Shown here: positions 1 through 64,000 of the stretch, piece by piece
Position numbering within the stretch: the first letter of the stretch is position 1
How the letters are laid out: each line of letters opens with the position of its first letter
Assembly: GCA_025354165.1 (NCBI GenBank)
Contig: JANXNI010000029.1
Location: 1-64,000 of the forward strand
Reading direction: 5' to 3'
DNA: 64,000 bases
Source: Burkholderiales bacterium
GTDB lineage: Bacteria > Pseudomonadota > Gammaproteobacteria > Burkholderiales > Casimicrobiaceae
Program-made: the position numbers and the translations under genes
Notes under the pieces: model-generated
What the model was told of the DNA's origin: nothing
Seen by the model: the letters and a program-made list of their open reading frames with translations, nothing else
Databases searched by the model: none

Positions 1-67
1 ATATATCGACTTTGTACGATACGTGCAAATACCACTCTAATTGCCTTGTTTTGGAGAGAAAGCTGTT
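1..67. repeat. Truncated copy of the ~118-bp palindromic repeat
   Basis: The window begins inside what looks like the right half of the dispersed palindrome described at 28137 and elsewhere. From TATCGACT (4-11) to AAAGCTG (61-67) it has the same length (62 bases) as the matching half of the copy at 28137-28252, but the inner TAGCCCC arm is degenerate. The left half would lie outside the window, so this is the weakest member. Confidence 0.45.
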
Positions 68-83
68 AACGCTATGGCGATAA

Positions 84-109
84 AAAAAGACACCCGAAAG
101 TGTCTTTTT
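84..109. terminator. Bidirectional intrinsic terminator after erpA
   Basis: A 10-bp stem AAAAAGACAC / GTGTCTTTTT closes a CCGAAA loop. A-rich and T-rich arms give a U-tract in either direction. It sits just downstream of erpA, which is read on the minus strand. Confidence 0.75.
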
Positions 110-137
110 GGTGCCAACACGGTGAAGCAGGCGCGGA

Positions 138-488
138 CTACGCGCTAAATGAGTTCCCGCATCCGCAGCTGGATGTTGCATTCGGGTTTTTGATCACGAA
201 TTGCGCGCCTTCGAGACCATCGCTGTAATCGATTTCTGCGCCCACAAGGTACTGATAGCTCATGGCATCGATCAGCAGCGTCACGTCGTTTTTCACCATT
301 TTGGTGTCGTCTTCGTTGACTTCTTCATCGAATGTGAAACCGTACTGAAAGCCCGAGCAGCCGCCACCGGTGACGAACACGCGCAGTTTGAGATTTGGAT
401 TCTGCTCGTCGATGATCAGATCTTTCACCTTGTTCGCGGCGGCGTCAGTGAAGTTGATCGGGGCGGGCAGTTCGGTCATTGCATTCAT
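138..488 (-). CDS. erpA: Iron-sulfur cluster insertion protein ErpA
   Basis: A-type carrier (HesB/IscA family) that passes Fe-S clusters to apo-enzymes, including those of isoprenoid synthesis. The 116-residue length is normal. The three cluster-binding cysteines are visible: Cys44 in GGGCSG, and Cys108 and Cys110 in the C-terminal SSCGCG. A GGAG ribosome-binding site precedes the ATG; Met4 is a possible second start. Its neighbour bactofilin is on the same strand, and the argC / DUF6776 / bactofilin / erpA order is common in betaproteobacteria. ErpA rather than IscA fits this solitary position, with no isc genes in view. Confidence 0.95.
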
Positions 489-585
489 GGGTACTCCTGT
501 TGAGCAGTCGTAATCGCTACTCAGATCCTATTATCAGGGCGCTCGGTCAGGAATTCAACCGCGCTCCTGACGTGGGATTGGTCAT

Positions 586-999
586 TTACTTGCTTTCGTT
601 GCCGATTCGTTTCAATTCGACCACGTCGGCTGTACCTTGCTGCACATGCAGCAGGCGTCCGTCGATGACTGCGCCGACCTGCATTTCGAGCGTGCGATAG
701 CTGACGTCGCCTGTAATGCGCGCATTCGGCAGCAGCTCAAGATATTCGGTTGCGTTGACTGGCCCGTTCACGGTGCCGTCGATCACGACGTGAGATACGC
801 GAATCTCGCCGCTGACGGTCGCTTTTTCGCTCACCACCAGCGTGGACGGAGCATCTGAGGCCGAATGAATGGAGCCCTTCACGACGCCGTCAATACGCAG
901 ACCACCCGTAAAGAGGATGTCGCCGCTGATGGTGGTCGAGGAGCCAATCAGGCTGTCGATCTGCTTTTGCGGGACGTGATTTTTTTTGCGACCGAACAT
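586..999 (-). CDS. Bactofilin (polymer-forming cytoskeletal protein)
   Basis: Small beta-helical protein that polymerises without nucleotide and scaffolds envelope processes in many bacteria. The protein starts MFGRKK and carries repeated short Gly/Val beta-rungs such as GDILFTGGLRIDGVVKGSI and TVSGEIRVSHVVIDGTVNGPV, typical of the bactofilin domain. I chose the ATG at 999 (137 aa) because CAGGAG lies 8 bases upstream; a longer frame begins at 1023. It follows the coiled-coil membrane protein by about 40 bases and probably shares its transcript. Confidence 0.92.
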   Translation of the reverse strand: MFGRKKNHVPQKQIDSLIGSSTTISGDILFTGGLRIDGVVKGSIHSASDAPSTLVVSEKATVSGEIRVSHVVIDGTVNGPVNATEYLELLPNARITGDVSYRTLEMQVGAVIDGRLLHVQQGTADVVELKRIGNESK

Positions 1000-1038
1000 C
1001 TCAAATAACTCCTGAAAAATCATGGCGCTTTCACGCCC

Positions 1039-1797
1039 TTACAACTGAAGCGATTGCTGCGTGCGAGGCTCTTTGCTGCCTGCAGGAATCACGCGCATTT
1101 GCAGCGTCTTCAACTGCGCATTGGCGGGCACTTTAAAAATTCCCTCCACGCGCTGATACGTCTTGAAATCCAACGCCAGCGAGGCTACCAGATCGGGTTG
1201 CTCGTCGGGCAAATTGATGTTGGTGCGTTTGCCATCCGTGATGATCGTCGCGATCAACGTGAGCCTGCCCTTGAACGGCGCATCGGCACTGCCCTGCACC
1301 ACCAATGCGCGGAAACGATAGCTGTCGACCGTTTCCCGTTCGGCCTGCATGCGTTGCACGGCGAGGCCGTTTTTACTGCCAGCGGCGCTGCCCACGAGCT
1401 TCTCGAAGAATGCGCTTTCTTCTTTGAGTTGCATGTTTTCCTGCTGCAAGGAAACAATTTGCTTCGACAATACATCCTTCGCACCCACCGCCATTTGCGC
1501 GCTGTTGGTCAGTTCAATGTTGCCCTGCTTTAGTCGCACATTGTCGGCACGCAACGCAATTACTTCGGTGTTCAGGCGCTCCTGCTCGTCGCGCACTTTG
1601 CCGATGTTGAATCCCGCAAAAATCCTACCCGCATCGAATCCGCCGTAAAAAAGGCCTGCGAATACGAGCACAGCGACACCGATGATCGTGCCTTTAACTT
1701 TCCACGACCAATGCGTGCGCACGGAAAGCTTCGGGGCAGAAATGCCAAAGCGTCGGCGCAGGCCGGAGATGATGCGATCAGAGCGGAGCAGAGCCAT
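1039..1797 (-). CDS. Membrane-anchored coiled-coil protein, DUF6776-like
   Basis: 252 aa. There is one transmembrane helix near residues 34-54 after a basic N-terminus, then a heptad-rich region (about 65-130, with LNTEVIALRADNVRLKQ and LQQENMQLKEE). The remaining C-terminal part is beta-rich (RALVVQGSADAPFKGRLTLI). No enzyme motif is visible. Its place between argC and bactofilin is conserved in related bacteria and suggests an envelope or cytoskeletal role, but that is inference. Confidence 0.8.
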   Translation of the reverse strand: MALLRSDRIISGLRRRFGISAPKLSVRTHWSWKVKGTIIGVAVLVFAGLFYGGFDAGRIFAGFNIGKVRDEQERLNTEVIALRADNVRLKQGNIELTNSAQMAVGAKDVLSKQIVSLQQENMQLKEESAFFEKLVGSAAGSKNGLAVQRMQAERETVDSYRFRALVVQGSADAPFKGRLTLIATIITDGKRTNINLPDEQPDLVASLALDFKTYQRVEGIFKVPANAQLKTLQMRVIPAGSKEPRTQQSLQL

Positions 1798-1819
1798 CAG
1801 CGGTCGTGGCGTCCGTCGC

Positions 1820-2881
1820 TTAAGGCGACAGCGGCATCGTTAACAAGCCCGCTGTTTCCGGCAAGCCGAACATCAAATTCATGCACTGAACCGCCGCGCC
1901 TGCCGAGCCTTTAACCAGATTGTCCTGCACCACCAGAACGACAATCGTGTCGCCACCCTGCGGGCGATGCAGCGCGATGCGCAGCATGTTGCTGCCGCGC
2001 GTCGAGCGGGTGTCGGGCATGCTTCCGAACGGCATCACATCGATGAAGGCTTCACCTTGATACGCATTGACAAACAACGCTTGCAACTCGTCGTTCGTCA
2101 TCGACAGGCCCTTGCCGGTGAGCGTTGCATAAAGAGTGGAATGCATGCCGCGAATCATTGGTGTCAGGTGCGGCGTGAAGATGAGACGCACCTTATCGGT
2201 CGTCATGTCCTGCAACCGCGCCTGAGTTTCCGGATGATGGCGATGACCGGACACGCCATAGGCCTTGAAGTTGTCGCCAGCTTCGGTGAACAGATAGTCC
2301 ATCTCGGCTTTTTTGCCCGCGCCGGACACACCGGACGCGCAATCGGCGATCAGATGGCCAGCATCAACGATGCCCGCCTTTAAGAGTGGGTAATAGCCCA
2401 ATTGCATCGTCGTTGGATAACAGCCGGGATTGCCGACGATTTGCGCCGATTTGATCGCGTCGCGATTCAATTCAACGAGGCCGTAAGCAGCTTTGGCAGC
2501 CAGATCGGGGCAGGTGTGTGGCAGCTTGTACCACTGCTCGAACACGGCCAAATCCTTGAAGCGGAAGTCGGCCGCGAGGTCAATAATTTTCACACCTGCC
2601 GCTGTGAGCTTCGGCGCATCAGTCATCGCAACGCCATGCGGTGTGGCGTAAAAAACGACGTCACACTGCGTCAGATCAGCCGTGGCCGTGTCGCTGAACA
2701 CGAGATCGCAGCGACCGCGCAAACTAGGGAACATCGCATCAAGGCGCGTACCAGCTTCCTTGCGCGAGGTGATCATTGTCAGTTTTGCGTTTGGATGGAG
2801 CGTGAGCATGCGCAAAAGCTCGACGCCGGTGTATCCGGTGCCGCCTACGATGCCCACTTTGACTGATTTTTCTGCGCTCAT
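1820..2881 (-). CDS. argC: N-acetyl-gamma-glutamyl-phosphate reductase
   Basis: Third step of arginine synthesis: NADPH-dependent reduction of N-acetylglutamyl phosphate to the semialdehyde. The N-terminal dinucleotide-binding motif [14 protein letters not shown] (residues 13-26) and the catalytic cysteine in GNPGCYPT are present. At 353 aa this is the long form of the family. The start has an upstream GAGGAA. Two other arginine genes, argA (31147) and an argD-like gene (34103), lie in the window but not in the same operon. Confidence 0.96.
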
Positions 2882-2944
2882 GGCACTGTTCCTCGGTTAG
2901 TTCTTGTCTCAGGTTAGCAACAAGATGGGACACGTATAAAGCAC

Positions 2945-2973
2945 AAAGGCCGCAGGGGTTGCCCGCAGCCTTT
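2945..2973 (-). terminator. Terminator-like hairpin after rplM-rpsI
   Basis: AAAGGC pairs with GCCTTT around an inner GC-rich stem. On the minus strand it is followed by a T-rich stretch. It lies about 50 bases beyond the rpsI stop and would end the ribosomal protein transcript. Confidence 0.6.
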
Positions 2974-3021
2974 GCTCGAATCGCTTGTGCGAACCTCCCG
3001 AAGGAGGTATTGCTCGTCGCC

Positions 3022-3414
3022 TTAGCGCTTCGAGAACTGCTTACGACGGCGAGCCTTGCGCAGACCGACTTTTTTCCGTTCGACTTCGCGTGCGTCGCGC
3101 GTTACGAGGCCAGCCTTCTTGAGGTCTGGCTTGTAGGCTGCATCGTATTCAATTAGAGCGCGTGTGATGCCGTGACGCACCGCACCGGCCTGGCCGGATT
3201 CGCCACCGCCAGCAACGCTCACCATGATGTCGAAGCTTTCGAGGTTGTTCGTAATCTGAAGCGGTTGACGCACAATCATGCGGCCGGTTTCGCGTGCGAA
3301 AAACTGATCAACAGGCTTGCCGTTAACCATGATTGCGCCCTTGCCAGCTTTCATGAACACACGAGCTACAGCGCTTTTGCGACGACCCGTACCGTAATTA
3401 AAAATACCAATCAT
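3022..3414 (-). CDS. rpsI: 30S ribosomal protein S9
   Basis: 130 aa. The N-terminal [14 protein letters not shown] and the very basic C-terminal tail ending RKQFSKR are diagnostic; the tail reaches the decoding site of the small subunit. It follows rplM by 23 bases, the usual rplM-rpsI operon. Confidence 0.98.
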
Positions 3415-3437
3415 TTTGGATAGTTCCTGGGTGCGGG

Positions 3438-3872
3438 TTATTTCGTGAGAATCAGGGTTTTCGGCTGTTGCGCAGCATGTGGATGCGCGTCACCGGTGTA
3501 GCACTTGAGCTTTTTGAGCATGGCGTAGCCGAGTGGGCCCTTTGGCAGCATGCCTTTGACAGCGTGCTTGAGCACACGATCAGGATATTTGTCTTGCAGT
3601 TTCTCGAAGTTGGTTTCCGAGATGCCGCCGGGGTAGCCCGAGTGACGGAAGTACGTCTTCTGGAAGGCTTTATTGCCGGTGACGCGGAGTTTTTCCACGT
3701 TGGTCACGATGACGAAATCGCCCGTGTCCATGTGCGGCGTGAAGATCGCCTTGTGTTTGCCGCGAAGGCGGGACGCGATTTGTGACGCGAGGCGACCGAG
3801 AATCTGGTCGGTGCCGTCTACCAGGATCCAGTCCTGTGTAATGTCAGACGGCTTTGCTGAAAAAGTTTTCAT
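3438..3872 (-). CDS. rplM: 50S ribosomal protein L13
   Basis: 144 aa, full length, with the conserved [16 protein letters not shown] and RHSGYPGG segments. It is the first gene of the rplM-rpsI operon. The roughly 200 bases upstream, as far as the small-RNA terminator at 4070, must hold its promoter and leader; I cannot point to a convincing -35/-10 pair there. Confidence 0.98.
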
Positions 3873-4067
3873 TGCTTGATACGCTCTAGACTCGTTTTGG
3901 TGTTTTGCAAAGGGCGGTGAGGGTTCGCTTGGAAAAGCAGACGCTCTGTCGCTCAGTGCGTTATGAGTTTTCTCGCCTTGGACACTACAGATGGCTGTAA
4001 AAATCCGAGGTAAGCCAGTAAGTATAGCTGCGATTGGCTATTTTATGAAGGAAATGGAACAGAAAGT

Positions 4068-4171
4068 GCAAAAGAAAACGGCAAGCCCGAGGGCCTGCCG
4101 TTAAAGATGTCCGTCCAAAGGAGGAGGAAGGGGGACATCAATCACCTGCTAAGGAGGAGGAAGCAGGCGAT
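4068..4171 (-). ncRNA. Candidate anti-Shine-Dalgarno small RNA with two CUCC loops
   Basis: Read on the minus strand, this about 100-base unit has two hairpins and a terminator. Hairpin one (4145-4167) is CCTGCT / AGCAGG with loop TCCTCCTCCTT. Hairpin two (4106-4139) is GATGTCC / GGACATC, enclosing CTTCCTCCTCC. Both loops expose CCUCCUCC, complementary to Shine-Dalgarno sequences. A consensus-like promoter lies just upstream and an intrinsic terminator just downstream. The layout matches the known class of proteobacterial CUCC-loop RNAs (the alphaproteobacterial CcsR/ar14 type and the toxic anti-SD RNAs described from betaproteobacteria). Family membership is inferred, not searched. Confidence 0.75.
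4070..4102 (-). terminator. Intrinsic terminator of the small RNA
   Basis: AACGGCA (4077-4083) pairs with TGCCGTT (4096-4102), with an inner CCC/GGG. On the minus strand it is followed by TTTTCTTTT. The orientation of the T-tract fixes the RNA on the minus strand. Confidence 0.8.
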
Positions 4172-4177
4172 GAATGA

Positions 4178-4206
4178 ATTTAAGCATGCTGCACTGCACA
4201 AGTCAA
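4178..4206 (-). promoter_or_regulatory. Sigma-70-like promoter of the small RNA
   Basis: On the minus strand, a -35 TTGACT (4206-4201), a spacer of exactly 17 bases and a -10 TTAAAT (4183-4178) preceded by TGC. Transcription would start near 4171, just before the first hairpin. Confidence 0.7.
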
Positions 4207-4280
4207 CGTGAAATGGTGCGCTGCGGCAATAATTCTCTAGAGATACAACTCTAGTTGTGGAACAACCAAGGATTACTCGT

Positions 4281-4697
4281 ATGAAATCAACAATCAAGTG
4301 GGTCGATAACGTTCAATTCGTAGCGGAAACTGGCTCTGGTCACGCTGTGGTGATCGACGGAGCACCCGAATATGGCGGGCGTAATACTGGCGTTCGTCCG
4401 ATGGAGTTGGTGCTTGCTGGCGCGGCGAGCTGTACTGCGTTTGACGTCATTCTCATGCTTAAGAAATCTCGTCAGAATTTCACGAGCTTGCATGTGGATG
4501 CAGATGCTGTTCGGGCGGAAACTGATCCCAAAGTATTTACCGCGATCAAGTTGACGTTTAAATTGTCCGGAAAAGGTCTTGATCCGGCGGCTGTTGAGCG
4601 CGCGGTAAAGCTCTCAAAGGAGAAATATTGCTCTGCAACAGCGATGCTTGGAAAGACTGCTGAAATTACAACGGAAATAGTGATTTCGGAGGGCTGA
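4281..4697 (+). CDS. OsmC family protein (YhfA-like)
   Basis: 138 aa. OsmC/Ohr-fold proteins are thiol peroxidases or related redox proteins. The two conserved cysteines are present: Cys51 in GAASCTAFDV and Cys117 in KYCSAT. The sequence is closest in feel to the YhfA-type subgroup of unknown substrate. I chose ATG 4281 because AAGGA lies 8 bases upstream; an in-frame GTG at 4257 would add eight residues. It is transcribed away from the small RNA. Confidence 0.9.
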   Translation: MKSTIKWVDNVQFVAETGSGHAVVIDGAPEYGGRNTGVRPMELVLAGAASCTAFDVILMLKKSRQNFTSLHVDADAVRAETDPKVFTAIKLTFKLSGKGLDPAAVERAVKLSKEKYCSATAMLGKTAEITTEIVISEG

Positions 4698-4737
4698 ATG
4701 GCGAGATCTGACTACTAGTTCCGCTGCGTCTGCCCGG

Positions 4738-5727
4738 TCAATCCAGCTTAACGCCCGATTTTTTCACCAATTTGGCATATTTTTCCATTTCTGACTTAAA
4801 GAAGTTGGCTGAGGCTTCGGGGGTCGAAATGGCAATCTGGTTGCCCTGTTTGCTCATCGCTTCCTTAACTTCTACCGAGGTAAAAGCGGCGGTGAAAGCG
4901 TTGTGAATTCGTTTGACATCAGCGGCAGGCAAATTTTTTGGCCCGATCACCGCGAACCAGCCTTCGACGATGTAGTTCGGCAATCCTTGCTCCGCAAACG
5001 TCGGGATCTCCGGTGCGGCGGCGAGACGCGTCCTCGACGACGTGCCAATGGCGCGCAGCGCGCCGCTTTTCAAATGCGCCTGAATCGAGGGAAGTGCGAG
5101 CACTCCAAAATCGACCTGTCCGCCGAGCAGATCCGTGATCATCGGGCCAACCCCTTTGTAGGGAATGTGGTTCGCGTTTAGCGCAACCCCAGCGCCCGCT
5201 TCATCGAGAAACATTTCGGCGGCGAGATGCAGAATGGTGCCGTTGCCAGAAGACGCATAGTTCAAGCTGCCGGGCTTGGCCTTCAGCAACGCGACCAACT
5301 CTTTCGAGTCCTTCGCCGACACTTTCGGATTGACCACCAGCACCATTGGCGACGTGCCGATCACAGCAATCGGCGTGATGTCGTTGATCGGATCGAACGG
5401 CAACGATTTGTAAACGCTCGGGAAAATCACATGATTGTTCGAAACCACCGACAGTGTGTTGCCGTCAGGTGCGGATTTCACCATCGCGCCGGTGCCTACG
5501 ATGCCGCCAGCACCGGGCTGGTTTTCGATGACTATGGGCGTACCGAGCGCGTTTGTGAGCGCTTTGCTGCTGGCGCGCATGATGGTGTCGACGCCAGAGC
5601 CCGCCGCGACGGGCAAGATGAATTTGGTGATTCTGTCGGTTTGAGCTTGGGCCGATGCAGACGCCACGAGCGTTCCGACACAGATCATCGATGCGATTAA
5701 TCTGTTGGCCGCTTTTGAGATTGCCAT
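4738..5727 (-). CDS. Bug/TctC-type periplasmic solute-binding protein
   Basis: 329 aa with a cleavable signal peptide (about 28 residues, ending in ASAQAQ). The body is typical of the tripartite tricarboxylate transporter receptors that are very numerous in Burkholderiales (VAAGSGVDTIMRASSKAL, ENQPGAGGIVGTG, MITDLLGGQVDFG). Such proteins bind carboxylates. No membrane subunits TctA/TctB are adjacent, which is common for orphan Bug genes. It lies downstream of the CoA-transferase and lyase genes on the same strand, so its ligand may be an acid that those enzymes activate and cleave. Confidence 0.92.
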   Translation of the reverse strand: MAISKAANRLIASMICVGTLVASASAQAQTDRITKFILPVAAGSGVDTIMRASSKALTNALGTPIVIENQPGAGGIVGTGAMVKSAPDGNTLSVVSNNHVIFPSVYKSLPFDPINDITPIAVIGTSPMVLVVNPKVSAKDSKELVALLKAKPGSLNYASSGNGTILHLAAEMFLDEAGAGVALNANHIPYKGVGPMITDLLGGQVDFGVLALPSIQAHLKSGALRAIGTSSRTRLAAAPEIPTFAEQGLPNYIVEGWFAVIGPKNLPAADVKRIHNAFTAAFTSVEVKEAMSKQGNQIAISTPEASANFFKSEMEKYAKLVKKSGVKLD

Positions 5728-5811
5728 TGTGAAGTTCCTCCTTGGTTTCCGAAATTATTTCCGTAACTTGTTTATGGGTGAGCAGTGCTTCGTTCGCGCT
5801 ACGGCAAAGCT

Positions 5812-7008
5812 CTACGCCACCACACCATCACGCAACAACTGGTCCACGCGCTCCTCGCTAATACCAATCCCGGCGAGCAACTCCTTCGTATGCTCACCCA
5901 GCTTCGGTGGGTGCAGCCGTACCCGCAAGCGATCGCCATCCATCGTGAACGGAAATAGCGTGGTCTTCACGCTTTCTCCTGCGCGCGGACCGTCGGGCAG
6001 ACGCACATCGGCGAGACCGCCGGTCGCAATCAAGTGCGGGTCTTCAAACAAATCTTCCGGCTTGCTGATCGGCGCGAAGGGTAGTCCGACGCGCTCAAAT
6101 AAATCCGCAAGTTCTTGCGCCGAATGCAGCACAAGACGAGATTGCAATGTCGCGAGCAAGGTCGGGCGCATTTCGACACGTTGATTATTCGTGGCGAGCG
6201 CTGGGTCATTCTTTAAATCATCAAAACCCAGCGCATCACAGAACGTCACCCACTGCGCATCGCTCACCGCCGCCAGAAAAATTTGCTCGCCGCCCTTCAC
6301 CGCGAACACGTCGTAAATCGCCCACGGACTGACGCGAGCCGGCATGGGCGCGGGTGCGAGGCCGGTCATGGCGAATTGCATCATGTGTTGGCCAACGAGG
6401 AAGACGTTATTCTCGAACAACGCCGATTGAATCTCCTGCCCGTTGCCGGTGATGCCGCGCTGTACCAGCGCACCGAGCGCCCCAATCGCGCCGAATAGAC
6501 CGCCCATGATGTCGTTAACGCTGGTTCCCGCACGCAAAGGATCGCCGGGGCGACCGGTCATGTAGGCGAGGCCTCCCATCATCTGCACGACTTCATCGAG
6601 CGCCGTGCGATGGTCGTACGGGCCGGGCAAAAAGCCTTTGCAGGTGACGTAGATCAGACGCTCGTTGACGCTAGAGAGTGCGGCGTAATCGAGGCCGTAC
6701 TTTGTCATCGTGCCGGGTTTGAAATTCTCGGCGACGACGTCAGCAGTCGCGGCAAGTTGTCGCGCAAGCTCGGCTCCGGCGGGATTGTGCAGATCGATGG
6801 CGATGCTCTTTTTATTGCGATTGAACATCGGAAAAAACCCCGATCCCGCGCCGAGCAGACGGCGCGTGCGATCACCATCAATCGGCTCGATTTTGATGAC
6901 TTCGGCACCCATGTCGGCGAGCACCATGCCGCAGGTCGGGCCCATCACCATATGAGTGAATTCGACAACGCGGAGACCGGTGAGAGGGAGGGATTTGGTG
7001 GGTTGCAT
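5812..7008 (-). CDS. CaiB/BaiF (family III) CoA-transferase
   Basis: 398 aa. Family III enzymes move CoA between a donor acyl-CoA and an organic acid. Seen are GLRVVEFTHMVMGPTCGMVLADMGAEVIKIE at the N-terminus and NRNKKSIAIDL; the aspartate in SVNDIMGG is at the position expected for the catalytic residue. I chose the ATG at 7008 (MQPTKS) over an upstream in-frame ATG at 7044, because the extra residues are derived from a REP element. Flanked by a Bug receptor and an HMG-CoA-lyase-like gene; substrate unknown. Confidence 0.92.
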   Translation of the reverse strand: MQPTKSLPLTGLRVVEFTHMVMGPTCGMVLADMGAEVIKIEPIDGDRTRRLLGAGSGFFPMFNRNKKSIAIDLHNPAGAELARQLAATADVVAENFKPGTMTKYGLDYAALSSVNERLIYVTCKGFLPGPYDHRTALDEVVQMMGGLAYMTGRPGDPLRAGTSVNDIMGGLFGAIGALGALVQRGITGNGQEIQSALFENNVFLVGQHMMQFAMTGLAPAPMPARVSPWAIYDVFAVKGGEQIFLAAVSDAQWVTFCDALGFDDLKNDPALATNNQRVEMRPTLLATLQSRLVLHSAQELADLFERVGLPFAPISKPEDLFEDPHLIATGGLADVRLPDGPRAGESVKTTLFPFTMDGDRLRVRLHPPKLGEHTKELLAGIGISEERVDQLLRDGVVA

Positions 7009-7019
7009 GGTTGGTTCTT

Positions 7020-7126
7020 GTAGGAGCGGCTTGCCGCGACCCACACTTTATTTATCAATGATCGTTGATTTTGTGGCGGTGGTCACGGCCCGTGCTCTCC
7101 TAAGCACAGTCGAAGGAAGCTCCTAC
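7020..7126. repeat. REP doublet, GTAGGAGC class, imperfect
   Basis: A GTAGGAGCGGCTTGCCGCG arm (from 7020) and an inverted GCTCCTAC (7119-7126) enclose about 80 bases between the CoA-transferase and the lyase gene. It is related to the cleaner doublets at 32523 and 45982. The inverted arm overlaps the lyase stop codon. Confidence 0.6.
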
Positions 7127-8052
7127 AATGACAGGCTTAAAGACTTCGGAACACCCGCCCGCCACACCGCGCCACGCAGCGGCTCCCCCTCAAGCCACAC
7201 CGCCACACGTTGGCGCAACTTAAGCAGCACCGTCAAATCAATACCGGTGTCGTAGCCCATTCGCTCCAGCATGAACACCGTATCTTCTGACGCCGCATTG
7301 CCACTCGCGCCCGGCGCATGCGGGCAGCCACCGATGCCAGCGAGTGACGCATCGAACCGCCGTACGCCAACGTCCAGCGCGGCAAGTGTGTTCGCCAGCG
7401 CAAGCCCGCGCGTGTCGTGAAAATGGCCGCAGCAGAGCTTGCCGCTCTGCGTGCCAAGCGCGCGGAACGCTTTCTCAAACAAACGACGCACTTGCGCCGG
7501 ATCAGCGTAGCCGACCGTGTCGGCGAGACCCAAGCGCTCTGCACCGGCATCAAGCGCGGCGTGCAACAGGCGAATCACTTCATCCTCAGAAACGTCGCCT
7601 TGAATCGTGCAACCGAATGCGGTACTCATGCCGACTTCGATAATCGTTTTCGAGCCTGCGGCGTCGCGCGCGGTGCGAATCTGCGCGATGGCCGCGATCA
7701 TTTCGTCCGGCGTTTTTCGTACGTTGGCGGCGCTGTGCGCGGAGCTGGCTGACACCGGAATCAGCATGGCATCCGCTCCGACTTCGATGGCGCGCTCTGC
7801 GCCTTTGAAATTGGGTACCAGCACGGAGGCGACAAGGCCGGGCAGCGTCTTTGCGTGAGCCACGAGTTCCGCCGTATCGGCCAGTTGCGGCAACAAGCGC
7901 GCAGGCACAAAGGATCCCACCTCAATCTCGCGCTGACCGGCCGCATAAGCCGCGCTGATCCATTCCAGCTTTTGTGCGGTGGGCAGGATGGTTTTGATGC
8001 TTTGCAAGCCGTCGCGAAGGCCCACTTCGCGGACGATGACATGATTTGACAT
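7123..8052 (-). CDS. Hydroxymethylglutaryl-CoA lyase family enzyme
   Basis: 309 aa TIM-barrel lyase of the DRE-TIM/HMGL group, which cleaves 3-hydroxy-acyl-CoAs to acetyl-CoA and a keto acid. Visible are VREVGLRDGLQ near the N-terminus, GHFHDTRG (metal-binding histidines) and the active-site loop GGCPHAPGASGNAASED with the conserved cysteine. The start at 8052 (MSNHVIV) is preferred to an upstream in-frame ATG at 8172. With the neighbouring CoA-transferase it could activate and split a branched C5-C6 acid. The leucine-degradation lyase is an alternative. Confidence 0.92.
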   Translation of the reverse strand: MSNHVIVREVGLRDGLQSIKTILPTAQKLEWISAAYAAGQREIEVGSFVPARLLPQLADTAELVAHAKTLPGLVASVLVPNFKGAERAIEVGADAMLIPVSASSAHSAANVRKTPDEMIAAIAQIRTARDAAGSKTIIEVGMSTAFGCTIQGDVSEDEVIRLLHAALDAGAERLGLADTVGYADPAQVRRLFEKAFRALGTQSGKLCCGHFHDTRGLALANTLAALDVGVRRFDASLAGIGGCPHAPGASGNAASEDTVFMLERMGYDTGIDLTVLLKLRQRVAVWLEGEPLRGAVWRAGVPKSLSLSL

Positions 8053-8246
8053 ACGGAGGTTTTGTAGAAGCGTCAAGGACCGCGAATGGTGAATGTGCGT
8101 GATGTGATTGAACGGGTCTTGCTGTGTCAGGCTTTCGCGGCTTTCTTCGCTTCCACGCAACAACAGCGGCAATTCTAAAAGTTCCGCAATGGCGTTGAAG
8201 CGATGATTTAGACTGCTTATGATTCCACAATAGAAAATCTTAATCC

Positions 8247-9143
8247 GTGCGCGATCTCGACTTAACTACGCTGCGTTTGTTCGTAGCTGTCTGCGATACG
8301 CGGAACATCGCGCGCGCTGCGGAACAAGCGAGCATCGTCGGTTCCGCGATAAGCAAGCGGCTTGCGCAACTGGAAGGCACCGTGGGCGTGCAACTTTTGC
8401 TGCGCCGCCGTCACGGCGTTGAACCTACCGCAGCCGGACAAACACTGCTCGAACACGCACGTGAAATGCTCGCCACCTCACAGCGTATCGAGCGCGCGAT
8501 GGCGGGCTACGCGTCGGGTGTTCGCGGCGATGTCCGGGTATTGGCGACGGCCTCAGTTTTGGCGGAATCGCTCGCAGATGACGTCGCGGAATTTCTCGCC
8601 CAACCCGCGCATCGCGACATCCAAATCAGCATGGATGAGCGCATCAGCCCGGACGTCGTGCGCGGGATTCGCGAAGGCAGTGCGTCACTGGGAATTTGCT
8701 GGGACACGGCTGATTTCGGCGGACTATCAACATGCGCGTACCGCAGCGATTTACTCGCAGTAGCGGTGCATCCTTTGCATCCGCTCGCCAGGAAAAAATC
8801 ACTCAAATTTGCTGAAACGCTGGATTACGAGCAGGTGAGTTTGCCCGTGTCGAGCGCGGTCAACGTGATGCTCGCGCGTGCCGCCGCCGCAGTCGGCAAG
8901 CGCGTGCTGCATCGTGTCGTGGTCACCAATTTTGAAGCTGCACTCCGGGTTGTCCGCGCGAACCTCGCGATCTGCGTCGTGCCGCGTGAAGTGGCTGAGG
9001 CGTACCTTGAAATTTATGGACTGCGCTGCATCCCGCTCGATGAACTTTGGGCGCGGCGGCGCTTTGCCATTTGCTATCGCGATGGTGAGAGCCTGTCGGC
9101 AGCGGCACGCCTGCTAATTGCGCATTTGCGGCGTGACGACTAA
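8247..9143 (+). CDS. LysR family transcriptional regulator
   Basis: 298 aa with the canonical N-terminal winged helix-turn-helix (TLRLFVAVCDTRNIARAAEQ... SAISKRLAQLE) and a substrate-binding domain after about residue 90. The start is a GTG. It is divergent from the lyase / CoA-transferase / Bug cluster across a 194-base gap, the classic arrangement for a LysR protein controlling the opposite operon. The effector is probably that pathway's acid or CoA ester (inference). The 300 bases after its stop (9144-9443) hold no gene I can support. Confidence 0.93.
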   Translation: MRDLDLTTLRLFVAVCDTRNIARAAEQASIVGSAISKRLAQLEGTVGVQLLLRRRHGVEPTAAGQTLLEHAREMLATSQRIERAMAGYASGVRGDVRVLATASVLAESLADDVAEFLAQPAHRDIQISMDERISPDVVRGIREGSASLGICWDTADFGGLSTCAYRSDLLAVAVHPLHPLARKKSLKFAETLDYEQVSLPVSSAVNVMLARAAAAVGKRVLHRVVVTNFEAALRVVRANLAICVVPREVAEAYLEIYGLRCIPLDELWARRRFAICYRDGESLSAAARLLIAHLRRDD

Positions 9144-9443
9144 TCTATCTGTGCGTTGAAGGTGTACACGAATTCCCGCGTCGAGCGCCGCGCCACGTAG
9201 GGCTTAACCTACATCGAAAACTAATTTTGCTTACCGCCAAAGCAGCCTGCATCCGATGTTTTGAATCGGCGACAGAAATTAACGTTGCATCAATGAGATC
9301 AATGTCCCTTTAGCAGTTCGGTTTCCGGCAACTCTGTTTCCAGTTTCGTGACTGCGATGTTTTGATTCATGGGTGATTCGCAAACGCTGCGTCTCGCCGA
9401 TTCCGTACCGTCAATCGCCATCAATCCCACTGGAAGAATTACT

Positions 9444-9746
9444 ATGAAAAAGCAATCATTGTCACTGGTAGCGCTTGCTGCCGCAGCACTATTCTCTATC
9501 GGTGCAAGCGCTCAGACCGCGCCTCTGCAATCTGACCGCTCGTTCGACTTCAATATGTTCTACGGTAACAAAATGCCGATGGAAACGATGGTAAGCAAAG
9601 AGCAGTACATGAGGGAGATGGAAAACCGCTGGAACATGGCTGAAAAGATGCAGGGCACTAACAGCAAAAAAGGCTGGGTTTCGTACACAACGCTGAGGAA
9701 AGCGATGGAACAACCCAACGTGTCTAATGGCGGCGGTGCGCAATAG
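9444..9746 (+). CDS. Small secreted protein of unknown function
   Basis: 100 aa. The first 23 residues are a signal peptide (MKKQSLSLVALAAAALF...ASA). The mature part is hydrophilic and Met-rich (NMFYGNKMPMETMVSKEQYMREMENRWNMAEK). I do not recognise a family. A GAAGAA-type site lies before ATG 9444; the longer frame from 9369 lacks one. It ends in a good terminator at 9776. Confidence 0.7.
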   Translation: MKKQSLSLVALAAAALFSIGASAQTAPLQSDRSFDFNMFYGNKMPMETMVSKEQYMREMENRWNMAEKMQGTNSKKGWVSYTTLRKAMEQPNVSNGGGAQ

Positions 9747-9775
9747 TCATTTGACTTTTTTTGCGTGACTGAACT

Positions 9776-9820
9776 GTGACGCTGTGGGCTTTGAACTCTC
9801 GCAGCGTCGCTATATTTTTT
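9776..9820 (+). terminator. Intrinsic terminator after the small secreted protein
   Basis: GTGACGCTG (9776-9784) pairs with CAGCGTCGC (9802-9810) and is followed by TATATTTTTT. It separates this gene from the PNPOx-like gene. Confidence 0.65.
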
Positions 9821-9840
9821 GCACTCTGAGGAATTTTGTC

Positions 9841-10344
9841 ATGGAAGACAACGACGCACGCACTCAATTGTGGGATCTGATTAAAGACATCAAATTTGCC
9901 ATGCTTACGACCCATCACGAGGATGGTCGGATGCATTCGCGCCCGATGACGACGCAAAACTCCGAGCTGACGAATGACGATTGCTTATGGTTTTTTATGT
10001 CGAGAAAGAGTGAGTCTCTGGATGACATGATGCGCGATTCGAATGTCGCACTGAGCTACTCGCACCCAGGTAAAGACCGCTACGTGTCGGTGTCTGGAAT
10101 TGGTCACGTCGACAACGATATCGAACGCATTCGTGCTCTGTGGACGAAGTTTGCGGAGGTGTGGTTTCCGGGCGGCCCGGAGGATCCCGATCTCGCTCTG
10201 GTCGAAGTAAAAATAACCCACGCTCATTACTGGGACGTTCAAGACAGCAAAATCGTCCAGCTTTTTAAAATGGCGAAGGCCACAGTCACCGGAACACCGC
10301 CCACGAATTTGGGTGAATCTGCCGAAGTTGTCATGACGCAGTAG
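9841..10344 (+). CDS. Pyridoxamine-5'-phosphate-oxidase-like (general stress protein 26 type)
   Basis: 167 aa split-barrel flavin-binding fold. The N-terminal pattern WDLIKDIKFAMLTTHHEDGRMHSRPMTTQ and the later FFMSRKSESLDDM resemble the stress-protein-26 subgroup that binds FMN or FAD; a true pyridoxal-phosphate synthesis role is unlikely. ATG 9841 follows TGAGGA. Substrate unknown. Confidence 0.88.
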   Translation: MEDNDARTQLWDLIKDIKFAMLTTHHEDGRMHSRPMTTQNSELTNDDCLWFFMSRKSESLDDMMRDSNVALSYSHPGKDRYVSVSGIGHVDNDIERIRALWTKFAEVWFPGGPEDPDLALVEVKITHAHYWDVQDSKIVQLFKMAKATVTGTPPTNLGESAEVVMTQ

Positions 10345-10360
10345 GCTGTAATTTGCCTCA

Positions 10361-10476
10361 CAGCTTTTTCATTAAATCACGCCGGCGTTGGGGCTGGATC
10401 AAATATTCGGCTAATGTCGATATATGGCCATTTGCACAGCAAGCCCAAATGCAGAGGCCAATTTAACAAAAAGCTA
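10361..10476. repeat. ~118-bp palindromic repeat, full copy
   Basis: Outer arms CAGCTTTTT (10361) and AAAAAGCT (to 10475), inner GGGGCT (10390-10395) and AAGCCC, centre TGTCGATATA. It lies 17 bases after the PNPOx-like stop and before the convergent WYL regulator. Confidence 0.8.
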
Positions 10477-10490
10477 CTTCCCAGCAGCAG

Positions 10491-11453
10491 CTATCTTTTT
10501 GCGATGTCGACTAATTGTTCGGCTCGCAATATCAGCGCTTTGCGCAGCGCGCTCGGCTCTTGCACCACGAACGAAAATGGCAAGCGTGCGAGCTGTCGTG
10601 CGTACCAGTTAAGGTCATCGATTTGACTGGTCAGCATTACGCCGTCGTCGGTCGGTTGAAACACGCCGATGCTGTCGAACAACTCGTTTCTGGCGGTGTT
10701 GAGATCGGTTTGCAGGAGCACGACGACGCGAATTGCGCGCGGCATCGTTGCGGCGCTCTTTGCCAGATAGGCAACCGCATCAAACGTTGCGGGCGCGGAA
10801 AAATGCAGATTCAATTTGCTGACTGTGACGATGCGATCCAGGCGAAATGAGCGTAGCTCTTTGCGTAAATGGCAATGCCCAACCGCGTACCAACGCGCGC
10901 CGTGCCACGCCAATCCGTACGCGTCAAAATCACGTTCGCTTTCAGCAGAACTGTCAGCCTTCGGTGAGCGGTAACGCAGATGCACGCGCTGCCGTGCGTG
11001 CGCAGCTATAGAGAGCGTGAGTAGCGTCGCGTTGTCGTTCGCTGCGTTCGCTGATCGGCTCAGATCAAGCGAAATCGTCTCGCTGAGCGCACGAAGTTGC
11101 GCTTTCAGTGGATCAGGCATCACGCGCTCCAGCTTTGCCTGCGCGCGCTCAACGGCAGGCGCTGCTTGGGCGAGTCCAAGCTGGCGCGCCGCGAGCAAAC
11201 CCACCGATAACGCGAGCGCTTCGTCGTCCGCAAACATCATCGGCGGCAACTTGAATCCCGCGACCAGGCTATAGTGGCCATGACGTCCGCGCTCGGCGGT
11301 CACCGGAATGCCCAATTCGTCAAGCCGCGCGATGTATCGCCGCAACGTGCGCACATCCACTTCAAGCCGCGCCGCCAATTCCACGCCACTCATGCGCCCA
11401 TGCGTTTGCAGGAGTTCGAGTACGGTGAGTACGCGAGTAGTCGGTGAATACAT
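10491..11453 (-). CDS. WYL-domain transcriptional regulator (YafY type)
   Basis: 320 aa. N-terminal helix-turn-helix (TRVLTVLELLQTHGRMSGVELAARLEVDVRTLRRYIARL) followed by a WYL domain around residues 140-220 (AYGLAWHGARWYAVGHCHLRKELRSFRLDRI) and a C-terminal WCX-like part. WYL proteins sense nucleotides or other ligands. It is divergent from a LysE exporter gene, its likely target. An in-frame ATG at 11471 would add six residues; neither start has a clear ribosome-binding site. Confidence 0.9.
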   Translation of the reverse strand: MYSPTTRVLTVLELLQTHGRMSGVELAARLEVDVRTLRRYIARLDELGIPVTAERGRHGHYSLVAGFKLPPMMFADDEALALSVGLLAARQLGLAQAAPAVERAQAKLERVMPDPLKAQLRALSETISLDLSRSANAANDNATLLTLSIAAHARQRVHLRYRSPKADSSAESERDFDAYGLAWHGARWYAVGHCHLRKELRSFRLDRIVTVSKLNLHFSAPATFDAVAYLAKSAATMPRAIRVVVLLQTDLNTARNELFDSIGVFQPTDDGVMLTSQIDDLNWYARQLARLPFSFVVQEPSALRKALILRAEQLVDIAKR

Positions 11454-11555
11454 AAATTGGAGTTTATTCATAAATAGGGCTGATTACGCCCTGTTTAACT
11501 TCTAAATTCGTTCTAAGTGCGGCGCATGTGCCGAAAAACTGAGAGGAATTGGGTG

Positions 11556-12200
11556 ATGACTGAATACACACATTTGTGGCTGTACTTTTTGATGGTGTTC
11601 GGCATCATCGTATTGCCCGGCATGGACATGGCGTTTGTGTTCGCCAGTTCGCTCGCGGGCGGACGCAAAGCTGGGATGTTCGCAGTGGCGGGCATTGTGT
11701 TCGGCGGCATCTTTCACGTCGCGGCAGGCGCGTTGGGGGTCGGCTTGTTGTTCAAACTGGTGCCGGGGTTGATGGATGTGATGCTGATCGTTGGCGCGCT
11801 CTACATCGCGTGGATCGGAATTGCCTTGATGCGTAGCAAACCCAGCGCTGCGGGCGCGGACGAGCCGCTCGTGATTGTGCAGCGAAGTGCGTGGGCCACC
11901 TTTCGTCAGGCCGCGTTCACCTGCCTGCTGAATCCGAAGGCGTACCTGTTCATGCTCGCTATCTTCCCACAGTTTTTACGCGCGGAATACGGGCCGGTAT
12001 GGATTCAGGCGCTGGTGCTCAGCACGATCACTGCCGTCACACAAATTGTTGTGTACGGCGGTCTCGCCCTGGCTGCGGGCGGCGCGCGCGGATGGTTGCG
12101 GGATCGGCCCACCGCAGGCGTCTTCATCGCCCGGGCCGCAGGTGCGATGCTGCTGGCAGGAGCAGCGGTTACGGCGGGCGGCGCGATTGCCGCACGCTGA
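11556..12200 (+). CDS. LysE family translocator
   Basis: 214 aa with about six hydrophobic helices. It has the family pattern near the N-terminus (FLMVFGIIVLPGMDMAFVFASSLAGGRKAGM) and FTCLLNPKAYLFMLAIFPQF in the middle. LysE/RhtB proteins export amino acids. GAGAGG precedes ATG 11556. It is divergent from the WYL regulator. A second LysE-type gene occurs at 13725. Confidence 0.9.
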   Translation: MTEYTHLWLYFLMVFGIIVLPGMDMAFVFASSLAGGRKAGMFAVAGIVFGGIFHVAAGALGVGLLFKLVPGLMDVMLIVGALYIAWIGIALMRSKPSAAGADEPLVIVQRSAWATFRQAAFTCLLNPKAYLFMLAIFPQFLRAEYGPVWIQALVLSTITAVTQIVVYGGLALAAGGARGWLRDRPTAGVFIARAAGAMLLAGAAVTAGGAIAAR

Positions 12201-12242
12201 TACGCTCTGCGCTTTCATGTTCTTTGATCGCGCAGGTTTGCT

Positions 12243-12923
12243 ATGGCACAGTCTTTGTCGGTGGTTATGTTGGGGGCCAGTGGTGCCGTCGGCGGACACG
12301 TCGTTTCCACGCTGCTGGCGATGCCAGATTTGAAGCGACTAACGCTGCTTGGACGGCGTGAAATGGCTTTGCCGGGCGGCACAAGCAAAGCTCGCGTCCA
12401 GCAACACGTCGTGAACATAGAATCGCCCGACACTTACGTCGAATTCGTGACCGGGCATGACGCCGCCGTGTGCACGCTCGGTGTCGGTCAGCCGTCGCAG
12501 ATGACGAAGGCCGAGTTTGTGTACATTGATAAGGACGTTGTGATCGCGTTTGCAACGATTTGTAAGCAAAACGGCGTGCGTCATTTCGAACTGCTGGGCG
12601 CGGTGGGCGCTGATTCGAAATCGCGGGCGTTTTATCTGCGTATCAAAGGCGAGTTGGAGGACGCGCTAGCGGCGCTCAATTTCGAGCGGCTCTCTCTCTT
12701 TCAGCCATCAATGATTTTTACGCCGACCAATCGCTACGGCGTTCAGCAGGCGCTGACTTTGGCGTTCTGGCCAATGCTGTCGCCGCTGTTGTTCGGCCCG
12801 CTGCACAAGTACCGCGGCGTGCGTGTTGAGACGCTGGGCGCGGCAATGGCGAAGCAGTTAGCGACGAAAGGCAGCGGCGTGCAGCGGCTGCGCTGGGATG
12901 ATTTTGAGGCGCTGACGAAGTAG
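12243..12923 (+). CDS. NAD(P)-binding oxidoreductase, HTATIP2-like atypical SDR
   Basis: 226 aa Rossmann protein. The N-terminal VMLGASGAVGGHVVSTLL is the glycine-rich nucleotide loop, and YLRIKGELEDAL carries the family Tyr-x3-Lys. The pattern HFELLGAVGADSKS is typical of the human HTATIP2/TIP30-like subgroup. Substrate unknown. It ends 25 bases from the convergent ssb. Confidence 0.87.
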   Translation: MAQSLSVVMLGASGAVGGHVVSTLLAMPDLKRLTLLGRREMALPGGTSKARVQQHVVNIESPDTYVEFVTGHDAAVCTLGVGQPSQMTKAEFVYIDKDVVIAFATICKQNGVRHFELLGAVGADSKSRAFYLRIKGELEDALAALNFERLSLFQPSMIFTPTNRYGVQQALTLAFWPMLSPLLFGPLHKYRGVRVETLGAAMAKQLATKGSGVQRLRWDDFEALTK

Positions 12924-12940
12924 GGCGGGCATTGCCCGCC
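12924..12940. terminator. Bidirectional hairpin between convergent genes
   Basis: A perfect GGCGGGC ATT GCCCGCC stem-loop sits immediately after the SDR stop and before the ssb stop. There is no clear U-tract. Confidence 0.5.
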
Positions 12941-12948
12941 TCGTACTC

Positions 12949-13440
12949 CTAGAACGGAATATCGTCGTCGAAATCGTCCAGCTTGGCTTTTTTGGGCGCT
13001 CCCGTTCCAGCCGCAGAACCTGAACCCATCGGCTGCCCGGTTGAGCGTGGCGTTGAGCCGCCTTTGTCGTGGTCGTCGTACGGCGCATCGCTGCCGCCAC
13101 CGCCACCCGTGCGCCCGCCAAGCATCTGCATGCGGTCGCCACGAATCTTGGTCAGCGTTTTTTCTACGCCTTCTTTGTCGGTCCATTTGTCGTACTGGAT
13201 GCGGCCTTCGATATAAACCGGAGCGCCCTTCTTCAGGTATTCGCCACATACCTCGGCGGTGCGGCCGATGAACTCGATGCGGTGCCAGTCGGTGCGTTCC
13301 TGCTTTGCACCGCTCTTGTCTTTCCATTGCTCAGTGGTGGCCACCGAGAATGACGCCACAGCTTCGCCGCTGGGCAGGTAGCGCATTTCGGGGTCGCGCC
13401 CCAAGTTGCCAATCAGAGTGACACGGTTGATGGACGCCAT
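12949..13440 (-). CDS. ssb: Single-stranded DNA-binding protein
   Basis: 163 aa. The OB fold occupies about residues 1-110 (MASINRVTLIGNLGRDPEMRY... IEGRIQYDKW). A Gly/Ser-rich linker follows, and then the acidic tip DDFDDDIPF that recruits replication and repair proteins. ATG with GGAG upstream. It stands near uvrA as in many proteobacteria, but with a 3.4-kb accessory block between them. Confidence 0.97.
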   Translation of the reverse strand: MASINRVTLIGNLGRDPEMRYLPSGEAVASFSVATTEQWKDKSGAKQERTDWHRIEFIGRTAEVCGEYLKKGAPVYIEGRIQYDKWTDKEGVEKTLTKIRGDRMQMLGGRTGGGGGSDAPYDDHDKGGSTPRSTGQPMGSGSAAGTGAPKKAKLDDFDDDIPF

Positions 13441-13724
13441 CGTTTTCTCCTTCTATCAATCAGGTGGCGGGGTTGTTGAGTAGACCGCCACGAACATGAG
13501 CGCAGCCCTCGCCGCGCCTACTTTAACTTTCACATTATCGCCAATCTTTGCAACCTCTGTGGTGCAGCAAGATCAGCCGAAAAATGTATGTAGATACAGT
13601 ATATGTGCTCCTGCGCCCTTTGCAAGAGCCGGTCTGCGGCCAAGTCGGGCCAATTTAACCGCCGTAAAAAACTTATACTCAAACGCAAATTTATCTAAAG
13701 TTTTCTGCGCAAGGAGCGCCGCAC

Positions 13725-14351
13725 ATGCCCATCGAACTCTGGCTCGCTTTCGTCGCAGCGTCGGCGGTGATGCTCATCATCCCCGGCCCAACGATACTGA
13801 CCGTCATCAGTTACTCGATGGCACACGGTCGCCGCGCCAACGTGCCGCTGGTGGCGGCGGTGGCGCTCGGCGACTCAACTGCGCTGGTGGTTTCGCTGCT
13901 CGGCCTCGGCGCGTTACTTGCCACGTCGGCCTTCTGGTTCACGGTCGTCAAATGGGTCGGTGGTTTGTATTTGCTCTACCTCGGCATCAGGCTCCTGCGC
14001 GCCGGAATTACCTCGACTGAGGTGCCAGCGCCTACAGCGCCAAACTCGCGCTGGCGTTTGTTCGCCAATACCTATCTGGTGACGGCACTCAATCCCAAAG
14101 GCATCGTGTTTTTCGTGGCCTTCCTGCCGCAGTTTCTTGACCCTAAAGGCAATGTCACGCAGCAGCTTTGGATCCTTGCAGTCACGTTTGTGCTGATGGC
14201 TTCGCTCAATGCAACGCTCTACGCAGTGTTCGCCGCATCCGCACGGCGCTTGCTGGCGTCGCCGTGCGCACAGCGTCGATTCAATCTGGCGGGTGGCTCG
14301 CTACTCTCCGCCGCCGGGGTCTGGGCGCTGCTCGCGAAGCGACCCGTGTAA
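13725..14351 (+). CDS. LysE family translocator
   Basis: 208 aa, multi-helix exporter of the RhtB/LysE superfamily (IPGPTILTVISYSMAHGRRANVPLVAAVALGD; LVTALNPKGIVFFVAFLPQFL). AAGGAG lies before the ATG. The stop overlaps the next start (TAATG), so translation of the serine hydrolase is probably coupled to it. Confidence 0.92.
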   Translation: MPIELWLAFVAASAVMLIIPGPTILTVISYSMAHGRRANVPLVAAVALGDSTALVVSLLGLGALLATSAFWFTVVKWVGGLYLLYLGIRLLRAGITSTEVPAPTAPNSRWRLFANTYLVTALNPKGIVFFVAFLPQFLDPKGNVTQQLWILAVTFVLMASLNATLYAVFAASARRLLASPCAQRRFNLAGGSLLSAAGVWALLAKRPV

Positions 14352-15550
14352 TGGAAAATTTATCGATCAAAGCAACGGCTTACGACTTTGGCGAAGCGCG
14401 CGCTGCGATGCAAAACTATGTGGATCGCGATCTGCTTTCCGGCGTCTCATGGGCGGTGCTTCAGGGCCGTGATTTGATCGATGTGAATTGCGTTGGCTGG
14501 GCGGATCGCGAGGCGAAAATAGCGCTCACCACCGATCATCTGTTTCGGGCGTTTTCCAACACGAAACTCGTCACGTCGTGCGCGGTGTTGCGGCTGTTTG
14601 AAGCGGGCAAATTTGAGCTTGACGACCCGATTGAGCGCTACATTCCGCAGCTCGCGAACCGCCGCGTATTGAAGGCGGGTGCAACGACACTGAACGACAC
14701 TGAGCCCGCCAACCGCTCGGTCACGATTCGTCATCTGCTGACTCACAGCGCGGGTTTGAGTTATGGTCTGTTCGACCCTGGCACGCCGATTTTTACCGCG
14801 TACAACGAGCGCAAAATCGTCGGCCCGACGCTCACGCTTGCGGAGATGGTGGATGCGTTGGCTGACCTGCCGTTGCTGTTTCACCCCGGCACGTCGTTTG
14901 AGTATTCAGTCGCGACCGATGTGTTGTCGCGATTGGTCGAAATCGTCAGCGGTGAGCGTTTCGACGCGTTCGTCAAGGCACATATTTTCGACCGCGTTGG
15001 CATGGTCGATACAACGTTCGTCGTGCCAATCGATCAGCAGCATCGACTCACTGCGTACTACCGAGGCGCGGACATCATGGACGAGATGAAACCGGGCCTG
15101 ACGCGCGTCGATAACTCGCCGTATCCGGGGGCATATTTGCGCGCCGTTCCCAAATTATCCGGCGGCGGCGGTCTGGTCACGTCGCTCCCGGATATGGTCG
15201 CGCTGCTGCGCAGTCTTCTGCCCGGCGGTGAGACGCTGTTGAAGCCGGAAACCATCGCGCAGATGATGGCGAATCAACTGGCGAGCGGCGTCAGTATTCG
15301 CTTCGCCACACAGGGCGACGTTCCCGGAAAAGGGTTCGGACTGGGCGGCGCGGTTACCCATGTGCCATCATCGATTGAGCCCAAAAGCGCGACGGGCGAA
15401 TTTCAGTGGGGTGGCATCGCGGGCACGCACTGGTGGATTTCGCCGCGCAAAAATCTGGCGGCGGTGGTCATGACGCAGCGCGTGATGGCGTTCTGGCATC
15501 CGTTTTCGTTCGAGTTCAAGCGGCTGGTGTATCAGGCCGTTGGCGCTTGA
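14351..15550 (+). CDS. Serine hydrolase, class C beta-lactamase-related
   Basis: 399 aa. The SxxK nucleophile motif appears as SNTK (FRAFSNTKLVTS), the second motif as YSV in FEYSVATDVLSRLVE, and a WGGIAGTHWW segment stands in the usual KTG/HxG position. No signal peptide is seen, so it is probably cytoplasmic and more likely an esterase or peptidase than a resistance enzyme. The ATG overlaps the LysE stop. Confidence 0.9.
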   Translation: MENLSIKATAYDFGEARAAMQNYVDRDLLSGVSWAVLQGRDLIDVNCVGWADREAKIALTTDHLFRAFSNTKLVTSCAVLRLFEAGKFELDDPIERYIPQLANRRVLKAGATTLNDTEPANRSVTIRHLLTHSAGLSYGLFDPGTPIFTAYNERKIVGPTLTLAEMVDALADLPLLFHPGTSFEYSVATDVLSRLVEIVSGERFDAFVKAHIFDRVGMVDTTFVVPIDQQHRLTAYYRGADIMDEMKPGLTRVDNSPYPGAYLRAVPKLSGGGGLVTSLPDMVALLRSLLPGGETLLKPETIAQMMANQLASGVSIRFATQGDVPGKGFGLGGAVTHVPSSIEPKSATGEFQWGGIAGTHWWISPRKNLAAVVMTQRVMAFWHPFSFEFKRLVYQAVGA

Positions 15551-15570
15551 CGTCAGTTTGGCTTAGTCGC

Positions 15571-15951
15571 ATGCGCACTCATGAAATTATCGTCGGCTGG
15601 CTGCACCTCGTCGCGGGCCTGTTTGTGTTCGGCGTCGTCGCCATTCTCTGGTATCTCGCGGCGCAGCTCGCGTCGTTGTTTGACGGGAGTTTTATCCCCG
15701 GCTTGTTCGCCAAGTTCGGCATTCCGATTGCCGTGTTTTTGCTGGCGGCGTCCGGTCTGGAAATTGCCTCTAGCGTCGCGCTCATCAGACGGAACGCGGA
15801 ACCGCACGCTTGGGCCCGCCCGGTGCTCATCGGTGTGAGCGCGCTGCAACTGTTGATTTTTCCGATTGGAACTGCCGTTGCGATTTACACGATCTGGGCG
15901 TTGCTGGTTTTAAAGCCAGATGCGCCGACTCTGCCTACACCAGGCGTTTAA
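15571..15951 (+). CDS. Small four-helix membrane protein, unknown function
   Basis: 126 aa, mostly hydrophobic, with about four helices (GWLHLVAGLFVFGVVAILWYL; GIPIAVFLLAASGLEIASSVALI; VLIGVSALQLLIFPIGTAVAIYTIWALL). No family recognised. It follows the serine hydrolase by 20 bases and probably belongs to the same transcript. Confidence 0.75.
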   Translation: MRTHEIIVGWLHLVAGLFVFGVVAILWYLAAQLASLFDGSFIPGLFAKFGIPIAVFLLAASGLEIASSVALIRRNAEPHAWARPVLIGVSALQLLIFPIGTAVAIYTIWALLVLKPDAPTLPTPGV

Positions 15952-15965
15952 GCGACGCCAAATCC

Positions 15966-16166
15966 ATGCGCATAACCGCCGCCATTCTGTTCGTTCTTGC
16001 TATCGCCTGTGAGGCCTTCGGATACTGGGGGCTAAACACGCTCGAAGGGCAACGTGCGTACGATGAAATGGCGGGTATCGTGCCGTTCGCTGTGGCGGTT
16101 GCGGGCTGGATTTTCGCCGTGATAGCGGTGGCCCTATTGTGGTTACGGCGGCGCGCCGGGAAATGA
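15966..16166 (+). CDS. Very small membrane protein, unknown function
   Basis: 66 aa with two predicted helices (TAAILFVLAIACEAFGYW and FAVAVAGWIFAVIAVALLWL) and a basic C-terminus (RRRAGK). It sits 14 bases after the previous small membrane gene, which supports it as a real gene, but there is no recognisable family. Confidence 0.55.
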   Translation: MRITAAILFVLAIACEAFGYWGLNTLEGQRAYDEMAGIVPFAVAVAGWIFAVIAVALLWLRRRAGK

Positions 16167-16237
16167 AATACTGATTGCCTGCGCCGTCAGCTAAACTGAT
16201 TTCGAAGGTCATTGCCCACGCATCCAGCGAACGAAAA

Positions 16238-16783
16238 ATGCCAGCACTCGACAAATCAACGCTCATTCTTTTGGTCGCGTTGCCACTTATCGCGTGGCGA
16301 GTTTACTCGCGGGTTCGTCGAATGGTCGGACGGCAGCGCCTGTCAATAGTGCGACCGTGGATTACGCTGATCGTTTTTCCTCTGCTGGTCGCGCTGCTGG
16401 TTGCCACAGCATTTACGCACATCGAGCGGCTGGCGTTGCTCTGCGTCGGCTTGGTGGCCGGTGGCGCGCTCGCCATATACGGGCTGCGCAAAACAAAGTT
16501 TGAACCGACGCCGCAGGGGTTGTTCTACACGCCGAATGCGCATCTCGGTATCGCACTCTCGTTGCTGTTTGTCGGGCGGATTATTTATCGCTTTATTGAG
16601 GTATACGCGCTGAATCCGTCGGTCGTTCATACTTCCGCCGACTTTGCGCGAAGCCCGCTCACGTTGGCGGTTTTCGGGTTGCTGGCTGGCTACTACGTCG
16701 GCTACGCGATCGGTCTCGTGCGCTGGCGTGCAAGTGTGTTCCGCGCGAAGCGCTTGCGCGAAAGCGCCGCGAACGAAGTCTGA
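16238..16783 (+). CDS. Membrane protein, DUF1453/CcdC-like
   Basis: 181 aa with about five hydrophobic segments (LILLVALPLIAWRVYSRVRRMVGRQ, ITLIVFPLLVALLVATAF, LALLCVGLVAGGALAIYGL). The YSRVRRMVGRQRLS loop and the pattern FEPTPQGLFYTPN resemble DUF1453 proteins. Function unknown. The chosen ATG has only a weak upstream site. Confidence 0.75.
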   Translation: MPALDKSTLILLVALPLIAWRVYSRVRRMVGRQRLSIVRPWITLIVFPLLVALLVATAFTHIERLALLCVGLVAGGALAIYGLRKTKFEPTPQGLFYTPNAHLGIALSLLFVGRIIYRFIEVYALNPSVVHTSADFARSPLTLAVFGLLAGYYVGYAIGLVRWRASVFRAKRLRESAANEV

Positions 16784-16920
16784 AACGTCGCCAAAAAAAA
16801 GACACGGGCTTGGCTCGTCACAAATTCAGCCAGCCCTACTACTTACGCAGATAACGCCGCCGCGTCATAATGCCGGGTTGCCCGTTGCGGGTGTAGGTGG
16901 TTTTCTCTGTGTCGATATCG

Positions 16921-19779
16921 ATGGATTTTTTGCGCGTACGCGGCGCACGCACGCACAACCTCAAAAATATCAATATTGATATTCCCAAACACAAGCTGGT
17001 GGTAATCACCGGCTTGTCGGGTTCCGGCAAAAGCTCGCTCGCGTTTGACACGCTCTATGCTGAAGGCCAGCGCCGCTACGTTGAGTCGCTCTCCGCCTAC
17101 GCGCGGCAGTTTTTGCAGATGATGGACAAGCCGGACGTTGACCTGATCGAAGGCCTCGCACCCGCTATCGCCATTGAGCAAAAAGCGACCAGCCACAACC
17201 CACGCTCAACGGTCGGCACGGTCACTGAAATTCACGACTACCTGCGCCTGCTTTATGCACGCGTCGGCGATCCGTATTGCCCGAATCACCCCGAAATCAT
17301 GCTGTCGTCGCAGACGATTTCGCAGATGGTGGATACAGTGCTCGGCTACATACCGGAGTCGCGAATCATGTTGCTCGCGCCCGTGCTCGCGGATCGCAAG
17401 GGTGAGCACGCGGAGCTGTTCATCGAACTGAAGGCGAAGGGTTTCACCAAGGTTCGCATCGACGGAGAAGTGGTGGAGCTTGAGCCGTCGCCCAAGCTCG
17501 CGAAGAATCACAAGCACACGATTGAAGTCGTGGTTGATCGATTGAAAGTGCGGCCCGATGCCAAGCAACGGTTGGCTGAGTCGTTCGAGACGGCGTGCCG
17601 TATGGGCAACGGGCGTGCGCTGGTCGTGAATATGGACGCGGAGGAAGCTGCGCCTGCGTCGCAACTTTTCTCCTCAAAATTCGCCTGCCCCATTTGCGAT
17701 TACTCGCTCGCCGAACTTGAGCCGCGCCTGTTCTCGTTCAACTCGCCGATGGGCGCGTGCCCGACTTGCGACGGCCTGGGCGAAATCGATGAATTTGAGG
17801 CTTCACGCATCGTCGCGCATCCTGAGCTTTCGCTCGCGAGCGGCGCGATTAAAGGCTGGGACCGGCGCACGATTTTTTACTTTCAGATGTTGCAAGGCCT
17901 CGCCGCGCACTACGGCTTCAACATCGAAACGCCGTTCGCCGAACTCTCGGACGAAGCCCAAAACGCGATCATCTTTGGCAGTGGCGCAGAGGAAATCGAA
18001 TTCGATTACGTCAGCGAAAAGGGCAAGATTCAAAAGCGCAAACACGCGTTTGAAGGCGTGCTGCCGAACTTCCGTCGCCGCTATCTTGAGACCGAATCCT
18101 CCGCGGTGCGTGAAGAGCTGTCGAAGTACATGAGCCGCAGCCCGTGTACCGATTGCCACGGCGCGCGGCTACGTCGCGAGGCGCGATTTGTGAAGGTGGG
18201 TGATGCAGCGATTTTTGAGGTGAGTCGCCTTGCACTGTTCGATACCGCCAAGTTTTTCGAAACGCTGAAACTCACTGGTGCGAAGCAAAAAATCGCAGAA
18301 CGTATCATCTGGGAAATCAAAAATCGTGTTGGTTTTTTGAACAACGTCGGGCTCGAATATTTGTCGCTGGATCGCAGCGCCGAGACTCTATCTGGCGGTG
18401 AAGCGCAGCGCATTCGACTTGCCTCGCAGATCGGCTCGGGCTTGACCGGCGTGATGTACGTGCTTGATGAGCCCTCGATTGGCCTGCATCAGCGCGACAA
18501 TGATCGCCTGCTGGAAATGCTCAAGCGTTTGCGTGATCTCGGCAACTCGGTGATCGTGGTTGAACATGATGAAGACGCAATCATGTCAGCGGACTACGTG
18601 GTCGATCTCGGTCCCGCAGCGGGCATTCACGGTGGCGAAATTATCGCGCACGGCAAGCCCGCAGACATCAAGAAAAACAAGAAATCTTTGACTGGCCTTT
18701 ATCTTTCCGGCGAGATGCAAATCCCGGTGCCGAAGCGGCGCATTCCGTCTAACCCCGAAAAGCAAATCACCGTTCACGGTGCGCGCGGCAACAATTTGAA
18801 GAACGTTGAAGTGAGCATTCCGATTGGTTTACTCACCTGCGTGACGGGTGTGTCTGGCTCGGGGAAATCGACGCTAGTGAATGACACGTTGTATCGCGCT
18901 GCGGCGAAAAAAATCTATCGCAGTCTGGAGGAACCTGCGCCGCACACGAGCATCAGCGGATTAGAACCATTCGATAAAGTGATCAACGTCGATCAGAGCC
19001 CGATTGGTCGTACGCCACGCTCAAATCCCGCAACGTACACTGGCCTTTTCACGCCGATTCGCGATCTCTTCGCGCAGACGCCACAAGCGCGCGAGCGCGG
19101 CTACGAGCCGGGGCGATTCTCGTTCAACGTCAAGGGCGGGCGCTGCGAAGCATGCGAAGGCGATGGCATGATCAAGGTCGAAATGCACTTCTTGCCAGAC
19201 GTGTACGTCGAATGCGACGTGTGCCACGGCAAGCGCTACAACCGCGAAACGCTTGATGTTCAGTATCGCGGCAAAAACATTTCCGAAGTGCTGCAAATGA
19301 CGGTTGAAGTCGCACGCGATTTCTTCCAGCCGGTGCCAGCGATTGCTGCAAAAGTGAATTTGTTGTTCGAAGTCGGACTCGGCTACATCCGGCTCGGTCA
19401 GTCTGCGACGACGCTATCAGGTGGCGAAGCGCAGCGCGTCAAACTCGCGCTGGAGCTGTCAAAGCGCGACACCGGCAATACGCTCTACATCCTCGACGAG
19501 CCGACGACCGGCCTGCATTTCGCAGACATCGATTTGTTGCTGAAAGTGCTTTACCGACTGCGTGATCACGGCAACACGGTGGTTGTAATCGAACACAATC
19601 TGGATGTGATCAAAACAGCCGACTGGGTGATTGATATGGGGCCGGAGGGCGGCGATGGTGGCGGCATGGTCGTGGCGTCTGGTACGCCAGAAACCGTCGC
19701 TACAACGAAGGGATCGCACACTGCACGATTCCTTGCGCCGATCCTCAAACGTAGCAAACGCAAGCAGCCCGAATCCTGA
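16921..19779 (+). CDS. uvrA: Excinuclease ABC subunit A
   Basis: 952 aa damage-sensing ATPase of nucleotide excision repair. Both ABC modules are complete: Walker [10 protein letters not shown] and GVSGSGKST, signatures [12 protein letters not shown] and [12 protein letters not shown]. The zinc-binding cysteines ([14 protein letters not shown]...[14 protein letters not shown]...CDVCHGK) are present. The start at 16921 ([14 protein letters not shown]) matches the family; a frame opening at 16897 adds eight residues. I see no LexA box in the upstream 130 bases. Confidence 0.98.
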
Positions 19780-19799
19780 AATCCGGGCCACTGTCAGCA

Positions 19800-19920
19800 A
19801 TCAACTTTTCGCGGAAAGGCCTTCTACTAAAGGGCTAGCACTGAAAATCGGCCTGAATCGACTTCATGCACAAATCGAGCGCTAGCCCAAACTCAGTGGT
19901 CATTTCAGTTTGAAGCTGAT
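19800..19920. repeat. ~118-bp palindromic repeat, full copy
   Basis: The 42-base left arm starting ATCAACTTTTC and the right arm ending GAAGCTGAT are imperfect inverted copies, both carrying GGGCTAGC / GCTAGCCC. The centre is GAATCGACTTC. It lies 20 bases after uvrA and before the convergent hsp20. Confidence 0.85.
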
Positions 19921-19937
19921 GACCGTCGAATCTACGA

Positions 19938-20381
19938 TTAGTTGATTTCTAACCGCTTCTGAACCGCTACGTTTTTCTTCGGCAAAGTCAGCGTCAGAAC
20001 ACCGTGCTCGTGGCGCGCCGTTGCGAGCTCTGCGTCCACCGCCTGCGACAGACGGAAGGCGCGAGAAACAGAACCATCGGCACGCTCGCTGAGAACTGTT
20101 GCGTCGCCTTCGACCGTTTCGCGTTTGAAGTTGGCTTCAACGCGAACCGATTTCTCATCGACGTCGACAGTGATGTCTTCCTTGGCTACTCCGGGAACGT
20201 CAAATTGAACGATGTAAGCGGTCGCGTTTTCACGCACATCAGCGCGCAGTTCGGTGATGGCTTTTTTGTCGCCGTACGCTTCGGCGAATGCACGTTCAAA
20301 CTCCGCGTGGGTGCGGGTGTTAGCCGCGAATGGCGCCCAGCGAACTGCGGGCGCACCATTGAAACGAATAAATCCAGTCAT
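19938..20381 (-). CDS. Small heat shock protein, Hsp20/alpha-crystallin family
   Basis: 147 aa holdase. The alpha-crystallin domain spans about residues 42-140 (ELRADVRENATAYIVQFDVPGVAKEDITVDVDEKSVRVEANFK and the C-terminal beta-strand motif GVLTLTLPKK). AAGGA lies before the ATG. The leader of about 40 bases is A/T-rich, but I cannot demonstrate a thermometer or sigma-32 promoter. Confidence 0.93.
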   Translation of the reverse strand: MTGFIRFNGAPAVRWAPFAANTRTHAEFERAFAEAYGDKKAITELRADVRENATAYIVQFDVPGVAKEDITVDVDEKSVRVEANFKRETVEGDATVLSERADGSVSRAFRLSQAVDAELATARHEHGVLTLTLPKKNVAVQKRLEIN

Positions 20382-20569
20382 GGCAATTTCCTTTTAAAGA
20401 TTTGCACTGAAATCCGAATTGATTAATCAGCGCCATGACTTCGAAAGTGTGTGCCAGACGAGGGCTTTCAAGCAAATTTTGAGGACTATTTTTTTGTGTA
20501 TCGGTGCTTGAAATTCGGGCGAAACACCCTACGACTTTAGTCGCGGCACGGGCCGAAAAAGCGCGTTGC

Positions 20570-20588
20570 AAAAAGCCTTAGGGGGCTT
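20570..20588 (-). terminator. Short hairpin and T-run after the GNAT gene
   Basis: On the minus strand AAGCC CCCTAA GGCTT is followed by TTT. It lies about 65 bases beyond the GNAT stop and could end the metG-GNAT transcript. The stem is short. Confidence 0.45.
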
Positions 20589-20653
20589 CGCTGCGTCTAC
20601 ATTCCATGCGCTAAAGGTGCCGGATGTAGCGGATTTTGCGCGACCCTGCCACG

Positions 20654-21160
20654 CTACTGCGAAACCACCTTGCACATGCGGATCGGCTGCAGCGCAGTCG
20701 CAAATACCGTCGAAAACGTTCGATCTGCATCGACCGAGAATCCAAGTTTTTCAAAGTATGCGCGGTACTGAGGAGAATAGGTATCGACCGGAATGCGGAT
20801 GGAGCGCACTTCGTCGACGCGCGCGAGCTTTTCGAGCGTGTTGAGCAACAAACTCGTGAAGCCGCGGCCAGAAAAAGAGCGTGTTACGCCAAGTCGACGA
20901 AGCTCCCAGGAACCGTCACGCGCACGCACGTACGAGAGCGCGGCGACCGGCAAACTGTTGCGGTAGAGCACCAGTCCGCCACCCGCGCGAAGGTCGTCGG
21001 CGATCTGGGTTGGATTCGACACTCGCTTACGACGGGAAACAGCGACCCGCTCCGACCAGTCACCATTGGCAAGCGCCGAAACGACCGGCGCATCGCGTGA
21101 ACTTGCCTTGAGAATCTTGTACTTGTCCTGTTCAAAAACAGTGCGGGTCGCGGCAAACAT
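20654..21160 (-). CDS. GNAT family N-acetyltransferase
   Basis: 168 aa. The acetyl-CoA-binding region is LRRLGVTRSFSGRGFTSLLLNTLEKLAR, a variant of the usual R/QxxGxG/A motif A. The acceptor is unknown. It starts 6 bases after the metG stop and is probably co-transcribed with metG. Confidence 0.82.
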   Translation of the reverse strand: MFAATRTVFEQDKYKILKASSRDAPVVSALANGDWSERVAVSRRKRVSNPTQIADDLRAGGGLVLYRNSLPVAALSYVRARDGSWELRRLGVTRSFSGRGFTSLLLNTLEKLARVDEVRSIRIPVDTYSPQYRAYFEKLGFSVDADRTFSTVFATALQPIRMCKVVSQ

Positions 21161-21166
21161 TATTTT

Positions 21167-23416
21167 CTAGGTTACTTTCATACCGGCTCGTGCACCAGCG
21201 TGTGGATTCAGGATGTACAGGCCTGAGGCGCTGTTGCCGTCCGTCGTCCCATTGTCATCCTCTTTACCCGATGCAGCAAGCACCATGCCTTCCGACACGC
21301 CAAACTTCATTTTTCGAGGCGCCAGATTAGCCACTACTACGGTAAATTGGCCAATCAGGTTTTCCGGCGCGTAGGCGGACTTGATGCCGGAGAACACATT
21401 GCGCGTCTTTGGCTGACCCGATGCATCGGCCTCGCCAACGTCGAGCGTCAGGCGGAGCAACTTGTCGCTGCCTTCGACATGTTCCGCGTTCACTATTTTG
21501 GCGATGCGCAGATCGATTTTTGTGAAGTCGTCGATGCTGATGAATTCACTGGATTTTTCTGAAGTGTTGGCCTGTGGCCCAGATTCAACGGGCTTGTTGG
21601 CGGTGTTGCGGCTGGAAGCGCCTTTGGATGAGGGCTTCAGGGCTGCGGCCTTTTGCGTTTCGCCCGGGAGCAGACCGAAGAGTTCGTCTAGCTGCTTTTC
21701 TTCAACTCGGGACATGAGATGGTTGTATGGCTTGATGACATGGCCAGCAGTGAGTGTGTTGGCGACATCGGCCCACGTTTGGTGTGGAATTCCTAAGAAT
21801 TCGAACCCGAGGCGAGATAGTTCCGGCAAGGCTGGCGCCAACATAATGCACAACTGCCGGAAACTCTCGAGCGCAGCCGAGCATGTGCATTGCAAGCTGT
21901 CTCGCGCAGTTTCATCTCCAGCTATCTTCTTCGCGAGTTCCCACGGCTTGCCTGCGTCATAGAACCAATTGACAGTGTCGGCCACCTCCATAATTCGCCG
22001 TATGGCCTTGCCAAATTCGCGGGCGTCGTAGAAAGCCGCTATTTCTAAGCTGGCATCCGGCATGACAGATTTGGTGTACTTCGCGAGTTTGCCATCCCAA
22101 ATCCTACCGTCAAAATGTTTGTGCAAAAAGCCTGCTGAACGACTCGCAATATTGACAAACTTCCCAATCAAATCCGAGTTCACGCGCGCCATGAAATCTT
22201 CGGCTGTGAAGTCGATGTCTTCGACGTGCGGATTGAGTTTCGCTGCGAGGTAATAGCGCATCCACTCCGGGTTCATCCCGAGTTGCAGGTATTTGAGCGG
22301 ATCAATGCCAGTGCCGCGGCTCTTGCTCATTTTTTCGCCGCTTACCGTGACGAAGCCGTGCACGTTCACGCTATCCGGCGTCTTGTAGCCCGCGAATTTG
22401 AGCATTGCGGGCCAGAACAGGACGTGGAAGTAAACGATGTCCTTGCCAATGAAATGAATCTGCTCGGTGTCATCTGCGGCCATGAACTCAGCGAACGTTC
22501 GCGACTCGCCATTGGCTTTGGCTTTGCCCGTTTCGAAGTAATTTTTCAGCGCGGCGAGATAGCCAACCGGCGCATCCAGCCACACATAAAAATACTTACC
22601 CGGCTCATCGGGAATCGGAATGCCGAAGTACGGCGCGTCGCGCGAAATGTCCCAGTCGCCCAGCTTGCCGTCTTCGCCCAACCACTCTTTGGTTTTTGCG
22701 ATGATTTCGCTTTGCAGGCGCTTTTTTCCGTGACGATCAAAACTGTTCGCACCATCCGTCCATTCGCGCAAAAATTCCACGCATTGCGGATCGGAAAGCC
22801 GGAAAAAGAAGTGCTCGCTCGAACGCATTTCCGGCGTCGCGCCAGACAACACCGAGTAAGGATTTTTGAGATCGGTCGGCGCGTACACCGCGCTACAGTT
22901 TTCGCACGAATCGCCGTACTGGTCCTTCGTGCCGCACTTCGGGCATTCGCCCTTGATGTAGCGGTCGGGCAGGAACATGCCCTTTACCGGATCATAGAAC
23001 TGCTCAACCGAGCGTCGTTCAATGAACGAGGCAGGCTTGCCGTCACGAACGAAGTCACGCAGCTTGCGATAAATGTCCTGCGCGAGTTCGACATTTTCCG
23101 GCGAATCGGTGGAATGCCAGTTGTCGATGGACAGGTGAAATCCATCAAGGTATTCCTTCCGCGTCGCTGCAATTTCAGCCACGAACTCCTGCGGCGATTT
23201 GCCCGCTTTTTCTGCCGCGATCATGATCGGCGCACCGTGCGTGTCGTCCGCGCACACCCAATGCACCTCGTGCCCCTGCATCCGCTGAAACCGCACCCAG
23301 ATGTCCGCCTGGATGTACTCCATCATGTGGCCCAGGTGGAACTTGCCGTTTGCGTAGGGCAGGGCGGTGGTGACGAAGATGCGGCGGTGAGCCAGAGCGG
23401 TGCTGTCGGCGGTCAT
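21167..23416 (-). CDS. metG: Methionyl-tRNA synthetase
   Basis: 749 aa. The class I signatures are HLGH in [14 protein letters not shown] and KMSKS in [11 protein letters not shown]. The zinc-binding insert [17 protein letters not shown] is present, as is a C-terminal EMAP/Trbp111-like tRNA-binding domain (from about residue 640, [27 protein letters not shown]). The start at 23416 ([12 protein letters not shown]) is preferred over an in-frame ATG at 23497. Divergent from mrp, as usual in this group. Confidence 0.97.
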
Positions 23417-23515
23417 AAAAGGCTTGTGGGGAAGGGCGAAAACCCTAGGAAAAACAAGGGAATAGTAGCAAATGCGCGGCTTTCCGATGAGGCGCAACCG
23501 CTAAACTTGCAGGCT

Positions 23516-24595
23516 ATGACTGAATCAGACGTACTTTCCTCTCTCGCCACCTGCCTCGACCCAAACACGGGTCGCGATTTCATCAAAGACAAGTCGATCA
23601 AACGCGTTGCCATTGACGGCAGCGATGTTGCCGTAGAAGTCGTGGTCGGCTATCCGGCCAAGAGCCAATACGATGCGCTGCGCCAAGTTGTGAGCCAGCA
23701 TTTGCGAAGCCTCGCGGGTATCGGCAAAGTCACGGTGACCGTGTCGCATAAAGTCGTTTCACACGCAGTTCAGCGCGGCGTGAAACTCAAACCGGGCATT
23801 AAAAACATCATCGCAGTTGCGTCTGGAAAAGGTGGCGTCGGCAAGAGCACGACGGCGGTGAATCTTGCGCTCGCCCTCGCCGCAGAGGGAGCCAATATCG
23901 GCATCCTCGACGCCGACATTTATGGCCCGTCGCAACCGCAAATGCTCGGCATCACGGGACGCCCGGAAAGTGCCGACGGCAAGACGCTGGAGCCGATGGA
24001 GGCGCACGGCATTCAGGCGATGTCGATTGGCTTCCTGATCGACACCGATACGCCGATGGTGTGGCGTGGCCCGATGGTCACGCAGGCGCTGGAGCAACTG
24101 CTCTCCGACACCAATTGGCGCGATCTTGATTACCTCGTGATCGACATGCCGCCGGGCACGGGTGACATTCAGCTCACGTTGTCGCAGAAGGTGCCTGTGA
24201 CCGGCGCGGTGATCGTGACGACCCCGCAGGAAATCGCGGTGATCGACGCACGCAAAGGCCTCAAAATGTTTGACAAGGTCGGTATCCCGATTGTCGGCAT
24301 CGTGGAAAACATGAGTACGCATGTGTGCTCCAACTGCGGTCATGTCGAGCCGATCTTCGGCGAAGGCGGCGGCAAGGCGATGTGTCGCGATTACAACGTG
24401 CCTTTCCTAGGCGCACTGCCGCTTGAAGGCTCGATTCGCGAACAAGCGGATAGCGGTCGTCCGACCGTGGTGGCCGATCCTGATGGGAAAGTCGCGGCGA
24501 TTTATCGTGAAATTGCGCGCAAAGTTGCGATCTTTATTGCGCAGAAGAGCGAAGATCACACGGCGAAATTCCCTTCGATCAAGGTTGTGAATTGA
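23516..24595 (+). CDS. apbC: Iron-sulfur cluster carrier ATPase Mrp/ApbC
   Basis: 359 aa. N-terminal MIP18/DUF59 domain (residues 1-85), then the ParA-like ATPase with the deviant Walker A GKGGVGKSTTAVNLA, DADIYGPSQPQML and VIDMPPGTGD. The bridging cysteines are in CSNCGH near the C-terminus. The frame stays open far upstream over metG, but the family start is this ATG. Its stop overlaps ispD. Confidence 0.96.
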   Translation: MTESDVLSSLATCLDPNTGRDFIKDKSIKRVAIDGSDVAVEVVVGYPAKSQYDALRQVVSQHLRSLAGIGKVTVTVSHKVVSHAVQRGVKLKPGIKNIIAVASGKGGVGKSTTAVNLALALAAEGANIGILDADIYGPSQPQMLGITGRPESADGKTLEPMEAHGIQAMSIGFLIDTDTPMVWRGPMVTQALEQLLSDTNWRDLDYLVIDMPPGTGDIQLTLSQKVPVTGAVIVTTPQEIAVIDARKGLKMFDKVGIPIVGIVENMSTHVCSNCGHVEPIFGEGGGKAMCRDYNVPFLGALPLEGSIREQADSGRPTVVADPDGKVAAIYREIARKVAIFIAQKSEDHTAKFPSIKVVN

Positions 24596-25296
24596 CCCTT
24601 GACAGGACGCAGCGTTTCGGCTGTGTAGCGATTGTTCCGGCGGGCGGGAGCGGGGCGCGTTACGGCGCTACGGTTCCGAAGCAGTACAGCGTGATCGCGG
24701 GCCGCACCGTGATCGAGCATTCGCTGCGAGCGTTGCAATCGTGCGCGGCGATTGAACATATTTTCGTAAACGTACAACACCACGATACGCGCGCGGATCT
24801 GGTTGCCGCAGCGATTCCTGGCGTGACTTTTTTACGCTGTGCAGGAGCGACGCGCGCGGAGACCGTTCAGAGCGCGCTCGCCGCGATTTCAAAACAGGTC
24901 AAGCGTGATGCATGGGTGCTGGTACACGATGCGGCGCGACCCTGTGTGTTGGCGAGTGACGTGGCGCGACTCATCGAATTGGCTGGCGCGCACAGCGTAG
25001 GCGGTTTGTTGGCGACACCCGTCGCCGACACGCTCAAGCGCGGCACAGCCGACAACGAAATTGCTGAAACAATTTCCCGCAAAAACATGTGGCGTGCGCA
25101 AACGCCGCAGATGTTTCGGTATGAAACGTTGGTGCATGCACTCAACGCGTCGCCCGATGTCACTGACGAAGCGCAGGCGATTGAAGCGTTGGGTATGACG
25201 CCGCTCTTGGTCGCAGGCAGCGCGCGCAACATCAAAATCACGTTGCCGGAAGACGCCGAGCTGGCCGAGTTTTATCTGAAGCAAGGAGGGAAATGA
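24592..25296 (+). CDS. ispD: 2-C-methyl-D-erythritol 4-phosphate cytidylyltransferase
   Basis: 234 aa. Third step of the MEP isoprenoid pathway: transfer of CMP to methylerythritol phosphate. Seen are [17 protein letters not shown] (nucleotide-binding loop) and [11 protein letters not shown]. The only suitable start is a TTG overlapping the apbC stop by four bases. It overlaps ispF by four bases (ATGA). Confidence 0.95.
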
Positions 25297-25790
25297 GCAT
25301 GGTGCCGTTTCGCGTAGGAACCGGATTCGACGTTCATCAACTGGTAGCGGGTCGGGCGCTCATCATTGGCGGTGTGACGATCCCTTACGAGCGAGGCCTG
25401 CTTGGTCACTCTGATGCAGACGTGTTGTTGCATGCGATAGCGGACGCATTGCTCGGCGCAGCGGCGCTCGGCGATATTGGCAAACATTTTCCAGACAGCG
25501 ATCCGACTTTCAAAGGCGCAGACAGCCGCTCTTTGCTGCGCGCCGTTGTGCAGCGCGTACGTGTAGCAGGCTGGCAAGTGGGCAATATTGATGCGACGAT
25601 CATCGCTCAGGACCCAAAAATGGCACCGCATATCGCGCAAATGCAGGCAAATATCGCGGCTGACTGCGGCGTTGCCGTCGGCGCAATCAACGTGAAAGCC
25701 ACGACCACCGAGCAATTGGGTTTCACTGGGCGTGGCGAGGGCATTGCGGCGCAGGCGAGCGCTTTGCTTGCGGTTCTAACGAGCGTTTAA
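25293..25790 (+). CDS. ispF: 2-C-methyl-D-erythritol 2,4-cyclodiphosphate synthase
   Basis: 165 aa trimeric zinc enzyme, fifth step of the MEP pathway. The signature [11 protein letters not shown] gives Asp and His metal ligands, and [19 protein letters not shown] is intact. GGAGGG lies before the ATG, inside the end of ispD. The ispD-ispF pairing is standard. Confidence 0.97.
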
Positions 25791-25843
25791 GGTTTGCCGG
25801 GATCGCCGTCCGAAAGAGGGGCGACGGTTACAATCAAACCCAT

Positions 25844-26263
25844 ATGAACGCATTTATGTTTCGTCTTCCCTCACACATTGCCGCGTGCGCAGCAGTTGCG
25901 GGTTTAGCGCTCTCAGCGTCGGCTTTTGCACAATCCGCCGTTGCGCCTGCTGCCTCCGTGAAAGCGCCTGTCGCCGCACCGGTGCAGACCGAAGTGCCCG
26001 ACGGTTCGCCGCAGCTAGCCCAAGAAAAAGTCATCAGCAATACGTCCACGGGAACGACTGGAAGCGCGAATCCAGGCAAGTCAGCAAGCTCTGTCATCGT
26101 CAATGAAGAACGGATTCAGGGCCGACTTGCAACCGCCAGCGTGAGCGTGGGTGGTGCGAAGGGTTACACGATAGTCGATCCTGATGCCGGGCGCGCAGAT
26201 CGGCAGCCGAACAATGGCGGAAAACGCCTGTCGCCCTCGCTGTGGGAACTGTTTCGTTTCTAG
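25844..26263 (+). CDS. Secreted Ala/Ser/Thr-rich protein of unknown function
   Basis: 139 aa with a clear signal peptide (about 30 residues, ending SASAFAQ). The mature part is low-complexity (APAASVKAPVAAPVQTE) and ends in a conserved-looking aromatic tail LWELFRF. No family recognised. It follows ispF by about 50 bases. Confidence 0.65.
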   Translation: MNAFMFRLPSHIAACAAVAGLALSASAFAQSAVAPAASVKAPVAAPVQTEVPDGSPQLAQEKVISNTSTGTTGSANPGKSASSVIVNEERIQGRLATASVSVGGAKGYTIVDPDAGRADRQPNNGGKRLSPSLWELFRF

Positions 26264-26344
26264 ATCCTGAGCGCTCCGCGTCGACTGCAATCCGCAAGCC
26301 TTGATTGGCTATCCGTCCCCAACACGATTTCCTTACCTGCCCGC

Positions 26345-27307
26345 ATGTCAGTTTTCACCCGAGTTACCGAGTCTGATGTTTCTGCGTGGCTGACGCGATT
26401 TTCCGTGGGCAGTGTGCGCGCTTTGACGCCCATCTCGGAAGGCATTGAGAACACCAACTATTTTTTGAGCACGGCCGACGGCGAGTTCGTGCTGACGCTG
26501 TACGAACGCGTGCCAGCAGAAGACCTGCCGTTCTATCTGAACTTTACCGCGCATCTGGCGAAGTCCGGCGTCGCGGTGCCCGCACCGGTGGCTGATCGTA
26601 CCGGCGGATTGTTCTCGATTCTCAACGGTCGTCCGGCCGCGCTCGCGCTGCGCATCCCCGGTCGTCCAAACATGCAACCGTCCGACGTTCACTGCGCGGC
26701 GGTGGGCCGCGAGCTGGGGCGATTGCACAAGGCGAGCGGTAGCTTCCGCACGCGCATCAGCAACAAGCGCGGCCCGGCGTGGACGCTGGCGACGTCGCGT
26801 TCGGTGCGTGCGTTCGTCTCTCCCAATCAAAATGCATTGATTGAAAACGAGCTTAAGTTTCAGCGTGAGCGTCGGCAAACGCGCCTGCCAAACGGTGCAA
26901 TTCACGCCGATTTATTTCGCGACAATGTGTTGTTCGATGGTGATCGTCTTAGCGGTTTGATCGACTTTGGTTTCGCGGCGACAGACGAGTTTGCCTACGA
27001 TCTCGCGATCACCGCGAACGATTGGTGCGTCGATGCAGAAGGGCGATTCGACGCCCCGCTGCTCGCCGCATTGCTCTCCGCCTATTACGCGGAACGGCCA
27101 CTGTCTGAGGCCGAGCAGACGGCTTGGCCCGCGCTGCTCCGTGCGGGAGCGCTTCGCTTCTGGTTGTCGCGTTTGTATGACCTGCATTTGCCGCGCGCCG
27201 CCGAGATCAACACGCCACACGACCCGGCTGTATTCGAGCGGATTCTGCGTTTGCGGATCGAACAGCCTGCGCACTGGCCCACCGATTTGTCCGAAGCCGC
27301 GAAGTAA
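26345..27307 (+). CDS. thrB: Homoserine kinase, APH-fold type
   Basis: 320 aa. Phosphorylates homoserine for threonine synthesis. The sequence belongs to the aminoglycoside-phosphotransferase-like ThrB used by many betaproteobacteria and pseudomonads: GIENTNYFLSTADGEFVLTLYER at the N-terminus, AIHADLFRDNVLFDGDRLSGLIDFGFA as catalytic HxDxxxxN and DFG-like motif. It is followed 9 bases later by a BPSS1780-type membrane protein, a common pairing. Confidence 0.95.
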   Translation: MSVFTRVTESDVSAWLTRFSVGSVRALTPISEGIENTNYFLSTADGEFVLTLYERVPAEDLPFYLNFTAHLAKSGVAVPAPVADRTGGLFSILNGRPAALALRIPGRPNMQPSDVHCAAVGRELGRLHKASGSFRTRISNKRGPAWTLATSRSVRAFVSPNQNALIENELKFQRERRQTRLPNGAIHADLFRDNVLFDGDRLSGLIDFGFAATDEFAYDLAITANDWCVDAEGRFDAPLLAALLSAYYAERPLSEAEQTAWPALLRAGALRFWLSRLYDLHLPRAAEINTPHDPAVFERILRLRIEQPAHWPTDLSEAAK

Positions 27308-27316
27308 AAAAGCCCT

Positions 27317-28081
27317 GTGAATCCTTCTACTTTCTCTATCGTACCCGGCGCTGAAGGCGTCGAATGGCTCCGTGGTTCGATCCGGATTTTCCGCTCACAA
27401 TGGCTACGCTACACCTCGATCGCGGCGCTTTTTTTGCTGATCATGCAGGTGGCGTCGGTGATCTCTGGCGGCCTGCTTTTTGTATTCCTGAAACCCGTAC
27501 TGTCGGTCGGCTTTCTCGCGGCGGCGTGGCACCATGAGCGTGGCGAACTGCCAGAGGCCAGGCATCTGTTCGCGGGCTTCAAATCCAATCTGAAAGCGCT
27601 GTTACCGTTGGGGGGCGTCTATCTCGTCGGCGTACTGATCGCGGCGACGATTGGGCTTGTGGCGTCCGGGATTTCGATGGAGGACATCGTCGCGGCCGAT
27701 GGCCAGCCAAAACTTGACGAAATGACGCAGCTCCGCTTCATGCTGATCACGCTGGCGCTCACGCTGCCGGTCACCGCTGCGCTATGGTTCGCGCCGGCGC
27801 TGATCGTGTTTGCCGATGCCACTTTTTTTCAGGCGCTTGCGACGTCGTGTCGCGCCTGTTTGAGTAACTGGCTTGCCATGAGTGCTTACTGCATTGCCAT
27901 TTTTCTGCTGCTTTTGGTGATTGCCGCCTGCGTCTCGCCGCTGCTATTTGTGTCTAAAAACGTGGCGCTGATGATCATGATGGTGGTCGCCGTGCCGTTG
28001 ACGGCGGTGCTCATGATTAGCGATTACGTAAGCTACCGCCGCGTGTTTCATCGCGACGAAAGCATCGGCCGCAGCGCGTAA
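27317..28081 (+). CDS. BPSS1780 family membrane protein
   Basis: 254 aa with about six hydrophobic segments (TSIAALFLLIMQVASVISGGLLFVFLKPVLSVGFLAAAWH; LIVFADATFFQALATSCRACLSNW). Conserved downstream of thrB in betaproteobacteria; function unknown. The start is GTG at 27317, nine bases after the thrB stop. Confidence 0.85.
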   Translation: MNPSTFSIVPGAEGVEWLRGSIRIFRSQWLRYTSIAALFLLIMQVASVISGGLLFVFLKPVLSVGFLAAAWHHERGELPEARHLFAGFKSNLKALLPLGGVYLVGVLIAATIGLVASGISMEDIVAADGQPKLDEMTQLRFMLITLALTLPVTAALWFAPALIVFADATFFQALATSCRACLSNWLAMSAYCIAIFLLLLVIAACVSPLLFVSKNVALMIMMVVAVPLTAVLMISDYVSYRRVFHRDESIGRSA

Positions 28082-28136
28082 CAATTTCGGAGCGTTGGCC
28101 TGACGCACTGGCGTAGTTTTTCTCGCGGCCGGTCTA

Positions 28137-28252
28137 CAGCTTTCGTGTGAAAGCACGGCTGCTCAGGGGCTAGAGGCAGAAATTGTAAGATATCGACTAT
28201 TGTTGGAATTGGCGTTTAGCCCCTGTGCAATCGACGTTTATGGAAAAAGCTG
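28137..28252. repeat. ~118-bp palindromic repeat, full copy
   Basis: Left arm CAGCTTTCGTG...CAGGGGCTAGAG, right arm TTTAGCCCCTG...GGAAAAAGCTG, centre GATATCGACTATTG. It fills the gap between the membrane-protein gene and the convergent uvrD. Confidence 0.85.
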
Positions 28253-28290
28253 ATGCTATTTTCGGCTTCGCTGTCGTTCCAATTTGCCTG

Positions 28291-30522
28291 CTACATGGCC
28301 GTCAATTTCGCATATTCCAGTGCCAGCCGTTTGATGCCGTGATCGGTGAAATTCACCTCGACCTGAATGTTCTTGCCCGATCCGTCGGCGTTGATGATCA
28401 CGCCCTGGCCGAATTTCGCGTGAGACACCTGCTGACCAATTCGGAATCCTGAATCATTTCTCGTGTGGCTACCGATGGATGCGGCGAAGGCCGACACATT
28501 CGGATTGCCGTAATTTCCACCGCTCGCGAACGGCTCGTTCGGCTCCATCGCCAGCAAATTCCTCGGCTTCGCGGAGAGCCATTTCAGCAATTCTGGCGGC
28601 ACTTCGTCAAGGAAGCGCGACGGCACGTTGTAGCGAGTTTGCCCGTGCAACATGCGCATCTGGGCGTAGGTCAAATGCAGGCGCTTCCTCGCGCGCGTGA
28701 TCGCCACATACATCAGCCGACGCTCTTCCTCCAGCCCGCCGTCATCGTTTTTCAGCGAGTTGTCGTGAGGGAAAAGTCCTTCCTCCAAGCCCGTGATAAA
28801 CACGTAATCGAACTCCAGTCCCTTCGCCGAATGCACGGTCATCATCTGGATCGCAGTGCGGCCTTCGAGCGCTTGGGTGTCGCCCGATTCGAGCGAAGCG
28901 TGCGCCAGAAAGGCACTCATCGGATCGTCGCTGTCGGTCATCGTGCCATCGAGATTTTCGACCTGAACGACGCCTCCGGTTTCACGCAAAAACGTGTCGG
29001 CGGCGTTGATCAGTTCGTCCAGATTTTCGATGCGATCCTGGCCTTCTTTATCGGCCTTATAGTGTGTTCGGAGCGTGCTCGCATCAAGCAGATGACGCAC
29101 GATTTCCGGCAGTGGTTGGCCTTTGGTGGCGATCCTTATGCCTTCGATCAATCCGATGAACTGCACCATCGCCACTTGGGCGCGACTACCCGCGCCGCCG
29201 CCGCATGCAGCCTGCCACAACGTCACGCCGGTGCTTGCAGAAACTTGCTGCAAATTCTCAATCGATTTCGCACCAATGCCACGCGGCGGAAAGTTCACTA
29301 CGCGCAAAAACGCGTTGTCATCATCGGGATTGTTAACGAGCCGCAAATACGCCATCGCATGCTTGATCTCGGCCCGCTCAAAAAAGCGCAAGCCACCATA
29401 AACGCGATACGGAATCCGCGCGTTGAACAGCCCGTGCTCGAACATTCGCGACTGCGCATTCGAACGATACAAAATCGCAATTTCATCGAGCGGCACACCA
29501 TCGTTCATCGCGTTCTTGATAGTGTCGATGACGTGCGCCGCTTCTTCGCCGTCGCTGTACCCTTGGAAAACGCGAATCGGCTCGCCGTGACCTTGATCGG
29601 TCCACAGCTCTTTACCGAGGCGACCGTTGTTGTTGCGGATCAGCGCGTTCGCTGCGTCAAGAATGCTGCCGTGACTGCGATAATTTTGCTCAAGCTTGAT
29701 GATTTTTGTCGGCGCGAAGTCATGTTCGAAGCGTTGCATATTCGCGACTTTGGCGCCCCGGAAGGCGTATATCGACTGATCGTCGTCTCCCACCGCAAGC
29801 ACCGCTGTATGCGGCCCCGCGAGCAAACGCAACCATTTGTATTGCAGCGTATTCGTATCCTGAAACTCGTCAACCAATATGTGCCGAAAACGTGCGTTGT
29901 AATGTTCACGCAGCGCTTCAAACTGCGCCAGCACTTCGTACGAGCGAAGCAACAATTCTGAAAAATCAACGACGCCTTCGCGCTGACACGTCGCCTCGTA
30001 GAGTTGGTACAGCTCGACCTGTTTCCGGGTGAAATCATCAAACGCTTCCACCGCATTCGGGCGCAGCCCTTCTTCCTTTGCGCTGGAGATAAACCACATC
30101 AGCTGCTTGGGCGGAAACTTCTCGTCGTCGAAGTTGTTGGCTTTCAGGATTCGCTTGATGAGCGAGAGCTGATCCTGCGTGTCCATGATAGTAAACGTCT
30201 GCGGCAGATTGGCTTCGCGCCAATGCATGCGCAGAAAGCGGTTGCACAGTCCGTGGAAAGTGCCGATCCACATGGCGCGCACATTCACCGGCACCATCGA
30301 GGAGAGCCGCATCACCATCTCCTTCGCGGCTTTGTTGGTGAACGTGACGGCGAGCACCCCGGACGCGCTGACCTGGCCCGTGGACAACAGCCACGCTATC
30401 CGCGTAGTGAGCACGCGCGTTTTGCCGGAACCGGCACCGGCGAGGATAAGAGCGGAGGTGTGAGGGAGGGTAACCGCCGTGAGTTGCGGTTCGTTTAAAT
30501 TTTCGAGGAGCTTGGACGACAT
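28291..30522 (-). CDS. uvrD: UvrD/PcrA-type DNA helicase
   Basis: 743 aa superfamily 1A 3'-5' helicase of excision and mismatch repair. Visible are the Q-motif LNEPQLTAV, Walker A AGAGSGKT, motif II DEFQDTN, VGDDDQSIYAFRGA (motif III), and TVHSAKGLEFDYVFITG and VAITRARKRLHLTY (motifs V and VI). The C-terminal Tudor-like segment GQQVSHAKFGQGVII distinguishes UvrD/PcrA from Rep. Confidence 0.95.
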   Translation of the reverse strand: MSSKLLENLNEPQLTAVTLPHTSALILAGAGSGKTRVLTTRIAWLLSTGQVSASGVLAVTFTNKAAKEMVMRLSSMVPVNVRAMWIGTFHGLCNRFLRMHWREANLPQTFTIMDTQDQLSLIKRILKANNFDDEKFPPKQLMWFISSAKEEGLRPNAVEAFDDFTRKQVELYQLYEATCQREGVVDFSELLLRSYEVLAQFEALREHYNARFRHILVDEFQDTNTLQYKWLRLLAGPHTAVLAVGDDDQSIYAFRGAKVANMQRFEHDFAPTKIIKLEQNYRSHGSILDAANALIRNNNGRLGKELWTDQGHGEPIRVFQGYSDGEEAAHVIDTIKNAMNDGVPLDEIAILYRSNAQSRMFEHGLFNARIPYRVYGGLRFFERAEIKHAMAYLRLVNNPDDDNAFLRVVNFPPRGIGAKSIENLQQVSASTGVTLWQAACGGGAGSRAQVAMVQFIGLIEGIRIATKGQPLPEIVRHLLDASTLRTHYKADKEGQDRIENLDELINAADTFLRETGGVVQVENLDGTMTDSDDPMSAFLAHASLESGDTQALEGRTAIQMMTVHSAKGLEFDYVFITGLEEGLFPHDNSLKNDDGGLEEERRLMYVAITRARKRLHLTYAQMRMLHGQTRYNVPSRFLDEVPPELLKWLSAKPRNLLAMEPNEPFASGGNYGNPNVSAFAASIGSHTRNDSGFRIGQQVSHAKFGQGVIINADGSGKNIQVEVNFTDHGIKRLALEYAKLTAM

Positions 30523-30556
30523 GCTCCGATTTTAGGGAGCATGGACGATCTCGCTA

Positions 30557-31057
30557 CTAGCTCGCGGGAAATATGCGTCGCCACGCCGCCGTCACCGTCC
30601 GCTTCGCGCGAAACTTCATCACACGTCCCAGGCGCCACGGCCAACTGGCGCGAATCGCGTTGATCCACGCGTCTTTCCACGGAATCAGCCAGCGATAAAA
30701 CGCGGCAAACCAGCGAAGGCGCAGCAGGGCTGGCTGTGTCAGCGAAAAAAGTCGCGCCACGATGGCGGTTCCGACAATTTTTGCGGTGAGAATGACGACG
30801 ACGCCAGCGATCCCATGACCTCGCGCAATGAGCCAAAGCGCGCCGAGTTTTACCGGTATCAGCGCGCTGCTGGGCAGCAGAAACAATACCATCGCGGCCC
30901 AGGGCGGCAGGCGGCGAATGCCGTCTTCCATGGCGCGCCACAACGGCAGCTTTGCGAGCAAGTCAAAAACGTGCGCAAGGCTCTGCCAGCCCCACTCGTA
31001 GAACATCAGGATCAGTGCCAGCGGTAGCTGTACCAATCGAATCAAAAATCGCCACAT
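30557..31057 (-). CDS. Conserved membrane protein of unknown function
   Basis: 166 aa with at least three hydrophobic segments (FLIRLVQLPLALILMFYEW; WAAMVLFLLPSSALIPVKLGALWLIARG; AGVVVILTAKIVGTAIVARLF) and a strongly basic C-terminus (RAKRTVTAAWRR). It is divergent from argA and 34 bases upstream of uvrD on the same strand. I know similar proteins from Burkholderiales only as hypotheticals. Confidence 0.75.
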   Translation of the reverse strand: MWRFLIRLVQLPLALILMFYEWGWQSLAHVFDLLAKLPLWRAMEDGIRRLPPWAAMVLFLLPSSALIPVKLGALWLIARGHGIAGVVVILTAKIVGTAIVARLFSLTQPALLRLRWFAAFYRWLIPWKDAWINAIRASWPWRLGRVMKFRAKRTVTAAWRRIFPAS

Positions 31058-31146
31058 GCGCGGAATGTAGCGCGATTCGACTGATTTTTTACAAACCGCG
31101 GGCCTCTATGCGACGGCCGGGAGAACGCGCCGATAGAATCCGGTCT

Positions 31147-32526
31147 ATGCCTCCCGACCCCGCACTCCCCATTTCCGTCACGCCCGTGTCATCCCAGCCG
31201 CCCGTCGCTCAACCCAGCACCGAACTGTCCGCGTTTGTGCCGTCGTTTCGTGCCTCCGCGCCGTACATCCACGCGTTTCGCGGCAAGACGTTTGTCGTGT
31301 GCTTCGGCGGGGAGGTGGTTGCGGATGAAACGTTTCCCAATTTCATCGCCGACTTGAATCTGCTGGCGAGTCTCGGCGTTCGCCTCGTGCTGGTGCACGG
31401 CGCGCGGCCGCAGGTTGAAAAACTGCTGGAGCAGCGCGGCATGGAGAGCCGCTATCACAAGGGCATTCGCATTACTGACGAGTCGCAGTTGGGCAGCGTC
31501 ATTGGTGCGAGTGCTCGCGCTCGCGCTCGCATCGAGGCGGCGCTCTCGATGGCGCCGCGCACGGCCTCTGTTGCGCCGGTTCACAATCGTGTCACCGGGG
31601 GAAATTTCATTGTCGCCAAACCCATCGGTGTGGTCGACGGCGTGGACATGAAATACAGCGGCGAGGTGCGCCGCATCGACGCGCAAGCGATCAACGATTG
31701 CCTGAAGGACGGCGATATTGTGTTGATGTCAAACCTTGGTTATTCGACTTCGGGTGATACTTACAACCTGACGGTGGAAGAGGTCGCCACGCAAACGGCC
31801 ATCGCCCTCAGAGCGTCCAAGCTGATTTTTCTTCTTGATACGCCGGGCGTGCTCGAAGCCGACGGCTCCGTGATGTCCACGCTGTACACGCGTGAGGCGT
31901 CCGCCATCGCGAGCAAAGCGCCGCAGGCATCCGACGTCCAGTTCTTCCTGTCCGCCGCAGTGCGAGCCTGTCAGAAGGGCGTGGGGCGGGCGCATTTGAT
32001 TGGGCGCAAGTCCGACGGCGCGATCTTGCAGGAATTGTTCACGCGCGACGGTATCGGCACCATGATTTCGGTGGATAGTCTCGACAACTTGCGCCCTGCC
32101 ACCATCGAGGACGTCGGCGCGCTGCTGTCGATCATCGAACCGCTGGAGCGGCAGGGCGTTCTGGTGGCACGTCCGCGTGCGCTGATTGAGCGTGAAGTGG
32201 AGCGGTTTTTTCTCGCCGAACACGACGGTCAGATCATCGGATGCGCCGCGCTGTACCCGTTTCCCGAGGCGAACAAGGCCGAACTGGCCTGCCTCGCGGT
32301 GAATCCGGATTATCGCCGTGAAGGCTACGGCGAACGACTGATGAAGGCCATTGAAAAAGCCGCGAAAAATCAGGGCATCACGACTTTGTTTGTGCTCACT
32401 ACACGCACCGCCGCATGGTTTCTGGAGCGTGGATTTACGCCTGCAAAAATTACCGATTTGCCCGAGAAAAAGCAGGCGCTCTATAACTTTGAGCGCGCAT
32501 CACAGGTTTACGTCAAACAACTGTAG
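31147..32526 (+). CDS. argA: Amino-acid N-acetyltransferase (N-acetylglutamate synthase)
   Basis: 459 aa, first step of arginine synthesis. The N-terminal amino-acid-kinase-like domain covers about residues 50-290 ([29 protein letters not shown]), and the GNAT domain the last 150 ([24 protein letters not shown] is acetyl-CoA motif A). This is the classical E. coli-type fusion, usually arginine feedback-inhibited. The TAG stop codon lies inside a REP element (GTAGGAGC), so the final residues may have been set by that insertion. Confidence 0.95.
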
Positions 32527-32587
32527 GAGCGGCGAAAGCCGCGATAAAAACTGGCCAGAGCGCCTTCGTGGCTTTCGCCGCTCCTAC
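32523..32587. repeat. REP doublet with perfect 18-bp arms
   Basis: GTAGGAGCGGCGAAAGCC (32523-32540) and its exact inverse (32570-32587) flank a 29-base spacer. It lies between argA and the YggX-like gene and includes the argA stop codon. The arms resemble REP/REPIN sequences known from pseudomonads. No RAYT transposase gene is in the window. Confidence 0.85.
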
Positions 32588-32608
32588 ATCATCAATAGAG
32601 AGTTTTTT

Positions 32609-32881
32609 ATGGCACGCACCGTTCAATGCATCAAACTTGGTAAAGAAGCCGATGGCCTCGATTTCGCGCCCTATCCGGGCGATCTCGGGAAACGAATTTA
32701 TGAGAATGTGAGCAAGGAAGCCTGGGCCGGTTGGCTCAAGCACCAGACCATGCTCATCAATGAAAATCGCCTGGGTTTAGCCGATCCCAAGGCACGTAAA
32801 TATCTCGCCGAGCAGATGGATAAATACTTCTTCACCGGCGGCGGCGAAACCGCGAGCGGCTACGTCCCGCCAGCGGCCTGA
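32609..32881 (+). CDS. Probable Fe(2+)-trafficking / oxidative damage protection protein (YggX family)
   Basis: 90 aa. [41 protein letters not shown] matches the family, including the single conserved cysteine near the N-terminus, and [14 protein letters not shown] follows. The family protects Fe-S proteins from oxidation. It starts 21 bases after the REP doublet and is followed by a peroxidase-related gene. Confidence 0.93.
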
Positions 32882-32889
32882 GCAACGTT

Positions 32890-33471
32890 ATGAACACGAT
32901 CTCACGCTTCCCGGTACCGGAGCTGGCTGAAATTCCGGACGACCTGCGCACGCGCATGCTTGACGTACAGCAGAAGGCCGGTTTCATCCCGAATGTGTTC
33001 CTCACGCTCGCGCATCGACCCGATGAATGCCGCGCCTTCTTCGCGTATCACGACGCGTTAATGCTCAAGGACACTCCGGCGCTAAACAAGGCCGAGCGCG
33101 AGATGATTGTGGTGACGACGAGCGGCGCGAATGACTGTGTTTACTGCGTCGTGGCGCATGGCGCGATCCTGCGCATTTACACCAAGAATCCGCGCATCGC
33201 GGATCAGGTGGCGATCAATCATCGTAAAGCCGAGATCACCGACAAGCAACGCGCAATGCTCGATTTCGCGCTGAAGGTTTGTCTGCGCTCTAATGAAATT
33301 GATGAAGCTGATTTCGTCGTGCTGCGCGCGTTTGGATTCACCGAAGACGACATCTGGGACATCGGTTCGATCACCGCGTTTTTTGGTATGAGCAACCGTC
33401 TCGCCAACATGAGCAGCATGCGACCGAATGACGAGTTTTATTTGATGGGAAGAGTGCCCAAAGTCAAATAA
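32890..33471 (+). CDS. Peroxidase-related carboxymuconolactone-decarboxylase (AhpD-like) protein
   Basis: 193 aa, all-helical AhpD fold. The redox motif is CVYCVVAH (CxxC with a following His) in NDCVYCVVAHGAIL. Its length and N-terminal ISRFPVPELAEIPDDLR resemble the uncharacterised peroxidase-related subgroup. It lies 8 bases after the YggX-like gene, so both may serve oxidative defence. Confidence 0.9.
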   Translation: MNTISRFPVPELAEIPDDLRTRMLDVQQKAGFIPNVFLTLAHRPDECRAFFAYHDALMLKDTPALNKAEREMIVVTTSGANDCVYCVVAHGAILRIYTKNPRIADQVAINHRKAEITDKQRAMLDFALKVCLRSNEIDEADFVVLRAFGFTEDDIWDIGSITAFFGMSNRLANMSSMRPNDEFYLMGRVPKVK

Positions 33472-33482
33472 TGCTTAGGCGT

Positions 33483-33551
33483 TCGGTGGGCACCCCGTGC
33501 CTACCAGTTTCGTAGCGATACAGTTGGGTGGGCTGAGGCTGCCCACCCAAC
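33483..33551. terminator. Two consecutive hairpins between convergent genes
   Basis: First, GGTGGGCAC CCC GTGCCTACC (33485-33505). Second, a perfect 11-bp stem GTTGGGTGGGC / GCCCACCCAAC (33523-33533, 33541-33551). They share GGTGGGC and could be a repeat pair as well as a two-way terminator; no long T-run follows. Confidence 0.55.
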
Positions 33552-33573
33552 GGCGACGAATCTAGGTTACAAA

Positions 33574-33891
33574 CTAGAACGCGCCTTTACCGACGATGAA
33601 CTCTTCGAGTTCACGACGCATTTTGGCAATCGCCATCTTGTGGTCTACGTCCATTTTCATCATGGACATGCTGTGGTCGGCTTCCATTTTTGTGATCGCC
33701 ATTTCCATATCCATAACTTTCTTTTTGTCGGCCATCGGCATTTTTGCGACCATCGGACGTACATTCTGCATGTACTGGCGCGACCAGTCTTCACTGCCGT
33801 AGAGCGCGTCGTTATAGGCGAAAGCGGGTGCCGCAGCGCCGATGCTGCTGGCGAGTGCGAGTGAAGCAAGGACGAGTTTGAGATGTTTCAT
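33574..33891 (-). CDS. Small secreted Met/Lys-rich helical protein
   Basis: 105 aa with a signal peptide (MKHLKLVLASLALASS...PAFA). The mature protein is one predicted long helix in which Met recurs with Lys, Asp and His (MDMEMAITKMEADHSMSMM, then KMDVDHKMAIAKM). Periplasmic Met/His-rich helices can bind copper(I), but this is only suggestive; no family recognised. The 210 bases upstream hold nothing I can name. Confidence 0.65.
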   Translation of the reverse strand: MKHLKLVLASLALASSIGAAAPAFAYNDALYGSEDWSRQYMQNVRPMVAKMPMADKKKVMDMEMAITKMEADHSMSMMKMDVDHKMAIAKMRRELEEFIVGKGAF

Positions 33892-34102
33892 GTTGGGACT
33901 CCAAATACATTGATGAGGTGTGTTGGAGCCCGAACAAGGGCCGCCGACACGTTCAGCAGCGGCTGCGAGACTCTCTTTGAGAAAGCACAGCTTGCTTACG
34001 TATGTCGGTGTGTCGGTTGCGAAATTACGTTCGCAACATTTCGCTTGGATATCGCCTGGATAGCGATTTGCTAACGGCGCTATCGCAGGCCGCGCCGTGA
34101 AT

Positions 34103-35377
34103 CTACGCGCTGATGGCCTCAACAATTGCGCGCTCTACGCGCTCCAGCCCCTGATCAATGTCAGCATCAGAGATATTCAGCGCGGGTGCAAAACGCAAAA
34201 TATTGTTGTTCCCCGCCGTCAGGAACACCACCTGATTGCGATGTCCGGCCTTCATGAATTCACCGGCGCGGTTGTCGTATTTATCAACGAGTTCACAGCC
34301 GAGCCAGAGGCCTTCGCCGCGTACATCTTTGAAGATGTTGTGGCGTTTGTTGATCGCTGCGAAGCCGTCGCGTAGGCGCTGCTCAGCCACGAGAACGCGT
34401 TTCAGGAAGGCATCATTGTTCACGATGTCAAGCACCGTTTCAGCCACCGCTGCGCCCAGTGGATTGCCGCCGTACGTCGTGCCGTGTGTGCCCGGCTGCA
34501 TCACTGAGGCGATGTCATCCGTGGTGATGAAGCATCCAATCGGAAAGCCGCCGCCGATGCCTTTGGCGCTGCTCAGAATATCCGGCGTCACGCCCTTTTG
34601 CATGTAGCTGTAGAGCGCGCCAGTACGACCCACACCGCTTTGAATTTCGTCAAAAATCAGCAGTGCTTTGTGCTTGTCGCACAGTTCGCGCGCAGCGCCC
34701 AAAAACTCAGCAGAGCCGGGGAACATGCCGCCTTCGCCCTGCATCGGCTCAAGGATGATGCAGGCGACATCGTCATCCATCACCGCGCGCAACGCGTCAA
34801 CATCGTTGTACGGCACGTGCGTAATGCCCGCAGGCACCGGCCCCATGCCTTTGGTGTACTTCGGGCTGCCGCCGGTGGAGACGGCCAGCCAGGTGCGACC
34901 ATGAAATGAATTCGTCGTAGAGATGATGCGAAACTTTTGCTCGCCGTGATGCGTGCTGGCGTATTTGCGTGCGGTTTTCAGCGCGCCTTCGTTCGCCTCG
35001 GTGCCGCTGTTGCACATAAACACGCGATCAGCAAACGTCGCCTCGGTGAGTTTTCTGGCGAAGCGCAGCGCGGGCTCGTTGGTCATGTAGTTCGAGCAGT
35101 GCCACATGCGATCAGCCTGTGCCTTCAGCGCCGCATTCAACCCTGGATGGCAATGCCCGAGTGAGAGCACCGCCACGCCGCCCGCGAGATCAACGTAGTC
35201 TTTGCCCTCGGTATCCCAAATGCGCGACCCCGACGCTCGCACGGGCACAAACTGCGCGGGTACGTAGGTCTGAAACATCACGTCATCGAACGTTGCTCGG
35301 CTCACTCGCATCGTTTCGGCTTCGCGAACGTGCGCAGTGGGAGCAGTGTTGGATTGAGTTCTGATCGGGTCGAGCAT
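34103..35377 (-). CDS. argD: Class III PLP aminotransferase, acetylornithine/succinylornithine type
   Basis: 424 aa. The fold-type I signatures are complete: GGVAVLSLGHCHPGL, FMCNSGTEANEGALKTARKY, LLIFDEIQSGVGRTGALYSY and the PLP lysine in ILSSAKGIGGGFPIG. Length and motifs fit ArgD (or AstC), with other aspartate-aminotransferase-family members possible. The ATG at 35377 has AGAGG upstream; an internal Met (MRVSRATF) is an alternative. It is downstream of the RidA gene on the same strand. Confidence 0.9.
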   Translation of the reverse strand: MLDPIRTQSNTAPTAHVREAETMRVSRATFDDVMFQTYVPAQFVPVRASGSRIWDTEGKDYVDLAGGVAVLSLGHCHPGLNAALKAQADRMWHCSNYMTNEPALRFARKLTEATFADRVFMCNSGTEANEGALKTARKYASTHHGEQKFRIISTTNSFHGRTWLAVSTGGSPKYTKGMGPVPAGITHVPYNDVDALRAVMDDDVACIILEPMQGEGGMFPGSAEFLGAARELCDKHKALLIFDEIQSGVGRTGALYSYMQKGVTPDILSSAKGIGGGFPIGCFITTDDIASVMQPGTHGTTYGGNPLGAAVAETVLDIVNNDAFLKRVLVAEQRLRDGFAAINKRHNIFKDVRGEGLWLGCELVDKYDNRAGEFMKAGHRNQVVFLTAGNNNILRFAPALNISDADIDQGLERVERAIVEAISA

Positions 35378-35409
35378 GGTGTTTCTGGTTACCTCTTGAC
35401 GGTTAGTCG

Positions 35410-35850
35410 TTAGTGTTTGTGATCGCCGTGATCGTGGTCATGATCGTGGCCGTGGTCATCGTGTGCCGCTTGCGATTTCGGCGCTGCGACCGTGTGCTGG
35501 CTCATGCCGTTGCATGCGGTCACCATGATTTCTACCTTGTATTCTGGCTTGGCGAGCTTCGCCTCGACCGTTGCGCGCGCGGGTGGCATACCTTCGGGCA
35601 CCCACGCGTCCCAAGCCTCGTTCATCTGCCCGAATGTGCTGATGTCGGCGAGATAAATCGTGGTGGTGAGGATGCTCTTCTTGGTCGCACCGCCTTCTTC
35701 GAGCAGGTCATCAATCTGCTTCAGAATTTGCTCGGTCTGGCCTTTGACGTCCGCGCTCGGATCGGCAGCGACCTGTCCTGCGAGATACAAAAAGCCGTGG
35801 TACGTGACCATTTCGGAGAGACGTTTACCAACGCCATAGCGACGAATCAT
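35410..35850 (-). CDS. RidA family protein with a C-terminal His-rich tail
   Basis: 146 aa. The RidA fold (residues 1-118) has the usual YLAGQVAADPSADVKGQTEQILKQIDDLLEEGG and PEGMPPARATVEAKLAKPEYKVEI, including the conserved arginine that deaminates enamine/imine intermediates. The last 17 residues are almost only His and Asp (HDDHGHDHDHDHGDHKH), which is not part of RidA and looks like a metal-binding tail. It is 32 bases upstream of the aminotransferase, a PLP enzyme, which fits RidA's role. Confidence 0.92.
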   Translation of the reverse strand: MIRRYGVGKRLSEMVTYHGFLYLAGQVAADPSADVKGQTEQILKQIDDLLEEGGATKKSILTTTIYLADISTFGQMNEAWDAWVPEGMPPARATVEAKLAKPEYKVEIMVTACNGMSQHTVAAPKSQAAHDDHGHDHDHDHGDHKH

Positions 35851-35915
35851 GAGATGCTCCTGTGGGGATAAAAAATGCTTGTCCTGATTTTACGGGTGCG
35901 CCGTTGCATAAATAA

Positions 35916-35943
35916 AAACGGCTACCAAAAATGGCAGCCGTTT
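35916..35943. terminator. Bidirectional terminator before the RidA gene
   Basis: AAACGGCT (35916-35923) pairs with AGCCGTTT (35936-35943), with an inner CCA/TGG. On the minus strand it is followed by TTTA. It would stop transcription from the glycine-zipper gene entering the RidA operon. Confidence 0.65.
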
Positions 35944-36114
35944 GCAGAGTGGCAACGAGGGAGGGGAGGCCGTCGCGTGCCGTAGTTATGTCACCGTAGT
36001 CAGTGTCGCCTTCGTTGCAGCGCGGGCAGGGGGAGGTCGCCGGGCTGCGGGGGAGGAGTAGACGACAGCAGTGAAATCGGCGTTATCGTTCTAATGGGTA
36101 ATGCGAAAGTGGAA

Positions 36115-36762
36115 CTATCGGCGCGCAGGCTCAACGGCGAGGTTGACTTGAACTTGCATTGTGGTGCCCGGATCGTAGGCCATGCGCGTCGTGTAATCGC
36201 GGCCCTGATAGCGATACGCTACGTTGTAACCCGTGATTTCGTCGCGACCGTCATACACCGTGCGGCAGCGTTGTACCGTGCGGGTTTCGGGGATGTAGTC
36301 CACGCGAGCTGGGCCCGCCGCTTGTGGTGCGTAACCAGGCGCGGTTGGCGGTGTGTTGTCGATCTGATTGCCAACGAGGCCACCGACCGCGATGCCAACA
36401 CCGGTGCCGACATCGCGTCCACCCGATGAACCGCCGAGTTGGTGACCAATCACGCCGCCGATGATGGCACCGATCACGGTGCCCGCGCCAACGGTGCGAT
36501 CACCTACTTGCGCGACCGGAGCAGGCTGCGGCCGATAGCCCGCATCGACATAGCCCTGCGCCGGAACGCGACGATCCGTGGTCACCGTTTCGTTCGCGCA
36601 TTCTTGACGCGGCACGTTGTTGCGCTCGTAGATCGGCTGCGCCGAGAGCACCTGCGCGGTGTCGCTGTAGCTTTGGCCCTGACTCTGCGCCATCACCGAT
36701 GAGACGGCGAGCGCGGCGAGGCTGATTGCGAAAATTTGCTTAACTGGATTCACTAAATTCAC
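36115..36762 (-). CDS. Glycine-zipper 2TM-domain envelope protein
   Basis: 215 aa with a signal peptide (about 25 residues, ending SSVMAQ). The centre holds a glycine zipper (GTVIGAIIGGVIGHQLGGSSGGRDVGTGVGIAVGGLVGNQID, residues about 95-135), as in the 17-kDa surface antigen and SlyB-like outer-membrane proteins. The C-terminal part (RTVQRCRTVYDGRDEITGYNVAYRYQGRDYTTRM) is a known extension. The leading Cys of a lipoprotein is not seen. Confidence 0.88.
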   Translation of the reverse strand: MNLVNPVKQIFAISLAALAVSSVMAQSQGQSYSDTAQVLSAQPIYERNNVPRQECANETVTTDRRVPAQGYVDAGYRPQPAPVAQVGDRTVGAGTVIGAIIGGVIGHQLGGSSGGRDVGTGVGIAVGGLVGNQIDNTPPTAPGYAPQAAGPARVDYIPETRTVQRCRTVYDGRDEITGYNVAYRYQGRDYTTRMAYDPGTTMQVQVNLAVEPARR

Positions 36763-36879
36763 TCCTTTAAAGAATGCGTGACGCGACTTTTCGCGTTCGG
36801 TACTTTTTTGGACAGGTCTGACGCTAAAACGTGCGATTGCAGTTTGCGGTTGACGCGTCTTTTGAGTCCTCGTTCACGT

Positions 36880-36998
36880 AATGACTTTTCGCTGAAAGCA
36901 CCGTTACACGAGGGAAGAATGCGATAATTGCTATAAGTCGACTATTCTGTAATTGCGCTTTAGCCCGCATTCAAAGGTCATTTCACGAAAAAGCCATT
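36880..36998. repeat. ~118-bp palindromic repeat, full copy
   Basis: Left arm AATGACTTTTCGCTGAAAG, right arm GGTCATTTCACGAAAAAGCC, inner TTTAGCCC, and the most symmetrical centre of all copies, AAGTCGACTATT. It lies between the DoxX gene and the glycine-zipper gene. Confidence 0.85.
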
Positions 36999-37032
36999 GA
37001 GTTTGGAGCGCACCTTGCGCGAGCTGTTCCGG

Positions 37033-37524
37033 TCAATCCAGCCCCAAGCGCCGCAGTCCGACCTGATCCACGGAGAGTTTCCCCGGCCCCCAGAGCACGA
37101 GCGCTGCGAGGATGACGCCCCACAAATAATGCTGCTGCACGCCAGCGGGCGAGATGTCGGTGAATGAAATTACGGCGACGATGTTCATGACGAACAGGCC
37201 CGCCGCCGCGAATCGCCCGCCCAGTCCGAACGCGAGCAGCACCGGCAGCCCCAGCTCGCCCACAATCGCCATCCCGGCCGCGAACGACGGCGACAACAGC
37301 GGGACGTGATATTCATCGGTGAACAGCGCCACGGTCGTACCCCAGTCGCGAATTTTGGTGAGACCGGAGAAGAAGAAAACCTGGGCGACGTAGAGGCGGG
37401 CGAGCAGCAGCGCCACCGGTTGCAGCTGATCCAGTAGCGCGCGTACCGGGGCTAGCGTTCGCAGCGCGGTTTGCAGCGCACCGACGGGGGTTGAAGGTGG
37501 CGGGGCGACGGCAAACGTTTGCAT
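37033..37524 (-). CDS. DoxX family membrane protein (BufD position)
   Basis: 163 aa with about four helices (LLARLYVAQVFFFSGLTKIRDW, LGLPVLLAFGLGGRFAAAGLFVMNIVAVI). DoxX proteins are the usual last gene of bufferin operons (BufD). I chose ATG 37524 because AAAGGAG precedes it; a longer frame opens at 37599. It is 25 bases after the BufC gene. Confidence 0.9.
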   Translation of the reverse strand: MQTFAVAPPPSTPVGALQTALRTLAPVRALLDQLQPVALLLARLYVAQVFFFSGLTKIRDWGTTVALFTDEYHVPLLSPSFAAGMAIVGELGLPVLLAFGLGGRFAAAGLFVMNIVAVISFTDISPAGVQQHYLWGVILAALVLWGPGKLSVDQVGLRRLGLD

Positions 37525-37549
37525 GGGGGTCTCCTTTTTTGTGAGTTGA

Positions 37550-38389
37550 CTAGAGTGCAGCGATCCCGGCAGTGGGTTCGGTGACGGTGATGTCGGCAAT
37601 CCATCGGCCCTTTGCGGCGCGTGTCAGCCAATGGGAAAAATCAAACATGTCTTCTTGCGTCACGGCATCGAGTGCGTCGTTCAGACTCTTTCCGTCGCGA
37701 AGTGCGTGGGTAAATTGTGCTTCCGCAACCGGGAGCGTTGTCACGACCGCGCGAAAACCTTCGCGATAAATCCAAGCATTTTCGGCTTGATTTGCGCTCT
37801 CACCCTGTAACGCAGAGAAATCGTTCGTATGATGCGCATCGAAAATCGTCACGACAGGAAAGATCGATTCAATCAGTTCGGTGGCGGGCGCGAGGTTCAG
37901 ATGGATGTGCGCGGGATCGGTTGCGCTGAGGATGGCCCAGCGCGATCCGTCCATCAGTGACGAATCGATGCGGCGCTCAACGTGATGAACAGCCCAGTCA
38001 AGGCGCGCGACGTCGGCGAGAAACGGAACCGACAAAAGTGCTGGATCGCTTTGCGCCGCGATGAAAATGGGCAGCATTGCGCCGTAGTCACCGAGATCGC
38101 CTGAGGTCGGCGGATTTGCGCGCCAGAAGTGTTTAGCCAACGCTGAAAAACCGACGTCACCGAGCAGTGCGCTCACGATGGGAAATGCAGCACGCAATGC
38201 ACGATCCGCAATCGCCAAACCATTGCTGCGATAAATCTCCAAACCGCCGGGCGAGAGCGAATCGCGACCTCGTGCGTTCAACGTGGGCAATTGCGAAGCG
38301 GAGGCTGAACGGCTCCACAACGCAGACAAAAACTGTTGCTGCCTCGCGTGTTCGTCGATCACTGATGCTTGCGCTTTTAGATCAGGCAT
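37550..38389 (-). CDS. bufC: DUF2063 protein, BufC-type partner of the MNIO enzyme
   Basis: 279 aa. The N-terminal DUF2063 domain (about 20-110: RQQQFLSALWSRSASAS... LEIYRSNGLAIADRALRAAFPIVSALLGDVGFSALAKHFW) was once called putative DNA-binding, but in bufferin systems it pairs with the MNIO enzyme as a precursor-recognition partner. The ATG lies 8 bases inside the end of bufB, so the two are translationally coupled. Confidence 0.9.
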   Translation of the reverse strand: MPDLKAQASVIDEHARQQQFLSALWSRSASASQLPTLNARGRDSLSPGGLEIYRSNGLAIADRALRAAFPIVSALLGDVGFSALAKHFWRANPPTSGDLGDYGAMLPIFIAAQSDPALLSVPFLADVARLDWAVHHVERRIDSSLMDGSRWAILSATDPAHIHLNLAPATELIESIFPVVTIFDAHHTNDFSALQGESANQAENAWIYREGFRAVVTTLPVAEAQFTHALRDGKSLNDALDAVTQEDMFDFSHWLTRAAKGRWIADITVTEPTAGIAAL

Positions 38390-39272
38390 GTTCGAACTCG
38401 CGAACCGGCGTGAGCGCGTTGCGAACGACAGCGGTAGCAAGGGCTACTTCATCAAGCAAGGTGGTTAGAGGTGGCACATTCGTGTCCCACTCGATGCATG
38501 TCGGAATCGCGCCGAAGCACTTTACTGCGTGCGCATAAGCCGCCCAAACAGGCGCATGCACGCAGCTACCGTGATCGTCAATCACCCACTTCCCTGTCTC
38601 GCAATAACCCGCGAGATGCATCTCCGCAACGTGCCTCGGTGCGATTGCATCAAGCCACGCGCATGTTGCGGCGACGGGCGAAGCGTGCGTCTGCGCATCA
38701 TTGAGCGCATTGACCATCACGTTATTCACGTCCACCAGAAGCTTGCAACCGGTGTGTTCGCAGAGCAAATTCAGGAACTCAGGTTCGGTGAAGGTGCTGT
38801 CCGTCCAGCGAACATAGCTCGAAATGTTTTCAATCAAAATCGGACGTTGCAAACGATGCTGCACGCGATCAATATTGTTTGAAAAAATATCCAGGCTCTG
38901 CTGTGTGAAGGCAGGCGGCAGCAAGTCACTACCGTGAATCACGTCATCACTCGTCAGCGGCGCACGGGCAAAGCAGAGATGATCACTGACGCGAACTGGC
39001 TCAATGTCGTTCGCGAGTGTTACCAGCGAATCGAGATGCCGTTCATCGATACCGACTGCCGAACCAAGCGCGAGACCGACGCCATGCAGACTGATCGGAT
39101 AGTGCTCGCGCGCATTGCGCAGCACTTGTTGGGCAGCGCCTCCAGGTGCGAAAAAATTCTCGCTGTGGACTTCGAGAAACGCCAGCGCAGGATGTTCAGC
39201 AATCACTTGCGCGTAGTGCGGCTGGCGATAACCAATGCCGACTACCCACTGATTTTCTGCGTGCAATGACAT
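38382..39272 (-). CDS. bufB: MNIO/DUF692 iron enzyme, BufB type
   Basis: 296 aa TIM barrel. Multinuclear non-haem iron enzymes modify cysteines of precursor peptides to heterocycles. The expected metal and active-site segments are all visible: SLHGVGLALGS, SDHLCF, IENISSY, DVNNV, EMHLAGY, IDDHGSCVHAPVW and IEWDTNVP. It lies 40 bases after bufA1 and overlaps bufC, giving bufA-B-C-D order. Confidence 0.93.
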   Translation of the reverse strand: MSLHAENQWVVGIGYRQPHYAQVIAEHPALAFLEVHSENFFAPGGAAQQVLRNAREHYPISLHGVGLALGSAVGIDERHLDSLVTLANDIEPVRVSDHLCFARAPLTSDDVIHGSDLLPPAFTQQSLDIFSNNIDRVQHRLQRPILIENISSYVRWTDSTFTEPEFLNLLCEHTGCKLLVDVNNVMVNALNDAQTHASPVAATCAWLDAIAPRHVAEMHLAGYCETGKWVIDDHGSCVHAPVWAAYAHAVKCFGAIPTCIEWDTNVPPLTTLLDEVALATAVVRNALTPVREFEHA

Positions 39273-39312
39273 GGTTTACCGCGCTGGCTAAGAATGGCTT
39301 TGGACGTGCGAC

Positions 39313-39600
39313 TTACTTCTTCTTTTTCGTCGCTTCGAACATCGCCTTCGCCTCGGCGAGCGTCAAACCCTTCATGTCTTTGCAAGTGCCCTTGGCGACA
39401 TATTTCCATTCGCCCGCGTTGTCGGACAGCGTCGACAGACCTGCACAAACGTGAGTGTCAGCGAGATTGGCGCAATCGTTCTGGCCCGCTTTGGTGATAC
39501 CAAAGCATTTCTCTTTTCCAGAATCCTGTGCGATTGCAGCGCCCTGGCTCATTGCGAGGACGGCGGTGAGAGCAGAGGCGACAAGTGCGCGTTTATCCAT
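39313..39600 (-). CDS. bufA1: BufA1-type bufferin precursor peptide (DUF2282)
   Basis: 95 aa with a signal peptide (about 25 residues, ending AIAQ). The mature part has four cysteines (32, 43, 52, 73) in KCFGITKAGQNDC, HVC and GTCKD, the DUF2282 pattern of periplasmic copper-buffering bufferins; the MNIO enzyme is expected to convert some into heterocycles. The Lys-rich end (ATKKKK) is typical. The 302 bases between this start and the next gene upstream hold a candidate ECF promoter at 39664. Confidence 0.9.
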   Translation of the reverse strand: MDKRALVASALTAVLAMSQGAAIAQDSGKEKCFGITKAGQNDCANLADTHVCAGLSTLSDNAGEWKYVAKGTCKDMKGLTLAEAKAMFEATKKKK

Positions 39601-39663
39601 GATCTAAAACTCCAAATTGATATTGACTGAATCGCCTGGAAGTGCGTGAAAGGCGACATGAGC

Positions 39664-39691
39664 TTGTCGTTTTTCTTGCGCAAGACCTTAC
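39664..39691 (-). promoter_or_regulatory. Candidate ECF-type promoter before bufA1
   Basis: Minus strand: GTAAGG (39691-39686), 16 bases, CGACAA (39669-39664). A matching GTAAGG with a GACA element stands before the other precursor gene (42960-42987). Bufferin operons elsewhere are controlled by ECF sigma factors; the assignment here is inference. Confidence 0.4.
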
Positions 39692-39902
39692 GCTTTTTTT
39701 GCCAGCAAGTTGGAACTGTCCTTCGCTGGACGAGGTCCGGTGCGACACGCGCGTAGAACGCCGTGGCTCGGCAGTTGCTAAGCAACAGCGACTATTTCTC
39801 GCCGACTGAACATAACAATCCTGCGGCGGCGCTCTACTGTCGCAGGTGCGCCGTGAGATCGCGAACATCGGGTCACATTTGATTGAGCGCTGGAATACCG
39901 CG

Positions 39903-40802
39903 CTATGGGCTGAGCAAGCGCGCCACCTTTAAGAAAATACGACGATCAAACAACAGACTCAAGTGCCCAATGCCGCACCACTCGTCGGGTGATAGCGCTT
40001 GGGAGCGGGCTCGCTCGTAGGGCACCACCAGATTGTCGTGCACGCTGTAGACCGACACGGCTGGTACGGGACAGGTTGTAGGCAGTTGCCGCAACCAGTC
40101 TGATCCGGGACGCATTTGCCGGAGGTTGGTCCCAGGCAGACACCACGCGGACAGACTGCCGCCGTGCGGTGAACCCAGCGTGACCAGCTGCGTCGTTGGG
40201 GCATCGCCAGGCCGAACCTGAACGCGCGCGAGATAGGCGCGGCAGACCAGCCCACCCATGCTGTGCCCGATCAGGGCGATGCTGCTGGCACCACGTAGCG
40301 TGAGCATGCTCACTCGCTGCTGCACCTGTGCCACATAGTCGTCCATATCACCGAAAAGCGGGGTCAGTTCGAGGCTATCCACATGTCGGCCGGTTCGCCG
40401 GAGGCGATGTGCAAACAGCCACCAGATTCCGCGATTGCTGAACAAACCATGTACGAGCAGGACGACCGGCTGCCCCTTGACGCTTTTGCGACCTAGCCTT
40501 GGTGCCAACAGCCAGGTGAGCGGAATGCAGAACGAAAACGCGAACATCGTAGCCGCGTATTCGGCTCCGATGGTTGTCAACCACTTAATCATTGATTGCG
40601 ACGGTCGACTCCGATTGTTGAGTCCGGCGAAAATGAAGCTCGCAACGACAACCAGCAGGCGCACCAGCAGCAGGTAGACGATGACATAGATCGAAAATTC
40701 ACCCGCATGGTGCATCATCTGGTCGCCATACATGTGCATGCCCATCGTGGCACACAGACCGAACTCGATGACCAACAACGCGATCAGCAGGCCCGCTAGC
40801 AT
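39903..40802 (-). CDS. Membrane-anchored alpha/beta hydrolase (lipase-like)
   Basis: 299 aa. Two or three N-terminal helices (VMLAGLLIALLVIEFGLC, FSIYVIVYLLLVRLLVVVASFIF) precede a hydrolase domain with the oxyanion HG in VVLLVHGLFSNRG and the nucleophile elbow GHSMGG. A late Asp (VYSVHDNLV) and His (GIGHLSLL) complete a triad. The ATG overlaps the stop of the MNIO fusion gene (TGATG), so it is translated with it. Not a usual bufferin gene. Confidence 0.88.
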   Translation of the reverse strand: MLAGLLIALLVIEFGLCATMGMHMYGDQMMHHAGEFSIYVIVYLLLVRLLVVVASFIFAGLNNRSRPSQSMIKWLTTIGAEYAATMFAFSFCIPLTWLLAPRLGRKSVKGQPVVLLVHGLFSNRGIWWLFAHRLRRTGRHVDSLELTPLFGDMDDYVAQVQQRVSMLTLRGASSIALIGHSMGGLVCRAYLARVQVRPGDAPTTQLVTLGSPHGGSLSAWCLPGTNLRQMRPGSDWLRQLPTTCPVPAVSVYSVHDNLVVPYERARSQALSPDEWCGIGHLSLLFDRRIFLKVARLLSP

Positions 40803-42511
40803 CACGCGATTGCCACGGTCAGGCGTTCGGGTAGCAGCGTCACCAGAAATCCGTCTTCCCACCATTCGCCCAACCAGCGTGCGAGCGTCATCGGATCGGC
40901 CAGATGTTCGGTGCCTTCGAGCGCACCCGCGACGTCGGCGATGGAGTAACCCTGCATCATCATGCGGATGAAAACGGCCTCACCGCCTTCAAGCGTTTTG
41001 AAATGCGGCTGCAATCCTTTGCGCCATACCGCCAGCGTCACCGACGCGGGCAGACGTACTGCCTGGGGCACGTCGGTATCTGCATCAATCGCGCGCCACA
41101 ATGCCACGGTATTGGTGCTGATTTCCCTCAGTACGAGGCTTGGGTGTAGTGCATCGCTGCGCGACATCCAGCGACGTTCTGCGTCGGCAGCGACACCTGC
41201 GACATCGAGCGAGGCCACGTCCGGACCGTCGAAGCAGGCGCGCAAATCCCAGTCGAGCTGCGCGAGCTGCATAAGTTCTGGATGATCGGGATAGACGCGA
41301 TTCAGATACGCGGCGAAACCCGCGCCATATCGGTTCAGGCTGCGCGTGAACGGCGGGTGATCCACGGCGAAGTCGCGCGCATGTTGATCAAACACGTCGG
41401 AGCCCATGTAGAGCGTCGTCTTCGCGTAGGTATCGGCGAGCACTTCGGCGAGCCGCGCGCGGTACGCGTTTTTATAGATGCCGACGCGCTGATTGACGTC
41501 AACGTTCGCGGGAGTTCGTAGCTGTGCCGTCATGTCATCGTCGGATCGTGCCAGCACGTAGTCCGCGAGCTGCCGTTGTGTGTCGTGCAGTGTTTGTGTT
41601 GATGTACCGGTTTGCGCGACATACTCGGTATGAGCGATAAATCGACCTTCGGAAAATTCATCGAGTGCCGACAAAACTTCAGCGGCAACACTTCGCGCCG
41701 TCGCAACTTCCGCAAGCAATTCCGAAAGTGCAGGAATATTGTCATCCCGCTCAATCATCGCAGGCACCGAGCCGAACAGTCGACACGCATCGCGATACAG
41801 CGACCACACGGCAGGTGCAACCGGATGATCATGCGTATCGACGATGTGATCGCCGTTGTCCGAGTGGCCAGCAAGGTGAATTTGCTGAATGCGATTTGCG
41901 GGCAAACCTGAGAGGTAATACAGCGGATCAAACCCGTGATTGACACTGCTCACATAGACATTGTTGACGTCAAGCAACAACAGGCAATCCGCCTCGTTGG
42001 CGATGTGACTCAGGAACTGCCATTCACTCGACGCCGAATGTTTGTAGTCGATATAGCTCGACACATTTTCAATGACAAATCGCCGCTGCAAAACGTCTTG
42101 AATGCGGCGAATCTGCGCAATCACATGTCGTGCGGCTTCGTCGGTGTAGGGCAAGGGATAGAGATCATGCAATTGCTCAGGCCCGGGGCCACCGATCCAG
42201 CATAGATGATCGGAAATCCACATCGGTTCGATGCGATCCGCCAGCGCTTTTACGCGCTTTAGATACGCCTCGTCAATGCCGGATACCGCGCCGATCGACA
42301 TCGCGACGCCGTGCATCACCGTCGGATAGTCGGCTCGAATTTGATCCAACAGAACGAGCGGTTTTCCGCCCTCTACCAGATAGTTGTCAGTGATGATTTC
42401 CAGCCAGTCAACGGCCTGCGGCTCGCGCAAGAAATCTTGATAGTGCTGCGTGCGCAAACCAATGCCGAATCCAGCATGGGTTTGCGTCGCACGGTGTTGT
42501 GTGTCGTGCAT
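40802..42511 (-). CDS. MNIO (DUF692) - DUF2063 fusion, BufB-BufC in one chain
   Basis: 569 aa. Residues about 10-280 are an MNIO barrel with MHGVAMSIGA, SDHLCW, ENVSSY, DVNNV, HLAGHSDNGDHIVDTHDHPV and IERDDNIP. After a short linker, residues about 305-569 form a DUF2063/BufC-like part (TQRQLADYVLARSDDD... NQRVGIYKNAYRARLAEVLADTYAKTTLYMG). The start at 42511 is chosen by alignment to the barrel; no strong ribosome-binding site is seen, and in-frame codons continue to 42628. It lies 80 bases after the second precursor gene. Confidence 0.9.
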   Translation of the reverse strand: MHDTQHRATQTHAGFGIGLRTQHYQDFLREPQAVDWLEIITDNYLVEGGKPLVLLDQIRADYPTVMHGVAMSIGAVSGIDEAYLKRVKALADRIEPMWISDHLCWIGGPGPEQLHDLYPLPYTDEAARHVIAQIRRIQDVLQRRFVIENVSSYIDYKHSASSEWQFLSHIANEADCLLLLDVNNVYVSSVNHGFDPLYYLSGLPANRIQQIHLAGHSDNGDHIVDTHDHPVAPAVWSLYRDACRLFGSVPAMIERDDNIPALSELLAEVATARSVAAEVLSALDEFSEGRFIAHTEYVAQTGTSTQTLHDTQRQLADYVLARSDDDMTAQLRTPANVDVNQRVGIYKNAYRARLAEVLADTYAKTTLYMGSDVFDQHARDFAVDHPPFTRSLNRYGAGFAAYLNRVYPDHPELMQLAQLDWDLRACFDGPDVASLDVAGVAADAERRWMSRSDALHPSLVLREISTNTVALWRAIDADTDVPQAVRLPASVTLAVWRKGLQPHFKTLEGGEAVFIRMMMQGYSIADVAGALEGTEHLADPMTLARWLGEWWEDGFLVTLLPERLTVAIA

Positions 42512-42591
42512 ATGTGGATTGCCGACGCGCGCCCCCGGAGGATTCGGAGGAGAGGAGCGCACGTCGGCAAATCGTAAAAGCGGACCGTCGA

Positions 42592-42879
42592 CTACAGATC
42601 GCCGATAGTGCCTTTGCTGCTCAGGCATTCAGCAGCAGCGGTCGCTTTGAAACCCTGGCCTTTGCACGAGTTTTGACCTTTGCAGCTGTGCTCGGCGGTT
42701 TTGCAATCAGCGGTGCCTTTGCAGCTGTTTACGTTGTAGCAATGCACCGTGTCGTTGGCTGCGATGGCTTTACCAGCGGCACCTTTTGGTGCGTCAGCGG
42801 CGAATGCCGAGGCCGCGAGCGCTAGCGTGGCTGCAGCCAAGGCGAAAGAAGTAGCGGACTTGATTTGGGAAGAGATCAT
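42592..42879 (-). CDS. bufA2: BufA2-type bufferin precursor peptide
   Basis: 95 aa with a signal peptide (to about residue 28, SAFA). Six cysteines (47, 53, 59, 66, 72, 85) occur at regular six- to seven-residue steps in [23 protein letters not shown] and EC. The NSCKGQ repeats are typical of the BufA2 family of periplasmic metallophores. It should be the substrate of the adjacent MNIO fusion enzyme. Confidence 0.9.
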
Positions 42880-42959
42880 GGGTAACTCCAGAAATAAAAA
42901 AGATTGAACAGACCCGGTTGCTCGCCCGCGCTTTGTTTTGCGAACGCATTCGGTATCGG

Positions 42960-42987
42960 TATGTCTTTCGTTGTCGTAGAGCCTTAC
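42960..42987 (-). promoter_or_regulatory. Candidate ECF-type promoter before bufA2
   Basis: Minus strand: GTAAGG (42987-42982), 16 bases, GACATA (42965-42960). It is the counterpart of the element before bufA1. Confidence 0.38.
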
Positions 42988-43004
42988 ATGAATCGCGAAT
43001 ATTC

Positions 43005-43844
43005 TTACGCCTTTGCCACCGGACGAGCCGGATCGGAGCACCATTCACTCCAGCTTCCCGCGTAGAGCTTGCTACCGGACAGCCCAGCATGTTCCATCGC
43101 GATCATGTTGGCCAGGGCAGACACGCCGCTGCCGCACTGATGAATCAATTCGTCCGGTTTACGACCCGCAAGTAGCGCTTCGAATTCTGCGCGGAGTTCG
43201 TTGGCTGGCTTGTAAACACCATCGCGCAAGTTCGTGGGAAACGGGCGATTGAACGCACCGGGAATGTGGCCTGCAACCGGATCAACCGGTTCCATTTCAC
43301 CGCGATAACGCTCCGGCGCGCGAGCATCGAGAATACGTCGCTGCGGGTGCGTTAGCGCGGCTTGAGTTTGCTCGGCGGTCAAGCGCATTTCGTCGCGCGG
43401 GGATGCAATGAACGTGGCTGCTGCGCGAACGTTGGCAGCGGCCTCGACCGTGCGACCTTCTTTCACCCATTGCGCGATACCGCCGTCCAGTACGAACACG
43501 TGGTCGTGCCCGACCCAACGCAACATCCACCACAGCCGCCCGACAAACATCGCGCTGCCCTGATCGTAGACGACCACTTTGCTCGAATTGCTGATGCCTT
43601 TCGCGCCGAGCGTTGCTGCGAACGCTTCCGGCGACGGCAGCGGATGGCGACCATTTTTACCGGTTTTCGCACCCGACAAATCTTCATCAATCGAGAGATA
43701 AATCGCGCCTGGGATATGGCCCGCAGCGTAGGCATCGCGACCGATGGACGGGTTCATCAAGTCGTGTCGCGTGTCGACAATGACAAGATTTGGATCGCCA
43801 ATGAGTGCGGCGAGTTCGGAGGTGGAGATTAAGGGAGAAGGCAT
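43005..43844 (-). CDS. Thiosulfate / 3-mercaptopyruvate sulfurtransferase
   Basis: 279 aa tandem rhodanese. The inactive N-terminal domain ([30 protein letters not shown]) is followed by the active one, with the catalytic cysteine in [20 protein letters not shown]. The CGSGVSA loop resembles mercaptopyruvate sulfurtransferases more than classic rhodanese. It ends just upstream of the bufA2 promoter region. Confidence 0.93.
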
Positions 43845-43880
43845 TTTTTATTTACCGCTTAGGGTGATATTCGGACAGGG

Positions 43881-45926
43881 CTAAAACGGCGCATCGTGTT
43901 GATCATCCGACGGAGAGGGCGGCGCAAAATTCGCTTCGAACGGTATGTCATCGAAATCTTCTGGGGTTGGCTGGTATAGCCCCTCTCCCTTCAGGGGAGA
44001 GGGGTTGGGGAGAGAGGAATTGACGACGCGCATCTCGCGAGCGTGGGCGAGTTGCTCGACCTGCTTTTGTATTGCCACCGTCCCCCTCTCCCCTGCCCCT
44101 CCCCCATCGAGGGGAAGGGGTTCAAGTGCCGGAGCGACCACACGGCGATTACCCAACGCCAGAATACCAATGCCGTTGATCGCTTCCGGCATTGTGATCG
44201 CCTTAGTGGTCGGAAACAAATTTCCGTCTTCAATCTGCGCGCGAAGTTGCCGCAAATCAGCCTCAGCCTCTTCATCGCTCACCGCTGCGTCAACCTCCGC
44301 GTCGCGATGCGTGAGCAAACGCGACACGTCTCCCGCGAATTCGGTATCGCGAAATTGCTCCAGCAGCGCGCCCATATTCGGCTCATCCGGCGCACGAATC
44401 GCGACATCAACCACCGCCTGCAACAGCCGCAAAACATGAGGCGCATTCACCGGATCGGGGAACTGCGTATCGACCAAATACATCGCGAGTTTCGGTCGTC
44501 CGAGGATGCGCCTCGCGCTCGCGAGCACGCGTTGCGTGGCCGGATCGGTGCGCGCGGTCGCAGGCATCGGCGGACGGCGGCCCGCGCCCGGAACCCAGCG
44601 CGCACGCGGTGCTTCGCCATCATCGCCGCTCTGCGCCTCGACCGGCTTCGCTTTCACCGGCGGCAGCAACGTATGTGCCGCGATATCAACGTCACCTTCC
44701 AGCACTTTCGCCAGCGACTCGCGCATCATCGGTGCGCTCACGAGCTCAAGATGCAAGCGAGCCGCTGATGCCCGCGCTGCTTTCGCCTCCGCGCTGTCGC
44801 CCGGATGCCGCGCATTCAATTCGCGAATCCAGTATTCGGACAGCGGCAGCGCGTTCGCCACATATTCCTCAAACGCCTCACGCCCAAACTCACGCACATA
44901 ACTGTCCGGGTCGTGCTCGGTCGGCAGGAACAAAAAGCGCACCTGTTTGCCATCACGCAACGCAGTTAAAGCGTTCTCCAGCGCGCGCCACGCCGCGCGC
45001 TGTCCGGCCGAGTCTCCATCGAAACTAAACACCACTTCATCAGCCGCACGAAGCAGCCGCTGCGTATGCGCCTCAGTGGTCGCCGTGCCGAGCGTTGCGA
45101 CCACATATTCCACGCCGTACTGCGCCAGCGCCACCACGTCCATGTACCCCTCAACCACGAGCACGCGGTTCATCTTGCGAATCGCAGCTTGCGCCTGAAA
45201 CAAGCCGTACAGCTCGCGCCCTTTGGAAAAGATTGGCGTCTCTGGCGAGTTCAGATATTTCGGCCCACCACCATCATCCTTGCTGCCGAGAATGCGTCCA
45301 CCGAACGCGATCACCGCGCCTTGCTGATTGAGGATCGGGAACATCACGCGCTCGCGAAAGCGGTCGTAGCGCTTGCCCGCATCGCCGGTGGCAATCAGCC
45401 CCGCCGTCTCCAGCAATTGATTGTCCGCGTAATCAGCAAACGCCTCCGCCAGCGGCTGCCATCCCGCCGGAGCCCAGCCCAGATGAAAGCGCCGCGCAAC
45501 TTCGCCGCTCACGCCGCGCTTCTTGAAATACTCAATGGCAATTGTTGATGTCTTCAACTGCTGCTTGTAATAACCCGCGGCGACGAGCATCACGTCGAAT
45601 AACCCACCGGCCTGCGGATCCGCCTGGCGCGTGTTGTCGTTCGGCACGGTCAGGCCGATGCCCTGCGCCAATTCCTCCACCGCGTCGGGAAAACTTTTGC
45701 CCGCGTATTCCATCAAAAACGTGATCGCCGAACCGTGCGCACCGCAGCCGAAGCAGTGGTAGAACTGTTTGCTCTGACTCACCGAAAACGACGGCGACTT
45801 TTCCTTGTGGAACGGACAGCAGGCGGAGTAGTTTTGCCCCGCTTTTTTTAGCGGCACAAAGCGATCAATGATCTCGACCACGTCGACGCGAGACAGGAGT
45901 TGGGCAATGAAGTCGTTGGGGATCAC
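43881..45926 (-). CDS. dnaG: DNA primase
   Basis: 681 aa. The N-terminal zinc-binding domain is CCPFHKEKSPSF...YHCFGCGAHG. The TOPRIM core has VEGYMDVVALAQYGVEYVVATLGT and FSFDGDSAGQRAAWRALE. A C-terminal helicase-binding region follows, with an unusual tail of about 75 residues partly encoded by C/G-rich repeats and ending in acidic PF motifs. The start is set at GTG 45926 (VIPNDFIAQLLSRVD), matching the family; the open frame to 46094 runs through a REP element and is rejected. Confidence 0.95.
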   Translation of the reverse strand: MIPNDFIAQLLSRVDVVEIIDRFVPLKKAGQNYSACCPFHKEKSPSFSVSQSKQFYHCFGCGAHGSAITFLMEYAGKSFPDAVEELAQGIGLTVPNDNTRQADPQAGGLFDVMLVAAGYYKQQLKTSTIAIEYFKKRGVSGEVARRFHLGWAPAGWQPLAEAFADYADNQLLETAGLIATGDAGKRYDRFRERVMFPILNQQGAVIAFGGRILGSKDDGGGPKYLNSPETPIFSKGRELYGLFQAQAAIRKMNRVLVVEGYMDVVALAQYGVEYVVATLGTATTEAHTQRLLRAADEVVFSFDGDSAGQRAAWRALENALTALRDGKQVRFLFLPTEHDPDSYVREFGREAFEEYVANALPLSEYWIRELNARHPGDSAEAKAARASAARLHLELVSAPMMRESLAKVLEGDVDIAAHTLLPPVKAKPVEAQSGDDGEAPRARWVPGAGRRPPMPATARTDPATQRVLASARRILGRPKLAMYLVDTQFPDPVNAPHVLRLLQAVVDVAIRAPDEPNMGALLEQFRDTEFAGDVSRLLTHRDAEVDAAVSDEEAEADLRQLRAQIEDGNLFPTTKAITMPEAINGIGILALGNRRVVAPALEPLPLDGGGAGERGTVAIQKQVEQLAHAREMRVVNSSLPNPSPLKGEGLYQPTPEDFDDIPFEANFAPPSPSDDQHDAPF
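43979..44121. repeat. Two C/G-rich repeat units inside the dnaG 3' end
   Basis: CCCCTCTCCC and inverted GGGGAGAGGGG at 43980-44003, then CCCCTCTCCCCTGCCCC and GGGGAAGGGG at 44083-44121. Translated, they give proline/glycine stretches (LPNPSPLKGEG, PLPLDGGGAG). A similar GGGGAGAGGGG is at 52245-52255. Confidence 0.65.
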
Positions 45927-45981
45927 ATCGCTATTTTCGCGTGTTTTCGGGCAGCGGCTGTACTGCATCGCCAAGCCCCCA

Positions 45982-46042
45982 GTGGGAGCGGTTCTACCGC
46001 GACTGTCTGGGTGATCGACAATCGCGGTGGAACCGCTCCCAC
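45982..46042. repeat. REP doublet, GTGGGAGC class
   Basis: Arms of 21 bases starting GTGGGAGCGGTTC (45982-46002) and its inverse ending GCTCCCAC (46022-46042), with one mismatch and a 19-base spacer. It lies upstream of dnaG, 15 bases from a copy of the larger palindrome. Confidence 0.85.
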
Positions 46043-46056
46043 ACGAATATTCAGCT

Positions 46057-46176
46057 ATCAGCTTTTTAATGAAACTACCATTGCATGGGGGCAAAAGCGC
46101 TATTTTCCTTTAAGTCGATAAGTATCATAAACACGATTTAGCCCATATGTAATGGTCGATCTGGAAAAATGTTGTT
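46057..46176. repeat. ~118-bp palindromic repeat, full copy
   Basis: Left arm ATCAGCTTTTTAATGAAAC with GCATGGGGGC; right arm TTTAGCCCATATG with AATGGTC; centre TAAGTCGATAAG. It occupies most of the divergent gap between dnaG and the beta-helix gene. Confidence 0.8.
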
Positions 46177-46257
46177 GGAAAAATTGCAGGGAAAAATCTT
46201 ATTAATCCAGCGTACACTTCGTACCAATATTTCACGTTCTTTGACGAAAGATTCCTC

Positions 46258-47148
46258 ATGCGCAACCCGACCCTCCGGTTCCGATCCGTCGCTTTCTTTG
46301 CGGTTGCCACACTGGCCGCGCTCGCCCAAACCGCACAGGCGCAGGCCACGCGCACCTGGGTTTCCGGCGTCGGTGACGACGTCAACCCATGCTCGCGCAC
46401 GGCGCCTTGCAAAACGTTTGCTGGCGCGATTAGCAAGACCGCCGCCGGTGGCGAAATTGACGTACTCGACCCCGGCTCATTTGGAGGCGTCACCATCACC
46501 AAATCCATCACCCTCGACGGCAGTGGCACGTTAGCAGGCATTCTCCATACGAACACCACGGGCATCCTCGTCAACGCGGCAGCCACCGATGTGATTCATC
46601 TTAAGAACCTTTCGCTCAATGGTGCTGGGAGCACGTCGCCCGCCTATGGCGTCCGAGTTTCGCAGGCAGGCACCGTTATGCTTGAAAACGTTCAGATTAT
46701 TGGGTCGTTCGCGAATGGGGTGGACATTGTTCCTTCAGCTGCCGCCGGAGCCAGCCCGCTCAACGTCTCGCTGGATAACGTAAAGCTGCAGGACATCGCC
46801 GGTGCTGGTGTTGCCGTTGACGCGACCAACCGCAGTGTCAACGTGACGCTCTCCGGCGTGCAAATGCAGAAGAGTGCGACGGGGGTCAGTGTGTTGAACA
46901 ACACGATTGCTGGGCCACCAACCGTTGCGACCGTCGACATCAACCGTAGTGTCGTCAGTTTTTCGACGATTGCTGCGATCGTAGCGTCGACGGCGAATAC
47001 CGTCGTTCGACTGAGCGATTCAACGATCACCGCCAATACGTTGGGACTCTCCACGGCCGGCGGCGGGCAAATCATCTCGTACAACAACAACCGGCTTCGG
47101 GGCAACACGACGGATGGTGCGCCCACCAGTACGGTTTACCCGCGCTAA
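46258..47148 (+). CDS. Secreted right-handed beta-helix protein
   Basis: 296 aa with a signal peptide (about 29 residues, ending AQTAQAQ). It opens with RTWVSGVGDDVNPCSRTAPCKTFAGAI, a start shared by a set of proteobacterial beta-helix proteins, then continues as parallel-helix rungs (VIHLKNLSLNGAG, VMLENVQIIG, NVSLDNVKLQDI). No catalytic residues recognised; probably a surface or extracellular protein. The start is the ATG at 46258. Confidence 0.85.
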   Translation: MRNPTLRFRSVAFFAVATLAALAQTAQAQATRTWVSGVGDDVNPCSRTAPCKTFAGAISKTAAGGEIDVLDPGSFGGVTITKSITLDGSGTLAGILHTNTTGILVNAAATDVIHLKNLSLNGAGSTSPAYGVRVSQAGTVMLENVQIIGSFANGVDIVPSAAAGASPLNVSLDNVKLQDIAGAGVAVDATNRSVNVTLSGVQMQKSATGVSVLNNTIAGPPTVATVDINRSVVSFSTIAAIVASTANTVVRLSDSTITANTLGLSTAGGGQIISYNNNRLRGNTTDGAPTSTVYPR

Positions 47149-47167
47149 CGGCGACGAAGCGCCCATC

Positions 47168-48232
47168 ATGAAAGCGATTTCTGCCTGCGTTGCTGGCTTT
47201 TTGCTGTTGTTATCGATGACAACCAGCGCCATCGAGCTGGTGAACAACGGCTCGTTTGAAACCAACAGTGGGGCGGGTTCTGCCACGTTCAGCAACTGGA
47301 CGGTGGTTCGTGAAAATTCGTCCGCGCTCGGAGTTGGCAATTTCTTCGCGCAAACCGGCAATCGTTCGCCGAGCGCGCGGCTCGACGTCCCGACCGCACC
47401 TGCGGGCACGTTCAGTGCCATGACCGATCAAACTGGCCCCGGTCGCACCGCCATATATCAGGATGTCAGCGTACCCGCGACCGGCCCGGTATGGCTGGCG
47501 CTGCGGCTTTTCGTGCTCAATCAGACTGACGACTTCGCCGCTCCCGCCTCGCTCGATTTCAACGTCGTCCCCAATCAGCAAGTGCGCGTTGACGTCATGA
47601 ATCCTGCGGCTGGTCTGTGGGACGTGGGCGCAGGCGTGCTCACCAACGCATTCGTCACGCAACCCGGTGGCACCGCTGCCAGCAGCTACATCCCCGTGTC
47701 GATCAACCTCCAGCCCTTCGCGGGGCAAACCGTGCGCGTCCGTGTTAGCGAAGTGGATAACCTGCACGGCCTCGTCGTTGGCGTCGATCAGGTGAGCGTG
47801 ACGTCCGTGCCCGTGGGCACCTGCGCCCCCGCGCGGCCACGTGCAGGTGGTGCGGCCTGCAATCTTGACCTCGACGGTGACGGCCTGCTCACCGCCACCG
47901 ACGCGTTGATCGCGACGCGCTATCTGCTCGGGTTCCGCAACGCAGCACTTGCACAAGGCATCACATTTGACGCATGCGCGACGAACACCGGCGCGGCCGC
48001 ACTCAACAACGCCGCGTCGCTCTTGTTGGCAGGTTCGCCGCCGATCATCGACATTGACGGCGACGGTTTAGCGCTCGGCAGCACCGACGGCTTACTCCTG
48101 TTGCGAAGCCTCATCGGCCTCACCGGAACGACAGCCACCAACGGTGCCGTTGCCAGTCTTCCGGCCTCGCGCCGTGCATGGACTGCCGCGCGGGATTACC
48201 TCAACCAAACCTGTTTAGCAGGTGTGCTGTAG
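47168..48232 (+). CDS. Secreted protein with dockerin-like calcium repeats
   Basis: 354 aa with a signal peptide (about 21 residues). Residues 22-215 form a jelly-roll-like domain beginning LVNNGSFETNSG...FSNWTVV (DUF642/carbohydrate-binding-like). The C-terminal 120 residues carry two EF-hand-like loops, DLDGDGLLTATDALIATRYLLG and DIDGDGLALGSTDGLLLLRSL, the dockerin pattern. It starts 20 bases after the beta-helix gene and is probably co-transcribed. No cohesin partner is visible. Confidence 0.8.
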   Translation: MKAISACVAGFLLLLSMTTSAIELVNNGSFETNSGAGSATFSNWTVVRENSSALGVGNFFAQTGNRSPSARLDVPTAPAGTFSAMTDQTGPGRTAIYQDVSVPATGPVWLALRLFVLNQTDDFAAPASLDFNVVPNQQVRVDVMNPAAGLWDVGAGVLTNAFVTQPGGTAASSYIPVSINLQPFAGQTVRVRVSEVDNLHGLVVGVDQVSVTSVPVGTCAPARPRAGGAACNLDLDGDGLLTATDALIATRYLLGFRNAALAQGITFDACATNTGAAALNNAASLLLAGSPPIIDIDGDGLALGSTDGLLLLRSLIGLTGTTATNGAVASLPASRRAWTAARDYLNQTCLAGVL

Positions 48233-48316
48233 CCGCGCTCGCGCTTTATTCGACGCACGCTTCAGGGCGGAGTCACACCACGATACAGCGTCACCTGATC
48301 GAATAAAAAAGGCGTT

Positions 48317-48432
48317 CAGCTTTTCGATGAAATGACTTTGGCATGGGGGCTGAGGCGCTATTTACCGTAAAGTCGATATCAGCTAAAAAGTCTACTCAGC
48401 CTCTGTAGAATCGGGAGAACAGCCATAAGCTG
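48317..48432. repeat. ~118-bp palindromic repeat, full copy
   Basis: Left arm CAGCTTTTCGATGAAATGAC with GCATGGGGGCTGA; right arm TCAGCCTCTG ... CATAAGCTG; centre AAGTCGATATC. The right arm is the more diverged. It lies after the dockerin-like gene. Confidence 0.8.
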
Positions 48433-48483
48433 TATTCGTTTTTACGCACGGAAACTCACCCCTGTCCCGTCAAGGAGCGCGTC

Positions 48484-48849
48484 ATGATCGGCTACGTCAC
48501 ACTCGGCTCCAACGACCTGCCGCGAGCCTTCGCGTTTTACGACGCATTGCTCGCCGAGATTGGCGCCACGCGAACCTGGAACTCCGAAACTTTCGTCGCC
48601 TGGGGTGTCAAGCGCGGTCCCGCCGTTGCCGTCACCAAACCGCATAACGACCAGCCCGCGACCGTCGGCAACGGCGTCATGGTCGCGCTCGCCATGACGA
48701 GCGCCGCAGACGTTGACCGACTTTACGCCAAAGCCATCGCGCTTGGTGCCGCCGACGAAGGTCCGGCGGGCCCGCGCGGCAGCGGTTTCTACGCCGGTTA
48801 TTTCCGAGACCTCGATGGCAACAAATTGTGCGCCTTTTTCATGGGATAG
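48484..48849 (+). CDS. VOC (glyoxalase/bleomycin-resistance) family protein
   Basis: 121 aa, one pair of beta-alpha-beta units (MIGYVTLGSNDLPRAFAFYDALLAEIGA and GFYAGYFRDLDGNKLCAFF). The metal ligand pattern is incomplete compared with glyoxalase I, so the activity is unknown. AAGGAG lies before the ATG. Confidence 0.88.
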   Translation: MIGYVTLGSNDLPRAFAFYDALLAEIGATRTWNSETFVAWGVKRGPAVAVTKPHNDQPATVGNGVMVALAMTSAADVDRLYAKAIALGAADEGPAGPRGSGFYAGYFRDLDGNKLCAFFMG

Positions 48850-48967
48850 TCCTGTCGCAGTTGTGCCCCGGAATACGTATGTGTCAGAGTTGCGCAGCGA
48901 CATCGCTGCGTGACCGCCGCAGCGCCCGGTTCAATGCGTCGTACCAGAAAGCAACGGAAACAACGTC

Positions 48968-49558
48968 ATGGGATTTTTTGATTTTTTTCGCAAACGCGCC
49001 GACCCAACAGCGCCCGCGTCGACAACTGCGCCCGCGACAACCATTTCCCCCGCCGACTCCGTGCTGCGAAGCGGAACGCAACACGACCCGCATCAGCAGC
49101 AGGATCGCCGCCGCCGACCGCGCAAACAATTGGCTCCCGGCACCACGGCCCTCGTTATCGACGACTCAAAAACGATGGTCGCTGCGCTCAGCCGAATGCT
49201 TCGCGAAAATCACTTCACAGTGCTCGAAGCGCATGGCGGCGAAGAGGGGCTCGAAGTGCTCAGAAAGAACAAGCCGGATCTGATCTTTCTCGACATCGTC
49301 ATGCCGGGCATGAGCGGCTTTGACGTGCTGCGCCGCATCCGCCGCTCGCAATACGTCGGCAAAGTGCCGGTCATCATCATGAGCGGCAACGAAGCGGCCA
49401 CCGAGGAATACTACGTCCGCCGAATCGGCGCCGACGACTTCATGCGCAAGCCATGTTCCCGCGCAGAAGTGTTTTCTCGCGTCGAGCGTTTGCTTGAACT
49501 GACACCGAATTTATTTGATGCGGGTACCGATGCCGGGAAATTGCTGCACGATCAATAG
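48968..49558 (+). CDS. Single-domain response regulator with a low-complexity N-terminus
   Basis: 196 aa. The receiver domain spans about residues 60-178 with the acidic pair in VIDDSK (Asp65, Asp66), phospho-acceptor Asp109 (FLDIVMPG), Ser139 and Lys161 (RKP). It resembles PilG/PilH-type receivers. The first 58 residues (MGFFDFFRKR, then Ala/Thr/Pro- and Arg/Gln-rich sequence) are not part of the domain and could anchor it by an amphipathic tip. No kinase gene is adjacent. Confidence 0.88.
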   Translation: MGFFDFFRKRADPTAPASTTAPATTISPADSVLRSGTQHDPHQQQDRRRRPRKQLAPGTTALVIDDSKTMVAALSRMLRENHFTVLEAHGGEEGLEVLRKNKPDLIFLDIVMPGMSGFDVLRRIRRSQYVGKVPVIIMSGNEAATEEYYVRRIGADDFMRKPCSRAEVFSRVERLLELTPNLFDAGTDAGKLLHDQ

Positions 49559-49669
49559 TTTGTCGTTTAGTTTAAGAATTTCCTGCGTGTCGAACTGCGG
49601 CTAACCCCTACTTTTTGGTGACTTTGCGCTGCTAGACTGAGTCGTCAAAATGAATCGGAACAACCAGTA

Positions 49670-50560
49670 ATGAGTTTAATTTCTGTGCGCAAACTTGGGG
49701 TTGCCGCAATTTTTGCAGCATCCACCGCGATCACGGTTAACGCCGCCGTTTACACAACACCGAGCGGATTGCTGACCGCACCCAACGCTGGAACGGTGAA
49801 CGATCCCGTTGTGGCTGACAAATGGCTGCGTGAGAACGTGCGTAACGGCGCCTCCATCGGCATCACGACCAATTTTCCTCGTAACAGTGATGGTTCAGGC
49901 TACCTGAATCTCGGCCCCAACGGCAGTAGCGGCAAAGCGGACTGGGAGTTCTATCCAACCGGCACGTTTGGCACGATCGCCAATCTCAATGCCTACACCT
50001 ACGACTGGTATCGCAATTCAACCAGCACGGTTGCGTCACATTTGCATCCGGTCATTCGCCTGATCGTTGATATCGATGGAGTAAACCCCGGTACGTCGTC
50101 CGACATTGCGTACCTGATCTTTGAGCGCGCGTACAACCCCAGCACCTCGGCGGTGCCGACCAATACCTGGACTACCGAGACAATCGGGAACGCGACCAAT
50201 CTCTGGGTGTCGCAACCGGGCGTAGGTATCGAAGAGGTCTATAACCGCACGCTTGCTGATTACAAGGCGGGCACGTACACACCGACCGCAGGCTGGTCGA
50301 AAATTACCGGCAACAGCGTCATCATCGGCGTATCGATGGGCATTGGATCGGGGTGGGCTGGCACGTTTGACGGTGCCGTCGACAATGTCACGCTGAGTCG
50401 CGCTAATGCTGCGGCGTTCGCCGCGAATCTGGAAGTAAATGCGCCGGTCGTTATTGCGCCTTCCGTCCCGGTGCCTACGCTGGGGCTCACGGAATTGCTG
50501 GCATTGATTGGTATTTTGGGGCTGGCGATGACAACCATGTTGAGACGCCGCAACGGCTAG
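49670..50560 (+). CDS. Secreted protein with IPTL/PEP-CTERM-like sorting signal
   Basis: 296 aa with a signal peptide (about 25 residues). The C-terminus is a tripartite sorting signal: VPTLGLTEL, a hydrophobic helix (LLALIGILGLAMTTML) and a basic end RRRNG. This matches the IPTL-CTERM/PEP-CTERM style handled by exosortase-like enzymes. The body is beta-rich and I cannot place it in a family. No exosortase gene is in the window. Confidence 0.8.
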   Translation: MSLISVRKLGVAAIFAASTAITVNAAVYTTPSGLLTAPNAGTVNDPVVADKWLRENVRNGASIGITTNFPRNSDGSGYLNLGPNGSSGKADWEFYPTGTFGTIANLNAYTYDWYRNSTSTVASHLHPVIRLIVDIDGVNPGTSSDIAYLIFERAYNPSTSAVPTNTWTTETIGNATNLWVSQPGVGIEEVYNRTLADYKAGTYTPTAGWSKITGNSVIIGVSMGIGSGWAGTFDGAVDNVTLSRANAAAFAANLEVNAPVVIAPSVPVPTLGLTELLALIGILGLAMTTMLRRRNG

Positions 50561-50620
50561 CAAACCACCGCGCGGCGAAGTTCGCCAGCGTAGGTGGCGC
50601 TAGCTAGTATTCGTGGACAT

Positions 50621-50648
50621 ACGGCTCACTTCGGCGAGCCGTTTTGTT
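50621..50648 (+). terminator. Intrinsic terminator after the sorting-signal protein
   Basis: ACGGCTC (50621-50627) pairs with GAGCCGT (50635-50641), followed by TTTTGTTGT. Confidence 0.75.
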
Positions 50649-50999
50649 GTAGAGTGTTTGCGGAAGCGCGACCTAAAGAATATGGCTTCGTTAGTGAAGT
50701 CGTGCGGTACGCTCGTTGCAATCCGTTCCGCGCATTGTGCTGTTGAAGGTGGAGCATTTGTCTGACCTCTCGAATTGTCCAGAAGTGACATGTGTGCACG
50801 TTGCAGTGAATTGTTTTTCGCGGAGCTGTGCGGGCTGATGTGGAACACGCAGGGACGGCTGAGGCACCACTTCGTTGGTTCACTGCAGCCCACGCGCGGT
50901 CGGCGGATGCAACGCTCATTTGTAACGACGTCGCGTTTAAAAATATTCTGTCTCCGTGGCTGCTGAGCTGGATCGAAAACCCCCTACCGCAAAGCACAC
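50649..50999. other. Intergenic stretch without a supported gene
   Basis: The open frames here have atypical composition for this genome, no good start sites and no recognisable domains. It presumably carries the promoter of the CoA-transferase gene at 51000. I could not identify a repeat copy. Confidence 0.5.
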
Positions 51000-52214
51000 A
51001 TGCAGATTTCAAAACAAGCCCTCGCCGGCCTCAAAGTCGTCGAACTCGGCCAGCTCATTGCGGGCCCGTTCGCGGCGAAAACGCTTGCGGATTTCGGTGC
51101 GGATGTGATCAAGATTGAGCCTCCGGGCGAGGGCGATCCCCTGCGCAAATGGCGCTTGCTGCATAACGGCACCTCAGTCTGGTGGCAGGTGCAGTCGCGC
51201 AATAAAAAGAGCGTGGCGCTGGATTTACGGCAAGCTGAGGGGCGCGAGACCGTGAAGCGGTTAATCGCCGAAGCGGACGTGTTGATTGAGAATTTCAAGC
51301 CCGGTACGCTGGAGAAATGGGGCATGGATTACGCCGCGTTATCGGCGACGAATCCGGGGCTCATCATGCTGCGCGTTTCAGGGTACGGGCAGACCGGGCC
51401 GTACAAGGACAAGCCAGGGTTTGGCGTGGTGGCGGAGGCAATGGGTGGCTTGCGCCATCTCACCGGCGAGCTGGGGCGTGTTCCTGTACGCGTGGGGGTT
51501 TCGATTGGTGACACGCTGGCCAGTCTGCATGGCGTGATCGGCGTGCTGCTGGCGCTGAATCATCGAAACAACACGAAGAGCGCGGCTGCGCCTAAAGGCG
51601 TGGGGCAGGTGATTGACGTGGCTCTGTATGAGAGCGTGTTCAACGTGATGGAGAGCCTGCTGCCGGAGTACAGTGCGTTCGGCGTGGTGCGTGAGCCTGC
51701 GGGCTCGGCGTTGCCGGGGATTGCGCCTTCGAATGCGTACGCGTGTCGCGACGGTCAGGTGTTGATTGCGGGGAACGGGGATTCGATTTTTCGGCGCTTG
51801 ATGACGGCGATTGGGCGCGGTGATTTGGGCGGCGATCCTGAGCTTGCGGCGAATCCGGGGCGGGTGGCGCGGGTGGTGGAGATCGATGCGGCGATTGCTG
51901 ATTTCACGCGGCAGCGATCAGTGGCGGAGGTGTTGGCAATGCTTGATGCTGCGGACGTTCCGGGTGGTCGAATTTACACGGTAAAAGACATCGCTGAGGA
52001 TGCGCATTACCGGGCGCGCGAGATGATTGTTTCGGTGACTACGGTCGATGGCTTGACGGTGGAAACGCCGGGTGTGGTGCCGAAGCTTTCCGTAACGCCC
52101 GGGGCGGTGGTGCGGCGTGCGCCGACGCTGGGGGAGGATACGGATGCAGTGTTGGCGGAGATTGGTGTGACGGGGGCGCAGTTGGCTGCGCTTCGCGCGC
52201 GCGGAGTGGTTTAG
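51000..52214 (+). CDS. CaiB/BaiF (family III) CoA-transferase
   Basis: 404 aa. LAGLKVVELGQLIAGPFAAKTLADFGADVIKIEPP, SRNKKSVALDL and the probable catalytic Asp in VGVSIGDTLASLHG are present. It is a paralogue of the enzyme at 5812, but not closely similar. Stand-alone, with no adjacent dehydrogenase; substrate unknown. Confidence 0.93.
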   Translation: MQISKQALAGLKVVELGQLIAGPFAAKTLADFGADVIKIEPPGEGDPLRKWRLLHNGTSVWWQVQSRNKKSVALDLRQAEGRETVKRLIAEADVLIENFKPGTLEKWGMDYAALSATNPGLIMLRVSGYGQTGPYKDKPGFGVVAEAMGGLRHLTGELGRVPVRVGVSIGDTLASLHGVIGVLLALNHRNNTKSAAAPKGVGQVIDVALYESVFNVMESLLPEYSAFGVVREPAGSALPGIAPSNAYACRDGQVLIAGNGDSIFRRLMTAIGRGDLGGDPELAANPGRVARVVEIDAAIADFTRQRSVAEVLAMLDAADVPGGRIYTVKDIAEDAHYRAREMIVSVTTVDGLTVETPGVVPKLSVTPGAVVRRAPTLGEDTDAVLAEIGVTGAQLAALRARGVV

Positions 52215-52330
52215 TTTTTTTCGGTTTGGCTGTCTCGCACCTGAGGGGAGAGGGGACAAATGCAGTCTCCGTCGCAACGGCCAGAAGGGATGCGACTGGC
52301 CACCTTCGCCAAGGGGAGGCGGGAATAAGC

Positions 52331-52960
52331 TCAGGCCGCTGCTAGAACCAAATCAAACGTGGCTGCGAGGCCATCGCGCTGGCCGTCTTTTGCGGCGGTC
52401 GGCGCGACGGTCAAACGGTCGCGCTCTTTCGAGAAGCCAAAGTTCCCGCCACGCTCTTTGTTGTCGCCTGCGAAGTACATTTGGGTGACGAGCTCTTTGC
52501 GTCCGCCAGCGACGACGCGGAAGTGAACGTGCGGCGGGCGACCGCTGTACAGCACGGGTTTGATGGTGCGGAAGCGATAGCGGCCTTCTCCGTCCGTCAA
52601 CGCGCGGCCAAAGCCCTGAAAACCACGCTTGGCGGGGCCTTCACCGTCGTCATCGGGGTGCCGGTATTTGCCGGTGGCGTCGGTTTGCCAGATTTCTACG
52701 CGGGCGTTAGCGAGCGCTTTGCCGTCAGTGCTGCGGATGACGCCGGTGATGGTGAGAGGTGTGCCGTCGGCGTAGGCACCGCTGCCGAACACGACGAGAT
52801 CGGCGTCGATTTCACCTGCCCATTGCGGCGGATAAAACGGGCCGAGGGCGTCTTGCGGGGTGGCTTTCAATGTTGTGGTTTGCGCCTGCAACACGTGGGG
52901 CAAAACTGAGGCGACCGGCAGCGTGGAGAGTACGGTGAGGATGCGTCGACGTAAGTTCAA
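52331..52960 (-). CDS. Secreted intradiol ring-cleavage dioxygenase family protein
   Basis: 209 aa with an Arg-rich leader (MNLRRRILTVLSTLPVASVLPHVLQAQ), perhaps a Tat-type signal. The intradiol fold has the iron ligands: Tyr in TGKYRHP, Tyr in VLYSGRPPHVHF and the two His of HVHF, as in protocatechuate 3,4-dioxygenase beta chains. The exported location argues against the usual catechol pathway. The start is the ATG at 52960. Confidence 0.88.
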   Translation of the reverse strand: MNLRRRILTVLSTLPVASVLPHVLQAQTTTLKATPQDALGPFYPPQWAGEIDADLVVFGSGAYADGTPLTITGVIRSTDGKALANARVEIWQTDATGKYRHPDDDGEGPAKRGFQGFGRALTDGEGRYRFRTIKPVLYSGRPPHVHFRVVAGGRKELVTQMYFAGDNKERGGNFGFSKERDRLTVAPTAAKDGQRDGLAATFDLVLAAA

Positions 52961-53135
52961 AGTTTGCTACTTTCACCAGCCTGGGACGATTGAGCGCGAA
53001 CGCACTATTTGTGAACCCACGCGGGAAAGAGTTCCGTCGGTGCTGCTCATTGTGCATGCGTTTCACCGATTGGTTTGGCCAACTTGCCTTCGTCGGGAGG
53101 CACGAAGTAACGTGACGCAAGACGAATCGAACTCA

Positions 53136-53252
53136 TTAGCTTTTACCTGAAATAACCGCTGCATAGGGGCCGGCGTCGCATTACGTCAATAGTCGAGTAT
53201 CTGCCAAATATAGGCTTAGCCCCGATGCAGTGGTCGTTGTGGCAAAAAGCTG
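53136..53252. repeat. ~118-bp palindromic repeat, full copy
   Basis: Left arm TTAGCTTTTACCTGAAATAAC with TGCATAGGGGC; right arm CTTAGCCCCGATGCAGTGG with GGCAAAAAGCTG; centre AATAGTCGAGTATC. The inner arms are among the best preserved. It is the main content of the 319-base gap before the dioxygenase gene. Confidence 0.85.
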
Positions 53253-53279
53253 TAATGTATATCTTATCAATTGCGACGA

Positions 53280-53864
53280 CTATTTGAACGCGTAATCCGC
53301 GATCAAAACGCCGCGCCGTGCGCACACCGTTCGCGGTCGGAGCGCGTTAAATTCAGGCAACAGCGCAGCTACGGTTTTGCTGTCCAGCTCGGCAAATCTG
53401 CGGTTCTTTCCGTCGCCGCACAGGCTTTGGCTGCGCGCCGGGCGATCGCCCATTTCGACGCGTGGTGGGGCGGCACTTTCACGCAAATTTTGCATCACCT
53501 GCGGAGAGATTTTTTCGCCGTCAACTGCTCTGCCTACGCTCGTCAAACCCAGCCGTGCGCTCTGATCGTTTCTTATGACTTGCCGCGCGGCTTCTCGGGT
53601 TTCGAGCCGTAACGCGGGCGCTGTGCGCGGTGATGTTTTCGGTGGCTTCGCACGTGGTCTGGACGTGCCGGACGGCGTTTTTGCCGTCGTGAAGGTGGCT
53701 CGGGTCGCCTCTGGTTCGTTGTTGACGACGGCGGCTTCAAGCTGAATGGGCGAGCGTCTGGATATCGTCGTGGCTGACTGTGCGAAAGCGGCAGACGCAA
53801 AAAACGTCGCTGCCATCAAAGAGAAGGCAACATTTCCAAGAGCGAAATTGATTCGATCCTTCAC
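53280..53864 (-). CDS. Secreted basic protein of unknown function
   Basis: 194 aa with a signal peptide (about 28 residues, ending SAAFAQ). It has a basic, Pro/Thr/Arg-rich middle (TAKTPSGTSRPRAKPPKTSPRT) and two cysteines near the C-terminus (SLCGDG and TVCARRG) that could form a disulfide. No family recognised. Confidence 0.6.
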   Translation of the reverse strand: MKDRINFALGNVAFSLMAATFFASAAFAQSATTISRRSPIQLEAAVVNNEPEATRATFTTAKTPSGTSRPRAKPPKTSPRTAPALRLETREAARQVIRNDQSARLGLTSVGRAVDGEKISPQVMQNLRESAAPPRVEMGDRPARSQSLCGDGKNRRFAELDSKTVAALLPEFNALRPRTVCARRGVLIADYAFK

Positions 53865-53893
53865 GCTTCAATGCCTCAATCGTGTCCCGAAAT

Positions 53894-53917
53894 CGCCTCA
53901 ATTTTCCGATTGAGGCG
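53894..53917. terminator. Strong hairpin between fba and the secreted basic protein
   Basis: A perfect 9-bp stem, CGCCTCAAT / ATTGAGGCG, with a 6-base loop. It lies 30 bases upstream of the start at 53864 and may end the aldolase transcript or act as a leader hairpin. No T-run on the minus strand. Confidence 0.45.
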
Positions 53918-54029
53918 GCGCGCTTCAAGCGAGCGCGATTCGGTAGGCTAGCACGATCAATTCGCGCTGAAAAGTACTCTCAGCGGGGCGGAATTTTCAG
54001 CGCACTGGCTGCGCGCCGGGAGCGCAGAT

Positions 54030-55046
54030 TTATGCGCTTTCGGCCGCGAGTGTCCACTTACCCTTGCTGGCGAGTGAGTTCATTTTGCAGCGGTGCGCGA
54101 ACGCGGCCTGCGCGGCTTTGTAGTTTTCCTGCTTGCCTTTCCACACTTTGAGTGCGGTGAAATGCAGCGCGCGGCTGTAGCTGAACGTCAGTGGCCACGG
54201 ATTGTTCTTGCCGAGGTTCATCTCGTTCAAATGTGCGGCGGAATCGATGTCCGACTGACCGCCCGAGAGAAACACGATGCCGGGCATCGCGCCGGGAACA
54301 GTGCGCTTGAGGCATGCCACCGTGCGTGCGCCGACTTCGGCTTGCGACGCGCGGTTCTTCGCGTCTTTGCCCGAGATCACCATGCTCGCTTTGAGGATCG
54401 TGTGCTCGATGGACACTTTGTTATCCGCCATTTGACTCATCAGCGTGCGCAACACGGCTTCGGTGACGTCAAACGAGGTGTCGATGCTGTGATCGCCGTC
54501 GAGCAAAACTTCTGGCTCGACCACGGGGACGATGCCCGCTTCCTGACAAATGGCGGCGTAGCGAGCGAGCGCATGAGCGTTGGCCCAAATGCAACGTGAG
54601 GTTGGAATGTTCTCGCCAATCGTGATCACCGCGCGCCACTTGGCGAAGCGTGCGCCGAGCGCAAAATATTCTTTCATACGCGCTTGCAGATTGTCGAGCC
54701 CATCACTGATCAGTTCGCCGGGAGCGGCAGGCAGATTGCGCGTGCCAGCGTCGACCTTGATGCCGGGGATGACGCCGATGGAGTTCAGATAATCGGCGAA
54801 CGGCACGCCATTGCTGGTCTTCTGGCGAATGGTTTCGTCATGCAGGATCACACCCGAAATGGTGGACTTCATCGCGGGCGTCGTGAACAGCATCTCGCGG
54901 TAGGTGCGGCGCATCTCTTCGCTGTCGGGGATGTTGGCGGCGGCGAAACGCTTGGCGCAAGTGCCAGCGGATTCATCAGCGGCCAGAAGGCCTTTGCCGG
55001 GAGCGACCATTGCAGCGGCGGTTTGTGCGAGAAGGGCTTTATCCAT
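54030..55046 (-). CDS. Class I fructose-bisphosphate aldolase
   Basis: 338 aa Schiff-base aldolase of the animal/plant-like class I type found in some proteobacteria. Typical features are GKGLLAADESAGTCAKRF, VVEPEVLLDGDHSI, the catalytic lysine in HTILKASMV and FLSGGQSDIDS. The shortened C-terminus still ends near the usual Tyr position, but I see no terminal Tyr. Confidence 0.94.
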   Translation of the reverse strand: MDKALLAQTAAAMVAPGKGLLAADESAGTCAKRFAAANIPDSEEMRRTYREMLFTTPAMKSTISGVILHDETIRQKTSNGVPFADYLNSIGVIPGIKVDAGTRNLPAAPGELISDGLDNLQARMKEYFALGARFAKWRAVITIGENIPTSRCIWANAHALARYAAICQEAGIVPVVEPEVLLDGDHSIDTSFDVTEAVLRTLMSQMADNKVSIEHTILKASMVISGKDAKNRASQAEVGARTVACLKRTVPGAMPGIVFLSGGQSDIDSAAHLNEMNLGKNNPWPLTFSYSRALHFTALKVWKGKQENYKAAQAAFAHRCKMNSLASKGKWTLAAESA

Positions 55047-55096
55047 GGGGCGTGAGTTCGATGTAGTGGGTTGTAGTCAGAGTTATGACCCTGATT

Positions 55097-56356
55097 TTAG
55101 TCAGGTTTTCGTAGCCGCTTCACTACCAGTGATACGGCCACGCCAAACAGAATCGCCCAGTCCAGCCGTAATGTCAGCGTCGCTGCAAAGGTTGCCAGTA
55201 GCGTGATGCGCTCAAATTTGTCGGAGATCAGATAGCGAATCTCGCGGCGATCGATCAGATTCCACGCCACGAGAAACAGGATGGCGGCCAGCGCAGCGAG
55301 CGGTAAATATTGCGCGAGGGGTGCCACAAAAATCAGCGCCACCACGAGAAAGACCGATGCGCAAATCGCAGAAAAAGGGGTTACGGCACCAGCGGCCATG
55401 TTGACGCCGGAACGATTGAAAGAGCCGCTCGCGAGATAGCCGGAAAAGAACGAGCCAAAAATATTGGCCAAGCCCTGACCGAGAAACTCCTGATTGCTGT
55501 CAAACTTTTCCGAGCGACGACGGGCTAAGCCTTGCGCAATGGATACCGCCTCCGCGAGCGACAGCAACGTCATGGCGATGGACGGTACGAGCAAAATCTT
55601 CCATGTATCCAGTGAAAATTCGGGCACCGAAATCGGAGGTAGCGCACTCGGCAAAGCGCCTACGGTTTTAAACGTTATCGTGGGGTCTACCCAGTGCGCG
55701 AACGTCGCGACCGCGCTGCCGACCACGACCGCGACCAGCATGGCTGGTACGATGCGATTGAGTGGTTGCCAGATTAAAGCGCTCAGCAGTGTGATGAGGC
55801 CCACCAGCACCGTGGCGACGTTGATATCGCGGAGATGCTCGGCTAGCGCCCACAGCGTGTGTATGACGTCAGCGCCGCGCACGATGTCGATACCAAAGAA
55901 ATTGCGGATCTGTGAGTTGATGATGAGCACCGCTGCACCCGAGGTGAAACCCACAATCACGGTGTGGGACACCTTATCAATCAGCTTGCCCGCCTGTGCC
56001 AGTGAGGCAACGATTTTCCAGATGCCGACCATAAACGTCAACGTGATGGCGAGCTCTACATAGCGCGCGGATTCAGGCTTTGCGAGCGGTGCCATGACCG
56101 CCAGCACGGTCAACGAGATCGCGTTGGCGGGCCCGGTGACCATGACGCGGGACGAGCCGAACAGTGCAGCGATGACACAGGGGATCATGGCTGAATAAAG
56201 ACCGTACGCAGGCGGCATTCCGGCCAGCGTTGCAAAAGCAACGCCCTGCGGCAGCACCACGATTGCGCCCGTCAATCCCGCAAGGACATCAGTGCGCAGC
56301 GTCGCGCGATCCTTTAGAAGCGGCAACCACGCCAGAAATGGAAAGAAGCGTGTCAC
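55097..56356 (-). CDS. SulP family anion transporter lacking a STAS domain
   Basis: 419 aa. The membrane domain is complete, with the family signature PQGVAFATLAGMPPAYGLYSAMIPCVIAALFGSSRVMVTGPANA and about 12-14 helices. The chain stops at VVKRLRKPD, where other SulP proteins continue into a cytoplasmic STAS domain. The GTG start lies 10 bases after soeC, so it belongs to the soe operon; sulfate or sulfite is the likely substrate (inference). Confidence 0.92.
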   Translation of the reverse strand: MTRFFPFLAWLPLLKDRATLRTDVLAGLTGAIVVLPQGVAFATLAGMPPAYGLYSAMIPCVIAALFGSSRVMVTGPANAISLTVLAVMAPLAKPESARYVELAITLTFMVGIWKIVASLAQAGKLIDKVSHTVIVGFTSGAAVLIINSQIRNFFGIDIVRGADVIHTLWALAEHLRDINVATVLVGLITLLSALIWQPLNRIVPAMLVAVVVGSAVATFAHWVDPTITFKTVGALPSALPPISVPEFSLDTWKILLVPSIAMTLLSLAEAVSIAQGLARRRSEKFDSNQEFLGQGLANIFGSFFSGYLASGSFNRSGVNMAAGAVTPFSAICASVFLVVALIFVAPLAQYLPLAALAAILFLVAWNLIDRREIRYLISDKFERITLLATFAATLTLRLDWAILFGVAVSLVVKRLRKPD

Positions 56357-56365
56357 CGCAAACCG

Positions 56366-57280
56366 TTAGACGCGTTGTTGCCCGTGGTAGAGCCGGACGA
56401 CGTGCTCTGCTTCCGCAAAAAACAACCAGCGCTCGACAAGCAAACCGGCAATGCAGATAAACGACGCTGACCAGAACCACTGAGTGAAATAACAGAGCAG
56501 CATTGGCACGATAAAGCCGAAAACAATCGCGAGCCAGCGCAGCATGCGCGCCTTCTCGCGGGCCAACACAAAGCCAAACTCGTTGGTCAGAAATGTGCCG
56601 TGCGAATGGCCCACATCAAGGAGGCGCACATTGCCCCGCTTGAACCCCAAGGCATCGTTGATCGTATGCTGCGCGCGCGGATGCTTCAGCAGATAGGCAA
56701 TGTAGAAAACCACGCCGACCGCGAGCAACACAATCGCGACCATCGGTTTGCCAATAGGCCCCACTTCAGCGGGACGCAACGACAGCGCCGCAGGCAAAAG
56801 CACTGAGCCACTCATCAAGCCGAACAATACGTACTTGGCGGGTGTCATCCATGTGTTCCAGCGTGGAATCGTGCGCAGACAGGCGTAAATCATCCCGGTG
56901 CAATACAGGATTGCGATGGCGTCCGCGACCAGGAGCCAAAGGGTAAATGGCGTGATGTGTGGCCAGCCGAAATGCAACGCGGCCAGGTGCAGCGCGGCGA
57001 GCGGATACAGAATCAGCGCCAGCAAACCTTCGCGTGAAAGCCAAGACGTCTTCACACGAACGAGCGAGAAGATCGCGTTTTTTCGATTGGCAAGATGCAG
57101 TGTTGACGACAAGAGGCCAGCCGTAATCATGAGCGCTGCGATGACGACGCCTTTGTAGAACGTCGCACCATCCATTCGGATGTGATCGGCCATCAGGGAC
57201 GCAATCAATAACCACACGAGCAAGCCCAGACCGGCACCAGAGGAGACTGTAAAAAAAATGACGGAGAGTGCGGGCTTCAT
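56366..57280 (-). CDS. soeC: DmsC-type membrane anchor, probable SoeC
   Basis: 304 aa with eight hydrophobic helices and the DmsC-family pattern (PALSVIFFTVSSGAGLGLLVWLLIA at the N-terminus, NRKNAIFSLVRVKTSWLSREGLLALILYPLAALHL). It carries electrons from the Fe-S subunit to the quinone pool. Its ATG overlaps the soeB stop by four bases. Confidence 0.87.
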   Translation of the reverse strand: MKPALSVIFFTVSSGAGLGLLVWLLIASLMADHIRMDGATFYKGVVIAALMITAGLLSSTLHLANRKNAIFSLVRVKTSWLSREGLLALILYPLAALHLAALHFGWPHITPFTLWLLVADAIAILYCTGMIYACLRTIPRWNTWMTPAKYVLFGLMSGSVLLPAALSLRPAEVGPIGKPMVAIVLLAVGVVFYIAYLLKHPRAQHTINDALGFKRGNVRLLDVGHSHGTFLTNEFGFVLAREKARMLRWLAIVFGFIVPMLLCYFTQWFWSASFICIAGLLVERWLFFAEAEHVVRLYHGQQRV

Positions 57281-58026
57281 AGCTGGATCAGGCGATTCAC
57301 GAACGCCTTCGCTTTGTCACTCAAGCCAGCGCGAATCGGAAGTTCGGCCTTGATCTCAACCGGTTTTCGCGGAGAGAGGTACGCGTTGGTCGGCTTGTAG
57401 CCCAAGTCGTCAAGCATCGATTGTTTGCCCCGTGACTCGGCCAGTAGCGACACTTTCGATTGTGGATCATCATAGTCGCCGAAATGTCGTGCATGCGTCG
57501 GGCACGCAAGCACACAGGCCGGTTGGCGATCTTCAACGGCGAGTTGTTCGTCGTAAATGCGGTCAACGCAGAGCGTGCATTTCTTCATCACGCCGACGTC
57601 CTCGTCGAGCTCACGTGCTCCGTATGGACACGCCCATGAGCAATAGTTGCAACCCATGCAACGGCTCGGATCGACCAGCACGATGCCGTCCTCCGCGCGC
57701 TTATAGCTTGCACCGGTCGGGCACACCGTCACGCAGTGCGCTTCCTCGCAGTGCATGCAACTCATAGGTACGTTGACGGTTTTCGAGAGCGGCTGATGCT
57801 CGCTCGCGTCCGACGACGAACCACAACGATACGGCGAGTATGTCGGGTCACCCTCGATCTCGTAATGGCGAATGCGGTTGTACCAGGCGCCGCTTGGGGC
57901 CTTGCCCCACGCGTCGTAGTCTGGCGCGCCGCCCATCAGTGACTGGCCGTTCCATTCTTTGCAGGCGACGGCGCAGGCGTGGCAGCCGACGCAGGTGTCG
58001 AGGTCGATGGCGAGGCCGAGTCTCAT
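57277..58026 (-). CDS. soeB: Four-cluster ferredoxin-like subunit, probable SoeB
   Basis: 249 aa. Four sets of cysteines are visible: CVGCHACAVACKEWN, CMHCEEAHCVTVCPTGA, CMGCNYCSWACPYGARE and CTLCVDRI with CVLACPTHAR, enough for four [4Fe-4S] clusters. No Tat signal. It overlaps soeA and soeC by four bases each, a tightly coupled operon. Confidence 0.92.
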   Translation of the reverse strand: MRLGLAIDLDTCVGCHACAVACKEWNGQSLMGGAPDYDAWGKAPSGAWYNRIRHYEIEGDPTYSPYRCGSSSDASEHQPLSKTVNVPMSCMHCEEAHCVTVCPTGASYKRAEDGIVLVDPSRCMGCNYCSWACPYGARELDEDVGVMKKCTLCVDRIYDEQLAVEDRQPACVLACPTHARHFGDYDDPQSKVSLLAESRGKQSMLDDLGYKPTNAYLSPRKPVEIKAELPIRAGLSDKAKAFVNRLIQL

Positions 58027-60878
58027 TGTCCGAACTCCAGTTTCGGCCAGACACCCGTTTCATCGGCCTTGCCAATGCGCACGCGCAGGTCATACCACGC
58101 GGCTTGCCCGGTGATTGGATCGCTGTTGGAGAAACGCTCGCCACTCTTGGCGCGCGTGCTCTCGGAAATCAGGTGATTTAGCAGGAAGCCGACGGTCGCT
58201 TCGGACGCGTTTTTTTCAAGCCCCCAGGCCTCGCTCATCTTGCCGATCGCATTCCATGTCCACACGGTATTGGCCTCAACGCCTTCCATTGTTTTCATCT
58301 GGCAACGAATCTTTCCATTCGGTGACTCAACCCATACCCAGTCGAGGTCATTGAGTCCCAGCTCGCGGGCTTTGCTGGTTGCGACGTACAAATAGTTCTG
58401 CGAAATAATTTGCCGAAGCCACGCGTTTTGTGAGTCCCAAGAGTGATACATCATCATGGGGCGTTGGGTGATGGCGTGCAGCGGAAAGCTGTCGTCATCG
58501 CTTTCGTCCGTTGATGGATACCACGCGGGCATTGGGTCGAAATATTCTGCCAGTCGAGCTTTGTCGACTTCACGCGTGGGCAATGGCCCGTCATACAAAC
58601 CTCGCCCGGCCAAGCGAAACTTTTGCAGCGGCTCCGAGTAGAGCTGCGCGATGATCGGATCGGGTTTCGGGATGAACGCGGCATCCGCGGCCGCATGCAA
58701 ATAATCGCGATTGACGCCGCGCATCCACCGTTGATTTTCCGGCCAGTGATGGGCGAAAAAACTCTCGGCTTTGATGTAGTCCTGCCACTGATTCGGATTG
58801 GGCTCACCGCGCAGCGATTTCTCGCCATCTTTGCCGCGAAATCCACCGAGGAAACCAATGCCCGGTGCGCGCTCGTAATTGACGATGAAGTCGGTGTAGC
58901 CGGCAAATTTCTTCTCGCCATCGGGTTTAACGAAAGCGGGGAATTTAAGCCGCGTGGCCAGATCAACCAGCACGTCTTGCCACGGTCGGACATCGCGATC
59001 CAGCGGCAGAATCGGATGACGAATTGCGTCTGCTGCTGCGTCGGGTTCACTAATTGGGCGGTCGAGGAAACTGATGGCGTCGTAGCGTTCGAGATAGGTC
59101 GTATCTGGCAGCACGAGATCGGCGAATCGAACCATCTCGGAATCAAACGCATCGGCCACCACGAGAAACGGAATCTTGTGATTACCGGCTTCGTCCTTTG
59201 CCTTGAGCATGCCTTGCGTTTCCGCCGTGTTCATCGCGCTGTTCCACGCCATGTTGGCCATGAACAGAATCAGCGTGTCGATTTCGTACGGGTCGCCTTC
59301 AACGGCGTTCTTGATCACGGCGTGCATCATGCCGTGCGACGCGAGTGGCGCTTCCCACGAATACGCTTTGTCGAGCCGCAGCGCGTTGCCGTGGGCGTCT
59401 AGCGCCAACTCTTCGGGGCGCGTTGGGAAACCGAGCGGGGTCTTCGATAACGCCGTGTTCGGCGCGTTGATCAAACCGGCATCGTTCTCGGGCAATTGCG
59501 CAGGCGGAATCGGGCGCGGGAACGGCGCTTTGCTGCGGAAATTGCCGGGACCATCGAGCGCACCGATCAGCATCTGGATCAGGTGTAGCGAGCGACAGGT
59601 CTGAAAGCCGTTGGCATGCGCGCTGATGCCACGCATTGCGTAGAACGCGACCGGGCGGCCCACGACTTTGTCGTGCACGTTGCCGTAAATGTCCGTCCAC
59701 TCGCACGGGAGTTCGATGGTTTCTTTGAAGGCGACTTGCGCAATCTCGGCGGCGATGCGACGAATTTGTTCAGCGGAGACGCCGCAGCGAGAGGCTACGG
59801 ATTCGGGCGCGTAATCTTTACTGGTGTAGCGCTCGGCAATCAGCGAAAAAACCGTGCGAACGGCTTGTGTTGCGTCTGCTTGGCCGGGCACGCGAGCTGC
59901 ACCGCTCCACACCAACGCGGGCGCAACGCCCTTTTCCATGCGCATCGGTGACTGCGAATTTTGATCCCACACCAGCGGCTTGCCTTCGGCGTCGCGCAGA
60001 AACAATCCGTCCTGCGATGTCCCCGGCGCGTCGATGACCAGCCACGGCGAGTTGGTGTAACGCGTCAGATACTCTTGATCAATCCAGTCGTTGTTCAACA
60101 GTTCATGAACGATAGCAAGTGCAAGCAGGCCATCCGTGCCCGGGCGAATCGGCACCCATTCATCCGCAATCGCGCTATAGCCCGTGCGCACTGGATTTAC
60201 CGAGACAAACTTGGCACCGCGCGACTTGAGTTTGTCGAGACCGATCTTGATCGGGTTGCTGGAGTGATCTTCGGCTACGCCCCAGAGCACAAAATATTTC
60301 GCACGATCCCAGTCCGGCGCACCAAATTCCCAAAACGAATAGCCTATGGAATAAAGCCCCGCCGCAGCCATGTTTACGGAGCAAAACCCGCCGTGCGCAG
60401 CCCAGTTTGGCGTACCAAATTGTTGCGCCCACAAACCGGTGAGCGCCTGCATCTGGTCGCGACCGGTGAAGAAAGCGAGCTTCTTAGGATCAGTGGCGCG
60501 AATGTGCGCGAGGCGTTTGGTCAATAGGTCGAGCGCGTCATCCCACGAAATCGGATCGTAGACGCCTTCGCCGCGTTCGGTGCCCGGTCGGCGAATCATG
60601 GGATGTTGCAGCTTCGCTTTCGAATACTGCTTCATGATGCCTGCGCTGCCCTTGGCGCAGAGCACGCCCTGATTCACGATGTGATTGCGATTGCCCTGAA
60701 TGAAGCGGACGTGTGGCTTCCCGTCCTTTTCTTCCGTTGTGACGTTAATGCCGCAACGGCACGCGCACATGTAGCAGGTGGTGTGATGCACCGTCTGAAG
60801 GCTTCGGTCTTCAAACAGGGTGGGTCGTTCGCCTGCGGGCGTCAATGGGGTCGTAGTCGAGCGTGAGGAAGGAGGCAA
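58023..60878 (-). CDS. soeA: Molybdopterin oxidoreductase, probable sulfite dehydrogenase SoeA
   Basis: 951 aa complex-iron-sulfur molybdoenzyme. The N-terminal [4Fe-4S] cysteines are Cys35, Cys38, Cys42 (CYMCACRC) and Cys74. FCSVNMAAAG is at the position of a cysteine Mo ligand. Length, absence of a Tat signal and the A-B-C order with a DmsC anchor match the cytoplasm-facing SoeABC that oxidises sulfite to sulfate. Polysulfide, thiosulfate or tetrathionate reductases are alternatives, but those are normally exported. Confidence 0.83.
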   Translation of the reverse strand: MPPSSRSTTTPLTPAGERPTLFEDRSLQTVHHTTCYMCACRCGINVTTEEKDGKPHVRFIQGNRNHIVNQGVLCAKGSAGIMKQYSKAKLQHPMIRRPGTERGEGVYDPISWDDALDLLTKRLAHIRATDPKKLAFFTGRDQMQALTGLWAQQFGTPNWAAHGGFCSVNMAAAGLYSIGYSFWEFGAPDWDRAKYFVLWGVAEDHSSNPIKIGLDKLKSRGAKFVSVNPVRTGYSAIADEWVPIRPGTDGLLALAIVHELLNNDWIDQEYLTRYTNSPWLVIDAPGTSQDGLFLRDAEGKPLVWDQNSQSPMRMEKGVAPALVWSGAARVPGQADATQAVRTVFSLIAERYTSKDYAPESVASRCGVSAEQIRRIAAEIAQVAFKETIELPCEWTDIYGNVHDKVVGRPVAFYAMRGISAHANGFQTCRSLHLIQMLIGALDGPGNFRSKAPFPRPIPPAQLPENDAGLINAPNTALSKTPLGFPTRPEELALDAHGNALRLDKAYSWEAPLASHGMMHAVIKNAVEGDPYEIDTLILFMANMAWNSAMNTAETQGMLKAKDEAGNHKIPFLVVADAFDSEMVRFADLVLPDTTYLERYDAISFLDRPISEPDAAADAIRHPILPLDRDVRPWQDVLVDLATRLKFPAFVKPDGEKKFAGYTDFIVNYERAPGIGFLGGFRGKDGEKSLRGEPNPNQWQDYIKAESFFAHHWPENQRWMRGVNRDYLHAAADAAFIPKPDPIIAQLYSEPLQKFRLAGRGLYDGPLPTREVDKARLAEYFDPMPAWYPSTDESDDDSFPLHAITQRPMMMYHSWDSQNAWLRQIISQNYLYVATSKARELGLNDLDWVWVESPNGKIRCQMKTMEGVEANTVWTWNAIGKMSEAWGLEKNASEATVGFLLNHLISESTRAKSGERFSNSDPITGQAAWYDLRVRIGKADETGVWPKLEFGQ

Positions 60879-60937
60879 AGTGAGGGGCGTGGATTAGCGC
60901 CTGTTGCAGTGCAGGAAATGCCCGCGTATTTTGCCTG

Positions 60938-60953
60938 ACTCATACATATGAGT
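60938..60953. promoter_or_regulatory. Palindrome ACTCATA-CA-TATGAGT upstream of soeA
   Basis: Perfect 7-bp arms separated by two bases, 60 bases before the soeA start, flanked by TGCC/GGCA. The symmetry and position fit an operator. The regulator is unknown. Confidence 0.45.
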
Positions 60954-60966
60954 TGGCAGGTATGCG

Positions 60967-60997
60967 GCATTTATGAAACCCTGAGTTTCATAAATGC
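60967..60997. terminator. 13-bp perfect hairpin between the SIMPL gene and soeA
   Basis: GCATTTATGAAAC / GTTTCATAAATGC with a 5-base loop. It may end the SIMPL gene transcript, which comes from this side, or be a second operator. It has no T-run. Confidence 0.45.
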
Positions 60998-61025
60998 ATG
61001 TCCAGGCCACGAAATTTAGCGTTGA

Positions 61026-61754
61026 CTATTGCGCCATCAGAATTGACCCGTTTACTGTCAATGTCAGCGTCACTTTGCCGCCTTCGATGGCCATCGGCTC
61101 GGCGTCAGCAGCGGGGGCCGCCGCTCCGCGCATCGCGAACACTTTCGGCTGGATCGGGCGGGCTTCTCCGGTGATGCTGCCGAGATTGACTTCGCGCAGC
61201 GTGTATTGGCTGAACCCGAACGCACGGCTGGCGGTTTGTGCTTTGCTGCGGAACGCTGCAATACCGCGCTCGATCAGCGACTGTTCTTCGCGCTCGCGCA
61301 ACTCGCGTGACAGCTCGAAGCCGGAGCCAGCGATCATGAGTTTTTGCTGCGCCAGTTTGCCCGCAAGCGTTCCGAGCACCGCGAAATCTTTGCCTTTCAA
61401 AATCAATTCCGCGCGCACGGTCCAGCCGTCACGAACACCTTTGCTGTTCCAGCGCTGGCTGGTTGCGAACCCACCGGTGCGCGCTTCCACGCCCGGAGTG
61501 CCCTTCGCCTGCGCGAGCGCGGCGTTGATGATTTGTTGAACTTCGCGGGTGATCGGTGCGGCGTCGACGCCTTGTGCTTCGGCAGCGAGAGTGATGACGG
61601 CGAGATCAGGGATGACTTCCGTAGACGCCGTCGCGTCGAGTGTCAGCGCGTTGCGTACGGGTGCACTTGCGGGCATGATGTTTTCTGCAGACACACTTTG
61701 GGTCGCGAGCAAAAGCGTTAGCGGAACTACGATGAGGGTAAGGGCTTTATTCAT
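61026..61754 (-). CDS. Periplasmic SIMPL-domain protein
   Basis: 242 aa with a signal peptide (about 24 residues, ending SVSAE). The SIMPL/DUF541 pattern is visible: LDATASTEVIPDLAVITLAAEAQG, TGGFATSQRWNSKGVRDGWTVRAELILKGKD, and a C-terminal VTLTLTVNGS strand. Function uncertain (oxidative stress or outer-membrane roles reported for the family). The start at 61754 is chosen for the signal peptide. Confidence 0.9.
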   Translation of the reverse strand: MNKALTLIVVPLTLLLATQSVSAENIMPASAPVRNALTLDATASTEVIPDLAVITLAAEAQGVDAAPITREVQQIINAALAQAKGTPGVEARTGGFATSQRWNSKGVRDGWTVRAELILKGKDFAVLGTLAGKLAQQKLMIAGSGFELSRELREREEQSLIERGIAAFRSKAQTASRAFGFSQYTLREVNLGSITGEARPIQPKVFAMRGAAAPAADAEPMAIEGGKVTLTLTVNGSILMAQ

Positions 61755-61936
61755 AAAAAAACCTAGAGGAGATTGACTGGATTGTTGCGCATGCAGCGTT
61801 TTGCAACGCATCTTTCTATTGAAACGGTGCCGCCACGCAACCGGGGTTAAGCCGACTGTCAATTCTCGAATTTCCTCCAAATCGGGGTCATTCCCGGCAC
61901 CGCCAAAACAGCGTCTCACCGATGAGTTTTCTGACT

Positions 61937-62056
61937 AACAGCTTATTGCTGAAATGACGCATTAATAGGGGCTGAACCCCGATTATGCCAATTATCAACT
62001 ATTAGATAAATTGGCCGCTAGCCCTTATGCAAATGTAATTACATGAAAAAGCTGTT
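61937..62056. repeat. ~118-bp palindromic repeat, full copy with best outer arms
   Basis: AACAGCTTATTGCTGAAATG (61937) faces GAAAAAGCTGTT (ending 62056), with inner AGGGGCT and CTAGCCCTTATGC and centre TTATCAACTATT. It lies in the 589-base gap between the SIMPL and DUF4331 genes. The remaining 280 bases downstream must hold the DUF4331 promoter; I see no gene there. Confidence 0.85.
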
Positions 62057-62343
62057 GCTAGAAAACATCCAAAAAAAACTACCAAACCGAAATCCGACGC
62101 TCATTGTGGTGCAGCGCGCAGACCGTTCGCGACGAAGAACAGAACCTACGTTCTTTGATGAATTTGTCCTACAGCGCGCACAAAAACGAGCGACATACTT
62201 CACCGAGTTGACGCCAACTGTCCACTGAGATTTTTATTTACAAAAAACACAAAACCAGTTGCTTTGAACATTCGTATGTCATGCAACGAAACACCGCCCT
62301 GTTTCCGTGCCCTGTCTCTATTTCGTTTCCTCAAGGAGCCTCC

Positions 62344-63888
62344 ATGAAGTCTGTCCACATTAAGAGTCTCAGCAAAACGGCGGTTACCGTCGCGCTGCTG
62401 GGAGCCGCATTCGTCGCGTTACCTGCGCAGGCGTCCAGCCACCGCGAGGCGCCGACCATCACGCAATACCCAAAAATGGACGGCACCGACGTCTATGCAT
62501 TCAAGAGCTACGAGCCAGGCCGTTCGGCGTTCGTTACGCTAATCGCCAACTACATTCCTTTGCAGGACGCATACGGTGGCCCAAACTACTTTACGATGGA
62601 TCCGGACGGAATCTATGAGATTCACGTTGACAACAACGGCGACGCGGTCGAAGACCTGACGTTTCAGTTCAAATTCAAGCAAACGTCGAAGGATATTTCG
62701 CTGATGATCGGCGGCAAGAGTATTGCCATTCCGCTGCGCTACGCTGGCGGTATCACCGACGTCAATCCTCCCACGCTTAACCAGAGCGAAAGCTTCACGG
62801 TCACCCTCATTAAAGGCCCGCGTCGCCAGCCCTCCGGTGTTGCAGGCATGCTAACCAACGTCGCCGGCGGTTCGACCGAATTTCAGAAGCCAATCGATAA
62901 CGTCGGCAACAAAACCATTCCCGATTACGCGGCCTATGCCAACAAGCATATGTACAGCGTGAATATCCCCGGCTGCGCGACACCAGGTAAAGTGTTCGTC
63001 GGCCAGCGTCGTGACGGCTTCGGCGTCAACCTCGGCGAAATCTTTGATCTGGTGAACATCCCAACGGCGAAAGTCATTGGCAGCCGCACCGGTTCGACCA
63101 ATACGCTCGAAGCTAAAAACGTCACCTCCATCGCCATGGAAGTGCCAATCGCTTGCCTGACGACAGCCAACGAACCCGTGATCGGTGTGTGGAGTACCGC
63201 CAGTCTGCCGAGATCGCGTATGGTCGGAGGCAAAGACACGCCCCTGCGCAACATCATTCTGGACAACAACCTGGTTCAAGTGTCGCGACTTGGCTCGCCT
63301 CTGGTGAACGAGCTGGTGATTGGTCTGAAAGACAAGGACGCCTTCAACGGAAGCCAGCCAAAAGACGACGGCCAGTTCGCTGATTACGTCACAAACCCGA
63401 CGCTGCCAGCGCTGCTTGAACTGCTCTACGGTGCCGATGGTGTCAAAGCGCCAAGCGTGTTTCCGCGCGGTGATCTGGTCGCAGCCTTCCTGACCGGTGT
63501 GCCCGGTGTGAACCAGCCAAAAAACGTGGTTGGCTCAGAAATGCTTCGTCTAAACACGGCGTTGCCAGCAACCGCCAAAGGTAGCCAGAACAGCCTCGGC
63601 GCTGCGGCCTGCTTCGTTAACGGCGCGCTGACGCTCGGCAACGCCGGTTGTGATCCAGCGGGCTTCCCGAATGGTCGTCGCCCCGGTGACGACGTGGTCG
63701 ATATCGCACTGCGCGTCGTCATGGGTTATTTGCTGCCACCCGGTGCTGGTAAACCTGCGAGCGCAACGCTGCCTTACACCGATGGCGTGCTCGTCGAAGA
63801 CAGCCAGTTTGACAACGCTTTCCCATATCTAAAGAACCCGATCCCAGGTTCGCCAAACGGAAAAAACGGAGAGCCGTCTAACCAGTAG
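62344..63888 (+). CDS. Secreted DUF4331 protein
   Basis: 514 aa with a signal peptide (about 30 residues, ending LPAQA). The mature start SSHREAPTITQYPKMDGTDVYAFKSYEPG is the DUF4331 hallmark, and later segments (TLIANYIPLQDAYGGPNYFTMDPDGIYEIHVDNNGD) are typical. Function is unknown. AAGGAG lies just before ATG 62344. The second half is complete (ends NGEPSNQ). Confidence 0.92.
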   Translation: MKSVHIKSLSKTAVTVALLGAAFVALPAQASSHREAPTITQYPKMDGTDVYAFKSYEPGRSAFVTLIANYIPLQDAYGGPNYFTMDPDGIYEIHVDNNGDAVEDLTFQFKFKQTSKDISLMIGGKSIAIPLRYAGGITDVNPPTLNQSESFTVTLIKGPRRQPSGVAGMLTNVAGGSTEFQKPIDNVGNKTIPDYAAYANKHMYSVNIPGCATPGKVFVGQRRDGFGVNLGEIFDLVNIPTAKVIGSRTGSTNTLEAKNVTSIAMEVPIACLTTANEPVIGVWSTASLPRSRMVGGKDTPLRNIILDNNLVQVSRLGSPLVNELVIGLKDKDAFNGSQPKDDGQFADYVTNPTLPALLELLYGADGVKAPSVFPRGDLVAAFLTGVPGVNQPKNVVGSEMLRLNTALPATAKGSQNSLGAAACFVNGALTLGNAGCDPAGFPNGRRPGDDVVDIALRVVMGYLLPPGAGKPASATLPYTDGVLVEDSQFDNAFPYLKNPIPGSPNGKNGEPSNQ

Positions 63889-63910
63889 TCGATCAAAGGT
63901 TGAAAGTTTT

Positions 63911-63946
63911 GCCACCGCGCTGAATCCTCCCCCCTTGCGCGGTGGC
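63911..63946 (+). terminator. Terminator-like hairpin after the DUF4331 gene
   Basis: GCCACCGCGC (63911-63920) pairs with GCGCGGTGGC (63937-63946), followed by a pyrimidine-rich ATCTTCCTCTTC. The last 50 bases of the window hold no gene start I can see. Confidence 0.65.
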
Positions 63947-64000
63947 ATCTTCCTCTTCAAAAGACACTCACGTGAATTCACTACAACATAGATTCGGTCG

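Follow-up and report, generated by a model that had tools for sequence, protein, structure and literature searches.

Evenly spaced, two-fold symmetric intergenic sites in one bacterial genus: candidate targets of a DNA-binding complex

The window (the whole 64,000-bp stretch of DNA analysed) contains eight full copies (115–117 bp) of an imperfect palindrome, together with half of a ninth that is truncated where the contig starts. Among the genomes scanned, the palindrome is restricted to one genus of betaproteobacteria and is spaced over-regularly, at about 10 kb. Palindromes scattered through bacterial genomes are commonly interpreted as mobile elements or as RNA hairpins; here comparison favours a different picture, of hundreds of DNA sites under selection and placed at even intervals. 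Our preferred reading, to which we give an even chance from comparison of the sequences, is a two-fold site read as double-stranded DNA by a sequence-specific nucleoprotein complex. Among the readings listed in the original prediction, it is that of binding sites which survives, as a candidate.

Window copies and the symmetric site

Model R1, built from the eight window copies and their reverse complements, scores these copies at 70–88 bits on both strands, against 13 bits (E ~1) for the best-scoring place elsewhere in the window. The palindromes of ~118 bp first proposed as dispersed in the window are present in all eight cases, at 115–117 bp by R1, and the core borders agree with those originally drawn for three copies, while in the remaining five they are shifted by no more than 2 bp at each end. 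The layout described earlier, with outer and inner arms about a TCGA centre, is also confirmed. The truncated copy proposed at 1–67 is real, with its extent corrected to 8–65, a span of 58 bp that corresponds exactly to a right half; its half-site score of 13.2 makes it the ninth-best right half in the + strand scan of the window, and because base 1 of contig C4 is also the first base of the window, the copy is taken to be cut by the contig end. No strand is assigned to any of the following features.

1–65, no strand: right half (58 bp, 8–65, plus 7 bp) of the copy cut by the contig start; half-site score 13.2
10361–10476, no strand: full copy, 116 bp; convergent gap, PNPOx-like / WYL regulator
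19802–19918, no strand: full copy, 117 bp; convergent gap, uvrA / hsp20; G001 has the ortholog
28137–28252, no strand: full copy, 116 bp; convergent gap, 38 bp past the uvrD stop codon; none after uvrD in G001
36882–36996, no strand: full copy, 115 bp; tandem gap
46059–46174, no strand: full copy, 116 bp; divergent gap, upstream of dnaG
48317–48432, no strand: full copy, 116 bp; tandem gap; none at the corresponding place in G001
53137–53252, no strand: full copy, 116 bp; tandem gap; G001 has the ortholog
61939–62054, no strand: full copy, 116 bp; divergent gap; G001 has the ortholog

In G001, dnaG also has a copy upstream, but beside a different neighbour gene. The remark that copies often lie between convergent genes applies to three of the eight, the others occupying three tandem and two divergent gaps.

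Since R1 contains the window copies, the independent test is sequence outside the window. Across 458 kb of the window's genome (G000), a position matrix picked out 42 sites, eight of them the window copies, and a single additional place scoring more than 5 bits (10.5); six column-permuted matrices reached a maximum of −24 bits on the same 458 kb. Further copies, whose absence the original prediction had counted against itself, were found genome-wide, at about one per 10–12 kb or, by extrapolation, roughly 370–460 per genome.

The site is two-fold symmetric, about 58 + 58 bp. The half-site consensus in G000 runs CAGCTTTT, TGAAA, C, T..A, GGGGCTA and an A/T block, then the centre GTC/GAC; that of G007 includes about GCCC.ATTTAATTGGGC. 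Lengths are exactly 116 bp in 35 of the 43 R1 matches in the G000 sequence (the others 115–119), and in G005 are 118 bp in nine of 17 matches, 117 in seven and 116 in one, with all six G005 orthologs of G000 copies at 118 bp. For G007 (27 of 118 bp, two of 117) and G014 (eight of 116, five of 117, two of 118), matches were lengthened until they spanned the model, which biases their lengths towards it. Some columns are 90–97% conserved in G000 while adjacent ones are almost random, and identity among the 42 copies averages 54% (maximum 68%). Information content is about 84 bits per site, which would be far above the need of positioning alone. A/T and G/C alternate about the centre with a period of 9.4–9.6 bp (~9.5), significant under column permutation (p 0.0005–0.0075) and, under a stricter block permutation, in two of four species (p 0.011, 0.15, 0.053 and 0.0003). 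A period of this kind would suggest DNA wrapping. An internal pseudo-symmetry of the half-site, read by eye, was rejected when a score did not support it.

Distribution, spacing and conservation

Genome scans, in which the best 150, 92, 57 or 18 candidates per genome were scored depending on the scan, found the family in 16 of 17 genomes of the genus on the best-scoring candidates of each; G016, of the same genus, gave no match and G009 about 7–10 sites. There was no match in 47 other genomes of the family, in a scan of best candidates that may lose weak matches, nor in 195 other genomes of the order under the strict filters of all scans of more than 40 genomes, where weak matches may also be lost; the widest scan took in 200 genomes, with results listed for 25. 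Literature searches, with subscription papers and preprints outside their coverage, found no such family.

The claim that all copies are intergenic extends to 113 of 113 classifiable copies (80 in a first set, 33 in a second), judged by the copy midpoint against genes from our own simple gene caller; called gene ends run 2–15 bp into some copies and further into one partial site, and two further copies of the first set, at contig ends without a flanking gene, were left unclassified. The two sets occupy 21 + 8 convergent, 15 + 4 divergent and 44 + 21 tandem gaps, a mild over-representation of convergent gaps (odds ratio 1.86, p 0.011). The coefficient of variation (CV) of 76 intervals, from a site list hand-collected from several searches and including partial sites, is 0.59 against 0.92 for random gaps, with none of 2000 simulations as low, and three intervals are shorter than 3 kb against 17.5 expected, the smallest being 1.6 kb. 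A 400 kb portion of G005 picked regardless of matches holds 33 sites (27 full-length) with a CV of 0.48 against 0.94 for uniform placement (0/5000 simulations as low) and no interval below 3 kb, where 7.0 would be expected. The whole 600 kb searched in G005 gave 52 matches, and the reversed decoy none. The other stretches were chosen as holding matches or orthologs, or as continuing such contigs, and their densities are thus biased upward. Free loss of redundant neighbouring copies could alone be enough to give the even spacing.

Identity at low-, mid- and high-information positions is 41, 57 and 83% in six G001 pairs and 40, 47 and 73% in six G005 pairs, as compared with 31, 43 and 73% between paralogs. 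Pooled, the 12 orthologous pairs retain identity where the site is conserved and lose it at weak positions (~40%), which indicates that copies are under purifying selection in place. At strong positions the G005 orthologs are no more alike than paralogs, and their gapped alignments inflate identity at weak positions, so these pairs rest on synteny. Seven of 12 G000 copies (one partial) are retained in the same gap in G005, where 1.6 would be expected (p 4e-5). Single copies are dispensable: five of the 12 are missing in G005 and three of ten examined are missing in G001, where one copy is broken by an insert of ~158 bp. Presence in the same gap varies between species, for example after uvrA and upstream of dnaG; gaps without a copy exist, with flanks too diverged to reveal an insertion junction.

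Mobile elements, gyrase sites, RNA hairpins and operators

A mobile element is possible as the origin of the family, and an ERIC-like non-autonomous element (MITE), whose now old copies date from an early expansion in the genus, is an unlikely account, though one to be taken seriously. ERIC, IRU and RU-1 of enterobacteria are likewise about 120-bp imperfect palindromes, dispersed, mostly intergenic and variable in copy number, according to PMC2229807 and PMC10969869. The likeness to ERIC/IMU drawn in the original prediction stands for architecture but not for sequence, one copy (61939–62054) having no blastn match at E 0.01 among 20,395 E. coli records. The differences between species in the same gap would suit such an element, and target immunity could give even spacing. 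Unlike ERIC, the copies are evenly spaced, appear to be under selection, tend to be flanked by A,A or A/T instead of TA (42 copies) and show no clear target-site duplication: directly at the ends of these 42 copies, z is −0.7 to 1.9 for 2–9 bases, although three shifted offsets reach 2.0–2.2 among 32 tests. Subfamilies are absent among 861 pairs, with no excess similarity at 40 low-information positions; together with the lack of a clear duplication this argues against recent transposition, and a recent MITE was rejected, orthologs also being conserved. Relics are few, and orthologs keep the high-information positions. Neutral copies would decay evenly, whereas here weak positions are near-random beside others conserved at 90–97%. 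With identity at most 68% as well, mobility as present behaviour, one of the roles first suggested, finds no support.

Improbable, in our view, is a strong site for gyrase, a type II topoisomerase, with DNA wrapped about a central 4-bp cleavage as at phage Mu SGS or BIME-2. The E. coli gyrase motif, 130 bp long and two-fold symmetric, shows phased variation in G/C and is cut across 4 bp at its centre; its size and symmetry are similar to those seen here. PMC6379681 presents that motif as degenerate and probably recognised indirectly, while the present sites are base-specific at 84 bits. The A/T–G/C alternation about the centre and the mild convergent excess would fit gyrase; the period of 9.4–9.6 rather than 10.75, weak under the stricter null, would not. 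Gyrase is near-universal, whereas the site, among the genomes scanned, was detected in a single genus. REPs, of 20–40 bp (PMC3733652), and BIMEs, including the BIME-2 gyrase sites and proposed as topological barriers (PMC6907758), share the hundreds of intergenic palindromic copies, unlike which the present unit is one 116-bp dyad (115–119 bp), not clustered, spaced by at least 1.6 kb and without overall arm covariation.

That last property bears on a transcribed hairpin, whether terminator, mRNA stabiliser or processing site, which we consider very improbable. Arm pairing matches shuffled expectation in four species sets (z = 0.25, −1.27, 0.86 and 0.65; n = 42, 27, 9 and 8), so that the covariation check proposed originally returned no overall signal, and symmetry without such covariation argues against an RNA hairpin. 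The hairpin was rejected overall after tests on eight copies, 42 copies and the four species sets, 19 of the 113 classifiable copies lie in divergent gaps, and the window holds no Rfam family at the gathering threshold. Its support comes from predicted folds of the eight window copies at −20 to −45 kcal/mol, several as one long hairpin, from the 21 tandem gaps of G005, where copies lie a median 25 bp from the upstream stop against 75 bp from the downstream start, and from individual columns with z over 2, of which G000 has two, G007 four (column 4 the strongest, z 4.7), G005 three and G014 one. At weak positions in G000 the arms within one copy are 0.358 alike against 0.332 between copies (no significance test), and by eye the arms of L023 and L027, top matches of a paired model that rewards pairing, are nearly self-identical. 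CIR, an intergenic family of about 110 bp conserved between related species, is alike in these respects according to PMC2229807, but it contains GANTC sites and is depicted as a pair of RNA arms with a linker, where here there is one dyad centred on TCGA; no GANTC (CcrM) site is conserved, by eye, in the G000 consensus, whose centre is GTCGAC.

Operators of one global transcription regulator are the least credible reading, since promoters are not favoured among the gap types and a regulon would not predict even spacing, even if GCCC.ATTTAATTGGGC in each G007 half may be seen to resemble a helix-turn-helix dimer operator.

A candidate role in chromosome organisation

Under the preferred reading, a double-stranded DNA site bound by a nucleoprotein complex, the reader of the site would be a putative protein, and the half-length of 58 or 59 bp would reflect the geometry of the complex. 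The even genome-wide spacing would fit a chromosome-organising job rather than control of single genes, and such a role is probably that of the sites; candidate jobs are loop anchor, supercoil-domain barrier or nucleoid peg. More tentatively, and as an idea more likely wrong than right, we propose that a genus-specific complex on hundreds of 116–118 bp dyads, about every 10 kb, divides the chromosome into near-equal loops or supercoil domains. If so, the 116 bp of the site in G000 and the 118 bp at six G005 orthologs would reflect a change of length in step with the protein. A review of the E. coli nucleoid (PMC6907758) counts the nature of supercoiling diffusion barriers as an open question; the sites would then be a form of the domain barriers, unsettled in nature in that species, that can be defined by sequence and counted. 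With a sequence-defined site roughly every 10 kb, such a genus would open the diffusion-barrier question to testing.

A two-fold symmetric site repeated along the chromosome

The eight full palindromes of the original prediction were borne out by a covariance model built from these copies and their reverse complements, which scores them at 70–88 bits and the rest of the window at no more than 13 bits, and which places identical boundaries in three cases and boundaries at most 2 bp away in five. The truncated copy described at the start of the window is likewise real; it is the right half of the element and is partial because contig C4 begins there. Further copies exist outside the window, as a search of the window's own genome (G000) with this model returned at least 75 sites (150 matches over both strands) from 1270 first-look candidates. 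Within 458 kb of G000 (the whole of contig C4 and C72:80001-340000) a symmetric position matrix found 42 sites; almost all of them score well above background, and a single weak place falls in between. A profile HMM found 45 with partial ones counted, and the covariance model found 43, including two weak ones. The matches are exactly 116 bp long in 35 of 43 cases in G000, the others spanning 115–119 bp. In 200 kb of a second genome, G005, the model matched 17 times: nine matches are 118 bp long, seven 117 bp and one 116 bp. The six G005 orthologs that were aligned with G000 copies all measure 118 bp, as do most copies in G007 (hits extended to the model ends). We infer that each half-site spans 58 or 59 bp and that the preferred half-length shifts between species.

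In stretches chosen for hits, there is one copy for every 10.2 kb of G000; the figures for G001 and for the first stretch of G005 are 10.6 and 10.5 kb. A further 400 kb of G005, taken regardless of hits, holds 33 sites, 27 of them full-length; in every genome, stretches outside these 400 kb were picked for hits, for continuing such contigs, or for orthologs. Extrapolation would give around 460 copies in G000, a figure biased upward, and around 370 in G005; several of the genomes compared are fragmented assemblies. One 100-kb block of the 400 kb (C1:2200001-2300000) contains only five copies; the other three blocks have 7, 10 and 11.

The suggestion that each copy folds as RNA into one long hairpin did not survive examination of arm covariation, overall arm pairing being about that of shuffled arms in four species. 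Watson-Crick pairing was 51.6% versus 51.5% shuffled in G000 (n=42), 42.7% versus 43.9% in G007 (n=27) and, in two small sets, 52.7% versus 51.5% in G005 (n=9) and 66.4% versus 65.5% in G014 (n=8). Isolated columns do rise above z 2, most strongly column 4 in G007. The dyad is a property of the consensus, from which the two arms overall deviate independently.

Taxonomic range

Judged by the relatives of its DnaG, the window falls among betaproteobacteria. The covariance model matched 16 of 17 genomes of the genus (G000 included) and, on the best candidates per genome under strict filters, none of 23 genomes outside it. A sequence-only model built from 118-bp copies of several species again matched 16 of 17 and, on the same basis, none of 47 other family members; when 200 genomes were drawn from across the order, it matched five, every one from the same genus, with no match among the best strictly filtered candidates of the other 195. 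The genus member without a match in the scan, G016, is sister to G009, a member with few matches, in a UvrA tree (support 99/97). The pair falls outside the other 14 included genomes with modest support (81/80), in a tree that lacks G006 and in which the branch of G016 is very long. A blastn search with one copy against E. coli genomes, plasmids and phages gave no match at E 0.01; no Rfam family reached its threshold within the window, and when four loci were scanned permissively against Rfam, the single sub-threshold match lay outside the element.

Conservation and turnover of the copies

The position matrix carries 84 bits of information. Its strongest positions in G000 (the central TC/GA, one A of an AAA, a GGG and a CTT) are 90–97% conserved and adjoin positions with almost no base preference. 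The 42 G000 copies have a mean pairwise identity of 54% and a maximum of 68%; a comparison restricted to the 40 weakest positions shows no pair more similar than after column shuffling (maximum 0.575 versus 0.571), and there are therefore no subfamilies of copies. Identity at weak and strong positions is 41% and 83% for G001 orthologs in six gaps, 40% and 73% for six G005 orthologs, and 31% and 73% between G000 paralogs. Copies neutral after insertion should decay equally at strong and weak positions; orthologs keep the strong ones. The G001 pairs are the stronger evidence for selection because they align gap-free and two sit within continuous alignment blocks; the G005 pairs rest on synteny, and their strong-position identity is no higher than between paralogs.

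Over about 83 kb, G005 has a copy in the same gap for seven of 12 G000 copies, one of them partial (1.6 expected, p 4e-5). Of ten G000 copies examined in G001, six have orthologs, three are absent (two of them where the neighbouring genes have changed), and one has a counterpart upstream of dnaG with a different gene on its other side; at least one G001 copy is absent from G000. At one place the aligned maps show a copy present only in G000 (138702) about 1.2 kb from one present only in G005. Several loci were also noted individually. In G001 one copy (L162:13910-14186) is interrupted close to the middle by roughly 158 bp of inserted sequence, which by eye resembles a different miniature inverted-repeat element. 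Downstream of uvrA, loci L172 (G012) and L173 (G005) carry, by eye, unrelated GC-rich short palindromes where G000 has the element. Decayed relics occupy apparently corresponding places at C4:159400 in G000, where the left half is readable, and C1:3060528 in G005, where the right half is.

Position, spacing and possible role

As predicted, the copies are intergenic: the midpoint lies between called genes in all 113 classifiable copies (80, with two more at contig ends lacking a flanking gene, and 33 in G005), a criterion that lets some copies run a few bases into the end of a gene. The gaps are tandem, convergent and divergent in 44, 21 and 15 cases in the set of 80, and in 21, 8 and 4 in the G005 set; there is a mild preference for convergent gaps (odds ratio 1.86, p 0.011). 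In two data sets the copies are far more evenly spaced than chance placement would make them.

The genes of the window between 37550 and 42628 possibly form two RiPP-type clusters:

38382-39272, MbnB/TglH/ChrH RiPP-enzyme family gene, adjoining a DUF2063 gene at 37550-38290
39313-39600, DUF2282 small protein
40802-42628, MbnB/TglH/ChrH RiPP-enzyme family gene fused to DUF2063

The element would be a DNA site read on both halves by a putative protein complex, a reading with which the sequence data are compatible. Each half of the G007 consensus holds approximately GCCC.ATTTAATTGGGC, which resembles a helix-turn-helix dimer operator. A/T and G/C alternate about the centre with a period of 9.4–9.6 bp, which after a stricter null is suggestive. 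The nearest mechanistic analogy is the E. coli gyrase motif (PMC6379681, PMC12393610), and the nearest functional analogy is BIMEs (PMC6907758). The even spacing could also derive from loss of redundant neighbouring copies, or from target immunity if the element is an old mobile one. Taken together, the even spacing and the slight dependence on gene orientation favour a role at the scale of the chromosome over local regulation.
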